Below, piece by piece: positions 1 through 64,000 of a DNA stretch of 64,000 bases. The notes under the pieces were generated by a model. It searched no databases. It had not been told where the DNA came from and worked only from the letters and a program-made list of their open reading frames with translations. A program made the position numbers and the translations under genes. Numbering within the stretch: the stretch's first letter is position 1; every line of letters starts with the position of its first letter. Source of the DNA: Cytauxzoon felis (taxonomy: Eukaryota; Apicomplexa; Aconoidasida; Piroplasmida; Theileriidae). The stretch lies in NCBI GenBank assembly GCA_020283715.1, contig JAIQCW010000118.1:62001-126000 (forward strand), read 5' to 3'.

Positions 1-392
1 TTTGCTAAATCTCTCATTTGTATAGCACTTTGACTAGCCAGCTCACGGGTAGGAGCTAACGATATGCATCCTAATAAATTAGCGTCTGCTGGTAAATTAC
101 CACTATACCCTTCTTCATTTAATAATTTGATAGCCTAAATGAAATTAAAATTAGATATACGATTAGTAATAAAACATACGGGCAATAAGAAACATAAGGT
201 TTTTCCGGAACCAGTTGGTGATTGTATGACGAGGTTTTTGCCTTGAAGTGCTAATGGTAGGACCTTACTCTGTACTTTTGTTAGATATAGGTAGCCCTTA
301 TCTCTCAGTACTTTTTTAGTCTTTGGATCTATATCCAAGTCATCAAATCTTTCATTAGTCAATTCTATGGACTCATCTTCTTTAGATTCCAT
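1..392 (-). CDS. DEAD-box ATP-dependent RNA helicase, 5' part (cut by window edge)
   Basis: Exon 1 (180-392) begins at the ATG at 392 and encodes a Q-motif-like FDDLDIDPKTKKVLRDKGYL segment, a TKVQ element and the Walker A loop SPTGSGKT. A 45-nt intron (135-179, GTATGT donor, TACTAAT branch-like motif, TTTAG acceptor) joins FLLP in phase with AIKLLNEEGY in exon 2 (1-134). Exon 2 carries motif Ia, APTRELA. Motifs II to VI lie outside the window. The family unwinds RNA, often in ribosome assembly; the Q-motif region hints at a nucleolar type such as DDX31/Dbp7, but the piece is too short to decide. It runs divergently from the CAF-1 gene. Confidence 0.85.
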
Positions 393-918
393 ATTTCCTG
401 TTTAGATTGAATAAATAAACTATATGATATACATCTGTGTATTATTTATTGCGATAAAAATTATGCTGTATATAAATTAATAAAATTGAAGTAATAAAAG
501 CGGTATCATATGAGGTAGCTACGAAATATCTGAAATTATTAAAACATTGGGAGTTTTATTTATGCAAATTTAACACTACAGTCGACGATCCATAAAAAAT
601 CATAATTTATACAAGTCTATTTTGGATTTTCTACAAGAAAAATAATAAAAGTTAATTTACAAATGATTTTTTCATGATAACTGGAACACTTTAAGAAAAA
701 ATCAATAAAAAATTTAAAATTCATATACTACGGTAGGATTTTATGGGAGAAATATCTCAAAATTCTTACCTCAAATGACCCTGTGGTGTACCTTATATGT
801 GTAACACATTGCAAACACCATACTATTGGATGATAATTATTATTGTATTATGGGCAATAATATTGATATGTATTGGATATAAAGATAATTATCTTAATGA
901 TCGCACCAATCTAATATA
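393..918. other. Intergenic, divergent promoter region
   Basis: About 525 bp of AT-rich DNA between two divergent genes. No coding exon, RNA gene or repeat copy is visible. It presumably holds promoters for both neighbours (inference from gene orientation). Confidence 0.5.
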
Positions 919-3235
919 ATGTTTGGGTTTTTGAGTACAAAAGGTAATAATCAATCTGTAGTGCAGGAACAGCATAATAATAAACGCCTGAAAACTGATA
1001 TTGAGAATGATAATGGTATATTTTATCATAATTTTGCCATGTTATAATATTATATATAACCATTTCAGATAATTCTTCATATTATGATTTGTCTTATGTT
1101 GAAGGACAAATATCGCAATTAGTATCTTCAGGAATTCTGGTATTATCGTCCATCCTCTCTCTACATCTCATCATCTTATAGAATACAAGCGTTTTGGGTG
1201 ATAAAGATAAATGTGTTGTAATTTGGGAATATATCCAAAGACAATATGATGAATCTCAATCGGAATTTGATGATTTAGATATTGATTCTCGTTTAGTATC
1301 TGTCATTAGAGCATATGGTGAAGGATCAACTCTACCTTTATCGGGTCTTGTACCATTACTAAATGACGCTATTAATTTCTATTGTGCTCCTCTTACTATA
1401 GACTTAAAGCAATTGTTTAAATTTGTACCATTATTATTAATACGTAAAAATCTTGGTGAGCAATACTCATCCGATTCTGGAGTGCGATATTATGATTGTA
1501 TTCGTTCTCAATGCCTATGGGTTTGGGAATCCCCAACTCAAGATGTATTTCCAACCAATCTAATAGAATTTATTAGATCCGCACGGGAACATCGTAATCT
1601 ACTCTCACGACGATTTAAATCACTAGTAAAACTTAAAGATGCACTTAATAACAACGACAAAGATACACAAGATTACACCATTCAAACAATTCACACCGTC
1701 GATAAAAGATTGTCCACCGTTTCCATTGATAAAAAATCTAAATTAGATAAGGTCAGTCCACTCCCCCATTATACCAACGTAACGCAACCTCACTTCATTA
1801 TAACCACCTGAATGAGCTGATCCACTGAGTTGTTGTCCACGAAGGTTATACAACCTCTTCTTTTTCCTCAGACAACCATCCACTTTATGTCCTATAAGTA
1901 TATTCCCACGATCTCTGGGAGTGGCTATACTCTTTAGAGATAGGTAATTAGAAGAGCTTCCATGCAATGGGAAATAGATTATACAAGGCATGACCTATTG
2001 TATATAATAACCTTCGGTGGATAACAACTAATTCACTTTGTTCTATATCTTTATAATCTATATAGAAGAATCGCAATGAGAAAAAGGTTGGTTCTAACAT
2101 GTTACTTAACTGGCTGAAGGTGCCTAAGGACCATGTTCAAGCTCATAAGTGTGTTGTGTTGTTGAACGGTGTCGAAGGTAGTTTAGATGAGACGTTCGTT
2201 GATTTGTGTATAAAAGATGAGCAGAAATTACTGATGATATCGATTTTGAACGAATTAGATAGGATGGACGAAAATGTATCATTTATAATGAGATGTGAGT
2301 CTCATAGGAATGTATGGAATAGGATTTTTACATTAATGTCAGTTCATCGTCATTTTTATGTGGAGGATTTAACTGACCCACAAAAAAACATTTATATCGA
2401 GGATGTACATAATAATATAGAGCAGGATAAATACGGTGACAATTTATTGAAATTGATCAGGCCACGTATATTTCAAATGTATGATAATATATGGAAAAGA
2501 CCTCCAATGAGATTATTAATCTGTAGATGTAGTAATAATATCGGGGCAAAGAACCAATTGGGTATTGAATTATCATTGGACTACTTTAATGATTCTGATG
2601 AAGAGTGGTATGAACGCTATGATGCTGATGATGTCGAAATGATTAGCAGTGATGAAGAGCACGATGATGATGAAGGCGCTGATGAGGATGACGAGTGGAT
2701 TGTACATGATAGTCCTAATCATATTAGAGAATTCAGTACTGGTATATTTAATAATGATAATATTAGTGATAATATCAAAGTATATTGTTTATATAAAAAT
2801 TGGCATTGGATTATCGATGGAAATTCATTATCATCTTATGATATATGCAATCGTCAGATTGCATCCGATCATGGACTCATCGTCTCACCGTCCGTTTATG
2901 GGTTTGGGTTCGAAGGATATACCAAAAACCCCATATTGGAAATCTTCAAATGCATATCTTCCAATAAATTAACACTTGGACGTAATGGAATTGAAGATTT
3001 AATCAAATTCTGCCATGGCAAACACCAATCCAGAGACGAACTAATATACGAATTCAAAAATATTAAACCTTACATCTCAGTTGCAGAAATTAAACATAAA
3101 TTCAATAAATATCTGTTCAAAACCAAAATTGATGACACACCATATCGATGGCTCGCTACACCAAATGCCACAAAAATTTTCAATCTCAAACAACAACTCG
3201 ATAAAATACTCAAAATACACCTTAACGAATCTTAA
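919..3235 (+). CDS. Chromatin assembly factor 1 large subunit (CAF-1 p150/CHAF1A-like), four exons
   Basis: Four phase-consistent exons: 919-1015, 1069-1139, 1182-1751 and 2066-3235, giving about 635 residues. Introns are 53, 42 and 314 nt; donor AAG|GTCAGT at 1752 and acceptor TATAG at 2065 join phase 0 to phase 0. The diagnostic part is the acidic block around the DSDEEW motif, followed by a long Asp/Glu run and DDEWIVHD, which matches the DSDxEWE acidic motif of CAF-1 subunit A. The N-terminal half is not otherwise recognised. CAF-1 deposits H3-H4 on newly replicated DNA in the nucleus. The third intron is enlarged by an R1 element. The two halves could be read as separate genes, but splice phase and the lack of a separate promoter region favour one. 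Confidence 0.65.
1838..1985 (-). repeat. R1 palindromic element inside CAF-1 intron 3
   Basis: Contains the core CCACGATCTCTGGGAGTGGC, hairpin 1 CTCT-TT-AGAG (1930-1939), the linker ATAGGTAATTAGAAGAGC and hairpin 2 CCAT-GCA-ATGG (1960-1970). The terminal motif is degenerate here. The element accounts for about half of an intron that would otherwise be of normal short length. Confidence 0.85.
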
Positions 3236-3873
3236 TAAATTTATAAATCAACGTACGCTAGCGAAAATGTGAGTTGTTGTCTATCCCACAGATTACTGCA
3301 CAATTTGTATTCCACTCTCATTCACTGACGTCTATCAGTATATTCTCCGTGACATCTGGGGGTGGTTATACTTGGATCTGGTATATTATTTACGGTGCCA
3401 ATGTACTCATGTATTACGAAACTGTAGGATATCGTATTATGAATGAGATGGTGGTGATCAATAATAGTTAAATTGTGAAATTCATATGATAATTGTTAAG
3501 TCCGTATATATCATTATTAGTTATTATTGTCATGTAGTGTTAGAGTTTGATGATACGAACCTCATTAATTATTGGGCTGTGGTGTTATTTTTATTAAAAA
3601 AATCATTACAAATTATTTTTTTCATAAAAATTAAATTACTATAATACAAGCACACAAATAGTCACATGCAGAATACAATTTCTGCTGTAAAGCGGATAAC
3701 AATAGAACAAACCTCATATTATAATATATATAAAATGTGAATTAAAATAGTAAATTAGCTACTTTACAATATAATATCAAGATAAAGAGTTTTTACGTTA
3801 TTATTACAGAAATTTGGGAAATTAATATCACACGGTTGTTAAATGTAAAAAATAATATTCTTCCATCACCATT
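3236..3873. other. Convergent intergenic region with a decayed R1 copy
   Basis: Between the 3' ends of CAF-1 and the HSA/SANT gene. At about 3345-3380 the sequence CCGTGACATCTGGGGGTGG followed by TTATACTT resembles the R1 core with several substitutions and no intact hairpin. An open frame at 3274-3471 runs through this remnant and shows no recognisable domain, so I do not call it a gene. Confidence 0.45.
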
Positions 3874-6426
3874 TCACCTACGATATTGCTCATTGAATCT
3901 GTAAATGTATTCATCATCTGTATTATTCCAGTGTTGTATGGGTGGTTGATGAGGTGATCCGATATTGAGTGGGTTATACATGTATTTACCATTGATTATT
4001 GGTGGTATATTATGGTACATTTGTATGGGTTGTCTTTTAAAAATGGAATTATCGGGTGTTTGATTTCTATATAATTGTTGTCCTTTATCAATGTAATCTA
4101 ACTGATTTTGCTGCCGCACCCGATGTTTGGGTGTATTTTCAAGTGGTGTATGTGGTTTTCTTTTTAATTCGCTAGAGGTTGAAGAGGTAGAAGAGGTACT
4201 ATTTAAATTATTACTATTTACTATAATTTTCATATATGAAAATGATCCTTGAGCACATGTTTCACCTTTGGATAATGCGATTTTAGCGTATGTTGCTAAT
4301 AATTCCGGTAAATTATTCTCATCAACAGATGAATTTATATCACTTATATATCGTTGTACTAATTCTTGTGTATAACCTTGTTCATATTGGTTATCATTTT
4401 TACGCTGTTTATCCCAATTATGTATCCTAGATTTCGTTAACATTGTATTCAAATCCGCCTCAAACATCTTACTGTATAATAAATGCTGCGGAGGCACAAA
4501 TTTCGAGATGGTAGATATTGATAATGCCACTCGACGTACACGATAGTCGCATCTTATTCTACCGGAATAAAATAATGAATACACAAACATCTTGGTAGGT
4601 ATTCCTAAAAAACCAATCCTCAGTTGCTTGTGCATCTTATTAGACCATTCACTATAACCCAATTTTCTAATCAAGTCATTCTTGACGTCATAAACTTTAT
4701 AAAAATTAAAATTGCGATTTCTACACTCATCATTCACTACACCAACCTCATCTCTTATATTTTCCGGTATCAATAAACCCACATCTGCATCCGTCTCCTT
4801 CAATACTATGGTGCCCTTACTATCGTCAGTATACAATCCCAGTCGCGAAAATATGCCGTCTGATTTCGATGATCTATTCACTGTCTTTGAAAATATCTTA
4901 CATTTACCAATGTAAGATTTTATATTTTCAGTAAAAAGAAATGAATAATCACCATACCTTACAACTTCTCGTTCCAGTGACATATCATGTTCTTTCACTC
5001 CACTCGCCGTTGAGCCCTTGTTATTTAGTTTTCCATCCAATTCCCGTGGGTCAGCTACAGGTTCTCCACGTGAGGCCTTATCACTACAATCTCCACCGCC
5101 ACGATCTCTGGGAGTGGCTATACTCTTTCGAGATAGGTAATTAGAAGAGCTGTCTGCAGGACTGACCTCAGGTGGAGCATATGTTGGTGTTTCATTGGCA
5201 TCTGTGTCCATGGTTCGATTAAATGGTACAATAGGTTTGAAATATTCGACTGTAGGAGGTGGATCGATAAAAGATAGTATAGTTTTGGATTGTTTGGGTC
5301 CAAGTAGTTTTCTGGACGAGTTAATTAGTCCTCTGGGTGTTCTGGTGATTTTATTAAACGCAACTTGACATGTGTTGGAATTGAATTCATGTGCTAGCAG
5401 CCCACCGGAACAACATCTGAGATTCAGAGCAATTGCAATAAACGGCCAACATAGATCTTTTAGCATCCAGTCGTCTAACAATTCAAAATCAGCTTCGCTG
5501 GGTAAGATTTCATCCCACTTTAAAATTAATTTTTGAACATGGACAGATTGAACATTTTGTTGTTCTAGGAAATCTCTGTAATTAATTGATATACAAAATG
5601 GGTCAATATCATCTCTGGGTATCCTTCTAATAGGTAAAAATTTACCGTAAGACTGTGTAGATGTGGTAGATTGTGAACCTTTAAGCACGGATGGATTGAT
5701 ACCTTTTAAGAATATATTTGGGCTATTTTTTAAAGAATATAACAATAACATTAAAATATTATAATCGAAATCATGTCTTTTATTTAGAGATGGCAATGTG
5801 AATACATCTAATTCGTCTCTGGGCGGTCTAAATGTACAAGGATATAATTCAGCACCTAATGCAACCATATGATTTAAAGTTGATGATACAACATCATTAA
5901 CAGATTTATTAGCGTTTCTACCAATAGGTACACTTAATGCTATCAAATCAATCTCTTTTGTTGGTACAACATCTATATAATCTGTATTATTTGATAAGAC
6001 TTTGATATTACTATTATAAATCTTTGTACAATAATCATATAAACTATTAGATATATCAACTTTTTTTAAATTTAACCAGAAATTTGTAATATAAAAACAA
6101 CATTGTTTTGCTGGCCAATCATGCTTCAATTTATTTCTATTGATAACTGATAGTTGTATTGATGATATTATCTCTTTTGCTACATGCTTCTTCCATCTTC
6201 TTTCGTGATAATAATCAACAGCCATCCAATTCATTTCTTGTAATATTAAATCACGGTAACTACGACTCCTTTGCGATGGTTCTGGCGCCAATATACTATA
6301 ACCATTCTTAACCAATGAGTATACATACTTTGACATATCATAATCACTCATATCTGTTTTCTTGTTTTCATCTACCCTTATTCTATCTTCATCACCACCT
6401 TCATCCAAATCTATATCCTCCGCCAT
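3874..6426 (-). CDS. HSA/SANT-domain protein, EAF1/VID21-like (NuA4-type chromatin complex)
   Basis: Single-exon gene of 850 residues starting at the ATG at 6426. Residues about 58-95 (EMNWMAVDYYHERRWKKHVA) look like an HSA domain, which binds actin-related proteins in chromatin complexes. Residues about 300-365 (EADFELLDDW...CWPFIAIALNLR) resemble a SANT/Myb repeat, the EAF1 order. No Snf2 ATPase motifs are present, which argues against SWR1/p400. The C-terminal third is low-complexity, Asn/Gln/Pro-rich. An R1 element is embedded in frame at residues about 418-475 (PPEVSPADSSSNYLS through PVADPRELDG). Assignment to NuA4 is inference from domain order. Confidence 0.5.
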   Translation of the reverse strand: MAEDIDLDEGGDEDRIRVDENKKTDMSDYDMSKYVYSLVKNGYSILAPEPSQRSRSYRDLILQEMNWMAVDYYHERRWKKHVAKEIISSIQLSVINRNKLKHDWPAKQCCFYITNFWLNLKKVDISNSLYDYCTKIYNSNIKVLSNNTDYIDVVPTKEIDLIALSVPIGRNANKSVNDVVSSTLNHMVALGAELYPCTFRPPRDELDVFTLPSLNKRHDFDYNILMLLLYSLKNSPNIFLKGINPSVLKGSQSTTSTQSYGKFLPIRRIPRDDIDPFCISINYRDFLEQQNVQSVHVQKLILKWDEILPSEADFELLDDWMLKDLCWPFIAIALNLRCCSGGLLAHEFNSNTCQVAFNKITRTPRGLINSSRKLLGPKQSKTILSFIDPPPTVEYFKPIVPFNRTMDTDANETPTYAPPEVSPADSSSNYLSRKSIATPRDRGGGDCSDKASRGEPVADPRELDGKLNNKGSTASGVKEHDMSLEREVVRYGDYSFLFTENIKSYIGKCKIFSKTVNRSSKSDGIFSRLGLYTDDSKGTIVLKETDADVGLLIPENIRDEVGVVNDECRNRNFNFYKVYDVKNDLIRKLGYSEWSNKMHKQLRIGFLGIPTKMFVYSLFYSGRIRCDYRVRRVALSISTISKFVPPQHLLYSKMFEADLNTMLTKSRIHNWDKQRKNDNQYEQGYTQELVQRYISDINSSVDENNLPELLATYAKIALSKGETCAQGSFSYMKIIVNSNNLNSTSSTSSTSSELKRKPHTPLENTPKHRVRQQNQLDYIDKGQQLYRNQTPDNSIFKRQPIQMYHNIPPIINGKYMYNPLNIGSPHQPPIQHWNNTDDEYIYRFNEQYRR
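5003..5175 (-). repeat. R1 element embedded in the coding exon of the HSA/SANT protein
   Basis: Full-length copy: Arg-Glu-Leu module, core CCACGATCTCTGGGAGTGGC, hairpin 1 with one substitution (CTC-TTTC-GAG), hairpin 2 GTC-TGCAG-GAC and terminal ACCTCAGGTGGA. It is read in the SSNYLS frame, with Arg replacing Leu (SRKS). The flanking protein sequence is ordinary and continues in frame on both sides. Confidence 0.9.
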
Positions 6427-6762
6427 TCTTTGTAGATTTATTTATTCATTAATTATACATTTACATATCAACTCTACGATCATCATACACTGAGTTTATT
6501 CACACCTTTTCATACAATTCTATACCCAACTTTACTATAATACCAAATTATCATATAGTCCACTCATTCATCCATAATCTTTATCCTTTATATATATTTA
6601 TAATTTATAAATCATCAATTATTTCATATGCAATTTCAAATTTGCGCCAAATTACTTTCTTAAATTCAATTTACACATCTCGCTCCAGTCCACCACTCAC
6701 ATACATACACCAACTAGACAATTTATTAAATTACAATCTGAGTTTATTAATTGAAAATTATG
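6427..6762. other. Intergenic spacer
   Basis: About 336 bp of AT-rich DNA between the start of the HSA/SANT gene and the 3' end of ATG4, both on the minus strand. No exon, repeat or RNA gene recognised. Confidence 0.4.
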
Positions 6763-7981
6763 CTATAATACAAATTCAAATGGATAATATTCACTTAATT
6801 TCGGATTCTGTGAGTTTTTTTCCTGAAATTCTCTAAAGTCCAGCAGACCCTGAAAGTGGTTGAATGAGGGTTCTATGAGCTCTACCTTAAACAAGAATAC
6901 TAGGGTCATTGACGTATTAACATTATTCCAACGCATGTAATCCATACGATTTGATGTGAAGGCTTTAATTATATCGACATTCTCCATGCTTTTAAATGCA
7001 GGCTAATTGTTGTTATGAAGTAATTTTTATTTCATCCCTCAACGTACTGAACATTTAACATGTGGATCGAGATAGAACAAGTTGACCTTATCACAACCAA
7101 CAAAGTAATATGATCTACCGCTAATGGTACCACCGACTATGCCGTGGAACTGTTTGAATGTAAACAACGATATCATAGCTTCCTTTTCATTGGAATCCAG
7201 TTGTTTGTTGATAGATATCCATACTATTATATTCCTACGCTTTCAAGATTTTACGCGCATATAACAAACTTGCTCCTCTCGAGTGCCTCGTAAATCTATG
7301 AATTTATGCATTTATAATCATTCTACCTACTTTACTCACATAAAACACAGAATCCGGAAATGCGATTGATTTAAATGGTAGATTTGTGTCGTTTATGATC
7401 CTGTCATAGCAAATTGCGCTGCTAGTTGGTCCATACTTAAGGAAGTTCGTACAGGTTTTGATCACTTGGTCGATAATAATTACATTGTAAATTGAGAAGA
7501 TCGCATTGTATGTGTCACGAAATTGCGAAAGAATTACGTACAGACTGTTGCATTTACTGGTGGTATTACCCTTGAGCACATTAATGAAGTCCTCTATGTC
7601 CGCAGACGATTCAGTGTCGATCTTGTCTGGTATAATGGCGGTTAAATTCAAATCTTCACCGAATACGATTGTTATAATCACTTGTATCAATGCCATTTGC
7701 GTGCTTCTAACTACACATCCCCAACCTCGATCTGTATCTATGATTATGCAACTCCTTTTATAGAGCGTTGAAATTCGATCGGAAATCGGTACTTTAAAGT
7801 CAAATCCATGACGATAAGTGAAGAGAATGATGGAGGATAACTTTTTCTTGAGCAGATGAAATTCTAAAGGGTCATCGATGTTATAGACATGTCCAAGTAT
7901 CCACACATCACCTACCACTCGACGCTTCAAGCGTATAAATTGAATGACGTCTAGTACACTATCAAATAAACTGAATAACAT
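6763..7981 (-). CDS. ATG4: ATG4-type cysteine protease (peptidase C54), five exons
   Basis: Exons 7340-7981, 7255-7295, 7048-7234 and 6763-7002 are phase-consistent and give about 369 residues. The intron pattern is 44, 20 and 45 nt. Residues 82-92 hold the catalytic-Cys motif TDRGWGCVVRS (Cys89). Exon 7048-7234 encodes FKQFHGIVGG, YYFVGC and the catalytic LDPH motif. All three members of the Cys-Asp-His triad are therefore present. ATG4 processes and delipidates ATG8, which in apicomplexans acts mainly at the apicoplast membrane. The protein is near the short end for the family. The last exon (PAFKSMENVDIIKAF...) is assigned from phase and position. Confidence 0.85.
7235..7254 (-). other. 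20-nt spliceosomal intron in ATG4
   Basis: Read on the minus strand it is GTAAAATCTTGAAAGCGTAG. Without its removal the frame hits a TAA immediately; with removal, FVIC joins to IIVWISINKQL, which aligns with the conserved hydrophobic strand before the ATG4 LDPH region. Confidence 0.65.
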
Positions 7982-8159
7982 AAAACATAAACAAAAGAAA
8001 ATTTTGATTGAAGTGTAACGAAGGGAAATGAGTTTAGGAGGAGGAATATGGAGGGGTAGGAGGGTAAAAGAACCATATTTTAGTAGCTCCAGGCATCCTC
8101 AGACATCAGTATTTCGAAACCTTTGCCAACTTCGTCATCGGACTATATCCTACCCCTTC

Positions 8160-11100
8160 TCAATAGTCACGTGGACTAGCTTTATTCGTGTATGATTGGA
8201 TTATATTCTTGAGATGTTGTTCGACTTGAGTGTTGTTCTGTACGTGAGACCAGAATTTGTTCTTACTGACCTTGATGAACTCGAAAAGCAAGTGTATAAT
8301 TCCCCAAGGGTAAGGTTTTGGAGTGAGTAGCCTCTCAAGCAGCGTAAGAATCAGGTGCTCCTGTAGATTCCCTTCACCCTTTTCGAAGAGTAGAGTGATA
8401 AAGTTGATGAATTTCATTGTTGTATTGTTTGGATACCTGACATGTAACATTATGCTCGAGAGAATGAGGTGTTTGACCTGACCTTTACTGTTGAGTATAA
8501 TCTTTTCCAACAAGTCGTAGCAATTTTCGATGCTTACAGATGAGGATATTTTCGAGAGTAAAGTTGGGAGTGTGTAACCAATATATAGCGTAAAGTGATT
8601 AATCAATGTGAGGTCTAGACTGTCCATTAATTCTCTTGTAATAGCCGCTTGATATTTACTGAGGGGTTCGTTAATGTATAAATCTATAATGGTCTTCAGT
8701 CCATTCCTTTTTAAAATCGTTTGGATGTGATTGGTATAAATCATTGGCGGTACATCGTTATGCTCCAATGTAAGTGGGCTGGGTACCTTTACATTCCTTG
8801 GCGTACAACTTGTGATTAAATTACGTATCTTTACCGCCCTTTGTGGTAGTACATCGCATAGACTGAGATAATAACCGCATAGAAACTCAGGTGCACATTG
8901 GATGATATAAAAGAGTATAAACGTTATAATTTTGTCATTTCCTTGAGTATATACGATGGCATGCTGGAATAGCTGGTGGTACAATGGCCAATCCACAGGT
9001 GAAGATATTATATTTTGTACAAAAGTCTTATTCCCCACCAACGTCAGCCAATATTCCCCAAATTCATTGTACTCTAGGGGTGATGCAGACAATAAGAAAT
9101 GACCAATAGATACAAAAAAACTATTTCCATCGACCCTGGATAACAAAATTTCTATTACCTTGGAGAAAATTGGTAGACACTTATCAAAGGTTAAGAGATG
9201 GAGTAGGAGGTGAAGCACCTTTTGGAGGATGAAAACATCCTGTTGTATTAATCCTAAAACCATTCTTGTCCATGCATTACAATATTCAAATGTTTCCACT
9301 TTATGTAGAGATGAGAACAAGTCAGATAAATTATAAAGATCATTGGCACCCCTAGGGTTACAAGATAGTTGTAAAGTCAAAAGAAAACTGGATGTGATGA
9401 ATGCATCAATCGGCTGCTCATTGAAGTTGAGATAGAAATTTTCCAATTCCTTCTCATTATTAATCTTTAAATATTCTGAAAATAACTTGACGAATTTCCA
9501 ATTAACGAGTTCATTTAATTGTATAACCATTTTATTCCTGGGTAGCGCATCATCTGTGACTATAGAATATAAAGTCCTCAATTTATCTACAGATTCAATC
9601 TTATAATTTACTACACGGTCATAGAGCTTCCTCAGCTCTATTGGTATACCAATGGATTGTATGATCAAATTACCATCACATTTGCTCAGATATTGTATAG
9701 ACTGTGGTAAATCTGAGGAATTAATGTAACTGCACTCGATAATCAGACGATATAAAATTTTCGCAACGAATTCCACATCGACAGAATTACATAGGAATTG
9801 GTCCAACACACTCATCTTGATCAATTTAAACCTCAAAAACAACACCAATTTACTAAAGGTCAAGTTTGGTAAGAGTTGTGTTGTATAATTCAACAAAGTC
9901 GGGGCGTTGTTGATCAACATCTCAATTAAACAAAATTCAATTTCCAAAACAATCGATGATATACAAACCCCTTTGTTCGTCTCAATTATAGTCTTTAACA
10001 GCTTATTTATGATAACCTCAAAACATTCTGTAAGGTTAGAAGCGTGTAAACAGAGGTAATGCATATTCCACAAAAGTGTGAAGATAATGTGATCCCTTGG
10101 TAGACAAGACAGTAATAATAATGAAGGTGTCTCCGCTGTGTATATAAATTTGCTGTTATTTAATGGTACAATTGGCGGATACATCATTATATATTTAGAA
10201 ATGTCCTTCAATCTGTTGTCAAATTCGTCAAATTTACAAATTATTAATTGAGTTGGCAAATTGTCAATTGGTGGTATGATAAAATAATCCGGCAGACGTA
10301 TGCCCAAAGATCTCTTATCATTCTTTATATAATCATTGCCCTGGATCTTATTAATATTAGATGGTACCAAATATATAAACTTTTTATATATGGAGATCAT
10401 ATTATTTATGTCCATCGATTGTATCTGTAAACTCTCGGGCAATTTTTTGTCAGTTGCACAACTTTCTCTCCATGACGTTATATTGTCATCCAAGCATCGT
10501 GTCATCAATTCTATGGTTAACTGCTCAACCAATGCATACACCAGGCCTATATTATCCTTGGTCAACACCTGAGATATGCTCTCGACTCCTATATTCATTA
10601 ATTCGTCATTATCATTTATCTCATTTATCTTATCCACAATCTCATTGTATAAAATCGACATCAAAATCTCCCTACTATTGACCATGACCAAGCTGGAAGC
10701 TAGGCCAGTGGATATCGATGTGATGCACTTCTTTATTATGTCTACCGGAGTGTCGAGTGGGAAGTCTATTTTAATCAGCTCGTTACAGGATATCATACAC
10801 GTAGTAACAGTCTTTTCAATCATAGAAATCGACTCCTTGTAACACACCTCTACCGCAGATAGAATCAAGTCGTGCCAAATTACACTCAACTGAATGTTCA
10901 TTATTTTTGGATTTATTATAATCTTCTTTTTCAATAGTGTCCCAATTTCCTGATGTATTGACGGTATTTTTATCTTGGATTCTATCGCGTTACACGACCA
11001 TATAGAGGATGATATTCGCGGTACCTGATCCAGCTCCGATAAGACCATATGTTTTAGCAGGGACGAAGAACCGTGAAGGATAGAAGATTGAGATTGAGTC

Positions 11101-14100
11101 CTGAACGAATCAGACTTTATTCCTTCACTCCTAGTAGTATCAGACTTCATCAATTCAATACGCACAACATCATTTCTCGTAGCTTCACTCCTAGAACTGA
11201 TTTCACTCTTCGCACTATATTCACAGACACGAAAGAGCGTGTTGATATCATGACAGAGCATTCCCTTTAGATTATTAACATTGGATATGTCATTAAGGAG
11301 GACAAATAGAGAATTAGTCCATGGGTTTGGCAATTTGAAAATCTTGGAATTTTTGATATTGTCCAAGAGTTTGCATACAAATGGAATAACACATGTTAGG
11401 TGACCATTCTCATAAGAATAGACTAATAGATGTTTTAAGTCCATATGTTTATTCAGTAAAGGTTTATTCCGACCAATTGTAATATATCCAAGCCAAGAGC
11501 CAAATAGTCTGAGTAATTTCCGATAAATAACAAGTCCTCTACAACATTTTAGATATTTTAGGAATAAGTTTATACTATACGATGTAAATTTTATCATTTC
11601 ATTGACCATTTTATTCCCACCCATAGTGGTCAGATAAATAATGCAATCTCTATATTGAGTTTCACCACGTATAATTACATAACGCAACATAATGTAAAAT
11701 AGCCATTCAATATATCCATCAGTAATGAGCTTCTCCACATGGTCCACAAATATTTTATTACCAAAAGACAAGTCTATAATATTCATCGACTCTATATTGT
11801 TCTTAGGTACTGTTACCACAACATCTACACGTAAGAGGTTGAAAAAGTCATCAATCGTCAAATTCACACCGTTCATTGTCAATTGCTCCTGATGCCACAT
11901 CAACTCCAATTTGTAATCCTTGTAACTTACATTGGAAGCAATATTCACAATAGAAAAGAACATGCTCGCGGAATCTATCGTCTGTTCTACCATTGGGCCT
12001 TCCAGCGGTGATTGTGGTTTCAATATCATTAAACCATCACATCTATCCTTATCTATCTTACCTTTTAAACAAATTAAATACTCTTCTAGGCCATTCACAA
12101 TTTCAGAAGTACTTGATACATCAACTGAAATCTCAGATACATTCAAATCCAACTTCTTCTCCATTTCAAGTACAAACTTTGGATAAAAATTCTGCATACG
12201 ACGGTCAGATATAAACTCCTTAGCAAATAATGGATAATTTTGAACATTCTTTATGGAATGAAATGCCACCATCGCAAATTCTACTATAAATACATCATCC
12301 TTTTTCAGTGCCTCCAATAATATCCTAAATATCAAATATACAGAATCAACATGAGCACTAGATAAGTGTAATGATATCAATGAACCACAAAATATGCCAA
12401 CTAACTTCAATACACCTGATATCTTCTCCGGATTATGCAAACAAAAATCATTAGGCATCACCAAATATAAAATTTTGTACATCTTATTCACAAATTTACG
12501 CAATACCAAGTCCAATATATACTGAGATCTTAAGCCTTCCATATCATTGTTCAACAATTTTATAGCATTCAATATATTAGTATGCATCTCACCAGCAAAT
12601 ATCAATTCCATCACATGGTCCGTCGTCTCCTCTACATCCTCGTTTAACAATAAATATCCATATATATCGCGATCCATACCTATACTATACTCTACCTTGT
12701 CACTCAAATCCAATATTGTATCATTCACATCTACGACACCCTCATCCTTAACCTCTATTCCTCCACCATCATCGATAGAAAATGAATCCAATGACTCGTA
12801 TTTATTATCTATACACTTAAATAATGGTAATAACAATATATTATAATGATACAACGTCTTATATTGCATATTGTACAGAAAAAATAAATCAACCAACTCC
12901 TCAGTTTGACCATTGATATGATGCAATATATAAAAAATTTCCGCTATTAAATTACACTTTGGCATATATATTTTTATATTACTATTACCACCACCAGATT
13001 TATTCTGCATCAATTTCCATTGCAAATAGTCTATAAATCCACTAGCCAAAGACTTTTTAGCATACATATCAGATTTAGTCTCTATCAATATATCAATAGA
13101 ACGTATCAGCATAGTCATAAATCCCCAGTCAAATGTTTGTCTGCAAAAACATACTATCTCCAACATACCACGACTAAATTTTATACTACTAGTTTTAAAT
13201 GCCTCAATCAATTTAGATTGATACATCTGTAAAGTATATGATATTACGTCAGCATCATAGTCCAATAAACGTATTACCTCTAATAATATCAACAAGAAAC
13301 ATTCCGTTGGTAAATTTACAGACACCTTCGTTATAAAATCGTACAATACCTGTGATTCACCATCCTTTACAGATTCACCACCTAACCCCTTAATCTCATT
13401 TAATAACCTCTTACGATCAACAAATTTCTCTAAGCACAACTCGTATAAATTCCAAAACATATTATTCATAGTAGATAATCTCAACTTTATAGGATTATAG
13501 TTCGTAGATTTAATGTTCTGATCATTGTACCAAATCATTGATAATTTATAAATAAAAGCTTCTCTATAGAGTGCCTTTCCGTAATCATTTAACATATTTG
13601 ACAGCCATAACCATACCTTGTCGCAATATATGCTATTATAGGATACAGATAATAGTGCTAATAATATATCTGTATCAATTATCCATAATATAGGCAACAA
13701 ATCACCCTCTTTTACACTAGGAACCAATTTCATGAACAAATCTACATCCTTCGTCAATTCCACAGTTAAAAACAAATCGTTACGAAAATCATCTATTATT
13801 AATAGTAATAAATCTAAGTGGAACTTTATATTTACAAAGAATTTTGTGACTAAATCCAAGAAAATAACATTAAATAAGGATTCTCCTCTAGTCTCGAGAA
13901 ATCTACAAATCTTAATCAGATTTTCAACGAATTTAAGTGGTTTAGAATATAAACCTGTATAATTCTGTATTTGTAATGATACTCTTTCCCAATTATCCTT
14001 ACTCATCAATTCCTTTAAATGACGATTATCAAATTTTATACCAACAATATAATTATATATATCACTAGTAACAATATTATCTACTACAAGAAAATTCTCA

Positions 14101-14732
14101 TGCGATAAAATATCTTTACATAATCCATAGCCAACATTAACTCTTAAATCGCAATTCGTAAAGGATGCAATAGTTGATAATTTCATACTCCTTAGTAGAA
14201 TTGCAGCCAATATCATTGGTGAATGTAATTTATCTACAGATATTGGAATCATGAGGTCAAATATCAATTCATATAAACGTGTTTCGCTACTGTTAGATAA
14301 ATATGATATTGACGTGTAATAAATCATGTATAATAAAAATTGTACAGCTGAAATATCCGGCAAATATGATATTATACTCGATATATAACAATCTGATATT
14401 TCTATATGATCTAATACCCTATCCCCTATTGTACATTTCATGTTCGATATTTCTATATATAACCCTTCGATTTTCTTTATCATACTACAGTTTATCGAAT
14501 CTATACTCTTCATTTCAAATATTAATGTCTGTAATAAATCCATTTTCATAGGTGATATTATTTTCCTTAATTGCTCACGCATTACTAAACAGTCCTTTAA
14601 CGACTCCATGGTATATCCAGATGAGGTAACATTACCTCCGTCCGCAAAACCAGACGGCATATTACTACCTTTGTCCATTAAACCGTCCGATTTGTTCTTC
14701 ATCTTTAAATATAATTTACTGCGATAATACAA
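8160..14732 (-). CDS. NOT1: CCR4-NOT complex scaffold subunit 1 (NOT1/CNOT1)
   Basis: Uninterrupted frame of 2190 residues, close to CNOT1 length. The last 300 residues match the NOT1 superfamily homology domain: APEFLCGYYLSLCDVLP, RNLITSCTPRNVKVPSP, LRYPNNTTMKF-like VRYPNN, and LLERLLTPKPYPWG followed by FEFIKVSKNKFWSH. The middle contains helical-repeat sequence consistent with the CAF1/CAF40-binding region. NOT1 scaffolds deadenylases for mRNA decay in the cytoplasm. The start at 14732 is the first ATG; Met codons shortly downstream are also possible. It is 6.6 kb long and holds no convincing R1 element, in contrast to neighbouring genes. Confidence 0.92.
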   Translation of the reverse strand: MYYRSKLYLKMKNKSDGLMDKGSNMPSGFADGGNVTSSGYTMESLKDCLVMREQLRKIISPMKMDLLQTLIFEMKSIDSINCSMIKKIEGLYIEISNMKCTIGDRVLDHIEISDCYISSIISYLPDISAVQFLLYMIYYTSISYLSNSSETRLYELIFDLMIPISVDKLHSPMILAAILLRSMKLSTIASFTNCDLRVNVGYGLCKDILSHENFLVVDNIVTSDIYNYIVGIKFDNRHLKELMSKDNWERVSLQIQNYTGLYSKPLKFVENLIKICRFLETRGESLFNVIFLDLVTKFFVNIKFHLDLLLLIIDDFRNDLFLTVELTKDVDLFMKLVPSVKEGDLLPILWIIDTDILLALLSVSYNSIYCDKVWLWLSNMLNDYGKALYREAFIYKLSMIWYNDQNIKSTNYNPIKLRLSTMNNMFWNLYELCLEKFVDRKRLLNEIKGLGGESVKDGESQVLYDFITKVSVNLPTECFLLILLEVIRLLDYDADVISYTLQMYQSKLIEAFKTSSIKFSRGMLEIVCFCRQTFDWGFMTMLIRSIDILIETKSDMYAKKSLASGFIDYLQWKLMQNKSGGGNSNIKIYMPKCNLIAEIFYILHHINGQTEELVDLFFLYNMQYKTLYHYNILLLPLFKCIDNKYESLDSFSIDDGGGIEVKDEGVVDVNDTILDLSDKVEYSIGMDRDIYGYLLLNEDVEETTDHVMELIFAGEMHTNILNAIKLLNNDMEGLRSQYILDLVLRKFVNKMYKILYLVMPNDFCLHNPEKISGVLKLVGIFCGSLISLHLSSAHVDSVYLIFRILLEALKKDDVFIVEFAMVAFHSIKNVQNYPLFAKEFISDRRMQNFYPKFVLEMEKKLDLNVSEISVDVSSTSEIVNGLEEYLICLKGKIDKDRCDGLMILKPQSPLEGPMVEQTIDSASMFFSIVNIASNVSYKDYKLELMWHQEQLTMNGVNLTIDDFFNLLRVDVVVTVPKNNIESMNIIDLSFGNKIFVDHVEKLITDGYIEWLFYIMLRYVIIRGETQYRDCIIYLTTMGGNKMVNEMIKFTSYSINLFLKYLKCCRGLVIYRKLLRLFGSWLGYITIGRNKPLLNKHMDLKHLLVYSYENGHLTCVIPFVCKLLDNIKNSKIFKLPNPWTNSLFVLLNDISNVNNLKGMLCHDINTLFRVCEYSAKSEISSRSEATRNDVVRIELMKSDTTRSEGIKSDSFRTQSQSSILHGSSSLLKHMVLSELDQVPRISSSIWSCNAIESKIKIPSIHQEIGTLLKKKIIINPKIMNIQLSVIWHDLILSAVEVCYKESISMIEKTVTTCMISCNELIKIDFPLDTPVDIIKKCITSISTGLASSLVMVNSREILMSILYNEIVDKINEINDNDELMNIGVESISQVLTKDNIGLVYALVEQLTIELMTRCLDDNITSWRESCATDKKLPESLQIQSMDINNMISIYKKFIYLVPSNINKIQGNDYIKNDKRSLGIRLPDYFIIPPIDNLPTQLIICKFDEFDNRLKDISKYIMMYPPIVPLNNSKFIYTAETPSLLLLSCLPRDHIIFTLLWNMHYLCLHASNLTECFEVIINKLLKTIIETNKGVCISSIVLEIEFCLIEMLINNAPTLLNYTTQLLPNLTFSKLVLFLRFKLIKMSVLDQFLCNSVDVEFVAKILYRLIIECSYINSSDLPQSIQYLSKCDGNLIIQSIGIPIELRKLYDRVVNYKIESVDKLRTLYSIVTDDALPRNKMVIQLNELVNWKFVKLFSEYLKINNEKELENFYLNFNEQPIDAFITSSFLLTLQLSCNPRGANDLYNLSDLFSSLHKVETFEYCNAWTRMVLGLIQQDVFILQKVLHLLLHLLTFDKCLPIFSKVIEILLSRVDGNSFFVSIGHFLLSASPLEYNEFGEYWLTLVGNKTFVQNIISSPVDWPLYHQLFQHAIVYTQGNDKIITFILFYIIQCAPEFLCGYYLSLCDVLPQRAVKIRNLITSCTPRNVKVPSPLTLEHNDVPPMIYTNHIQTILKRNGLKTIIDLYINEPLSKYQAAITRELMDSLDLTLINHFTLYIGYTLPTLLSKISSSVSIENCYDLLEKIILNSKGQVKHLILSSIMLHVRYPNNTTMKFINFITLLFEKGEGNLQEHLILTLLERLLTPKPYPWGIIHLLFEFIKVSKNKFWSHVQNNTQVEQHLKNIIQSYTNKASPRDY

Positions 14733-15624
14733 AAAAGATTTTCCTACAGTTTCTGTATATAAGTCGTTACCATCATTTCGATGTTAATACTCTACGACTA
14801 TTCATACCAAATAGTTTATGTAAATATTTATAATATGCCCTGATATATCAGTATATTCCATTAGATAGCTAATATATACCAATTAGATACCAGGGTACAA
14901 GACACAAATTACAATATCCTACATATTCATGTAATCCTAATACAACCGTAGTATTTAAATAAGACCTTCATACTCAATGCATATTTTATATCTCAATATA
15001 TTAATAACAATAATTCACATCGTATTATCAATTTTTTCTGACGTACCCAAGTATTGTAGCCCAACCAATATATAATTCTCATCACAATGTCTTTTAGACC
15101 TATCTACATCAAGCAACATATGCACTCAACTTTTTCTAATCAATATTTCCTTTATATGAGTATACTATCAATTCTCGTAGTTTATCAGAGACCTATATAG
15201 AGGTGGCTATAATGATCGCGCGATCCATTGAAAGCTTTATATCATGTACAAATCCAAAGAAGGTTCATCTTGGGTATTTTATTATATAAGTTGTACTAGT
15301 TTCTCATGTACAATATGTATTCACTAAGTAGATTTACAATTATTCATATAATGAGCACCCTTACTTAGAATCAAACTGGCCACCGTTAATCCAAGTATAT
15401 GAAATTTAAGATTTTGTATAAACACTTACAAATCGGTCCACCTAGACTATAAGGTATTAAGCGCCTGCGGGCACATCAGCATACCATGCCTAACGGGTGA
15501 ATTAATAGTTTGTGTCGGATATTTTTAATTAATTATTGATATATTCATTTCGTATATTATAAATACATTAGATTTAATTTATAAATGTATATTTACCTGG
15601 GAAGATCATCCTTTTTCGATTCTA
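14733..15624. promoter_or_regulatory. Divergent intergenic region between NOT1 and CBF5
   Basis: About 890 bp, strongly AT-rich, with one GC-rich island at about 15433-15500 (AAGCGCCTGCGGGCAC followed by ATGCCTAACGGGTG). The island lies 125-190 bp upstream of the CBF5 start codon. It could be a transcription-factor site cluster or a small RNA gene. No tRNA fold is evident. A faint R1-like run is present at 15190-15225 but cannot be supported. Confidence 0.4.
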
Positions 15625-17007
15625 ATGAGTGATTCTAGCACATACGTTATAAAGCCGGAGGTGAATGTACCTCCTATAGATACGTCTAATTGGCCATTAC
15701 TTTTAAAGGTATTTTACCTTATATTATTATTATTTTACTTTACAACGTAGAATTATGATAAATTGAACGTAAGGACTGGTCATTATACACCGATGCCTCA
15801 TGGTTCATCTCCATTATGTCGTGATTTACAGAATTATATAAAGTATGGTTATATAAACTTGGATAAGCCAACAAATCCTTCATCGCATGAGACAGTAGCA
15901 TGGGTAAAGCGTATATTGCGTTGTGAGAAGACTGGTCACAGCGGTACACTGGATCCAAAAGTTACCGGTGTATTGATTGTATGTATAAATAGGACAACAA
16001 GATTGGTTAAATCACAACAAAATCATGGTATTTTCATGGTGTATATATTTTATATCTATTAATAATCTATAGGTAAAGAATATGTTTGTGTAATTAAATT
16101 CCATTCATTGCCTGAGAGTCGTTCGAAAGTAGAGAAGGCTTGTTGAAGACTGAAAAACTATTTACATTTACAGGTTTTGGAAACGTTGACTGGCAGTTTG
16201 TTTCAGCGTCCACCGCTGATATCGGCGGTTAAGCGTCAATTGAGGGTACGTACTATATATGAATCGAAGATGCTGGACTATGATGGAGAGCATAATATGG
16301 CGGTATTTTGGGTAAGCTGTGAAGCTGGTACGTATATTAGGACTTTGTGTGTTCATATGGGCTTGCTACTCGGTACGGGTGCCCATATGCAAGAATTACG
16401 TAGAGTAAAATCGGGGAATATATCAGAATATGATAACATGGTTACTATGCATGACATACTGGATGCACAATACTTGTATGACAAGATGAGTGATGATTCA
16501 TATCTGAGATATGTAATTTCTCCACTGGAGAGGTTGTTGATGTCGTACAAGAGGATTGTTGTAAAGGACAGTTGTGTAAATGCTATATGTTATGGCGCGA
16601 AATTGATGATTCCGGGAGTATTAAGATTCGAAAATGGTATAGAATTACATAGTGAGATTGTAATGATAACAACCAAAGGTGAAGCTATAGCTATTGGCAT
16701 ATCACAAATGCCTACGGCCGTTATAGCATCAGTTGATCACGGCGTAGTTGCTGTTATTAAACGTGTTATTATGGACCGTGATACATATCCAATGCGTTGG
16801 GGTTATGGACCAAGAGCATCTGAGAAAAAGAAATTACAGTTGGCGGGAATGTTAGATAAGCATGGTAAACCAGTGGAGTCCACACCAATTTCATGGCTAA
16901 AATCAGAAGGTTTTATACCACCAATGACTGGTGAAGATAATAATGAGAAGCGTATACAAGAAGATGTTGATAATGAAGTAACAAATAACAAAAAACAATG
17001 TTTATAA
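15625..17007 (+). CDS. CBF5: Dyskerin/CBF5 rRNA pseudouridine synthase, four exons
   Basis: Exons 15625-15708, 15751-16027, 16073-16137 and 16174-17007 give about 419 residues. The TruB catalytic motif [12 protein letters not shown] places the catalytic Asp near residue 96. Very conserved blocks follow: [70 protein letters not shown] and a PUA region ending [12 protein letters not shown]. The enzyme is the catalytic subunit of H/ACA snoRNPs in the nucleolus. Introns are 42, 45 and 36 nt; the third appears to use a GC donor. The stop codon lies three bases from the RecQ stop on the opposite strand. Confidence 0.96.
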
Positions 17008-17009
17008 GA

Positions 17010-19886
17010 TTAAAGATTCCTAATTTTTCTCTTCTTTATTAAATTTGCACTTAAAATCTCTTCACCGTTGAATAATATTTCATCATTAGATTTCATATTT
17101 CCATGCAATTGCTGCTGTTTTTTTATATTCACTCTCACACCCTTCGTACTCTTTGTCAATTTCTTCACGTTTGTGGTATGTTTTCTCTTTTTAATCACAT
17201 CGTCGTCGATGATCCTATTGATATTCCTTCTATTAATTATTATATCTACAGTATAATCGTCCACAAGAGTTGATTGTACCTTTCTTCTAGGCGTTCCACG
17301 TGGAGTCCTTCTACCGGGTGTGGCACCTCCTTTATTTACTTCCCCTTCCAGCTCCCGTAGATCGCTTCCAGGTATTCCACTTGAGGTCAAATCCTCAACT
17401 TCGCCACGATCTCCGGGAGTGGCTCTACTCTTTAGAGATAGGTAATTAGGAGAGCTGTCTGCAAGACTGACGGAAGGTGTATTTGCATCAGTATTACCTT
17501 CGGTGGATGATGCCTTCGATCTGGGACTTTTATTTGTACGCTTTGTAGTTTTCCTTTTGCGCGTAGTTTTTTTATTTTCGTCACTCTGTTTTTCATTGAC
17601 TGTGGCCTTTGGGCTTTTCTTTTTACTACGTTCTTTGGGGGTAGTCTTCGCTTTGGAGCGAGTGGAAGTGCGTTCAGTAGATTTTTTACTGGAAGAAGAT
17701 GGTTTGCTGCCATCATTTGTATCCTTCTTTTTGCGTGGATATTTCTTCTTTTCTTTGGTTTGATTGGTATTTTCATCAATGGGTATTTTCAAATTTGATA
17801 GATAATGCGATAAACTTCTGTATTGTGAATTTGCTTTAATGTAAAAAAGCGGGAATGCGAGTGTATCGATTTTTACAACACGTTCTATGAGTAATTCGTG
17901 TATAATCATTTGTTTGAGTAGTACCATTGCGGTATTGGGTGTAAAATTATTTTTCCTGAGGTATCCGCAGAGTGGTTGTGATGTATTATTTTTAGACAAG
18001 AGTAATTTATGTAGAGTTAATATGGTGAAATTAAATGTTTTATTCCTGGGTGTATATAATAGCGATTCACATATGAAAGATGCATATGGCTGACAATTTT
18101 TATAGATGAATTTGATATTATCGGTTGATGAACAAATATCACAGGGTATATTACATTCTGATTGAAATTTTTGGCCGAAATAATTTAATAGAGTTACTCT
18201 TCTACATGTTAAATTATCTTCACAATAATTCATCATTTTCAAGATGTTTCTTCTAGAATTTATCAAGTGAGTATTTTCAGAAGGAGAGGAAGAAGAAGTA
18301 TTAGTGGAAGTAGTAGATGTATTATTATATGATGATTGTGTCAATGATAATAAACGCTGCATATCATGATATTCATATAAAATGATACAGGTGCTATGAT
18401 TACCATCCCTTCCAGCTCTACCGGATTCTTGAAAATAATTTTCTAAAGATTTAGGCATGGAATAATGAATAACAAATCTAACATCTTTTTTATCAATACC
18501 CATACCAAATGCTAAAGTAGCAACAATAACTTTAATACGTCCATCCATCCAGTCATGATATACACGATTTCTTTTATTCATTGTCATTTGGGCATGATAA
18601 TAACAAGCTGATACGTAATGTGAGATGGCCTTGGATACATCTTCACTTTCTTTACAACTTAAACAATAAATGATACCACATTGGTTCATAAATCTACCCG
18701 TAAGGAGTTTTATCAACAATTCCAATGATTTCTTTGCCTGTTTATCCTTTTTTATGACTTCATATCTTAAATTCATTCTATTAAAGTCAGATTTGAAAAT
18801 TATTGGATCCTTCAATCTCAATTTCTTTATAACATCTACAATAACAGATTCTGTAGCTGTAGCAGTAAATGCACAAACATTTATATTTGGGAACACAGAT
18901 TTCAATAAACCCATTTCACCATAATCTGGACGAAAATCGTTTCCCCATTGTGAAACACAATGTGCTTCATCAATAACAAATCGTGATAATCTACCAGCAC
19001 GATCCAACTTCTTAAATGAATCCAATAATAATTTAGATGATGTTAACCTTTCTGGTGTTACAAATAAAATATTAACATTCTCTGTAGTCTCTAAAATGTC
19101 ATCATAGATATTCATCTTCTCTATCCAACTTAATTCACCAACTAATGCTCTACAACCAATACCCAAATCATTTAGACGTTTCATTTGATCACGAATTAAT
19201 GCTACCAAGGGCATTACAACCACAGTTAGACAATTCCTACCCAAATATCCATCAATAACAGCTGGTAATTGAAAACAAAGCGATTTACCACCACCTGTTG
19301 GTATAATAACAAATGTATCATAACCACTCAATATACAGTTTATTACACCCAATTGATTAGGTCTAAAGCTCTCATTCTTAAATACATTCCTATTTATATC
19401 ATGAACCAACTGTGTCCAACTGAATTCTCTATTCCATTCACCAGAATTTACCGTTATGTACGGCAACTCAGAATTATTATAACTAATATCATCATCCGGT
19501 AGTACATATTTATACCTATCTCTAGTCTCATATCCTTTCAAATCACTGCCCCTTGCAGAATTATTTGTATCACTATAACCTCTTTTGTACGTCAAATCCT
19601 TATTTGAATCATCCTGCGATAATATCAATTTATATCTAAATGGCCTACGTTCAAATGGACGTAATACACACACATCTACTTTATTTATATTGTCTTTAAA
19701 AGACTTAAACTCATCCAATCTTATTGAATATAATTTATCTTCTACATTGTTACAGTTCACGTGAATTCCATCCTCTACGTTAACCTTGAAGTCATCCAAC
19801 ACATCAACTATAGACTCAAAATATTCATCATAATTATTCTCTATATCCGTATATATATTCAATTTATCAACCACTATATCCATCAA
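17010..19886 (-). CDS. RecQ-family DNA helicase
   Basis: Single frame of 958 residues. Walker A IPTGGGKSLCFQLPA at about residue 195, motif Ia, DEAH box VIDEAHCVSQWG at about 302-312, FTATAT motif III, GIIYCLS motif IV, ATLAFGMGIDKKDVRFVIH and SGRAGRDG motif VI are all visible. A zinc-binding region (CRRVTLLNYFG...CNIPCDIC, about 555-592) and a winged-helix segment follow. No HRDC domain is apparent. The C-terminal 250 residues are a Lys/Arg/Ser-rich tail, within which an R1 element is read in frame at residues about 799-863. RecQ helicases act on recombination and replication intermediates in the nucleus. Confidence 0.92.
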   Translation of the reverse strand: MMDIVVDKLNIYTDIENNYDEYFESIVDVLDDFKVNVEDGIHVNCNNVEDKLYSIRLDEFKSFKDNINKVDVCVLRPFERRPFRYKLILSQDDSNKDLTYKRGYSDTNNSARGSDLKGYETRDRYKYVLPDDDISYNNSELPYITVNSGEWNREFSWTQLVHDINRNVFKNESFRPNQLGVINCILSGYDTFVIIPTGGGKSLCFQLPAVIDGYLGRNCLTVVVMPLVALIRDQMKRLNDLGIGCRALVGELSWIEKMNIYDDILETTENVNILFVTPERLTSSKLLLDSFKKLDRAGRLSRFVIDEAHCVSQWGNDFRPDYGEMGLLKSVFPNINVCAFTATATESVIVDVIKKLRLKDPIIFKSDFNRMNLRYEVIKKDKQAKKSLELLIKLLTGRFMNQCGIIYCLSCKESEDVSKAISHYVSACYYHAQMTMNKRNRVYHDWMDGRIKVIVATLAFGMGIDKKDVRFVIHYSMPKSLENYFQESGRAGRDGNHSTCIILYEYHDMQRLLSLTQSSYNNTSTTSTNTSSSSPSENTHLINSRRNILKMMNYCEDNLTCRRVTLLNYFGQKFQSECNIPCDICSSTDNIKFIYKNCQPYASFICESLLYTPRNKTFNFTILTLHKLLLSKNNTSQPLCGYLRKNNFTPNTAMVLLKQMIIHELLIERVVKIDTLAFPLFYIKANSQYRSLSHYLSNLKIPIDENTNQTKEKKKYPRKKKDTNDGSKPSSSSKKSTERTSTRSKAKTTPKERSKKKSPKATVNEKQSDENKKTTRKRKTTKRTNKSPRSKASSTEGNTDANTPSVSLADSSPNYLSLKSRATPGDRGEVEDLTSSGIPGSDLRELEGEVNKGGATPGRRTPRGTPRRKVQSTLVDDYTVDIIINRRNINRIIDDDVIKKRKHTTNVKKLTKSTKGVRVNIKKQQQLHGNMKSNDEILFNGEEILSANLIKKRKIRNL
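17296..17490 (-). repeat. R1 element in the coding tail of RecQ
   Basis: Encodes [20 protein letters not shown], then [16 protein letters not shown]. Hairpin 1 CTCT-TT-AGAG (17428-17437) and hairpin 2 GTCT-GCA-AGAC (17457-17467) are intact. The element lies in the disordered basic tail, where an insertion would be tolerated. Confidence 0.9.
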
Positions 19887-20235
19887 ACAAATGTAATCTA
19901 ATTCAACGACATTAACACCTACACATCAGGAATATAACGACAACCCACCAGTCCTCATCCGAAGACCGAAAGAGCATCGACTGAGGTGTCGAACTCCAAC
20001 ATTACTAAATTTATTAGGATTTCCACTAGCCGTGGAGGCCTCTTCTATTTACCTATCTCTAAAGAGTAGAGCCACTCCCGGAGATCGTGGTGAAGGTGAA
20101 GATTGGACCTCAAGTGGAAGAACTGTCTGCAGGACGAACATAATGCAAAGTGGAAGTAGCAGAATGGATCTGTTTGTGAAGGTGTTTGGGTTTAATATGT
20201 ATTCATTAGATTGAATTTAGTGTTTATTGATTGTT
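19887..20235 (+). repeat. Intergenic spacer holding an R1 element (20021-20150)
   Basis: The plus strand carries hairpin 2 variant CCAC-TAGCC-GTGG (20023-20035), the linker CTTCTATTTACC, hairpin 1 CTCT-AA-AGAG, the core GCCACTCCCGGAGATCGTGG and ACCTCAAGTGGA, followed by a second hairpin-2-like CTGTCTGCAGGAC. It stands between the start of RecQ and the 3' end of the RING-DTC gene, both on the minus strand. Confidence 0.85.
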
Positions 20236-21180
20236 TTATAAATTGTGTTCGTGTAGTATGCCTTTGGAGTTAAGATTGTCGATGATACGTTTCTTGTAGT
20301 TTTTATCTGGGAAACCGCAGTTGGTAATTCCCCCGGCGACGTTTATTTTATGTTCTATGCCATTCCATGCGATTACATCTTCACCGATTTTTTGGTCTTG
20401 TTCTATTGTGAATGTTTGACCATCCATGAATGCTAAGATTAGCATTCTTAAAATGAGTATATAATCTGAAGTTACGGGTAAATACGATTTTCTTATAATG
20501 CCTTTATAAAATTTCCCTGGGTGTGGATGGAATATTAATTGTCTACCGGATTTCAATTTATATTTGATCTCTATGGTATTTACAATTGTTTCTTCGTTTA
20601 ATATCAAAATGTCTTTCCTTAGAATCCATGACATTTTACCAGGTGGTGATGGACCATTACCACTAATGGCCGTTGTCGAACACAATGGGCACAGCACCCT
20701 AGGCTTCTTGACTTTCATTACATATTCTGTAAAGCATAAACGATGGTATACATGTAGACAGCCCTTTAATGATACTAAATCCGCCATCAAATCATCTAAA
20801 CAGATCGGACATAACTTATTTTTCAAGGGCTCGCTCCTCCTTTTAAATAACTTAGATATAGCCTCTTCAGTAAAATTAGAAATTCCATAACCATACGTTG
20901 TACTACCCGTATGCCACCATTTATTCTTGTTGGAGAATATATTCAATCTCTTTATATCCAAATTACTGAGGTAATACAAATAATCATCCGATATAAATGA
21001 TTGGATCATCCTATAGTCCAATAATCTCTGGTCATCATCAGACTCGGATAACGAGTCGCGTTTTTCGATATCAATCGACTTTTCATCGTCTTTCATGTCA
21101 CAAATCGCGAACGTATTCAAATTCACCGACGACTGTGTAGGATAAATCATCAATGCATCTTTTTTAAAACTTAGGCACAT
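20236..21180 (-). CDS. RING finger - Deltex C-terminal domain (DTC) E3 ubiquitin ligase
   Basis: 314 residues from the ATG at 21180. Residues about 123-163 form a C3HC4 RING (CPICLDDL...CLHVYHRLCFTEY...CPLC). The next 140 residues match the Deltex C-terminal domain: HPHPGKFYKGIIRKSYLP, LILAFMDGQTFTI, EDVIAWNGIEHKINVAGG, NCGFPDKNY and LNSKGI. In animals, RING-DTC ligases join ubiquitin ligation to ADP-ribose/NAD+ recognition. N-terminal WWE domains of animal Deltex are absent. The substrate here is unknown. RING-DTC proteins outside animals are uncommon, which makes this a notable gene. Confidence 0.8.
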   Translation of the reverse strand: MCLSFKKDALMIYPTQSSVNLNTFAICDMKDDEKSIDIEKRDSLSESDDDQRLLDYRMIQSFISDDYLYYLSNLDIKRLNIFSNKNKWWHTGSTTYGYGISNFTEEAISKLFKRRSEPLKNKLCPICLDDLMADLVSLKGCLHVYHRLCFTEYVMKVKKPRVLCPLCSTTAISGNGPSPPGKMSWILRKDILILNEETIVNTIEIKYKLKSGRQLIFHPHPGKFYKGIIRKSYLPVTSDYILILRMLILAFMDGQTFTIEQDQKIGEDVIAWNGIEHKINVAGGITNCGFPDKNYKKRIIDNLNSKGILHEHNL

Positions 21181-21261
21181 TGTGAACTACACTTATACAC
21201 ATTGAAGTTAACACTGAGTTATTCACGAGAACGTAGTGATAAGAATACAACAGATTATAAT

Positions 21262-21408
21262 ATGGACGGTGTACAATTTGAGCGCAATGTATTTCAAAAA
21301 ATTAAGGATAAATTAATCAATAGAGTACTTATTACTCGACATAAGTCTGGATATAAGTATGAAACAGATCTTTGGAGTGATAAATGCATCGATATCTGTC
21401 AATTATGA
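21262..21408 (+). CDS. Possible small gene or first exon, function unknown
   Basis: A short open frame beginning MDGVQFERNVFQKIKDKLIN and ending in ICQL. Composition looks coding (mixed residues, not low complexity), but no family is recognised and no downstream exon could be confirmed. It lies in the divergent interval between the RING-DTC gene and DPY19. It may be spurious. Confidence 0.25.
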   Translation: MDGVQFERNVFQKIKDKLINRVLITRHKSGYKYETDLWSDKCIDICQL

Positions 21409-21985
21409 TTACAGCTCCCTGGGTTATGGCGACAACATCCAGTGATACGATACAAGCTTCAACTTCAACAAACATGGATTAACCCAAAGGAAATGTAATT
21501 TCAACCTCCTTCAAATACAAAGGATTGTTTATTAGCGTCTTTATAGCACATGTGTGTTATTTTGACGTCAGATTCAACGTAGACTGCAACTCGATGCATT
21601 AGACAGTAAAATCATATGTTTTAACAAATTTAATCACCATCTACTATACAATTAAAATATCTGCAGATATAGTTTTATATCAGGGGGAGAATCATGAAAT
21701 TTAGATGTATTTGTATTCACATCCCTTACACATCAATCACCATTGACCATTATGATCTTTGAATCTCTAACCTTTAAAAAAATGAATAGTTCCTAATATA
21801 TTCAACTAATTATGATATTTAAATTTTAAAATGATTACAAAATTATAAATCGTCGATTTTTCATCGATTTATCGCAATGTAAACTAGTTGCTTCTAGTAC
21901 AATTTCCACCCTGTTTCTAGGTGTATCTATTCCTTGAATAGAAAATCCTATATGACACAGAAGAATATATCTTAATATTGTTATC
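21409..21985. other. Intergenic region upstream of DPY19
   Basis: About 580 bp, AT-rich. No exon, repeat or RNA gene could be supported; possible further exons of the small upstream frame cannot be excluded. Confidence 0.3.
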
Positions 21986-24900
21986 ATGATTAATAATAGA
22001 TCGGCTTTTCTCACAATTGTAGTCTGGTGTGTAACATTTAGTCATCTTAGATTCCATCGTTATAGGTTATCCTTGTTCTACATATTTTACAGAAGATTCC
22101 GTGGTATATTTGAACTAAGCGAATTAGACAAAAAGTTAATGTACTTTTCCGAGGTATTAATTTGAAATAAATATACATATCTTTATATATAACTTTAGTC
22201 TTCATTCTATTTGTCGTACTATTATGACGTAATTAATGCCCACAATTGGAAGGATTTGATTAACAAACTCGTGTTAGATGAAATACGTGTGTATTTTATT
22301 AAATTTTCAGATTCGATGACAGAACGGAGTACCCAGATGTGATTCTATCATTTAGACGATTGAACATTACACAGGGTATTGATTATTATAGTCCTTCCAT
22401 TATATCCACATTAGAAATCGTTTTGGGACTTCTGTGGCGCGTATTTAAACTGAAGGATTATATATTCAAGGATCCATTCGATTTTTATGCCTACACTGGT
22501 ACATTTCTCCTATACTTCATTCACAATCTCCTAGTATTGCTAATACACACATTCGGTATTTCTGTATTATTTTATCTAATAGTCGACTATAATTCATCGA
22601 TTTTATCTGGAATTTTCTTCCTGGGACTTTATTTTTCAAATTTTCAACACAAATTAATTTCAAGAATTATAGCTCTACCACTTAGGGAGAACTTCACTAC
22701 CCCTGCAATTTGGCTTAGTATCCTATCTCTGAAGAAGATTTTTGATCGTAGGAACTACAGTAGTAGATGGTTTTACATACTATTTGTATCCAATTTATGG
22801 ATGCTATTGAGTTGGCAATTTTCGGTACAAGTTTTATTCACCCAGGTACGATTAAGTACAATCATTTGTTGTCTATTAATATCAAATCTCTGTAGATTTC
22901 GTGTGTATACGTGCTGAATTTAGTGTCGTTGATATCCGATGATTTGACTTTAAAGTTTCTAATGACGTATATAGCTTCTCATTTGATCTCTTTGACTATA
23001 CTATGTTTCCCTATTTATTATGTAAGTTCACTTACAACCCATTGTTTACACATAGATTGCATCCATCTTAACAAACGTTTTGATTTCTACTGTCTTTTCT
23101 ATATACTTGACATATCATGACCATGGCTACATAAGTAGATTATACATTTCTGTACAAAAGGTATTCATATCGTCAATAACATTTCTACTCTGTCATGTAT
23201 TAATGAATAGGTTGGTTGACGAGGTAGTTGTTTGTAATTTTATTAATATTTCAGAGTATCGCATCAGGACGGGCACATAATTGACATGCTCTTGTGGAAA
23301 TTTGGTCTAATTAGGCCGAATTTTGATACACTTTTGTATAATCTTGGAACTGTTTGTGTTCTTTTCGACTATATATTTATTACCAATAGGAATTCAAGAT
23401 GTTTCCATACTTCATGTATAAGATGGTCAGAGATACTAATCTGTTCACCTTTGCTGTGGCATCGATTATTATTCAATTGTATACACTTGAGGTTTGGACA
23501 TGTCCTTTTTGAAATGCATGCACTGTAGGATATAAAGAGGGATATTTTTCTAGTATACTTTACATTTCAGGTGAGTGGAGTGAAACCATGATCACGATAT
23601 TCTCAGACTGTGATATTTTCAATTCTAATGGTACTTGTGGCAAGGCTACGTATATTAGCTCTGCCATTGCTATGTGTCTATTCATCGTTAATGTTCAATT
23701 TGAGGAAGTGTAAAGTCGCCCGAGGTTGTAGGTTTGTATACATCAGCTTAAAATCAATACTTTCACTAGACCCATAATTGTCCTGTCCTTCCTTTTTGTA
23801 TTCTCAATGGTACCGTTTTATTCGTCAATTCCCATTTCTGAATTGAAAAAATCACCATACGGGGAGTTGTATAATACTAGAGAGTCTAGACAACTGGTGG
23901 AGTGGATCAATGACAATATACCGCGTGGCGAGGCTATTTTAAGTGACATGCCTACGTCTAGTATAGTGAGATTGAACACGGGAAATAAAATTGTGATCAA
24001 CCCTCAATATGAGAGTGTAAATCTGAGATTAAAGGTGAGGTTCACTAAATTGTAGTTTAACTAGATTCAGACGCGTTTCCTCTATTCACTTGGAGGATGT
24101 ATGGACCCCAAAGACTTTGGGGATAAAATGTACGAGGTTTATCGATGTAAATACGTCATCGTACCGAATAAGTTTTGTATAATTTTCAGAGATGACGATG
24201 ATATTAATATGTTGCTGAGGTTGAATCCATACAATTACTGCAGAAAAAAAGTACAATTCCACGATAGACTGTGCAATAAGCTCCTGCATAATAATGACGA
24301 TTTCCATTTACTATTCTCAAACGGTACATACTTTTTATACGAGTACAATGTGGATAACACTGGAACTGGAGGTGCGGTCTACGATTGGGATTCCATCAAC
24401 CTCCAGACATTTAGTTCATGGCTCAAGAAATGTTTAACGTAAGTGGGACGTAATCCATCATATCATATTATTCCCCAAGGGACAAAAATTGTCCATTGCA
24501 ATTGTATCAAACATCTATCTTTATGAAAAAATACTTCAACCTGCCAGTTTCGAGGGATTTAATGGACTTCGGATTGGAGCATTTCCCAGATGACCCCAAG
24601 ATGGTACAATATTACGCCGAAGCTATGGATTACGACTTCAACGAGCAATCTCTCGCCAAGGAATACTACAAGGTGGTACTTGCAGGGGTAATTTGAAAAT
24701 GATTAACAACAATCTTCCCTCAGATGAATAACAAGTGTAGAGACCCGGAAGATTTCATAACAATATCGCAGGTTTTAAACTTTTACAACGAGGTATGATG
24801 AAGACACTTCATTACATTTATCCTTAGACCAAAAATGGTAGTTACGAGGAGGTAATGGATGTTATTAAATTGAGCGAGGCATGTCTCACAGTGAATTTCC

Positions 24901-25061
24901 CGAGGATATATTCAGACGAATTATGTCAATATGCAGTAGATTTAATTGACATGACTAACATGAATAAGATATTTGATGACCATTACATACGGCAAGTTGC
25001 AACAGAGTACTGGTTACTCAGTCAGGTTAGTGGAGTCGACTACATGATAATGCCTGAATAG
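21986..25061 (+). CDS. DPY19-type C-mannosyltransferase, many exons
   Basis: At least ten small exons. The first are 21986-22153, 22199-22290, 22311-22845 and one from 22896, all phase-consistent. Conserved DPY19 blocks: SSFYLSYYYDVINAH, FDDRTEYPDVILSFRRLNIT, LPLRENFTTPAIW, SWQFSVQVLFTQ, then several membrane segments. The lumenal C-terminal part includes LVEWINDNIPRGEAILSDMP, VRLNTGNKIVINPQYES and a Cys-bearing FSNGTYFLYEY. DPY19 is a multi-pass ER enzyme that C-mannosylates Trp in thrombospondin repeats; in apicomplexans the expected clients are TRAP-like adhesins. A C-terminal extension after 24496 looks like helical repeats. The exact later exon borders are estimates. Confidence 0.85.
22291..22310 (+). 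other. 20-nt spliceosomal intron in DPY19
   Basis: GTATTTTATTAAATTTTCAG. It joins phase 2 (LDEIR, GT) to A-TTC-GAT, giving FDDRTEYPDV, a highly conserved DPY19 motif, so both boundaries are tightly constrained by homology. Confidence 0.8.
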
Positions 25062-25244
25062 AAGCATGGAAAACAATACAATTGTTATTACAAGAATTAT
25101 AAAAAATTTAAATTAAATGAACTCACGAATTTAGATGTAATTAGAGCATTTCTATTTGAATAGCTCCAAATTTAATGTAGTGTATTTATAGATTCCATTT
25201 TTAATTATAACTTCATCATGTGTTGGTATTGTATTTATGTATAA

Positions 25245-26779
25245 ATGGCAGAGTATACCAGGTTTGTAATGATCATTTAAATCCTTTATAATTCCTTCTA
25301 GGAAAAGTGCCAATCTATTGGTGAGTGACCAATGGGATGGTATAACGAGTCACTCGGCTGGTAAGGGGTCATTTTCACTTATTGAAGCGCCAAATTCTAA
25401 TAAAAATCAACAATTGGTAAAACTTGATTGATGTATATTTCTATATTTCATCCTGTAGGCTTTAAATACATTACCATTGACATATGGATCTGATGGTAAA
25501 CCGGAATATGACGCTGTTATCAAGCAGGGTGTTAGAAAGGGTAAAATAGTTTATTCTAAGCCACAAGATCAGCTCGAGAAATCATTTACTGCTGATGAAT
25601 TATCGCGACCATCTGATGAATCTGTGATGTCAAATGTTGAAAAGACTAGGGAGGCATTACAGGCGGCTATGTCCAATAAAAACACTTCAATGCAGCGATA
25701 TGAGAAGCCGGAGCCGGAAATATTTAGATATACTCCTAGTCAGCAATCTGGTGTATGTATTTAATTGATTATATGTTCATCACTTTACAGGGTCAGATAA
25801 AGCAGCGTTTAATTCGTATGGTAGAGAAAGATATTGATCCTTTGGAGCCGTCTAAATTTCGTCATAAAAAACTACCGGCAGCTCCGCCTTCACCACCTCC
25901 ACCGCTTCAGCATTCGCCTCCTCGTAAATTGACAAAGGAGGATCAGATGGCTTGGAAGATTCCTCCGTGTGTGAGTAATTGGAAGAATCAGAAGGGTTAT
26001 ACGATACCTATTGATAAAAGAGTTCAGGCTGATGGTAGGCGGTTACAGGAGGTTCACATTAATGATAAATTTGCATCATTTAGTGAGAGTTTAAGTTTAG
26101 CTGAGCGTGCGGCTAGGGAGGAGGTTAGACTAAGAAATGAGGCTCAGAGGGCTCAAAAGATACAAGAAGCTCAGGAGCGTGAGGAGCAATTGCGTAAACT
26201 TGCAGCTAAGGCTAGACAGGAGAGATTGAATTTGGATAAGAATGATGAATTATTTATGGCTGAGGTTGAGCGTAAACGTGAATTGGAACGTGAGATGCGT
26301 ATGGAGAAATCTGGTAAGAAAATTAGAGCTGCTGCTGATAGGAATGCTAATCGTGATATATCTGAGCGTGTAGCATTAGGTCAGGCTAAGCCATCGAAAG
26401 TTAGTGATTTATATGATTCTAGATTAATGGATACTAGTGGTGGTATTGATTCTGTAAGTTTTAGAGTGTATATATAATATAAATTTATAGGGATTTAATG
26501 CTGGTGAAGATGAATTGTATAATATTTATGATAAACCATTATTTGCTGATAGAAGTGTTGCAAATATTTATCAACATAGTAGAGAACGTTTTAAACAATC
26601 AGTTGGGTAAGTTGATGAATGAATTATGAGATATATATATCAATAGTGAATCATCACATGTTGCTGCATTTGCAAATGCAGATAGAAGTATACAGAGAAG
26701 TACACCAGTTGAATTTGTTAAAGATGTATCAGATCCATTCGGATTATCTAATTTATTAGATCAAGCTAATAAGAAATGA
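25245..26779 (+). CDS. SNW1: SNW1/SKIP/Prp45 spliceosome protein, about six exons
   Basis: Exons 25245-25261, 25302-25416, from 25459 (GTATGT donor near 25753), from about 25792, and two 3' exons ending with the TGA at 26777-26779. The SNW core is unmistakable: PPSPPPPLQHSPPRKL-like proline segment, WKIPPCVSNWKNQKGYTIPI, DKRVQADGRRLQEVHIN, a long Glu/Arg-rich coiled segment, ANRDISERVALGQ, RLMDTSGGIDSGFNAGEDE and the C-terminal DPFGLSNLL. The protein is a stable component of catalytic spliceosomes and also a transcription co-regulator. The stop codon is followed within about 30 bp by a large repeat cluster. Confidence 0.95.
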
Positions 26780-26804
26780 TGGGAGGCCGAAGGAAGTAAT
26801 GACT

Positions 26805-27380
26805 GAGGTGAAGTCTACTCCACTTGAGGTTACATCCACCATCATCTCATCCACCTCTGTTCTACTCGCCGTTCCACCTGAGGTCTTTCCACTAGGCGTG
26901 GTGCCTTCTCTATTTATTTCCCCTTCCAGCTCCCATAGATCGCTTCCAGGTTACACTTCCACCTGAGGTCATTTTGTAATAATTTCACTACTTCATTTTT
27001 ACCTCCAAAATTTGAAGGAAATACTGAATTTCTGGGGAAATTACTGAAGATATCTCAATGAATATTTAATGAAATTATGATGTCAATATCTCATTCAAGA
27101 GGACTTCGTCGATTATATTGGATTTAATAAACATCACTTCATTCCAATTTATATTCATTGAGATATCCTTTCAAACATGGATTCCGTCACTTTAGACGTA
27201 TCTCGCTGAGATTAGTAATTAACCTCGAGTGGAACCTCGCCACGATCTCCGGGAGTGGCTATACTCTTTAGAGATAACTAAATGAAGGAAGCTGACGGCA
27301 GGACGAAGAGAGTGGGATTGGACCTCAGGTGGAGAGCTGACTGTATGACGAAGAGAGGTGGATTGTAACTTCAGGTAAAG
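26805..27380. repeat. Composite R1-R2-R1 repeat cluster 3' of SNW1
   Basis: From left to right: terminal motif CCACTTGAGGTTAC, several terminal motifs, hairpin 2 variant CCAC-TAGGC-GTGG, the CTATTTATTTCCCC/GATCGCTTCCAGG module, an R2 element (26959-27232), then the R1 core CCACGATCTCCGGGAGTGGC with hairpin 1 CTCT-TT-AGAG, hairpin 2 CTG-ACGG-CAG and terminal GATTGGACCTCAGGTGGA. It fills the convergent interval between SNW1 and the GB1-type GTPase. Confidence 0.9.
26959..27232 (+). repeat. R2 element, copy a
   Basis: About 274 bp bounded by CCACCTGAGGTC and ACCTCGAGTGG. It contains TTTTACCTCCAAAATTTGAAGG near one end and AACATGGATTCCGTCA near the other, plus an internal inverted pair ATATCTCAATGAATAT / ATATTCATTGAGATAT. 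It shares this structure with copies b-d. Confidence 0.9.
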
Positions 27381-27417
27381 TACAAGTATATAGACATATA
27401 AAATGCTATAAATAATA

Positions 27418-30400
27418 TTATTTCTCTTGTATAATAAATATCCTTTGATTTTTTAATTTCTTATAGACTTTATAAATGATAAATGATAATAGTGTAGATG
27501 TAATGAAACCGATTATAAATGTATATTTTGGTCCTAAAATTTTAAAGATGTAATTAATAAATGAATAAATAATTAATAATATAGTATATAATGTTAATGT
27601 AATTGTTTTATTCATAGTTTTAAATCCAATTAATAATGAACAACCTAATGCTGATGTAAAGGAGAAAAAAATTCTATAATTGATGTGATGACATGTAATA
27701 AAACCAAATGTTGATATAAAAATTATAATTAACCCAACAATAATTTTTATAAAATATTTTAATTTATTATAATACATTAATTTAAATTCAGGTGCTAATC
27801 TAGTATTGATCCAATATATTATAATATCATTCTTGAAATGATTTATATCATTACAAGTATTCATATCTAAATCACCTTTAATAAAATCATTTAATAATTT
27901 ATAATCATTAAAATCTATTCTAGATAATAATTTTATATTTATATCCTTTAACATTTCAATATTTAATTTATTCCTTAAATCATTATAATAATTTATAGGT
28001 TTAATAAATATATCATCAACATCATCTACATGTAATGTAAATATAATTTGATATACTAAATTATATGCACGTCTACTAAATGTATACCATAAATAATAAT
28101 CATCTACAATATCAATTAGATTATCATGTATAGATATTAAATCATTCTTGTAATAATTTAATATAGATTCATAATTATTAGAATATGCATCATCAATTAA
28201 TTCAATCATTCTTTTATTAAATATTTTTATAATTGTATTGAATATTTTATCATTACTACAATATAATGATTGTAATTCACATAGTATATCAAGTTTTAAA
28301 TATAATGTAATTAAACGTATAATAAATGGTATTGTAGGATAATTTATATATTCTAATACTCTATCATTAAATACAAATCCATGACGTTCTATAATATCAT
28401 TAGCTACATTTATACATATATTAGACCATTGATGAAGTATAATACGTTTAGATTCTATTAATGACTTCTTTAATTTATTTGTATACATGTGATGAAAATA
28501 TTCTATAGATTTAAATTCATCCAATATATTATCAAACATTATCAATGTTTCATTCATCTTTTCATTTAATACATTTTCAAATTCCTTCAATGGTACATGA
28601 TATACTACATCATTAGATATATCAAAATTCTTTTTAAACCATTCAATACATAAATCATAAGCATATTCAAATTTACCTTCAAGTAATTTACGATTCTTAT
28701 CTTGAATATCATTAAATAAACCATCAATATAATCACCAAAATCTTTCAATGGTGATATACATGCTTCAGATTCAGAATATAATACACCACCAATATTTAT
28801 AGATTTAATACATCTAGTGAAGAATACCTTTTTCTTAATATGTGATACCTCGAGTAATTTTTCTGGTATCATTGGTAACATCAACTTTCTATAATCATCC
28901 TCAATTTCATCCTTCAATGAAGTAATATGAGATAAACAATAATCTGATAATCTAACAGTTAACATTTTGGATACCTCTGTAAAAGTCTTGTTAAAAACCG
29001 TCGACATTTCACCCCTTAATCTCAAATAATCATCATTAGATGCATCAGAATATATATATTCAGTAAATAAATCATCAACCCTCTTTATTATAGTCTTATT
29101 GAATTCGAATAAATCAGAATGTAATGGTAAAGTAGATGTAGATATGAAATTCAATAATTCCGTCTTGTAAATGTCACATAAATCATTTTTATAAAATGAT
29201 ACCCTAGTTAATTTGAATTCTTTAATATACTCTGGAATATCCTCACTTAAATTATTATTCCATGCATAAACTATAAACCTCAACACATCAATCAAATCAG
29301 CACCATTCATTAATGTATACTTTCTAGAATCATAACTATTACCAATAATCAACTTGTGTCGAGGTAATCTAAATGCCCTAGAAAATAATTTAGCCTTGAG
29401 CCTTGTCAATTGAATAAGGAAATTCTTATTTAAACTACGCTTATTTATCCTATTCAAATTCTTTAAATTATAAACATCCGTCGGACATGGCAATAATATA
29501 CAGTCAATAGAGTTAAACATATGCTGGATATTATATTTATACTGTGAAGATAACTTCCATGTATAATCATTCGCACTCTTTTTAATATCGTCCCAAGCAG
29601 AATCATCAACCTGTCTATCAACGTGATTCTTCTCATCCAACAATTTCTGTATTATAATCTTTATCCTATCATCATTTTCATCCAAATAATTACGTACATC
29701 TTCAATCGTCAAATCATAGCGGAATGAGGTCAATAATGAATGCAACCATGAAAGACTATTCATATTTAAATCATGAAGATAATTTTGTACAACAATGGTC
29801 AATGATTTATTCTTCATCATCTCCATCAACATTTCAACATCACCTTTATCTACATCCACATATTCAAACTCGTCAGGCTTTTCATAGTCGGAAAATACAG
29901 AATCTTCATCATCTGATGGCTCAAAATCATTAAATAACTTGAGATAATAGGAATATAACTTTATATTAAATAAATTAAAGGAACGAGTTAATGACTGTAA
30001 ATCCACTAAACAACGCCCATCTATAGTACGATTAGTCAAATAAATAATTTCTGAAGATAATGTAGCAACAATTGAAAATAATGCCTCATCATAACTCCTA
30101 GTACTATATGGACTGTTGAAGCCTTCTACATCCAGCAACAGTAAATTTACATGTTTTACTGGTGGATTATCTGGATTTATAGACGTCTCTTTAGATATCC
30201 TATTATTCATTGTCTTATTCAATATAGTAACAACCTCACTAACAATATGAAGGTCATTTCCATCTAAACCATCAACTTTTAACTTATTTAATACGTTCTG
30301 GAAGTTGTTATAGTCTATCTCTAATGGAATACTCCATGCCCATATACCCTGAGTCTTTGGGTATGGAGAATCTGATACATCAAATCCATATAGACTTGAA

Positions 30401-30867
30401 GCATCTCCACAAAGCAAATGTTCATTTAAAACATTCAAGAAAAAACTTTTACCAACATTTATTGATCCTAAAACACCTACTACAGCGATTGGTTTAGATA
30501 ATTTAGAGATTATATCTAAGGCATCTTCATTTAATTCAAAACCGAAATGGTTCTTAGAAGGAGATACCAATTGTATAGGCTCACCGATACTAACATTTTT
30601 AATAAAACAGTAATCTTTAACATTAAAATCATCTGGTGAATTGTTAAAATTATTATTATATTGTTGATTTATATAATGTATTTTGTCTTGATTTTGTTTT
30701 AAGATGTTGTTGCGATTGACAGTCTCTATAATATTTTCAGACAGACCATCATGATTGTCTATATAATTAGATAATACTAGATAATAATTTGTAATGAATA
30801 TAAGCAGTAACAATAAACTGAAATGACAGGATAGGATAGATATTATTATATTCTTTCCAAACTGCAT
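27418..30867 (-). CDS. GB1/RHD3-type large GTPase with signal peptide and C-terminal membrane anchors
   Basis: Single frame of 1149 residues. An N-terminal hydrophobic stretch (residues about 8-34) looks like a signal peptide or anchor. The GTPase region has a P-loop GSINVGKSFFLN (about 131-142), KTQGIWAW in the switch I position and LLLDVEGFNSPY (about 242), the DxEG motif of the guanylate-binding/atlastin/Sey1 superfamily. A long helical stalk follows, then two or three hydrophobic segments after residue 1060. Sey1/RHD3 proteins fuse ER membranes; the length and signal-like N-terminus differ from canonical Sey1, so a divergent apicomplexan family member is possible. Confidence 0.7.
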   Translation of the reverse strand: MQFGKNIIISILSCHFSLLLLLIFITNYYLVLSNYIDNHDGLSENIIETVNRNNILKQNQDKIHYINQQYNNNFNNSPDDFNVKDYCFIKNVSIGEPIQLVSPSKNHFGFELNEDALDIISKLSKPIAVVGVLGSINVGKSFFLNVLNEHLLCGDASSLYGFDVSDSPYPKTQGIWAWSIPLEIDYNNFQNVLNKLKVDGLDGNDLHIVSEVVTILNKTMNNRISKETSINPDNPPVKHVNLLLLDVEGFNSPYSTRSYDEALFSIVATLSSEIIYLTNRTIDGRCLVDLQSLTRSFNLFNIKLYSYYLKLFNDFEPSDDEDSVFSDYEKPDEFEYVDVDKGDVEMLMEMMKNKSLTIVVQNYLHDLNMNSLSWLHSLLTSFRYDLTIEDVRNYLDENDDRIKIIIQKLLDEKNHVDRQVDDSAWDDIKKSANDYTWKLSSQYKYNIQHMFNSIDCILLPCPTDVYNLKNLNRINKRSLNKNFLIQLTRLKAKLFSRAFRLPRHKLIIGNSYDSRKYTLMNGADLIDVLRFIVYAWNNNLSEDIPEYIKEFKLTRVSFYKNDLCDIYKTELLNFISTSTLPLHSDLFEFNKTIIKRVDDLFTEYIYSDASNDDYLRLRGEMSTVFNKTFTEVSKMLTVRLSDYCLSHITSLKDEIEDDYRKLMLPMIPEKLLEVSHIKKKVFFTRCIKSINIGGVLYSESEACISPLKDFGDYIDGLFNDIQDKNRKLLEGKFEYAYDLCIEWFKKNFDISNDVVYHVPLKEFENVLNEKMNETLIMFDNILDEFKSIEYFHHMYTNKLKKSLIESKRIILHQWSNICINVANDIIERHGFVFNDRVLEYINYPTIPFIIRLITLYLKLDILCELQSLYCSNDKIFNTIIKIFNKRMIELIDDAYSNNYESILNYYKNDLISIHDNLIDIVDDYYLWYTFSRRAYNLVYQIIFTLHVDDVDDIFIKPINYYNDLRNKLNIEMLKDINIKLLSRIDFNDYKLLNDFIKGDLDMNTCNDINHFKNDIIIYWINTRLAPEFKLMYYNKLKYFIKIIVGLIIIFISTFGFITCHHINYRIFFSFTSALGCSLLIGFKTMNKTITLTLYTILLIIYSFINYIFKILGPKYTFIIGFITSTLLSFIIYKVYKKLKNQRIFIIQEK

Positions 30868-31002
30868 TGTATAAATTAGATTTATTTACAAGACATTATT
30901 AAAGACATAAATAAAAACATTAAATTGACAAACGTATTATATTAAACAAATTTATTTATACAAATTAGCTAGCATATTTGGCTTATACACCACAACAGCC
31001 AA

Positions 31003-32763
31003 TTAAAAATTCATTTTATCAGCTCCTATAAATGCTTCTGAAATCCAATCATTATTTGAACTTGGAATATAACAATCTTGAAATATAGATACTTTTCTTA
31101 TTCGTTTACCCCTACGTACATTACTTTCCTGTACATCAACTGTAGACCGCTTTAACTGGATAGAATCTACCGTATCTACACCCGAAATATCATTTGATGA
31201 CAAATCATTTGATTTTAACAACATATTATCATCCTGTGCCGTATCATTATTTATACTCACACGATTTTGTAAAGTACTTCTCCTAGTACACATCCTACTC
31301 ACCGTTACTCCACTCTTTATACCAACCTCAACATTCTTGACATCTTCAGATCTTACATTGACATTTAAAAACGTCTCATTTGAAGATTTCTTCTTACCCC
31401 TACCGTCAGATTGAGCCGTAGATGTTTTCCTCGTTTTATATACAGATCTTTTATTAACCTCAGGTAACCAAAGATCACTATCAAAACCACTCGATGTCCA
31501 ATCAATATCTTCTACCATTCCACTAGGCGTTCCACCTGAGGTCGTCCTGCCGTCAGCTTCTCCACCTTGTCTTCCACTAGGCGTGGTGCCTTCTCCACTT
31601 GAGGTCCTATCCTTGTCTTGCAGACAGCTTCCTTTATTTACTTCCCCCTTCGCTTCCCTGAGATCAGCTACGGGTTCCACTCGAGGTCCAGTACTACTCT
31701 TCATTCCACCCGAGGTTACATCCAACGCATCCTTAGCACCATCTTCCATCATTCCCATGATGGATGATCCATCACTACACTTCAATGATCCATCACTACC
31801 TTCCTCACCGCCACGATCTCTGGGAGTGGCATTACCGTTTACGGGGAGGTAATTAGGAGAGCTGTCTGCAAGACCAACGGTGGAGGCGAGTGGAACAGAG
31901 TTGGATTGGACCTCGGGTGAGGAGTTGACGGCGGGATGGACTTCAGGTGTAGAAGTTCGAGTGTTACGTCTAGTGACAATAGTGGATGTGGGATTGTTTG
32001 TATTAGACGATACATCTAATGTTGATTTATAATTATGATTATTTTTAATAATATTGTATTGATATGATTTTGATTTATGATTATAATTTATATCATCATC
32101 ATATACATATTCATTTCCATCATCAATAAAATTATTAGTTGTAGTTGAATTTATATTAGTATCTAATTTAGATCGTAATGCTCGTTTATTTTCTTTTTGT
32201 AATTGTTCATATGCCCAAAAATTTTCAGAGATATCATTTTTAGTAACAGGTTGTATATTACGTTTATCACGTAATGTATAATTACGTGAATTATAATCTT
32301 TATCTAATGTATAATTATATTTTAATTTATTTAATGATTCTAAAATAATATTTTGTGGTATAATAGATGGTTTATTATAATATTCTACACGAAATCCTTG
32401 AAATTCATCAATAATATCATTTGTATTTAATTCATTATAATATGTAGTAAATATAAAATCATTATAATAATCTTTTTGATAATCTAATTTTTTTTCATCT
32501 AAAATATATTCTGCTTTATAATAACCATCTATAATATCAATTATATTATGACATTCTATTCTTGTCTCTATATTTTCATATGTTACTATCCATGTTAATA
32601 TTAAATCTATAGTATTGAACAGGTTATTATTTCATCTTCATCACTTACCATTAATTTCATATCTTATATTATCATTTAATCTACCATTACAGCTTACAGA
32701 TTCCGCAATATTATGCATCTGATTTATATCAATTAAACACACATTACTATCCATAATTGACAT
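31003..32763 (-). CDS. Unrecognised protein with embedded R1 modules, two exons
   Basis: Exon 1 32649-32763, 42-nt intron 32607-32648 (GTAAGT donor, CTATAG acceptor), exon 2 31003-32606; phases agree and give 572 residues. The first 260 residues are an AT-rich-coded region (MSIMDSNVCLIDINQMH..., DEFQGFRVEYYNKPS, SENFWAYEQLQKENKR) with no family I know. Residues about 275-425 are R1-derived ([44 protein letters not shown]). The C-terminal 150 residues are basic and Ser-rich, ending VRRGKRIRKVSIFQD, which suggests a nuclear protein. Exon 2 has no ATG before the R1 region, so short open-frame calls would miss its N-terminal half. Confidence 0.6.
31490..31935 (-). repeat. Composite R1 cluster in a coding exon
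   Basis: Contains hairpin 1 variant CCGT-TT-ACGG (31835-31844), hairpin 2 GTCT-GCA-AGAC, the GATCAGCTACGGG module, CCAC-TAGGC-GTGG, and a separate CATCAT-TCCC-ATGATG hairpin unit (about 31749-31764) that recurs at 47,21x. All are read in the SSNYLP frame. Confidence 0.9.
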
Positions 32764-32855
32764 TTAAAAATAATCAATTACAAGAATAACGCAAATAGGA
32801 GGAAAGAAGTATTGATGGAAGAAGTGTTGTTATCCTGAGATATGGAAGAAGTGTT

Positions 32856-32990
32856 CTTCAATGAAGGAGGTGGATTACAACACTTGAATGATAGGGGTTA
32901 TGATATCCTTCAATGAAGGAGGTGGATTACAACACTTGAATGATAGGGGTTATGATATCCTTCAATGAAGGAGGTAGGTTACAACACTTC
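32856..32990 (+). repeat. 52-bp tandem repeat, about 2.6 copies
   Basis: Units start CTTCAATGAAGGAGGTGGAT at 32856, 32908 and 32960, an exact 52-bp period. The third copy is truncated and slightly diverged. Confidence 0.95.
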
Positions 32991-32999
32991 AATGAAACT

Positions 33000-33125
33000 T
33001 CCTTCACTTCGTTTCACTTCGCTTCGTTCCACTACGCTTCTCTTCACTTCACTCCAGTATGTTCCGTTTCGTCCTTCCTCGTTTCACTCGGAACTTCGCT
33101 TCGCTTCACTACGCTTCGTCAAATG
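33000..33125. repeat. Degenerate CACTTCG-type simple repeat
   Basis: Runs of TTCACTTCG, CGCTTCG and CTACGCTTC on the plus strand with no fixed period. A related GTGAATGAACGTA-type repeat lies just after the ferlin stop codon (56108-56160). Confidence 0.7.
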
Positions 33126-34805
33126 AATCAAATCTATATTAAATGTACGCATGTATTGAGTATGTAAATGCATAGACAATGTTGATTCAAATTTGAATGA
33201 TATAAATTAAAAAAAATAAATGACAACATATAAAAATGAATAATAAATATATAAAAAAAATATAATAAATAATTATTAATAAAGAAATAGATGAGGAAAT
33301 TTTTGAAATCAAAGTATAAAAATATAACAAATTTCAATATAAAATCAATCATTTATAATAATAGATTATAGAAATCATATAAATCTATAATATATTATAA
33401 GCACCACTAATATAAATATAATTTAAAAATTAAATAATATAATGAATGATATATTATTTTTATATAACATATTATACAAGATAACAATATATATATAAGC
33501 GCATGTAATAGAAATATTATTATTTAAACATATATACTTACCATAATCAATATCAATAATTATAATAATCTATCATCAATGTCTATTTAATATCATCACC
33601 TATAATGTATTATATTTATACCCTATAAATACTAATGTTAATAATAAATTCATTCAATAAATTAATAAAATAATATACTTTAATTGTATATGATATTATA
33701 TATTAATTATAATAATTATCATCCATTAACAATATAATATAATAATTATAATAATAAAACTTACAATATTAATATATCAATGATGGAATACCATCCACTA
33801 TCTCATCTATTAATACCCTTTATAACAACTTATAATTAATACAACTATTATACAAATCTAATAAATTATTATTATATTCCATCATATTTATATCACATCT
33901 AATCAACAAACCAGCTATACAAGTACTTAATCAAGTATATAATACTATCAATAACTTATTTCTATAATCATATAGCTATATGCAAATCTTATATTGTGCG
34001 TAACTACTCGCGGCAATAACCCTAACACTACATATAGCCAATCATATCCAAATACACTCTTTCATATCATATTTATAACACTAACAACTCAATTTTTGTA
34101 CTCTTATCATACATTATTTATTATCATACCTATACGCTATCTTATAACGTTTTTATTCCATCACGCCATACCCACATGTATCATACGGTCATAAACATAC
34201 AACAATTTCCAGATCATACGTTACATGTAAATTTATAAACATATAATAGAATTTAACTATTGTACACTCTTATTATCGTGAGATTCTCAAATTCTGTCAT
34301 GCATTACCATCCTGCGCCAACTAATAGACGCCTGCACCGGTACCAACACTTAGTAGGCTTAAATTTATACATTAATTATGTAAATATATATTTATTACAT
34401 GCTTATTCAGTCATAAATAAATTAAACGCGTAATTTAATGTGGATTTTGACGCTTACGGAAGAAGCACAGATAATCCGTCAAAATTAGCCTCAACATGGT
34501 CTAAAAACTATATTCGATACAATTAAAGTTTATACTGTAAAATTTTAATTATATACTTCAGTATCCATAATAGCTACCATGTAATTACGGCGCCCCTATA
34601 AGCGCATGCGTGTAGCTCGACAATGTCTATACCATTTAAAACCCATACACATGGGTAGTATAATTGTTATTTATATATATCATCTAGTATGATTTTTTGT
34701 CAATTGTTAGTAATGATATTGTCTTCTTAGATTTTAAACACATAGTCTAACTCACCCTTTTGTAAATTTTTGTCGGTGTCCAATTAAGCATCTACCTTTT
34801 GAAAA

Positions 34806-36166
34806 ATGGACGATTCAGATTCTCCTATGGCTATATCGGATTTAAACCAGCCAAATACATCAACTAATGATGAAGATTCAGTATTTGGTGCGGGTTGGTT
34901 CGATTATATTTATACAAATACCACAAATATCGCTAATATGTTACAATGGGGAGATAAATCGGAGGTTTATTCGTTGTCTAATGATATGAAAATGGCTAAA
35001 GGTATGTATGATTCGATGCAGAAGAAGTTACAGAAGCAAGTATCGCAAATATCAGGATCAGATGGTAGTTTAGATGACAATGCTACATACACATTCAGTG
35101 GGAAAGTGGTGGATGATACATTATACACTCGTTTGAATGTATCACCTGATGCTACCAAGGCACAAATTAAGTCAAGTTATTACAAGTTGGCATTAAAATA
35201 TCATCCTGATAAGAATCCTAGTATAGAAGCTAAGCGTAGATTTCAAGAGATTGGTATGTAGGATATAATTTATATTAACTTTTATTCTATATAGGTGAGG
35301 CATATCAAGTCTTGAGTGATGACTCAACTAGGGCAATGTATGATAGGCATGGTACAAAAGCTACTCAAGATATACCAATGATTGATCATTCATTATTTTT
35401 CATGATGCTATTTGGTTGTGAGCAGTTGGAAGAGTATATAGGAACGTTAAAAATTGCTTCTTTTATTCAATATGCCTCATCAGATGCTGTAAAGAGGAAG
35501 ATGATGTTGAATAACCGCTTAGATGTTGAACAGAATTATAGGGAAACACATTTGGCTGTGTTGTTAAAAGATCGATTAGAACCCTTTCTTAAACATGGAG
35601 AATGGCCAAAAGAATTTAAAGATGAGATAACCAATCTGTGTAATGGCACATTTGGAGATACACTGGTGGAATCTATAGGATGGGTCTATGAAAATTGTGC
35701 TGATGGTTATATAGCGGAAGCTACAACATTTTGGGGACTGGGTGCAACATACTCAAATATTCAAGCGGCTGGACGAAGTATAAATAACACTTGGTCTATG
35801 GCAAAGTCTGTAGTCAATGTTGCACTTGTAGTTAAAGATCTTAAAGATTGTTCAGATATCAACAACGGAACTATAAATCAAAAGGATGCTCTAGAAAAAG
35901 TCAAGGAGATTATAACAAATGCTCTATCACTTGTACTGTATGATGTAGAATCTACAGTAAGAGTTGCAGCATCAAAGGTCTGTAAAGATGAAGACGTACA
36001 AATAGAAGAACGATTGAAACGCGCCGAAGCCATTAGACAATTAGGGATCCTAATGCAAGAAATTGCACAAAAATCCAGAGAAGGTAGAGATCATACACCA
36101 GATATCTCCAGACAAATGCAAGATGCATTCGTCAAAGCAGTACAAAGACAAGATGATAAAAAATGA
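34806..36166 (+). CDS. DnaJ (Hsp40) co-chaperone, Caj1/Djp1-like, two exons
   Basis: Exons 34806-35253 and 35295-36166 with a 41-nt intron (GTATGT donor) give 439 residues. The J domain begins near residue 109 (DDTLYTRLNVSPDATKAQIK) and has the HPD triad at 133-135, followed by FQEIGEAYQVLSD and YDRHG. The C-terminal part (FFMMLFGCEQLEEYIGTLKIA) resembles the DnaJ-X region of yeast Caj1/Djp1. There is no Gly/Phe or zinc-finger domain. The unusual feature is a J domain placed after about 100 N-terminal residues. Likely a cytosolic or organelle-associated Hsp70 partner. Confidence 0.9.
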
Positions 36167-36219
36167 AAAATCAATCTCTTCATCCACTTCCTTCCTACCA
36201 CTACCATCACCTTATCTTT

Positions 36220-36475
36220 CGGTCGCTGTTCCACCTGAGGTCCATCTTTTCCATTGCATGGAGCTCCCTTTATTTACTTCCCCTTCCAGCTCCCGTAGAT
36301 CGCTTCCAGGTTCCACTCGAGGTCCAGTACTATTCTTGATTCCATCTACACCTCCACCTCCGCAACGATCTCCGGGAGTGGCTATACTCTTTAGAGATAG
36401 GTAATTAGAAGAGCTGACGGCAGGATAGACCTCGAGTGGAGAGCTGTCTGCAAGACGACCTCAAGTGGAGTAAGA
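36220..36475 (-). repeat. R1 element between DnaJ and ALG13
   Basis: Complete unit: terminal CCACCTGAGGTCC, hairpin 2 CCAT-TGC-ATGG, the CTTCCCCTTCCAGCTCCCG/GATCGCTTCCAGG module, CCACTCGAGGTCC, core GATCTCCGGGAGTGGC, hairpin 1 CTCT-TT-AGAG, hairpin 2 CTG-ACGG-CAG and closing ACCTCAAGTGGA. It fills a convergent interval. Confidence 0.9.
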
Positions 36476-36494
36476 GCAATGGATATAATATACA

Positions 36495-36980
36495 TTATAA
36501 TTTGAATAAATTATAAATTTCTTGATTTAATGTATCTTTAGATATGAGTTTATGGTAGAAGTTTCCTGTAGTTTGGTGTAGGTCGTCTAATTTATCATAG
36601 AGTCCATCTAGTGTTGTGCGATATTTGTTGTCTAACATTTGGTATAATTGTTGTTGATGATTATCGGCGGTATCTTCATTACAAATGAAAACTGCATGTA
36701 TTTTATGTTTGAATGCGTCTAGTACAGATCCAGAACCACAATGAGCTATGACCAAATCACTATTTATATAAATTTCATCAATATCATCTATTAATCTAAA
36801 TATTTCTATATTTAATTTATTAATTAATGGTATTCTTTTTCCAGTTCCTATTTGATATATAATTTTATTAAAGCCCAGTTCATATAATTTTGATTGGAAT
36901 GGTACTGTATCAATAATGTCTATTAATTTATCAAAGCTTGTAGTACCAACAGTTACAAATAATATTTTACTATTATTCAT
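36495..36980 (-). CDS. ALG13: ALG13, catalytic subunit of UDP-GlcNAc transferase
   Basis: 161 residues, the usual length of stand-alone ALG13. The N-terminal strand-loop ILFVTVGTTSFDKLID and the nucleotide-binding IAHCGSGSVLDAFKH motif are diagnostic, and the FICNEDTADNHQQQLYQML segment fits the family pattern. With ALG14 it adds the second GlcNAc to dolichol-PP-GlcNAc on the cytosolic face of the ER. Piroplasms make very short N-glycans, for which this step is expected to be retained. Confidence 0.9.
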   Translation of the reverse strand: MNNSKILFVTVGTTSFDKLIDIIDTVPFQSKLYELGFNKIIYQIGTGKRIPLINKLNIEIFRLIDDIDEIYINSDLVIAHCGSGSVLDAFKHKIHAVFICNEDTADNHQQQLYQMLDNKYRTTLDGLYDKLDDLHQTTGNFYHKLISKDTLNQEIYNLFKL

Positions 36981-37047
36981 AATTCATTTTTTTAAAATAA
37001 TAAATATGAATAGTATATATAAGATTTTTTTTATTAAGCTGAAATAA

Positions 37048-38511
37048 TTATCGGTGATATCGGTCACGATTGCTATCCCTATCACGATCTCTGGAACGGG
37101 ATCTCCTCCTATAATCCCTTCTATCTGAATTGTAATCATGTCTCCTATCAGAACCACTACGTGAATAACTATTGCGATATTTACTCGATTTATAACGATG
37201 ACCATTAGTTGTTCCCTCATTATTATCATTTTCCCTAGGAGCTCTCTCCTCCCTCTTGGGAATTGATGGCCTAATAAATTGTTATCAAAATAATATAAAT
37301 AATGATGTCTAGTCCACTTGAAGTCCAATCACCTTTTTTCGTCCTGCAGACAGCTTCTTCTATTTACTTCCCCCTTCGCTTCCCTGAGATCAGCTACGGG
37401 TTCCACTTGAGGTCCAATAACTACACTTCCGCCACGATCTCTGGGAGTGGCTCTACTCTTTAGAGATAGGTAATTAGAAGAGGGCTCCACGGCGAGTGGA
37501 AAGGGAGAAGATATTGATTGGACCTCGGGTGGAAGGGGAAGACGAGGTGGTTTAGACTTCAGGTAGAATTGAAGAGTAAAAATACCTTTGATGTTTATTT
37601 TCATTGAGATAAATCTTCAATACCTTTGCCATATCACGTAATTTTTGGAATCCAAGGTGGATTTTTCCACTATAATGTTCTGTTAATCTACGATCACTAT
37701 CCGTGGCTGAATGATGATTATTATGTGATGGAATTGATAACTATACCAGATAACAATGCACCGCAGATATCACATGGTTTTAATCTTTGTTGATAACTTG
37801 CTTCACCACCTTTTTCTAGTAATTCTAATTTGTTCTTCTTAAGTACTTCAACTTCTTCAACGATTTTAAATGACTCTTCAATCTCACCATTCATTCCTAA
37901 TTCATCAGCCTATATAATAATTGATGTAATGAAAGGATGTCCACTTACTAATGACATTTTCTTTTCAATTTCATCATCAATTTTTTTAACTTCGTTTAAT
38001 AACACTGGATCTAAAGTTGGTTTCTTATCTACATTATCATCTTCTGCCTATATATTTATTATAATATTAAATAATGATCGAGGTTACATACCCTAGCCTT
38101 CCCTCTAGCAATTCTACGATCACATTCATCTATTAATGGTTGTATTGAACGTAAAGTATCAGCTTCAAATCCAAAAAAATGTTCTTTTCTTTCATTCATA
38201 TATCTATTTATAATTATATGACGCGAATTTTTTTTTCAAATTACCTCTCCCTCAACTTCTCGGAATGTATTCTACGACATTCACCCAAATAATGTTTCTA
38301 ATTATTATAAATGATGAATAACTAAATAAATACATACCGTATTTTCAAATAAATCATGTGGACAAATGCCTGTTAAATACATTCTACATACATCAGAATC
38401 CAAGAATGACTTTGACTCTAAATCATCCTGTTGTTCCTCTAATTTACCCATCAATTGTGCCAATGTTGCACGTATTTCATCCATAGTTGTCAAGATACTA
38501 TTTTTAACCAA
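37048..38511 (-). CDS. LUC7-like U1 snRNP protein, multi-exon
   Basis: Starts at the ATG at 38511 or the in-frame ATG at 38484 (MDEIRATLAQLMGKLEEQQ). The first zinc finger begins VCRMYLTGICPHDLFENT and continues after a 40-nt intron (38298-38337) with KHYLGECRRIHSEK. Middle exons encode coiled-coil helices. The second zinc finger is CDICGALLSATDSDRRLTEHYSGKIHLG. The last exon, from 37270, is an Arg/Ser tail ending RDRDSNRDRYHR at the stop (37048-37050). LUC7 stabilises U1 snRNA at 5' splice sites. The last intron (37271-37623, 353 nt) is inflated by an R1 element; the others are about 40 nt. Confidence 0.9.
37320..37580 (-). repeat. R1 element in the last LUC7 intron
   Basis: Bounded by CCACTTGAAGTCCAATC and GACTTCAGGTAGA. 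Contains GTC-TTGCA... variant GTCCTGCAGAC, the GATCAGCTACGGG module, hairpin 1 CTCT-TT-AGAG and hairpin 2 CCAC-GGCGA-GTGG. The closing boundary is followed by a 25-nt flank that also borders the repeat in the Integrator-7-like gene. Confidence 0.9.
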
Positions 38512-38813
38512 CTTTTATGGAGTCTAGAAGTGAATTGAATACAATCCAATACAGATGTTAGAAGGCATACACTCTTAACACTACATGAATGACAGAGGCT
38601 AAAGTAAAAGTATAAACATTTACGAAACAAATTAAACGATTTTATACCATACTCTTGTAAATATTGAAGACACTGTTGTAGTTTTATAGTAAAACTAGAG
38701 GTAGATATAAAAGGATAAGCACTGATGACGCTGGTATAGTTTTGGACTGAAACTAGAGGTACTAGAGTTGAATATAGAGAGGTAATTATTTTTAGATTAA
38801 ATAAGTTTCCATT
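38512..38813. other. Intergenic spacer between LUC7 and MTR4
   Basis: About 300 bp upstream of LUC7 and downstream of MTR4, both on the minus strand. Two short similar runs (AAACTAGAGGTA) occur at about 38692 and 38750. No gene or R1 copy. Confidence 0.4.
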
Positions 38814-41800
38814 TTAAAGGTAGAGTGATGAAGTGAATGCGATACCTTTCCTTAATTTATTAATAGATGCTACAAAGACCTGTTCCATTGATACATTACC
38901 AATATTCCTAGAAGCACATGCTAATTGTCTTAATAATTCTTCAAGTCTCCTATATAATTATATATATAAATTATAAATTTCAATTTACCTAATACATCTA
39001 ATTACAGATCCTTCAAATACACTCGACTCTGATAAGATATCAATAAATGAATGACCTTTAACCCATCTCCATACAATTGTCATTAAAGTTGGCTTGAATT
39101 TATTAACAAATTCTGTAGGGTTGACTTCAATTTTATTTTGGATCATAATATCAGCGATCTCACCAGCAATTTCCTAAAAGAAAATTGAAATGATTGTTAT
39201 ATAACATACTCTAATTTTATTATATCCTTCAATTAATTTAGGATCTGTTGGTAATTTTTCATCTTTACGTTCCTCAACAACTAAACAACTTAATGTAGCA
39301 CATATATATTCTGGCTGCATCTTCTCAAAAAAAATTCCTCAAAAATAATTCAGCTACAACCAATTCATCAGTAGCATGAATTTCACATGCTATTCTACCC
39401 TTTATTGTTACAATACCATTCTCATCTACATAATTCAATGCCCTCAATACACCCTTCATATGACGCAATTCATCCTTCATTACAATCTGATACGATTTCT
39501 GCAACTCAGCCTGTAACTCCCTCTCTTGAGTCTGTAATCTCACATACTCTTCATATCTAAAATAAAATATATTTATAGAAACAATCACATAAATTACTAA
39601 TGAAAGTTCTACACCTGAAGTGCAATCACCGTAGGTCGTCTTGCAGACAGCTTCTCCACCTGAGGTCCAATCCACCTCTCCTTCTCTTGCAGAGAGCTCT
39701 TCCAATTACCTATCTCTAAAGAGTAGAGCCACTCCCGGAGATCGTGGCAGAAGTTAGTTATTGGACCTAAAGTGGAAGTGGAACCTGGAAGCGATCTACG
39801 GGAGCTGGAAGGGGAAGTAATTAGAAGAGGCTCCACGCCGAGTGGAAGACAAGGACGGACTTCAGGTGGATATGATTGTAGTATGTTAATGTAAATTTTA
39901 TACTTACGATGATGAGAGTTGATTGTAGTCTGGTCTTGATATGAGTGGTGTAGATTTTAGGATATTTTTTCTATTTTTGACTTCCCTGAAGAGTTGGGTA
40001 TAAATTATTTGATTGACGTACTCTATAATGGCGTTAAGTTCGGGTGAGCTTAATCTTAGGTGTTCGATTGGGTCTAAAAGTGGTATTTCATCCAGGGTAG
40101 AGAGGTATTCTTTTAATTGTCGATATTTTGATTTAATTTCGGCTTGGCATACTTCAGATGATGATTTAAAGTCGGATCTAATGGTCATTTTAATTTGGCT
40201 GATTTCTTTTAGGCATTTTATAGAAAATGGTACGACTTGGAATATCCCATTATCGATGTCAGTTGTTGGTTTAGGTGTAGTGCTATCCTTATCACATAAT
40301 ACTAGACAATCGATAATGTAAATTTTACCAGCCTGAAGATGTAAAAAGATGAAAAAAATAAGCATAGGGTGAATTAAAATTATAGGGTTATTTATCCCTA
40401 CATTCCCCACTTGAGGTCGTCCTGCCGTCAGCTTCCTCTATTTACTTCCCCCTTCGCTTCCCTGAGATCAGCTTCGGGTTCCACTCGAGGTCTAGTACTA
40501 CTCTTCATTCCATCACTACCTTCACCTTCGCCACGATCTCTGGGAGTGGATCACCCTTTAGGGATAGGTAATTGGAGGAGCTCTCTGCAAGAGAAGGAGA
40601 GTTGGATTGGACCTCAGGTGGAAAAGGTAGGTGGATTGGACTTTGTGGATAAATTCAACATACATTGGAATGACTATATTTGAGTTTGGCGGATGCGAAG
40701 CAGATACCCCAATCCCAGGAGATGTTACCATCGGCTAATTTGACGAGTCGTCCGAAATTTAAAAATTTTAGAATTTTTGCATCATTGGTGATGATATCAT
40801 AGATTTTGGAATTGAGTTTAATAATTTCTTTATTATTTAAATGTATGGATGCTAATTGGCAGAAGATATCATCATTGATATTATTTTTAATATCTTGTAG
40901 TTGTACTTTTAATTGTTGTAATTTTGATTGATGATTTCTGATGATAATATCATTTTGGAATTGTAGGAATGATCTTTCAATCATAAATTCGGGTGTAGTA
41001 TCTTCAATTCTCATAAGATTTAATAACATATTATAACCAAGATGGAATGTAGAATTAAGATTATTAGGTTTACCAAGTAATATATTTTTAGCATCTTCAG
41101 GTTTAATATTATCTTCAATCATAATAATAACTAAACCACGTTCATCCAAACCACGTCTACCAGCCCTTCCAGCCATCTATATATGAAATATTAAATAATT
41201 TTATTAAAGATTTAATGAAATCTACCGAAAGTTATGAAACATCTACCTTCCACCTTCACCTGAGGTCGTCTTTCCACTCGTACTCACTTCGTCTTGCAGA
41301 CAGCCTTCATATTTACTTCCCCTTCCAGCTCCCGTAGATCGCTTCCAGGTTCCACTTGAGGTTACAAACCTAATCTCGTCGAGATAAGGATAAATTGACG
41401 GAATCCATGTTTGAGAGGATATCTCAATGAATATAAATTGGAATGAAGTGAGGCTCAGTAAACTCAATAGAATCATCAAAGTCCTCTTCAATGAAGTATT
41501 AACATCAGAAATAAGTTCAATATTGATTGAGCAATCTTCATGAGTTTCCCCAGAAATGATGAAATTCCTTCAAAATTTGGGGGTAAAAATGAAGTTGTGA
41601 AATTAGTGATTATGACCTCAAGTGGAATACCCGTAGCTGATCTCAGGGAAGCGAAGGGGGAGGTAAATAGAAGAGGCTCCACGCCTAGTGGAAGATAAGG
41701 TGGAGATGAAGAGTTGGATTGGACCTCGAGTGGATTATACATACTTGTATATATTCGCTGGAGTTGATATATCGTACATTATATCCATCCCATTTTCTTA

Positions 41801-43154
41801 ATTTTGTAAATACGACGGTTTTTGCGGGCATATTGACCCCCATAGAGAATGTTTCGGTACTAAATAATACTTTTAATAATCCTTCTTGGAATAGAATTTC
41901 GATAATTTCTTTAGTGATTGGTAATAAACCGCTATGATGTATACCGATACCTTTTTTTAATAAAGGTAGCATAAAAATAGCTTGTGGTAATTTTCTATCT
42001 TCATCACTGAGTGTAGCCATTGCATTTCTATAAATTTCTTCGATTAATATTTTTTCTGCATCTGTAGTCATATCTAAATGTTTAATTGAGGTAGCATTAA
42101 TTTCACAATCAGGTTTAGAAAATGCGAATACAATAACGGGTGTAAAATTTTTTTCATGACACATCATTATTAATGCTTCAATATCTTTTGTATCTCTAGT
42201 TCTTTTACGTTTTAATTCATCTTGATTATCTATTTTATTAAATGCTTCATTAAATGCTGATTCATATAAATTTTTATCTTCATCTAATACTAAAAATATA
42301 CCATTACTACCACTAGTAAATATATAATGTTGTAATGGTATAGGACGATAATCGGTACTTATAACATTACAAGGTGTATTTTTAATACGACATACCCATT
42401 CTGCTAATTCTATAGAATTTGGTATTGTAGCACTAAGAAATACAAGATTTACACTTTGTGGTATTAATATTATAGTCTCTTCCCATACTACACCACGTTC
42501 TATATCACGTAAATAATGTACTTCATCAAATATAACACAATTCATTTCTTGTACAATCTCACTACCTCTATATAACATACTTCTTAATATTTCTGTTGTC
42601 ATAACCATAACTGATGCATTTGGATTTAATGTTACATCACCAGTCATTAAACCAACATCATTAAATTCATCACTTAAATTGCGATATTTTTGATTAGATA
42701 ATGCCTTTATAGGACTAGTATATATAATCCTATGTTTATCCCTTAAACCCATAGCTATAGCATATTCAGCTACAACTGTTTTACCAGCTGATGTATGAGC
42801 ACATACTAATACATTCTCATCATTCTCTAAACATTCAATCGATCGAATCTGAAAATCATCCAATTTAAAAGGATATTCCTTAGCCATCTTCTTAATCGGT
42901 GTCCATTCATTATTATAATCAGATGGACATAAACGATGATGAGTACAATTCTTAGTACTATCCAACTTTTCTAAACGAACACTAGATGCCAATGTAGTAT
43001 TGGCAGAACCAATAAAATTAGGAGCTACAGTAAATTCTTCCTTTTCATATGTATTTACAGTATTTAAATCATCTAAAAATATATATATTAACAAATCAAA
43101 TCAATTACCTGTAACATTGTCATCAAAGGCATCAAACATAGACAATACATCCAT
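38814..43154 (-). CDS. MTR4: MTR4/SKIV2L2 exosome RNA helicase, seven exons with one apparent frameshift
   Basis: Exons 43109-43154, 41745-43072, 40664-41176, 39908-40332, 39210-39556, 38989-39173 and 38814-38949. After a one-base correction at A8 (39327-39334) all phases close and the product is 992 residues, typical for MTR4. Motifs: Walker [19 protein letters not shown] box [41 protein letters not shown] and the invariant C-terminal end ASLYL-like SSLYL. The arch region lies in exons 3-4. MTR4 feeds nuclear RNAs to the exosome (TRAMP). Introns 2, 3 and 4 (568, 331 and 351 nt) each hold R1 elements; the other introns are about 36-40 nt. Confidence 0.95.
39605..39872 (+). repeat. R1 element in MTR4 intron 4
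   Basis: Bounded by CACCTGAAGTGC and GGACTTCAGGTGG. Contains hairpin 2 GTCTTGCAGAC, terminal CCACCTGAGGTCCAATCC, hairpin 2 CTCT-TGC-AGAG (39684-39694), hairpin 1 CTCT-AA-AGAG, the core ACTCCCGGAGATCGTGG and the GATCTACGGGAGCTGG module. Confidence 0.9.
40400..40645 (-). repeat. R1 element in MTR4 intron 3
   Basis: Hairpin 2 CTG-CCGT-CAG, the GATCAGCTTCGGG module, core CCACGATCTCTGGGAGTGG, hairpin 1 variant CCCT-TT-AGGG (40554-40563) and hairpin 2 variant CTCT-GCA-AGAG (40583-40593), closed by GATTGGACCTCAGGTGGA. Confidence 0.92.
41245..41735. repeat. Composite R1-R2-R1 in MTR4 intron 2
   Basis: An R2 element (41351-41626) flanked by R1 modules: CTTGCAGACAG and GATCGCTTCCAGG on the left, GATCTCAGGGAAGCG and hairpin 2 CCAC-GCCTA-GTGG on the right, ending GATTGGACCTCGAGTGGA 10 nt before the donor GTATGT. 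Confidence 0.9.
41351..41626 (-). repeat. R2 element, copy b
   Basis: About 276 bp, inverted relative to copy a, bounded by TCCACTTGAGGT and ACCTCAAGTGGA. Shares the GACGGAATCCATGTTTGA and CCTTCAAAATTTGGGGGTAA segments with copies a, c and d. Confidence 0.9.
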
Positions 43155-43278
43155 TATAAACTCAATATACTAAATTAAACATGTAAAAATTTAAACAAAA
43201 TATTATACATTTTTTTAACATTAAATTAAATAATATATTATTATAATAACATTATAGTATCTGAAGTAAAAATTTTTT

Positions 43279-46200
43279 TCATACACTCTTTTGTGTTACA
43301 TGTACATCTAATAAGACCCCCTTTGGATTCATCATATCATCTACAGGTATCGAAGTCATTTTAATATTCTTAATCTCTTCATCAGTTAATTTCAATAAAC
43401 ACATTTTACTAATAATATTACCATTCGTCCTTATCTTAATTCTATCCGAAATTATATAATCTATAAAATATAAATTTAACTCTACTCAAAGAAAATAATC
43501 ACAAACTCCAATATATACAACAAATATCAACTATAAAACACCACCTGAGGTTACTACCTTATCTTCCACTCGGCGTTCCACCTGAGGTCCTTCCTTTCCA
43601 TTGCATGGAGCCTCCTCCTATTTACTTCCCCCTCCGCTTCCCTGAGATCAGCTACGGGTAGTCCACTTGAGGTCCAATGACTATACTTCAGCCACGATCT
43701 CCGGGAGTGGCATTACCCTTCAGGGATAGGTAAATAGAAGAGCTGACGGCAGGACTAAAAGAGGTGGATTGGACCTCAGGTGGACTTTGTGTATATGTTA
43801 AAAATCTAACCTGAAGTTTGTGAGATTTTTTCAACGATGACAATGACGTATGGTATATGATGTTTGTTCTAAGTTAAGGATGATGTAAATATTAGTGTGA
43901 TGATACCTTGATATTTTTAATGATTCCATTAAATTTGACATTTTGTAGTACAGAATCTGTTTTCTATATTATAATAATGATAATATTTAATGATAATAAA
44001 ATACATTTGTGTAAAATGTTGCTTGAATATCTGCAAATGGTAATGGATATGCTTTAAGTATACCTAATGGTGTTGGCAAATGAAAATTTAATAATTTTTC
44101 CGTTATTACTACCAATTTCCGTATCAAATCATAACCTATAGAATGTAAAGATGAAGAAATGTTTAATTCCAATACACCTGAGGTCTAATCAACCTCTCCT
44201 CGTCTTGCAGACAGCTCTTCTATTTACTTCCCCTTCCAGCTCCCATAGATCGCTTCCAGGTATTTCACTTGAGGTCCCAACTCGAGGTCCAATCACAAAT
44301 TTCACTTATTCATTTTTACCTCCAAAATTTGAAGGAATTTCATCATTTCTGGGGAAACTACTGAAGATTGTGGAGTGAATATTGGATGTATTTCTGATGT
44401 TAATACTTCATTGAAGAGGACTTTGATGATTCTATTGAGTTTACTGAGCCTCACTTCATTCCAATTTATATTCATTGAGATATCCTCTCAAACATGGATT
44501 CCGTCAATTTATCCTTATCTCGACGAGATTAGTAATCAACCTCAAGTGGAACCTGGAAGCGATCTACGGGAGCTGGAAGGGGAAGTAAATAGAGAAGGCC
44601 TCCACGGCGAGTGGAATGGATGGCAGGATTGTAACCTCATGTGGAATTAAAGAGTAAAAATACCTTTGATTTGTATTAGTAGATTATTGAAATCATTTAG
44701 GAATGGAACATCTCTGAGATAAAAGTGTAGATTTACATCTGTAGTAGATTTTGGGTATTTGATTTTATAATACATTGTCATTTCTTGCCATATATATTCG
44801 ATAGATAGATTGATATTATGATGATTGATTAATATATTTTTATGATAGAATTTATTAAATGATAATTTTTTATATAAATTTGGTAAAAATTTTAATAATA
44901 AAAATGTATCTGGTAATTTATAATTTGGTAGAAATTTTTTAAAAAAATGATCAAATGTGGATGAAAAATTAATATTAAATGGTATTGTAAATTTGATGTA
45001 TAGTTTATAAATTAAATATAATAGAATGATGGTTAAACATTCATAGATGTTTATTATAAATATCGTTTCATTACAACTGTAAGAGGAGGAGGAAGTAGAA
45101 GAGAAATCTGAGGCTGATCTCGGGGAGGCTGAAGGGAGTAAAAGAGAAGGGGAGGAAAATAATAATTTTAATAGTTTAAATTGTAATTTAAATGATAGAA
45201 ATAAACAATAGAAATTATAAATATTCAATTGTGAGATTATATTATTATCATTATCATCATTTAATATATAATTTAAATGATAGAGACTAGTATTGAATAA
45301 TAATAATAATACATTCCAATTATATATTAATGGTATTGGTAAATTGATATTGTTATTTACAAGTATATTTATACAATCTAAACAATATTTCTTATATCTT
45401 ATATTATCAATGATAGTTCCACCCAAGGTCTTCCACTCGCCGTGGTGGCCTCTCCACCCGAGGTCCATCCTGCCGTCAGCTCTTCTATTTACTTCCCCCT
45501 CCGCTTCCCTGAGATCAGCTACGGGTTTTCCACTCGAGGTCTTGTAGTCAGCTCTAGATTGCAATACATGCGAATCATGGGGTTTTTTATCTGAATTATG
45601 AGGTTTATTATCCCCATAACCCTCTTTTGCCCCATTTTCTCCACTTGAGGTTACATCCTTTTCCTTCCTACTATGTTCACCTCCACCTTCTTTTCCACTC
45701 GCCGTGGTGGCCTTCTTATTTACTTCCCCTTCCAGCTCCCGTAGATCGCTTCCAGGTATTCCACTACCTTCAACATCTCCAACCTCTCTTCCCACTGCCG
45801 TGGTGCCTCTTCTATTTATCTCACCCTCCGCTTCCCGTAGATCGCTTCCAGGTTCCACTCGAGGTCCAGTACTACTCTCTTTGCCACTCGCCGTGGTGGC
45901 CTTCTTATTTACTTCCCCTTCCAGCTCCCGTAGATCGCTTCCAGGAATTCCACTTCCACTTGAGGTCATATTACTATCCTCACCTTCCATTCCACTACCC
46001 TCTTCACTACCTCTACTTCCGCCACGATCTCCGGGAGTGGCATTACCGTTTACGGGGAGGTAATTGGAAGAGCTTACGGCAGGACTGACCTCAGGTGGAG
46101 AGCTGTCTGCAGGACGAAGAGAGGTGGAGGTAACCTCGGGTGGAATGGCAGGACTTCCTTCAGAAAGGCAATGATAATAAAGTGTATTAAACCAATAGAT

Positions 46201-48813
46201 GTTATTAAATGTATAAATTAATATAAATTTTAATTTATTAGCAATATCATTATATAAACCTAATCTTAGACATAATAAAATAATAAAATAAAAATTTTTA
46301 TTAATATTTAAATTATTTAATATATTTTTAATTTTTATTAATAATAATTTTTTATATTCTAAACCCCATCCTAATTTTTGTATAAAAATTTTTATATTAC
46401 AACAACTATTATTATTACTATACTTTATAATGTTATTATAATTTATAAAATCTATAATTATAAATTTATTATTAAATCTATCATTAATAATACTTTCATT
46501 AGATATTATATCATACATTAATCTTATTAAATTATTATTCATAAAATTACATAAAATTATATCATTATTAATATTATCTAAATGTAATAATGGTCTTATT
46601 AATAATCTTATATCATTATATATTATTAATTCATTAATAATATTAATATTTAATATAAATTTATTATTATCTTTAATATAACAACAACGTATTATATTAT
46701 ATAATATATCAAATATCATAACTTTTATATTATAATCACATTTCATTATAAAAGGTTGAATTAATTTCAATAATTTTATCATCTCATCAATACATAATCC
46801 ATCAATCCTAATAAAACATTTATATATCAATACCATTATCAATATATATTTTATATCCATTGTTAATAATCTAGATAATATTAATATAACCTCATCAAAA
46901 TCTATAATATCAATACCATTGTAATATAATGATAATTTATTCACAATCAATTGATAATCAATCATATCCAACATCGATGATGAACCATACCTCAATAATA
47001 ATAAATAACACTCATAAGAATAAATATCTTTAGAAGTAAATTTACCTGAGGACTTTCCGGTAGTCGTTACACCTGATGTCGTCTTGCAGACAGCTCCTCC
47101 ACTTGAGGTTACATTCCTGCCGTCAGCTCTTCTATTTACTTTCCCCTTCGCTTCCCGTAGATCAGCTCCGGGTTCCACTCGAGGTCCAGTACTATTCACC
47201 TTAGCATCATCTTCCATCATTCCCATGATGGATGATCCATCACTACCTTCACCACGATCTCTGGGAGTGGCTTTACCCTTCAGGGATAGGTAATTAGAAG
47301 AGCTGACGGCAGGACTAACCTCAGGTGGAGAATTATGGGGATAAATGTAGGGCATATTATTATTATGGGGTTTATTATCCAGATCATGGGGATGATTATC
47401 ATTATAGTGTTTTTTACCCCCATAACCCTCTATTACCCCATTATTGCCACCATTGCCACCATTGCCACGATCTCTGGGAGTGGCTCTACTCTTTAGAGAT
47501 AGATAATTAGAAGAGCTGTCTGCAAGACGAAGAGAGTTGGATTGGACCTCGAGTGGAGTACCATCACAATAATTGATATGATCATTGATGATATAAATGA
47601 GATCGAGGCAGTATGTGATGCATTCGTGTGATTTGATATTATTTTTTTTCAAGAGTGTTTCTAATCTATTTTTTTGTCGTTGTAGGATGGCATCATCTTT
47701 GAGTGATATAAGTGTAGATGAAATCATGAGATAATATTGAAGTTCATATATAATGGCTGATGTACAATCATTACTTTTATGATATTTATCTAATGTGATC
47801 CATAAATTCCAACACATACGATAGACTAATGATAATATGATAGAGGATTTGATATAATTACAACCTAATGAAATTAATACAAATGAATGGATACGTTGTG
47901 GATTCTCTTCATTATCAATAGCATTTTTATATGATAATTTTAAAAATTGTATTATAATATCATCATTCATTAATGGTATAATCTCATAAATAGTAGTTGA
48001 TGTTACATATGATAATTCATCATCTGTACTCTGTAAATTCAATCTTAATTCATTTAATATTTGAGGACTATTAACTACAAGTAATGGTGATAAGGATAAT
48101 AATTGAAGACACATTATACGAAGATTAAGATCATGTGTTGTTAACATCTGTATTAAAATATTATCAAAAACATTCGTTATAAAACTAGAAGATGGATAAC
48201 CCACATTATTCAATTGATTCATAGTCAAATCAATATCTTTATATATACAAGGGAATTCTAATCTTAAATTTCCATCATTCTGTATAGATTCTAATGACTC
48301 TATATCATTTAATAATTCACATGGCTGATATATTAAACCAAATAAATATTTTAATACCTTTAGATTACGAATCAATTGGTAATAGACAAAACTACGTACA
48401 GCACTAGACTTAGTATATAATAAAATTTCATATAATAACCGTATTAATAAATATATATATGCATAAGAATCTTCTTTATTACATTCTAATAATATATTTG
48501 ATCCATCATTATAATCAAATACTACTGATATCATCTGATGATACATAGACCTAGGTTGATCAACCAATGCCTTTAAATTAACCTGAGATATTATAGTACC
48601 AATCTGATTAATATAATAATTTAAATCATCTAATGATAAATCATTCGTACGTAATATATTATAAATCTCTAATGCAACTTCACATGATGAATTCGATGAT
48701 GCGTAGTCCGGGAAAAGATTCAACTTCCCCTCAATCACTATTCCCTCACTATAATTCTCATAATTTTTTAACCATTTTTCAAACCACTGAATATAAGTTG
48801 TATCATCTCGCAT
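43279..48813 (-). CDS. Large helical-repeat protein, tentatively Integrator subunit 7-like, four exons
   Basis: Exons 44664-48813, 44005-44135, 43907-43973 and 43279-43460 all close in phase, giving 1509 residues. The N-terminal 400 residues are HEAT/armadillo-like (LRIMCLQLLSLSPLLVVNSP, DDELSYVTSTTIYEIIPLM). The C-terminal exons encode HLPTPLGILKAYPLPFADIQ and VLQNVKFNGIIKNIK, which vaguely resemble the INTS7 C-terminus. That match is from pattern memory only. Exon 1 contains three R1-derived coding blocks (residues about 415-590, 888-1131 and 1225-1248), so nearly a third of the protein is element-derived. Between them the sequence is extremely Asn/Ile-rich. Two introns (528 and 446 nt) also hold R1 and R2 copies. 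Confidence 0.55.
43540..43790 (-). repeat. R1 element in the last intron of the Integrator-7-like gene
   Basis: Terminal CCACCTGAGGTTAC, hairpin 2 CCAT-TGC-ATGG, the GATCAGCTACGGG module, core GATCTCCGGGAGTGGC, hairpin 1 variant CCCT-TC-AGGG (43716-43725), hairpin 2 CTG-ACGG-CAG, closing GATTGGACCTCAGGTGGA. The intron is 446 nt (43461-43906). Confidence 0.92.
44170..44650. repeat. Composite R1-R2-R1 in intron 1 of the Integrator-7-like gene
   Basis: R1 left module with GTCTTGCAGACAG and GATCGCTTCCAGG, an R2 element (44279-44550), then the right module GATCTACGGGAGCTGG with hairpin 2 CCAC-GGCGA-GTGG. The closing terminal motif lies 15 nt from the exon 1 donor. Confidence 0.9.
44279..44550 (+). 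repeat. R2 element, copy c
   Basis: About 272 bp, same orientation as copy a, bounded by ACTCGAGGTCCAATC and ACCTCAAGTGGA. Its middle (CCTCACTTCATTCCAATTTA) is almost the reverse complement of copy b. Confidence 0.9.
45420..46150 (-). repeat. 730-bp array of R1 modules in the coding exon
   Basis: At least seven terminal motifs, four CCAC-N5-GTGG or CTG-CCGT-CAG hairpin-2 variants, three Arg-Glu-Leu/Ala modules and hairpin 1 CCGT-TT-ACGG (46046-46055). The translation is a tandem of [20 protein letters not shown] and [20 protein letters not shown] blocks with no stop codon. The part at 45540-45640 matches the ferlin insertion. Confidence 0.92.
47040..47570 (-). repeat. Double R1 cluster in the coding exon
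   Basis: Two core copies: hairpin 1 variant CCCT-TC-AGGG (47276-47285) and a CTCT-TT-AGAG copy near 47490, each followed by hairpin 2 (CTG-ACGG-CAG and GTCT-GCA-AGAC). It also includes the CATCAT-TCCC-ATGATG unit and a run encoding EGYGGKKHYNDNHPHDLDNK. Confidence 0.92.
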
Positions 48814-49005
48814 TTTATATAGAAATTATTACTAGATTCCAATTATTCACTTATGGTGATTAGAGGTGTCGAGAGGGTAAGACAATGATGTCTTGAAACT
48901 CTCGGTTAAAAAAAAATATGATTTATTATCTTCCATCATGGAAGGATATGATAAATGTAATATTAATAACTGTATATCGTGATATTGATGTTGTGATGAT
49001 TCCAT

Positions 49006-49368
49006 CTACCCGCTCAGTTGTATTTTCTAGTACTCTCTCTTCGTCTCTCTCCTCTTCCTCATTGGCGTACTAACCTCGTAGTTATCATTTTTTATATACA
49101 TTCTACTGTACCTAAAGGATATTATAACCTAACCTTCATTACCTTCTACTCACCTTAGAGTGTGTAAGATGCCAGTGCATTCAATCTTGCCAATGTCATC
49201 AATTACTATAGAATCGTAATCTATACAACCATCTACACTAGTATTAGCTACAGTACAGGCCTCAGATGACCATTTTAGCCTGTGATTACAAGCATCTATG
49301 CAGACGTTTTCAATGTAACGCTTAAATACATCTATAGTCTCCGTATTTCCAGTATCCATACTAGCCAT
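49006..49368 (-). CDS. Small unrecognised protein, three exons
   Basis: Starts MASMDTGNTETIDVFKRYIE at 49368. Two short introns with GTGAGT and GTTAGT donors can be placed in phase, joining ILHTLR to YSRMYIKNDNYE and then to KIQLSG and a stop at 49006-49008, about 91 residues. The segment IDYDSIVIDDIGKIECTGIL has the alternating pattern of a small OB-fold, but no family is recognised. It lies between the Integrator-7-like gene and MAT1 on the same strand. Confidence 0.45.
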
Positions 49369-49951
49369 TGTAAATTAATCATTGAATTTAAGCAATTTTT
49401 AAATACTTCTGATGTTTAAAGAGCAAGTTCACACCGATGAAATGATCTATAGCTATGGCTCGTAATGGCACATGGCGAGGATAAGCACGAAGGATGTAAA
49501 CAACTCGAATGAAGTATGGGCATTAGAATTTATGTTACAGTTCTACCATCCATTCCACTCGCCATTCCTTTGTCTTGCAGACGGCTTCTTCTATTTACTT
49601 CCCCTTCCAGCTCCCATAGATCGCTTCCAGGTTCTACACGAGGTTATCATCTCTGTTCTTCGGGGTTGAAATTTTCACGTTCTTCCGGGTGATTATAATC
49701 ATTGGTATAGTTGTTATATTATAGCTAATTATGTGAATTTCACATGCCGATTGTTTGGATAATTGAGACCAAGGGGACCGAGGAAAATTTTTAGATAATT
49801 TTAAACCCGAACGAACAGACCTCAAGTGGACTACCCGTAGCTGATCTCAGGGAAGCGGAGGGAGAACTAAATAGAGAAGGCACCACGCCTAGTGGAAAGA
49901 CCTCAGGTGGAGAGCTCTCTGTATGAGAATAAGAGTGGTGCGGGTTATAAT
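49369..49951. repeat. Intergenic spacer with two R1 modules (49545-49640 and 49815-49935)
   Basis: The left module reads CCACTCGCCATTCC, GTCTTGCAGACGGC, CTATTTACTTCCCC and GATCGCTTCCAGG. The right module reads ACCTCAAGTGG, GATCTCAGGGAAGCGG, hairpin 2 CCAC-GCCTA-GTGG, ACCTCAGGTGGA and CTCT-GTATG-AGAA (imperfect). About 170 bp of unrelated sequence separate them, as if the unit had been split by an insertion. That middle part contains a GTTCTTCGGGG/TTCTTCCGGGT motif also found at 50535-50620. Confidence 0.8.
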
Positions 49952-51510
49952 TCATTGCGATATATTTTTAATATTCCAAAGTAATAGGCTTTTGACTTGT
50001 AATCTACACATATGAGATACGAGATCTAAAATTATTCAATGAGATTAAAATTAATCAAACCTTTAGAGTAGCCACCAGCAATATCCGATTCCAATAGCTC
50101 TTTCCTGTATTGATATGATTAAATGTAACCGTAATTACAAACCTCGATGTATAAACACGCCGTGGTATATCAGATTCCGATCTAATAGCTGCATTAAGTG
50201 GCTAAAGTATTATTGAAAATTAAAGCGGTAAATAAAAACCTTAGATTCAGCAGTAGATGTCATCAATGCCGCTTCATCTGCGAAATAAGCCGGACACGAT
50301 TTTTGTAAAGGCTATATGAATAGAAATTAAAGTATATACTAATTCCAGAAGAAATTTATACAGTGACCAATAGGTATAGGACGTATATACCTAGCCTTCT
50401 ACCTTATCTTCCAGTAGGCGTTATCCACCTGAGGTTAGTCCTGCCGTCAGCTCTTCTATTTACCTCCCCTCGGATTCCCGTAGATCATCCTCGGTATTAC
50501 ACTTCCACTTGAGGTCCAATCTACTATATTCGATGTCTGTTCTTCCGGGTAGACACTTTTTGTTCCTCCGGGTAGAATTTTCTGTTCTTAGGGGTTGAAA
50601 TATTTACGTTCTTCCGGATTAAAAACGCCACGATCTCCGGGAGTGGCTCTACTCTTTAGAGATAGGTAATTAGAAGAGCTGACGGCAGGACTAACCTCAG
50701 GTGGATGCGAGTGGAAGAGAGTAGGATTGGACCTCAGTTCTGATGCTCTTTCGGATACAGTTTTAAACATACATGTACGAATTCTTCGAATGTATCTCGT
50801 TTGAATGGTGTACCTTTATCTACCATCTCATAGAATGTTTTTTCAGTCTCGACAATTGATCGAACGCGTCTTTTGTGTTCGGTTTTCTGGAGGTTGAAAT
50901 TTGGCATTAACTTCAACGTACCTGTAGAGCGATATTAGAGGATATTCTGGACGCATTATTTTTTTCATAATTCTTCAAATCTTGTTCCAATTTTTTTTTC
51001 TTGACTTCATTCTTGGAAGAGATCAGGTCGATTACTGATGGAATTGATCAGTGGTAAAGATAAACATACTGAGAGTTTCACGTTCTTCTAGATATTTATT
51101 GTATTCGGGTGTCGTTTTGAAATTGACTCTTGTATCGTTGTAGCTATTGGACATTATCAACATGAATCATCATAACAAACATTTGTAATACACGTTTCCG
51201 TACATTTTTATTAGAGTTATAGTACAATGAACACATATCATATGGTACAAAAGATGCTCTAGTTATATGACAACGGCATATAGCGCATTGTGAATGGCCT
51301 GCTTGCGATACTGTAGTGAGGTGATATAAAGTTGTTATTAATATTCGGCATACATTGTCTTTCGGCACAAACATCACAACTAAATATTAAATTACATTAA
51401 TATTTTTGATATAAAACATACATTTTATGATTACATACTTCCGATATTAGAAGTGTCTTGTCGCTTAGTGGCGTTATAATCTCTAGGCATATTGGACATT
51501 CCGTATCCAT
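49952..51510 (-). CDS. MAT1, CDK-activating kinase assembly factor (TFIIH), multi-exon
   Basis: Begins MDTECPICLEIITPLSDKTL at 51510. The RING finger continues after an intron with AGHSQCAICRCHI, TRASFVPYDM and NVRKRVLQ, matching MAT1 up to the RKKVLK helix. Further exons encode TTPEYNKYLEERETL and DLISSKNEVKKKKLEQDLKNYEKNN, the MAT1 coiled coil, then helical and proline-containing C-terminal pieces ending KDLVSHMCRLQVKSLL. MAT1 links CDK7-cyclin H to TFIIH. The R1 cluster at 50390-50740 sits in an intron. Several exon borders in the 3' half are estimates. Confidence 0.75.
50390..50740 (-). repeat. R1 element in a MAT1 intron
   Basis: Contains CTG-CCGT-CAG, a diverged GGATTCCCGTAGATC module, terminal CCACTTGAGGTCCAATC, a TTCTTCCGGGT triplication (50540-50620) not seen in most copies, core GATCTCCGGGAGTGGC, hairpin 1 CTCT-TT-AGAG, hairpin 2 CTG-ACGG-CAG and GATTGGACCTCAG. 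Confidence 0.88.
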
Positions 51511-51721
51511 TATTTAAGCAAAGAGATAGAGTATTATCATCTTTATATTGCAAATTTATGGAAACGGAATCATTGATGAATTAAAAATTACACATGAAGT
51601 TCATATTATCAATTGGGTTATAATATGGAGGCCACAGATGTTAATTGATAGAAGTAGTAGTGATCATATACACATTAATACATAATGGGTTGAATAATTA
51701 ATTTCAGAATGAAAATTAATA

Positions 51722-54700
51722 ATGGGTACTGTAAAATATCTTATAAAGGTAGATATTCATGAAGTTAAGGATGTCATATTTAAGGAGCCTGGTACGGAGG
51801 CTGATGTCGTACCGAATTTATATATAACTGTTACTGTTGGTTCTGTACAATATTCTACAGCTCAAAAAAAATCTTGCATCGAATGCTATATTTAATTCTA
51901 GTTTCAATTTTAGTGTTGATTTGACACCTACTGAATTTCAGCGTACTCGTATAATTGTATCATTACATCACAAGTATACTATACAGAGTGGTGATATAGG
52001 ACATCATGCTTTTGGTTTACCCTTTGTATATTCGAAACAGCAGCATTGTATTCATAGATCATGGGTTAGGATATTTTGTCCTATGTATCCGAATCATAAT
52101 GCGGTATGTAATAATTAATAGACATATGATATATATATATAGGGTATGTTATTAGCATCTATTGGTGTATTTGGACCTGGTGATAATGTTCCAGTATTTA
52201 AAGAGAATGTTAGTGGAACAGCTCAAGGTATTGGTGGTACAAGTACTTCTAATAATCCAGCTCGTTATGGTAAATCACCCGAGTTGAATATAAAATATTA
52301 TATTCTTTATTTTAATATTATTTGTGGTAGAGATTTTATACCTCAATCTACTGTATTATCGAAGTCATTAGCACCTTTTGTGAAGATTTGTCACTTTGGT
52401 ATTGAGGAACAGACTCATATAATAAAGGATACACCTAATCCTGAATGGCAGACTACTATTTATATCCCTTGTATCTCACCATCATCTGTAAGTTGCTTTG
52501 ATGATTTCATTCATAAATTTCAGGATGATCAAGTGACGCTAGAGGTTTGGAATGGTGAATCATCTCCTGTATTATTACATATTGAATCCATTGATTTGAG
52601 ACATTTATTAACTAATGAGTATCCACCAAAATGGATAAATATATATTCTCATACGAATTCATCTGGTATGTATGAGTTAGCACCCAACAATTATATATAT
52701 ATTTTTTAGATGTATTAAATTTAGTTAAAAATTATGTGGTTGGATTGGATAATAGTTTGACTGATTATGCTGGTAGGATATTATTAAGTGCATCAGCTAC
52801 TAATGTACAATCTGCATTGGTAAAGGGTGTTAAGCCATGTAGATCGATTATAGCACCTCCTATACAGCATAAGATTATATGGATTGATATTTATGAGGTA
52901 ATGGGGTTATCAGAATCACCATCATGTATAAAAATGGTTATATCACATGGACCATATTCTGTGAAGACGAATAAATTGATTTTAAATCAGCATGGTTCAT
53001 ATAAAATTGATGAATTTAATGGTAGATTATCGAAATTGGAACCAATTGTATCAAGTGAGTTGAGACTTGGGAACCATGAATTAATTACAACTTCAGGTAA
53101 TGATGATAGTGATATATGGGATATATTTATATATATATATAATACTAGTACAATAGATGATATAAATAATAGAATAGCATGGAAGAGGATATCATATGAA
53201 CGTATTAAAGAATCAGATGGTAAACCAATGTGGATATTAATATCATCTATAAATGATCATCATATAGATTTATTTAATGTATTGATATCATTTGATTTAA
53301 CAGAAATTAGAAAAGAAAGATTAAAATATAATCTTACAAAATATATATTTAGAAGTATGATTTATGAGATACATCAATTACCATGTTTAGATTTTAATAA
53401 TTTTTTAGATTGTTATGTAGAGGTATATTGGAAAAAAAAACCCATAATTCATATATTTAATTTATTTAGATTGAACTTGGTGGTTATAATATAAAATCTA
53501 AAATTATTAAAGGTACATTAAATCCATTATTTTATGAAGCTAAAGAAATTGAAATATTATTACCAACAAATTTATTATTAGCCCCAGATATAAAAATAAA
53601 TATATATTCTATATCAAAATCATTATTTGATACAAAATTATTATTATGTAATGGTAATTATAATTTAATTAAAGTACCAAAAGAATGGAAAAAAGCCCCA
53701 TTATGGTTAAATTTAAAATCAAATATAAATTCATTACATAAACCAAAAATATTATTAGCATTTGAATTAATATTATATGATGAATATAAAAAAAATTTAA
53801 ATTTATATCAATTTTTTGATGATATTATACCATCTACTATTAATTCTATTATCTCTATATTATTAATTGGTATAAGATTATATAAATCATTAATTAAACC
53901 TAAAGTTATTATAAAATTATCTAATCTAAATAATATAATACATAATTGCTACCCCATCTCTGGATCTAATGGTAATTGGAATTATCTAACCATACATGAA
54001 ATTAATTGCCAATTACCTAAACGTATGCAACATCAATGCTATCTAGAATTTATTATTTTAAATGATGATGGGGGAAATTATGGGGGAAGTGGGAATTATG
54101 GGGGTAGTTGTTTTGGTATAACATATGTATCATTAAATGAATTTTTACCATGGTTGACAATAGATGAAAGGAATATATCTAAAGAATTATTTAAAATACA
54201 AGTATTAGATGATTTTTTATCTATAATGGAACAAACGAATATAGATGTAGAAGATGAAGATAAGAATAAAAGAGGGAAAATTATAAATGATGATATTACA
54301 TTAATGAATACAAGACTAGTAGAAAAATTTGATCTAGTATCATTACAAAAAGTAGGAGATGCACCCATAAATGATACAGAATTTGATTTCAATATAATAG
54401 AATATAATGATGGTGATGATCTACAACGAGATGAATTGTCATATGAAATGGAATACGACTTTGCAATCGAAGATCTACCATACATGAAAGCACCCATACT
54501 GTCATGCACCAATGAAGGTGTACCAGAAGTCGTAGGTACACTCAAATTCATGTGCAATGTAACAGAAGATAAATCTCCACTTGAGGTCCAATCCAACTCT
54601 GATCCACTCGCCGTGGAGGCCTCTTCCAATTATTTCCCCGTACACGGTAATGCCACTCCCGGAGATCGTGGCGGAGGTGGGGTAAAAGAGGGTTATGGGG

Positions 54701-56109
54701 ATAAAAAACACTATAATTCAGATAAAAAACCCCATGATTCACATGTAGTCCAATCTAAAGCTGACTACAAGACCTCAAGTGGAGGTGGAAAACCCGAGAG
54801 CGATCCACGGGAACTTGAGGGGGAAGTAAATAGAAGAGGCCACCACGGCGAGTGGAAGACCTCAGGTGGAGGCGAGTGGAATAGAGGTGTAGTTGATAAG
54901 ACCTCAAGTGGAACGGATGATATAATGGATAGGATGAGTTATCATAAGCGTAGGTTATTGGATTTGTATTCATGTGCAAAAGAGTTGGTGGTTCGTGTAT
55001 ATATATTACAGGTTCGTGGTTTATATTTGGATTCGGGTACTAATGAGATGAGTACATATTTATGGATAAGGAATATAGATGATGATAATGTTATTGGTAG
55101 GACTAGTTATCCTAATAATATACGTGATGTAAATAATATAAAATATGGTTTAAAGCCTACATTTAATTCATGTTATAATATAAGTTGTTCATTACCAGAG
55201 ACATCTATATTAAAGATAAGTATAATAAGTCAAGGTGCTATTGCTGATGAAATAATAGGTACTACATTTATTGATTGTGAAGATAGATTTTTTAATCAAA
55301 AATTACAACAATTAATGTTAGATGATATAGTACCTATTGAATTACGTACACTAAAAAATGAAACATCTACTATATCACATGGTACTATGAAATGTTGGAT
55401 AGAAATGATGGATTATAATACAGCAAAAATGAAACCTATAAAAAATTTTAGTAATCTTGAACCAGCTGATTATGAAATGAGAGTTGTTATATGGAAAGCT
55501 AAATGTATAATGGATAATATTTCTAGTATATCATTATTTGTACGTGGTATATTACAAACTGAAAATAATGAATCAACATGTGATACTGATGTACATTATA
55601 ATAGTAAAGATGGTAATGCTATCTTTAATTGGAGAATGAAATTCCAATTAAGAATACCCAGTGAATATTCTAATTTTAAATTACAATTATATAGTTATAG
55701 TCTTATATCTAATAATGAACTACTTGGTGAAGCTATTGTTGATTTATCATCTGATTTCAATAAAATACGTAGAAAAAATTCTATACATAATATACCCAAA
55801 TTCTGGATCGATTGCTTCCATGCCGCACATGGATTACAATCTAAAGGATCTATCGAAACCGAAATATCATTCATTACAAATTGTGATGCACAAGTTTATA
55901 CAGTCGGTATCGGTAGAGATGCACCCAATCGAGACCCATTCCTACCACCCGTACTCGAAAATAGAACACTTGTCGATTGGGAAGGTGTCAAAGAAACCAT
56001 CGATAACGCAAGCGGTGCAATACTCTCCGGATTCAAAATCACCGGTATCTTCATCTCAATCGCTGCAGCATTCGCACTATTCATACTCGTACTCATTATC
56101 ATTAAATGA
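51722..56109 (+). CDS. Ferlin-type multi-C2-domain membrane protein, several exons with one apparent frameshift
   Basis: Starts MGTVKYLIKVDIHEVKDVIF. The frame breaks at A8 (51864-51871); the homologous reading continues as KKNLASNAIFNSSFNFSVDL. Short introns follow near 52105, 52490, 52709 and 53420-53470, and the last exon (from 53471) is open to 56109, with no ATG until 54025. Several C2-like blocks are visible (GRDFIPQSTVLSKSLAPFVKI, NPEWQTTIYIP; LRVYILQVRGLYLDSG; YEMRVVIWKAKCIMDN). The C-terminus is a single transmembrane helix (GIFISIAAAFALFILVLIIIK), the ferlin topology. Ferlins mediate Ca2+-dependent vesicle fusion, in apicomplexans including microneme secretion. An R1 cluster is inserted in frame at 54573-54925. 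Confidence 0.85.
54573..54925 (+). repeat. R1 cluster in the last ferlin exon
   Basis: Read in the SSNYFPVHGNATPGDRG frame. Hairpin 2 CCAC-TCGCC-GTGG, hairpin 1 variant CCGT-AC-ACGG (54638-54647), core GCCACTCCCGGAGATCGTGG, a 95-bp segment encoding EGYGDKKHYNSDKKPHDSHV that recurs in the Integrator-7-like exon, then [14 protein letters not shown] and CCAC-GGCGA-GTGG. It lies between two C2 regions. Confidence 0.93.
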
Positions 56110-56763
56110 AGATAGTGAGTGAATGTAGTGAATGAACGCAGTGAATGAACGTAGTGAAGCTAATCCACCTGAGGTATAATCCACCTTTCCTTCGTCTTGC
56201 AGACGGCCTTCTCTATTTACTTCCCCCTACGCTTCCCTGAGATCAGCTGCGGGTTATAACATTTAATTAATTTACGTCAATTTACTATAACAATTTTATA
56301 TTTTATGTATAATACTATTTATAACTGAAGTATAGTTTTTTAATAATTTATAGAAGTATATATAGTTAGTATTATTATAAGTATAATATAGTTACTATAC
56401 TTCATATCATGTTAATAGTATTATAGTATATATATTATTATAATTATTTATATTAATACATCAATACATCATACAACTATATTTCATCCTTCAATTGTAT
56501 TGATATAAGAGTAAATGTTATTGTAAAAGACGAATCTTCATTAGACGGTTAAAAGGTGGAAAATTATTGTGCATTAACCCCATTATTATGGGGTATGTGT
56601 GGTTTAGGTGAGTGTAATTATTTATCTAAATTGTAACCTGGAAGCGATCTATGGGAGCTGGAAGGGGAAGTAAATAGAAGAGGCCACCACGGCGAGTGGA
56701 GAAGAGTTGGATTGGACCTCGAGTGGAAGGTAATCATCGAGGATGACGAGTGAATATAAAATG
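56110..56763. other. Convergent intergenic region with R1 fragments and a duplicated AT-rich block
   Basis: Contains a GTGAATGAACG-type simple repeat (56108-56160), an R1 fragment (56163-56258, CTTGCAGACGG and GATCAGCTGCGGG), an AT-rich block (about 56325-56510) duplicated at 62970-63165, and a second R1 fragment (56630-56735, GATCTATGGGAGCTGG and CCAC-GGCGA-GTGG). No gene. Confidence 0.75.
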
Positions 56764-59585
56764 CTATGGAAACATACGATTGATGAATAATTTCAAATAA
56801 AAATCTTCGGTAAACATGAAAATTACCATAAATACAGGAAACATAAAACCAAATATAGTTCCAGCATCATCATTAAAATTATCTCCACATCTACCGCTGA
56901 CTTGTGCACCCATACCACCTCCAAATCCAACAGCTTCCATAAATTCCTGTACCCAAGCGAATACTACACATAGAACTCCGGTTCTAAATACACTTGCCCT
57001 GAAATATTTACCAATGCGTCCGTCCGGAAAGTGCATCATAGAGAAGAAAATATATATGCATATTATATATGGAATGAAAAATAACCATGTAGCGTGATAG
57101 AGTGCATACCATTTATAATTATCATCTTCCTGATCAGTATTCAACCAAAGCCTACCGGGGCCTTTGTTACAAAGTTGGGTTATGGCGAATGCGATGTGGG
57201 GTGTGGCGGAAATAGCTTGGATCCATAATTCAATCTTTTTACCATCAAAAGGATCATCAACTAATTGATAAGGTGATATAGCAGGGTAGAAGAAATAGAC
57301 TGTACCTAATGATAGAGCTACCAAAAAAATCGGGGACCAGTGTATGATGTGATATTTATTATATTCACTATCGCCAAATCCAAATAACAGAGCAAGGCCA
57401 GAATCAGGTTTACTTTTCATTGTATCACTTAAATTGGGTTCTAATTTAGGATAACCTGGATCACCACCAACATTACCGCTAATTGTACCGAGTTTTTGTT
57501 TAAGTCCAGCTTCAATTTGATTACCGCTTGTTCCACCCGGTTTTATATCTCTAAAATTAGCGGTTTCATCTTTATGCCATGAATATACGTTTTTTTCGCT
57601 ATCATACTTCCGCTCATACCATATATTGTTGCCACCATCTTGATTACTCTTTGTATAATCCTGAGATAAACATATTAATAAAGGTTTTTTTAAATCAGGT
57701 TTACTGTCTTTCAGTGGAAAATACACGTATACACCTCCATTAGCATTAGTTATTTCATATCCATCGGGAGTTAATTCCGAAATTCCGGGTATTACATGAT
57801 TATATATTGAAATGTAATTTATAGTTCCAGTACCACCGGGAAGACTATGTTTAAAACCTTTATATTCAGGAGTACCTCCTTCTACCCGCTCAGTTACTTC
57901 TGTAGGAGTAATATTACCACCGGCTTGAGGGGTTGCTTTGTATCTAGTGGCATCCTTTTCGAGTTTAACTTCATATTGTTGGATATACTCATTAAGTTTA
58001 TTTTGAAGTTCAGTATCAACTCCAGTATCTTCAGGACCTTTGTTTATAGGAGGGCTAGTAACTTCTGTCCATTTATTCCCTCTCTTATAATATTTCTGAG
58101 TACTACCACTCATTTTCACACAAACAATCAATGGGAAGTCATGACTGGAATCACTTTGTTTGTAATATACATAGACCGCTGTAACACCAGTATGAGGAGG
58201 ATCTTGGTTAAATTTCAATGGAATATCTTTATACCTAATGAGACCTAGGTTGAATGATGTTGAACCGCCATCAGTTGAATGTTTATATCTTACATAGCCA
58301 GTTGGTACCTGATCAGAGGCAGAAGTATTGTCCTTCTTTTCAACAGTAATTCGTTTCTTACATCCATAAGGTTTAGTCTTTTCAACTTTAATCTCAACCT
58401 CATCTTTAATTTGATTAACAAGAGGTCCAAGATCACCAGGAGGATCTGTTTTGTTGTCATATTTTGTCCATGTGCCAGTAGTATTAACATCGTTTATGTA
58501 AAATATTTTCGCGTCACTCGAGGTTTTAACCTTTAAGGCTCCATTATTATTATCACTCTTGAAGTAATAATACACTTCATAGACATTTGGAATATCATTA
58601 ACTAATGAGCCAGCGTCACTGCTACCTCTCTTTATCTCCTTCTTCAAATTAAACTTCCCTCCATTTGGTAATGTATGGATGTAAAACTTGAAACTAAGAA
58701 CATCTTCCATTTTGGTGACTTTCACCTTACTATTTACTTCACCATAAGTTGTGGTTTGGTTTTCGCCAGGCATTTTACTAATATCCAATGCAATTGTTGT
58801 TGGTTGTTTACCGGGAGCGCTATCTTGGACCCTAGCTACGGTCCACACAATAGATGTTGCTAGTGATAAAATCATCATGATCCATATTTGGTAGAGAACA
58901 AGGATATAATCATATTCATCCCAGAAATAAATGTAATATAAATATTTATATAATTTATGGAAGACAAAAGTGAATACTCCAAATAATGGGAGACCAACAA
59001 TATAAAGTGGAGCGTTCAATCCTTCAATACCCATGACCGAATTTGAATACACACCATATATAAAAACAAGCATAACAATATTCCAAAAGAATTCACCAAA
59101 ATATCCATATTCACCACCAGCCATGAATGAAATACATGTGATGATAGACCAAACAAACATTGTCCAAATAGATATACCTGATACACAATTCTTTAAAGTC
59201 GTTTTACTATCCTCACTCAAGGTGGTCGTTGATAATTTTATTACCGTATTTATAACACTACCGGCAAAGCTGCCCAACTCCATTAAATTATGTAAGCGAT
59301 ATACAAACATAGCAACAGTACCCAAGGGTAAATGAAACCTCTTTACAACGTGATTAGCACATGTAATTGCGATACGATGAGGTGTGAAGAATATAAAACC
59401 GGCTAGGAACATAGATATCTTACATAGAGGTTTATCATGAGCACCCATCTTACAATATCATCATCTTCATCCTCATTGATTCCACCGCCGGCTTTAGAAT
59501 CTTCAGCTACGTGTTGATAATATACTTCGGGTGTAGTCTCTATTATGCATTCAGAAGGAGCAGATCCACAATCTAGACTACTCAT
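56764..59585 (-). CDS. Multi-pass membrane protein, nucleoside-transporter-like, with a large modular central loop
   Basis: Two possible starts. With exon 1 59454-59585 (MSSLDCGSAPSECIIETT...DEDDDI) and a 35-nt intron 59419-59453, the product is 928 residues; alternatively the ATG at 59448 gives 894. There are six hydrophobic segments in the first 205 residues, a hydrophilic loop of nearly 490 residues, then about five more, so 6+5 segments as in equilibrative nucleoside transporters. The N-terminal FLAGFIFFTPHRIAI and central loop placement support this, but signature residues are not conclusive. The loop has three tandem beta-rich modules with YKHS..GG..F, VYVYY and PLLI/V motifs, similar in style to T. 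equi repeat families. Possibly a surface-exposed transporter relative. Confidence 0.55.
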
Positions 59586-60322
59586 TTCCGATATGCACTC
59601 TATTTTCCATCTCTACTCCAAATTATCCCTCTCCCATTATTCAATGAAATAGTATCCTGACATCTATTCACTACATTCTACTCTTCCATTTGCATTCCAC
59701 CTGAGGTCCAATCCACCATGTCTTCCACTCGCCGTCAGCTTCCTCTTCTAATTACTTCCCCCTCCGCTTCCCGTAGATCGCTTCCGGGTATTCCACTTGA
59801 GGTCCAATCAATAATTTCACTGCTTCAATTTTACCTTCAAATTTTGAAGGAAATCCTGAAATTCTGAGGAAACTCATGAATATTGTGGAGTAACGATTGA
59901 ATGAAATTTAGATGTCAATATCTCATTGAAAAGGAATTTGATGATTCTATTGAGTCTATTATCCTTCTTTCTTTCCAATTTATATTCATTGAGATGTCTG
60001 TCCAAACATAGATTCCGTCACCTTAGACATATCTCATTGAGATTAGAAATTAACCTCAAGTGGACTACCCGTAGCTGATCTCAGGGAAGCAGAGGGGGAA
60101 GTAAATAGAGAAGCAGTCTGTAGGACCAGGAGAGTAGGATTGAACCTCAAGTGGTGGCAGGTGGTAAGGAAGTTTATAGAATCTCATGTGAAGTGTTCAT
60201 CATGTTCTCTCTGGTTAGTTATTGTGATTAAAGTGTATGTTATGTCAAGTTTATTGTTAATTGTAATGTAGTATAATGTAATTTATAATTTAATTTAATA
60301 TTAATTGAATATATATGTGAAT
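59586..60322. repeat. Intergenic region with R1-R2-R1 composite (59695-60165)
   Basis: Terminal CCACCTGAGGTCCAATCC, CCACTCGCCGTCAGC (a hybrid of two hairpin-2 types), CTAATTACTTCCCC, GATCGCTTCCGGG, an R2 element (59793-60064), GATCTCAGGGAAGC, CAGTCTGTAGGAC and closing AACCTCAAGTGG. It separates the transporter-like gene from the cysteine-rich gene. Confidence 0.88.
59793..60064 (+). repeat. R2 element, copy d
   Basis: About 272 bp, bounded by CCACTTGAGGTCCAATC and ACCTCAAGTGGA. It is the most diverged of the four copies (for example GAGATGTCTGTCCAAACATA instead of the usual form). Confidence 0.88.
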
Positions 60323-62926
60323 TCAGTTATTTATACATGGAAGGATGAATTGTTTATTATGGGGAAATATGGGGATATAATATGGGGACAATGAATAAGA
60401 ATAGGATTCTATAGAATAAACCCCATATAATCCACAAATATCAGAAAGTACTTCTCTAGACGACGTAATTACTTCATTAAATTTCTCTTGATTCTCCACT
60501 TTTCCCGTCTTTAACTTGCATATCTTCGTTCTTAGACAATCTGTCTCATCCTTCACACACTGCCCCAATACAGATATGTTTTTATGTAATCCACAGTAAC
60601 ACCCCTCCAGTTTTTTCATCTTAGTCTGTATACACTCCAAACATTTAACTATACTCTCTATATGTTTCACAATATTATCAGACCTATTTTTAATTCCCTT
60701 CAACCCGCACTCTATCACGCAGGATAATATTTTAATTGGTTCAGTACCTGTACATCCGTTATCTTTACAATCAGGTTTCCCACAACAACATTTATTTGTG
60801 CAGTTAGAGCCGTTACATGTACACTGACAATTCGTACCACCATTCTGAGTACTTGCACTATTCCCACCAATAAATTTATTCAACGTTCCATTCAATTGAA
60901 TTAAAGTATCCGCAATCGTTTTACAATTATTATTCTCAGTAGAAGATGTAGTAGCACACGTGCCTAATAGGAATTTCGTAAAGTTGGAGTAGCGATCGTT
61001 TACCTCACAACATTTTTTATCTCCATTACATTTGCAGGTTCCATCATCATTATCAGAACAACCATTTTTTTCAGTACAATTCTTACAACATTCCTTAGAA
61101 GTAGTATTTCCACATATCTTTCCAACCACAGTTTCAATATTCGTAGGCAAATTCTGCAATGTATCATGTAAATTACATCCATTACCATTAGAAGCATCAG
61201 AGTTAACAGTACATGCATCCTTCAATTTACAAATACTGGACTTTAAAACACACAAATAACACATTAAACAATCCTTAACATTACTATCATCACTACCATT
61301 ACACTTAATATCATCCGCCTTTAATAGCCCAACCAAATTCTTCAGACAATCTTTACTCTTCGTATCAGCTGTTTCACAATCACAACTCGTACATTTAAAG
61401 AAACAACAGCATTGTCCTGGTTTAGTCTTACAAGTATCACACTTGCATTCACATTGAGTAGGACCACAACCGTTGGTACCTCCGTTCATAAATTGACTAC
61501 ATGCTGTTTCAATTTTTCCATCATCGGTTCCACCACAACTAGTAGTAGTACCTTGAGTATCAGCCGTAGTATCAGAACAAGTTCCACAAGTAGCGCCGCC
61601 TGTCCCCCCTCCACCAGAGCCAACAGTCGCCCCATCACAATTAGAATCTCCATTAATACCCGTAATTACAGTATTAAGTCCATCCTTCTTATTATTAACT
61701 TCCTGCAACTGCTTATCAATTTGAGTTTTATTATCCTGAGATGGTTCGGTCTTGAGAGTTACATCCTTCGCGTATTCAAATTTAACAAGAGGAGATATCA
61801 TGGAGATTACATCAGATAGTATACCATCACAGTCATCTGTATCCTCTATTCCTGTTTGTAGTAGTGTCACTACATCATCTAATTTACTGCTATATTTATG
61901 ACAGGGACATGTTCTTAACCCTATGTATTCAGTTTTATTAATAACCTTACTTAATAACAATAACAACATGTTAAATACAAAAGTGCTCGTATGTCCAATT
62001 AATGATGGTTCTATATACACATTCTTACCACATCCACAACTACTCTCCTCAACCATATAATCCGAGTTGATATAATCATTAAAGTAGGAAGTTAATAAGA
62101 TAATAGATCGAGTTAGGGATAATGATGGTATAACTTTATATAAATCTTCATCACATTCTCCTCTAATATAATTAATAATCTTACAATATCTATCATGAAG
62201 TGACACAGTTGCTTTAAATAATTTATAGAATATAGTACATACACATTTTCCCTCTACAGAACAACATCTATTACCACTTCCACACGTACATGATTTAATT
62301 GTATTATAACAAGTTGATAAATTCTCTATAATCTTTGTAAAATACTCTCTTAACAAAGAGAATTCCTGTATAATTCTCAGATATAACAGTAGACCTATGA
62401 ATCTCAAGACAATTGTATTTAATAATTCAGGAGATAAATCCTCATTCAATTGCATAATTAAACACTCAGCTTCCTTCTCACATTGTTCCATAGTTACACT
62501 GATGAATTTCTTACATATCTCCTCTGAACCCGTACATTCTTTACATTCTTTACACTCAATCTCCTTCAACACATTACATGTACCATTCTTAACTTTTTCA
62601 CAAAACACTTTAAAACTACATTCGTTATTATTCTTAGCTGGAGTTTGAATTTGTTGTTGTTGTACTGTGTTACATTGATTAGCTTTGGATGGTTGAACTG
62701 CAGCAGGCTGTTGACAATTACTAGTTTGAGTACCAGTTGCAGGACATGAAGTAGTTGTTGGACATGTAGTACTTGCAGCTGATGTTTCAGTACTACAACC
62801 ATCTGATTGTTGACTAGTACTAGAACCACCTCCACCGGAATCACCACTTCCTTGACCTCCTGATGTTCCATTATTTCCCACATCTTTCCTTATACTCTCA
62901 CAACTATTGATATAATCCGATAGCAT
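60323..62926 (-). CDS. Cysteine-rich protein, candidate surface or exported antigen
   Basis: 867 residues from the ATG at 62926. The N-terminus is Gly/Ser/Gln/Thr low complexity (SGGQGSGDSGGGGSS), then a helical Cys-bearing region with ECKECKECTGSEE, CTCGSGNRCCSVEGKCVC and SSCGCGKN, then a second low-complexity stretch and several CxC/CC-dense blocks (CCGKPDCKDNGC, CKCDTCKTKPGQCCCFFKC). No signal peptide or convincing transmembrane anchor. The overall style recalls piroplasm variant-antigen families, but I see no VESA1 signature motif. Neither function nor family is assigned. Confidence 0.6.
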   Translation of the reverse strand: MLSDYINSCESIRKDVGNNGTSGGQGSGDSGGGGSSTSQQSDGCSTETSAASTTCPTTTSCPATGTQTSNCQQPAAVQPSKANQCNTVQQQQIQTPAKNNNECSFKVFCEKVKNGTCNVLKEIECKECKECTGSEEICKKFISVTMEQCEKEAECLIMQLNEDLSPELLNTIVLRFIGLLLYLRIIQEFSLLREYFTKIIENLSTCYNTIKSCTCGSGNRCCSVEGKCVCTIFYKLFKATVSLHDRYCKIINYIRGECDEDLYKVIPSLSLTRSIILLTSYFNDYINSDYMVEESSCGCGKNVYIEPSLIGHTSTFVFNMLLLLLSKVINKTEYIGLRTCPCHKYSSKLDDVVTLLQTGIEDTDDCDGILSDVISMISPLVKFEYAKDVTLKTEPSQDNKTQIDKQLQEVNNKKDGLNTVITGINGDSNCDGATVGSGGGGTGGATCGTCSDTTADTQGTTTSCGGTDDGKIETACSQFMNGGTNGCGPTQCECKCDTCKTKPGQCCCFFKCTSCDCETADTKSKDCLKNLVGLLKADDIKCNGSDDSNVKDCLMCYLCVLKSSICKLKDACTVNSDASNGNGCNLHDTLQNLPTNIETVVGKICGNTTSKECCKNCTEKNGCSDNDDGTCKCNGDKKCCEVNDRYSNFTKFLLGTCATTSSTENNNCKTIADTLIQLNGTLNKFIGGNSASTQNGGTNCQCTCNGSNCTNKCCCGKPDCKDNGCTGTEPIKILSCVIECGLKGIKNRSDNIVKHIESIVKCLECIQTKMKKLEGCYCGLHKNISVLGQCVKDETDCLRTKICKLKTGKVENQEKFNEVITSSREVLSDICGLYGVYSIESYSYSLSPYYIPIFPHNKQFILPCINN

Positions 62927-63423
62927 TGATAATAATAAAGTTTTATAATCTGATTCAAGGAAGATTATTATTTATAATTGAAGTATATAATTATTATAAT
63001 TTTATGATGTATAATTATCTATATATATCTATTGCAAACTTATGTAGGTAGTATACTTTAATTAATGTTAGTAGTATTATAATATATATATTATATTAAT
63101 TATTTATATGAATACTCATATATCATCATACAACTATACATCATCCTTCAATTGTATTGATGTAGTATTATATATTACTGGAAGGATATGAAATTGATAT
63201 AATGTATTTGAAATATGGGGTGTGCCACATAATTGTGGTGTTATATGAAGTATAGTACATGACCTCAGGTGGAGAACCCGCAGCTGATCTACGTGAAGCG
63301 GAGGGGGAAGTAAATGGAAGAGCTGTCTGCAAGACGACCTCAGGTTGAACAAAAGACTGGGATTTTACATTGAATATAAATTATATAGAGTATATTATAT
63401 TATTGTAATATAGTTTGAGGATA
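62927..63423. other. Intergenic region with duplicated AT-rich block and R1 fragment
   Basis: About 62970-63165 duplicates the block at 56325-56510 (shared TCATACAACTATA and CATCCTTCAATTGTATTGAT). An R1 fragment (63258-63350) reads ACCTCAGGTGGAG, GATCTACGTGAAGCGG, GTCT-GCA-AGAC and ACCTCAGG. It precedes the start of the cysteine-rich gene and follows the stop of the ATPase. Confidence 0.8.
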
Positions 63424-64000
63424 TTAATCAAGTTTTTTTTGTATTGGGCTTTTCATTTCTGTATTATTTGATTTGAGTTTGGGTTTGAATTTGCGTCTTG
63501 TAATATTAGCTAATAATTTGAGTGTTTCATCGATGAAGATTACTGGGAATGACCATAATAAAACGGCTAGCCAATCATATCTATCGAGTGGAACAACATT
63601 GAAGATACCTGATAATGGTGTATATAAGATAAGGCAATGTAATGTAATAGAGAAGAGTGTAGCTAATATAAGATAGACATTAGACCATGGTGGCATAATT
63701 AATAATGAATAATCTTCAGATAATGCATTGAATGCATTAAATAATTCAATAACAACAAGTGTAGTTAGACTTAATGTTGAGGGTTTTAATTTACCACTAG
63801 TAAAATAAGAACATGGATCATCATTCATTGTAGATAATTTATTGACTTTGAAATTATTCCAACTTTTACATTGTCCCCAATTCATTAATTGATTTAATGT
63901 AATAAGAGTATTATTATCATTAGGACTAATACCTTTAACATACCACCATATAAAGATACCCATTGTAGAGAATCCAACATAGATACCTACAAATAAATAT
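63424..64000 (-). CDS. SERCA-type P-type Ca2+-ATPase, C-terminal part (cut by window edge)
   Basis: The frame is open to the window edge (YLFVGIYVGFSTMGIFIWWY...) and ends at 63424. Motifs of the SERCA C-terminal membrane domain: LSLTTLVVIELFNAFNALSED, MPPWSNVYLILATLFSITLH and FNVVPLDRYDWLAVLLWSFPVIFIDE, covering M7-M10. The phosphorylation and ATP-binding domains lie beyond the window. In apicomplexans the homologue (ATP6) loads Ca2+ into the ER. The tail after M10 is lysine-rich and ends KKLD. Confidence 0.92.
   Translation of the reverse strand, partial: YLFVGIYVGFSTMGIFIWWYVKGISPNDNNTLITLNQLMNWGQCKSWNNFKVNKLSTMNDDPCSYFTSGKLKPSTLSLTTLVVIELFNAFNALSEDYSLLIMPPWSNVYLILATLFSITLHCLILYTPLSGIFNVVPLDRYDWLAVLLWSFPVIFIDETLKLLANITRRKFKPKLKSNNTEMKSPIQKKLD

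Follow-up and report, generated by a model that had tools for sequence, protein, structure and literature searches.

Short palindromic elements with exchangeable hairpin arms in the nuclear genome of Cytauxzoon felis

Known palindromic repeats and the extent of the R1 family

In the REPIN/REP systems of bacteria, which operate with RAYT, two inverted hairpin units make up the mobile unit and are recognised as folded single strands. MITEs are short elements with inverted ends and a high copy number. Palindromic repeats that lie in frame within genes are known from Rickettsia; these elements (RPEs) are about 150 bp long and, by a review's account of the first report, comprised ten families and 44 integrations. 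The GC clusters of yeast mitochondria are GC-rich hairpins in AT-rich DNA, and one paper describes palindromic units that merge and shuffle, as well as a GC42 cluster that has four differences between two species, all in loops (PMC4478555). Finally, the introner elements of Amoebophrya are described as hairpin-bearing repeats spread through alveolate genes (PMC7789003).

The R1 repeats of Cytauxzoon felis share traits with each of these. They were followed up from a window of 64,000 nucleotides, the whole stretch of DNA that was analysed, and as a whole they are probably best explained as short, non-autonomous palindromic interspersed elements present in many copies in the nuclear genome. As far as could be found, in-frame palindromic repeats have not previously been described from a nucleus. 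An earlier note on this DNA took the RPEs as the parallel, and in behaviour the parallel holds, since R1 is likewise a short, hairpin-rich repeat that sits in frame in many unrelated genes and encodes recurring peptides, among them ones containing ADLREAEGEVNR. However, RPEs are bacterial, whereas R1 is nuclear, occurs in thousands, has exchangeable hairpin arms and is also found in introns. Membership of R1 in the Rickettsia families is not supported at the sequence level, as judged from one exact A core, which had a single match in the GTDB prokaryote collection, on a Gemmatimonadetes contig, with about 0.9 expected by chance. REPIN/REP systems differ in being bacterial, and the C. felis genome gives no Y1_Tnp match. 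R1 resembles the yeast GC clusters in being GC-rich hairpins in AT-rich DNA and in the merging and shuffling of its palindromic units, but those clusters are mitochondrial, mostly intergenic, most commonly 42 nt long and bordered by AG or ACT repeats, whereas R1 is nuclear, its clusters are mostly 70-360 bp long and occur in frame in coding ORFs, and no duplication of 3-12 nt was detected. One element had no match in a phage collection, nor had either exact core in viral contigs.

The repeated motifs that the earlier note had picked out are real. The terminal motif TCCACYTGAGGTCCAATCC has 30 matches at no more than three mismatches and none in each of 100 dinucleotide shuffles; the core CCACGATCTCYGGGAGTGGC has 16 (14 exact and two with one mismatch) and none in shuffles; and CTATTTACTTCCCC, from the second module, has 27 at no more than two mismatches, versus 0.57 expected. 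A motif parser places 30 R1 clusters in the window (Table 1), 5,341 bp in total and, as had been claimed, in both orientations. The earlier figure of more than 20 copies is far too low for the genome, in which there are 2,351 exact A cores (1,208 + 1,143) and 3,330 exact B cores, spread over very many contigs, with 0 for the reversed-pattern control of each. R1 clusters make up 11.5% of a 259-kb sample, from which loci L001-L008 and all later-fetched loci are left out. The host contig carries genes for MTR4, RecQ, ferlin and NOT1, and the location is thus not mitochondrial.

Table 1. R1 copies in the window
Feature	Position	Strand	Remarks
A arm: hp1 (CCAC-loop-GTGG), hp2, linker, CCAT-GCA-ATGG hairpin	1906..1970	+	outside called coding ORFs
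Element in ORF 3877-6441 (-)	4999..5175	+	A arm antisense to gene, frame open
Element (B reverse, A forward) in RecQ-family helicase ORF 17013-19925 (-)	17348..17467	+	C-terminal to conserved helicase region
A-arm element	20023..20135	-	outside called coding ORFs
Composite: B arm - I centre (26980-27215) - A arm, with terminal motifs	26820..27367	.	
Cluster in ORF 31006-32631 (-)	31487..31936	+	B sense, A antisense
Canonical element T-H-B-T-A-hp2-H-T	36231..36468	+	
Canonical element	37314..37532	+	
Canonical element, probable MTR4 intron	39638..39869	-	acceptor read by eye
Canonical element, MTR4 intron	40407..40640	+	donor and acceptor outside element
B - I centre (41370-41611) - B, MTR4 intron	41256..41733	.	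donor GTATGT just before; acceptor ~41178
Canonical element, upstream of MTR4 coding region	43541..43783	+	
B - I centre (44291-44532) - B	44174..44644	.	144-column identical tract in common with copy at 41370
Two clusters in ORF 44650-48825 (-)	45419..46143	+	coding support of ORF weak
Two further clusters in ORF 44650-48825 (-)	47081..47556	+	
Two clusters with B arms	49554..49910	.	outside called coding ORFs
B-type remnant and A arm	50425..50704	.	outside called coding ORFs
Element in frame in ferlin ORF 53470-56106 (+)	54577..54911	-	insert >100 residues, absent in six piroplasm orthologs
Two clusters with B arms	56165..56726	.	outside called coding ORFs
Element with I centre (59806-60046), arms on both sides	59697..60154	.	
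B arm with terminal motifs	63261..63347	+	

Architecture and mode of spread

A full R1 copy consists of two arms, A and B, that face outward. Each arm has a hairpin, hp1, with an interchangeable stem around a constant 11-nt loop (GATCTMMGGGA), followed by the linker GTAAWTRGAAGAG and a second exchangeable hairpin; the ends are closed by inverted terminal motifs, TCCACYTGAGGT, with a sharp boundary at T-CCAC. The hp1 stem is swapped as a set, and among 243 exact loops there are six distinct, fully paired stems. Pairing holds in 96% of cells for hp1, compared with 41% when the arms are re-dealt (maximum 50%), and in 98% for hp2, compared with 79% (maximum 85%); when only distinct stem combinations are counted (n=15), the excess is modest, 64% versus 39%, with a shuffle maximum of 62%. 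Since G-T and A-C mismatches are about equal (8:8 in hp1, 2:1 in hp2 and 5:5 in the outer stem of B), there is no sign of RNA-strand bias. The two variable bases of the end motifs agree between left and right in 18 of 37 cases versus 13.2 after shuffling (sd 2.2), a result that is suggestive only. In a longer class, an I centre of about 242 nt lies between two divergent arms, an arrangement seen in 18 of 18 copies of at least 220 nt. A structured RNA in the I centre is unsupported, as the consensus fold has 21 pairs, 0 of them with a change on both sides. An Rfam search of the window gave nothing at the gathering score; relaxed searches gave no match for one I-type element and, for one canonical element, two weak microRNA matches far below the cut-off.

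Inverted terminal motifs with a sharp boundary, a longer class whose centre separates divergent arms, and the presence of terminal motifs inside clusters would all suit ordinary MITEs, that is, relatives of a DNA transposon that have lost internal sequence but keep the TCCACYTGAGGT ends its transposase would recognise, with module shuffling as a by-product of nesting. This explanation is nevertheless unlikely, though it deserves serious weight. The 36 clusters that carry an end motif on each side show no target-site duplication of 3-12 nt (mean 0.58 versus 0.61 shuffled), though the limits of a cluster need not be those of the insertion, and an I-centre copy has stops in all six frames when translated. 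The earlier note had raised a dedicated autonomous transposon as the alternative to be checked, and a search of the genome for Y1_Tnp, DDE_3 and MULE, in which the positive controls worked, found none of these three families. MITEs, moreover, are not known to swap entire stems while keeping one loop. SINE-like retrotransposition was not supported either, the only reverse-transcriptase (RVT_1) locus found being one that carries Telomerase_RBD.

The uneven conservation of the element admits another explanation. Columns of the arm cores are mostly 93-100% conserved and those of the flanking linkers mostly 30-60%, and within a class the arms show 89% identity, higher than the I centre they enclose (78%). 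This could mean function rather than mobility, R1 being a structured element used by the host (for example, a chromatin, replication or RNA-processing signal) and kept by selection at thousands of sites, with mobility long past. Such a role is improbable, however, given that orientation between same-strand ORFs is even (20:20 and 28:27 over 64 clusters, the count being restricted to clusters so placed), that spacing along the sample is like random (CV 1.05), that copies lie within enzyme domains, and that about half of the non-coding gaps have no element. The claim that most intergenic spacers hold a copy was, by the same count, about half right: the element is present in 11 of the 26 window gaps between called coding ORFs, introns included (9 of 15 among gaps of at least 400 bp), and in 69 of 145 such gaps in the whole sample.

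Comparison of R1 copies suggests how a non-autonomous family of this kind may have spread. Two I-centre copies share 144 identical columns and then diverge, and in a tract test 19 of 153 pairs reach p<=0.005 where about one is expected, though uneven rates along the I centre can raise this count. Long identical tracts between copies that have otherwise diverged point, on sequence comparison, to copying or conversion at the level of DNA. We infer that R1 copies arise and mix as DNA through the copying of short structured tracts; candidate routes are template switching nucleated by hairpins or short-tract conversion, perhaps with the aid of a putative enzyme that binds the folded hairpin. No insertion event has itself been seen directly. 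Present activity of R1 is unproven: BLAST alignments of at least 100 bp within the sample all fall short of 95% over their whole length, although shorter tracts inside longer ones are identical, and for the element at 43541..43783 the best other copy among the 40 scored of 2,852 genome-wide candidates is 88% identical over 209 bp.

Copies in coding sequence and introns

Nine of the 30 window clusters lie in five ORFs called coding, in agreement with the earlier count of five genes; one of these, ORF 3877-6441 (-), has a weak HSA-domain match under the Pfam cut-off. In the sample, coding ORFs hold 32 of 149 clusters, after seven edge clusters are dropped, versus a coding share of 62%. The figure of 32 belongs to the looser coding classification, which was used for the counts and whose weakest ORFs (e.g. 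44650-48825 and L009:3-5000) may not, in the form given here, be genes; a strict classification gives 14.

Within ORFs called coding, all 25 A arms are antisense and all 27 B arms are sense. The orientations of B and A within one element are not independent. The spacing between B and A falls in one class modulo 3 in 16 of 16 coding-ORF pairs versus 28 of 58 outside. Even there the frame-compatible spacing exceeds one third (p=0.018), and the same frame is open in 22 of the 58 pairs; it may therefore be that certain ORFs were called wrongly or that the source copies were coding. The disfavoured orientation is itself partly open, with 9 open frames for A-sense and 20 for A-antisense among 71 clusters.

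B arms differ more in coding ORFs (4.8 differences per arm, 29 arms) than elsewhere (2.8, 101 arms), a difference that simple recent spread would not predict. Synonymous and nonsynonymous changes in B arms number 34 and 76 in coding ORFs versus 62 and 179 outside, and selection on the peptide is not claimed; position-3 changes are slightly commoner in coding-ORF B arms (p=0.08).

In three genes the inserts are extra relative to orthologs or known structures. Six piroplasm ferlins, out of seven matches, were aligned, and all lack the ferlin insert; the insert of an NOG1-like GTPase is missing in the four Theileria NOG1-like proteins that were aligned from among the matches, and that of glutamate-cysteine ligase is missing in structure 3ig5. 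The earlier note had looked to relatives carrying the same segments as the result that would count against it, and in these three genes the segments are absent from orthologs or structures. This absence also speaks against ordinary ancestral coding repeats, which, together with an assembly artefact, are scarcely credible as an explanation. The genome is indeed a 454 assembly, but copies are found on very many contigs, and cf76, a gene that holds two of them, was cloned from cDNA and sequenced from eleven samples; at the loci tested, an artefact is already unlikely.

Copies in introns raise the question of whether R1, like the Amoebophrya elements, creates introns, so that the copies in coding ORFs are actually spliced out. 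Thirty-one clusters lie in gaps of less than 700 bp between coding ORFs, an intron-like distance, and others lie in introns of MTR4. Even so, this is very improbable. The splice sites are outside the element in all three MTR4 introns examined, two of which are flanked on both sides by exons aligning to MTR4 structures, the acceptor side of the third being read by eye. The single orientation and frame seen in coding ORFs are not seen elsewhere. In the NOG1-like and ligase ORFs no GTANGW/GTRAG donor marks the start of the insert, where weaker GT donors are possible, and in ferlin the nearest donor pattern is 15 codons upstream, in conserved sequence. Furthermore, the cf76 gene, reported to consist of one exon, retains both copies when amplified from cDNA. 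Whereas the Amoebophrya elements are introns with direct repeats at their borders (PMC7789003), R1 sets no splice sites in the three introns examined and is kept in the cf76 mRNA.

For mobile R1 elements, insertion would be blind to genes, and selection would purge the greater part of those in exons, sparing copies that land in an open frame; the survivors would be translated as hydrophilic inserts.

The surface antigen cf76 and the meaning of the family

The cf76 reading frame is 100% identical over 723 residues to the published protein, nearly at the published coordinates, which identifies the window as part of the published C. felis assembly. The gene was cloned from cDNA in 2013, and its two R1 copies place the element in one mRNA. 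Two database sequences of cf76 differ at 61 columns, 49 of them in copy 1, and the inserts hold most of the differences between the two in this antigen. At least 95 matches to cf76, which counts itself among them, are listed in the genome, mostly in the regions of the two copies. When element peptides from a 1392-aa ORF were used as queries, none of the 8,000 candidates that were scored reached E<=0.001, a weak negative in that cf76 (723 aa) was outside the query length range; a later NOG1-like query did retrieve it.

Taken together, these results allow a bolder hypothesis, which is offered tentatively: that R1 is a nuclear mobile or self-mixing DNA family recognised by its shape, a fixed 11-nt loop with swappable stems, that is copied as folded single-stranded DNA and has left hundreds of translated inserts (about 1,000 by extrapolation), including some in catalytic domains, and that it provides the variable part of a major surface antigen.

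Piroplasm genomes are thought to be compact and almost free of mobile elements. In C. felis, a single hairpin family accounts for more than one tenth of what was sampled and reaches inside conserved enzymes. R1 also bears on work on cytauxzoonosis through the vaccine candidate cf76, in which both copies encode peptides common to many other reading frames of the parasite. Since two published primers for cf76 subdomains lie within the element as well, antibody reactivity to cf76 fragments may in part be directed at the repeat. More generally, R1 opens a direct test of how far a nuclear genome tolerates in-frame insertions and of whether the shape of DNA can drive its copying.

Anatomy and abundance of R1

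The earlier note had proposed that a palindromic element family, R1, is spread through the window, and the repeat itself has proved real, given that its motif counts there lie above those of every shuffle. A full copy has two outward-pointing arms, A and B. Across the genome searched (8.62 Mb in 181 contigs, with the window at C68:62001-126000), exact cores number 2,351 for A and 3,330 for B, and reversed controls give 0. Clusters, i.e., groups of R1 motifs as parsed, were analyzed in a non-random sample consisting of the window and 20 other stretches (258,711 bp, 3% of the genome), which is somewhat denser than the genome (309 vs 273 A cores and 417 vs 386 B cores per Mb). The 156 clusters found cover 11.5% of this sample; scaled by core density, they extrapolate to about 4,600 clusters genome-wide. 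The sample has a GC content of 32.2%, and about 62% of it outside the elements is called coding from ORFs and codon use; the 2013 C. felis genome paper gives 361 contigs, 9.1 Mb, 31.8% GC, and 66-69% coding (PMC3748084). As seen at L022-L025, sampled stretches of contig C8, element density is uneven among stretches: some have 11-12 and many others 2-5 clusters per 10 kb.

Features located in the window and in other sampled (L) or genome (C) sequences
Feature	Location	Strand	Observation
NOT1-like CCR4-NOT scaffold gene	window 8163-14783	-	
Guanylate-binding-protein-like GTPase gene	window 27421-30885	-	
52-bp tandem repeat	window 32856-33011		Three copies, of which two are exact and the third has diverged
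Second short repeated module, TTCTTCCGGGTTGA-like	window ~49650-50620; L022; L024		Several times beside R1 elements
Multigene family member	window 56767-59457	-	No Pfam match; relatives at 27-54% identity in seven other sampled stretches (tblastn): L013:108-2834, L015, L016, L017, L019, L011, L012; one 736-bp stretch with 90% DNA identity to L013
Adjoining 882-aa ORF	window 60326-62971	-	Also no Pfam match
NOG1-like GTPase	L024:5392-6744		Two R1 elements, residues 101-217 and 267-349; G domain split by some 250-300 extra residues
Glutamate-cysteine ligase	L023:8066-10000		R1 element at residues 265-354
cf76 ORF	C114:6540-8708		Two R1 copies

A cluster runs from a terminal motif through an exchangeable hairpin, a linker, arm B reversed, and a further terminal motif to the centre, which is followed by arm A forward, hairpin hp2, a linker, an exchangeable hairpin, and a terminal motif. 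Hairpin hp1 combines a constant loop, GATCTMMGGGA (243 exact loops), with varying stems: CAC/GTG (93), GCT/AGC (83), AGC/GCT (39), AAC/GTT (7), GAT/ATC (5), and GAC/GTC (1), the other 15 having wobble or broken stems. Its arms pair in 96% of cells vs 41% when they are re-dealt, and when distinct combinations are counted (n=15), in 64% vs 39%, with a shuffle maximum of 62%. The stems of hp2, around a two-base loop, are CTCT/AGAG, CCGT/ACGG, CCCT/AGGG, and CCCA/TGGG; the outer hairpins are GTCT-GCA-AGAC, CTCT-GCA-AGAG, CCAT-GCA-ATGG, CCAC-GGCGA-GTGG, CCAC-GCCTA-GTGG, and CTG-ACGG-CAG; and arm B has an additional outer stem, CCC/GGG or CCT/AGG. Pooled over the three stems, G-T mismatches (15) are as rare as A-C mismatches (14), whereas pairing as RNA would favor G-U; thus, from these few events, stem pairing seems to act at the level of DNA. 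In a longer class, two divergent arms flank an I centre of about 242 nt, as seen in 18 of 18 copies of at least 220 nt; none of 20 matches, counting the query itself, falls inside an ORF called coding.

R1 copies within reading frames

In three genes, comparison with orthologs or structures shows the R1 inserts to be additional sequence. The ferlin in the window, which is closest to piroplasm ferlins, has an insert of >100 residues at an R1 element, and this insert is missing in the six hits, out of seven, that were aligned (Babesia duncani, Theileria equi, Babesia sp. Xinjiang, B. divergens, B. ovata, and T. orientalis). In the NOG1-like GTPase, the elements lie between the P-loop and the next switch region, a region that is far shorter in four Theileria proteins and only four residues long in the archaeal structure 2e87 (whole-protein E 5e-8; single pieces weak). 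Residues 230-384 of the glutamate-cysteine ligase, 155 residues with the element inside, correspond to 29 residues in structure 3ig5, presumably the yeast enzyme. No donor pattern (GTANGW or GTRAG) occurs at the insert start in these three ORFs; the ferlin has one match 15 codons upstream, in conserved sequence.

Within the sample, 32 of 149 non-edge clusters lie inside 19 called coding ORFs, a share of 21% vs the 62% coding share (binomial p 7e-24). Among recognized arms, which 2 of the 32 clusters lack and which are linked when A and B belong to one element, orientation in coding ORFs is uniform (A antisense in 25/25, B sense in 27/27). Outside, in 64 clusters between same-strand ORFs, it is even (20:20 for A, 28:27 for B). 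Furthermore, B and A are spaced 1 mod 3 in each of the 16 pairs inside coding ORFs vs 28 of the 58 others, a share that is also above one third (p=0.018); all 16 pairs are open in one identical frame, as are 22 of the 58 others. Open frames in the 71 outside clusters number 20 with A antisense and 9 with A sense, so that frames in the opposite orientation are open more rarely, but do occur. The depletion, orientation, and frame pattern in coding ORFs would be expected if insertion were gene-blind and the copies were then selected for the reading frame.

Expression and variation in cf76

One genome ORF is 100% identical over 723 residues to cf76, the C. felis surface antigen and vaccine candidate, whose published position is contig00195:6540-8711 (PMC6310948). 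The genome is accordingly that of C. felis (Theileriidae), and the sequence apparently belongs to the published contigs. In the 2013 genome paper, C. felis cDNA served as template for amplifying the 2,172-bp ORF, and the gene is described as a single exon (PMC3748084); by this evidence, the two R1 copies in cf76 are expressed. Two of the subdomain primers published there include the terminal motif together with a portion of the A core. When two database sequences are aligned, with each gap column counted singly, 49 of 61 differing columns fall within copy 1 or at its edges (residues 171-290) and the other 12 in residues 119-170 or 291-305, with none beyond 305. For the C-terminal region, the same source gives one variation, a 30-bp tandem repeat that ten of eleven samples carry in two copies, and in its main text "repeat" appears once, with that meaning (PMC3748084). 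Copy 2 contains EADGRNVTSGG twice, a 33-bp unit that may or may not be this published repeat.

Ends, copy divergence, and proposed mode of spread

Searches of the genome for Y1 transposase, DDE_3, and MULE gave no match while their controls were detected; in the Helitron and hAT searches the controls were silent. The sole reverse-transcriptase locus found is telomerase. R1 ends are sharp at T-CCAC, and the 36 clusters that carry both end motifs show no target-site duplication of 3-12 nt. Within the sample, no BLAST alignment of at least 100 bp reaches 95% identity overall, and for one canonical element the best other genome copy, among 40 scored out of 2,852 candidates, is 88% identical over 209 bp.

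R1 copies are mosaic in structure: the I centres at 41370 and 44291 are identical through 144 columns, after which they diverge. Of 153 I-centre pairs, 19 have identical runs that no more than 1 in 200 shuffles equals, where about 1 such pair is expected, a count that can be inflated by rate variation along the sequence. Identical tracts also occur across contigs (55 columns between L017 on C4 and L023 on C8). Within-class identity in the same copies is 89% for the arms vs 78% for the I centre, and B arms are more diverged in coding ORFs (4.8 vs 2.8 differences per arm elsewhere).

Among top-ranked open-licence papers, no such element was found described for Cytauxzoon or another nucleus. The closest likeness in behavior is to the Rickettsia palindromic elements (PMC10969869), and in hairpin shuffling, to mitochondrial GC clusters (PMC4478555). 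Taken together, the observations on ends and copies suggest that R1 would spread in C. felis by DNA-level copying of short structured tracts, with occasional insertion.
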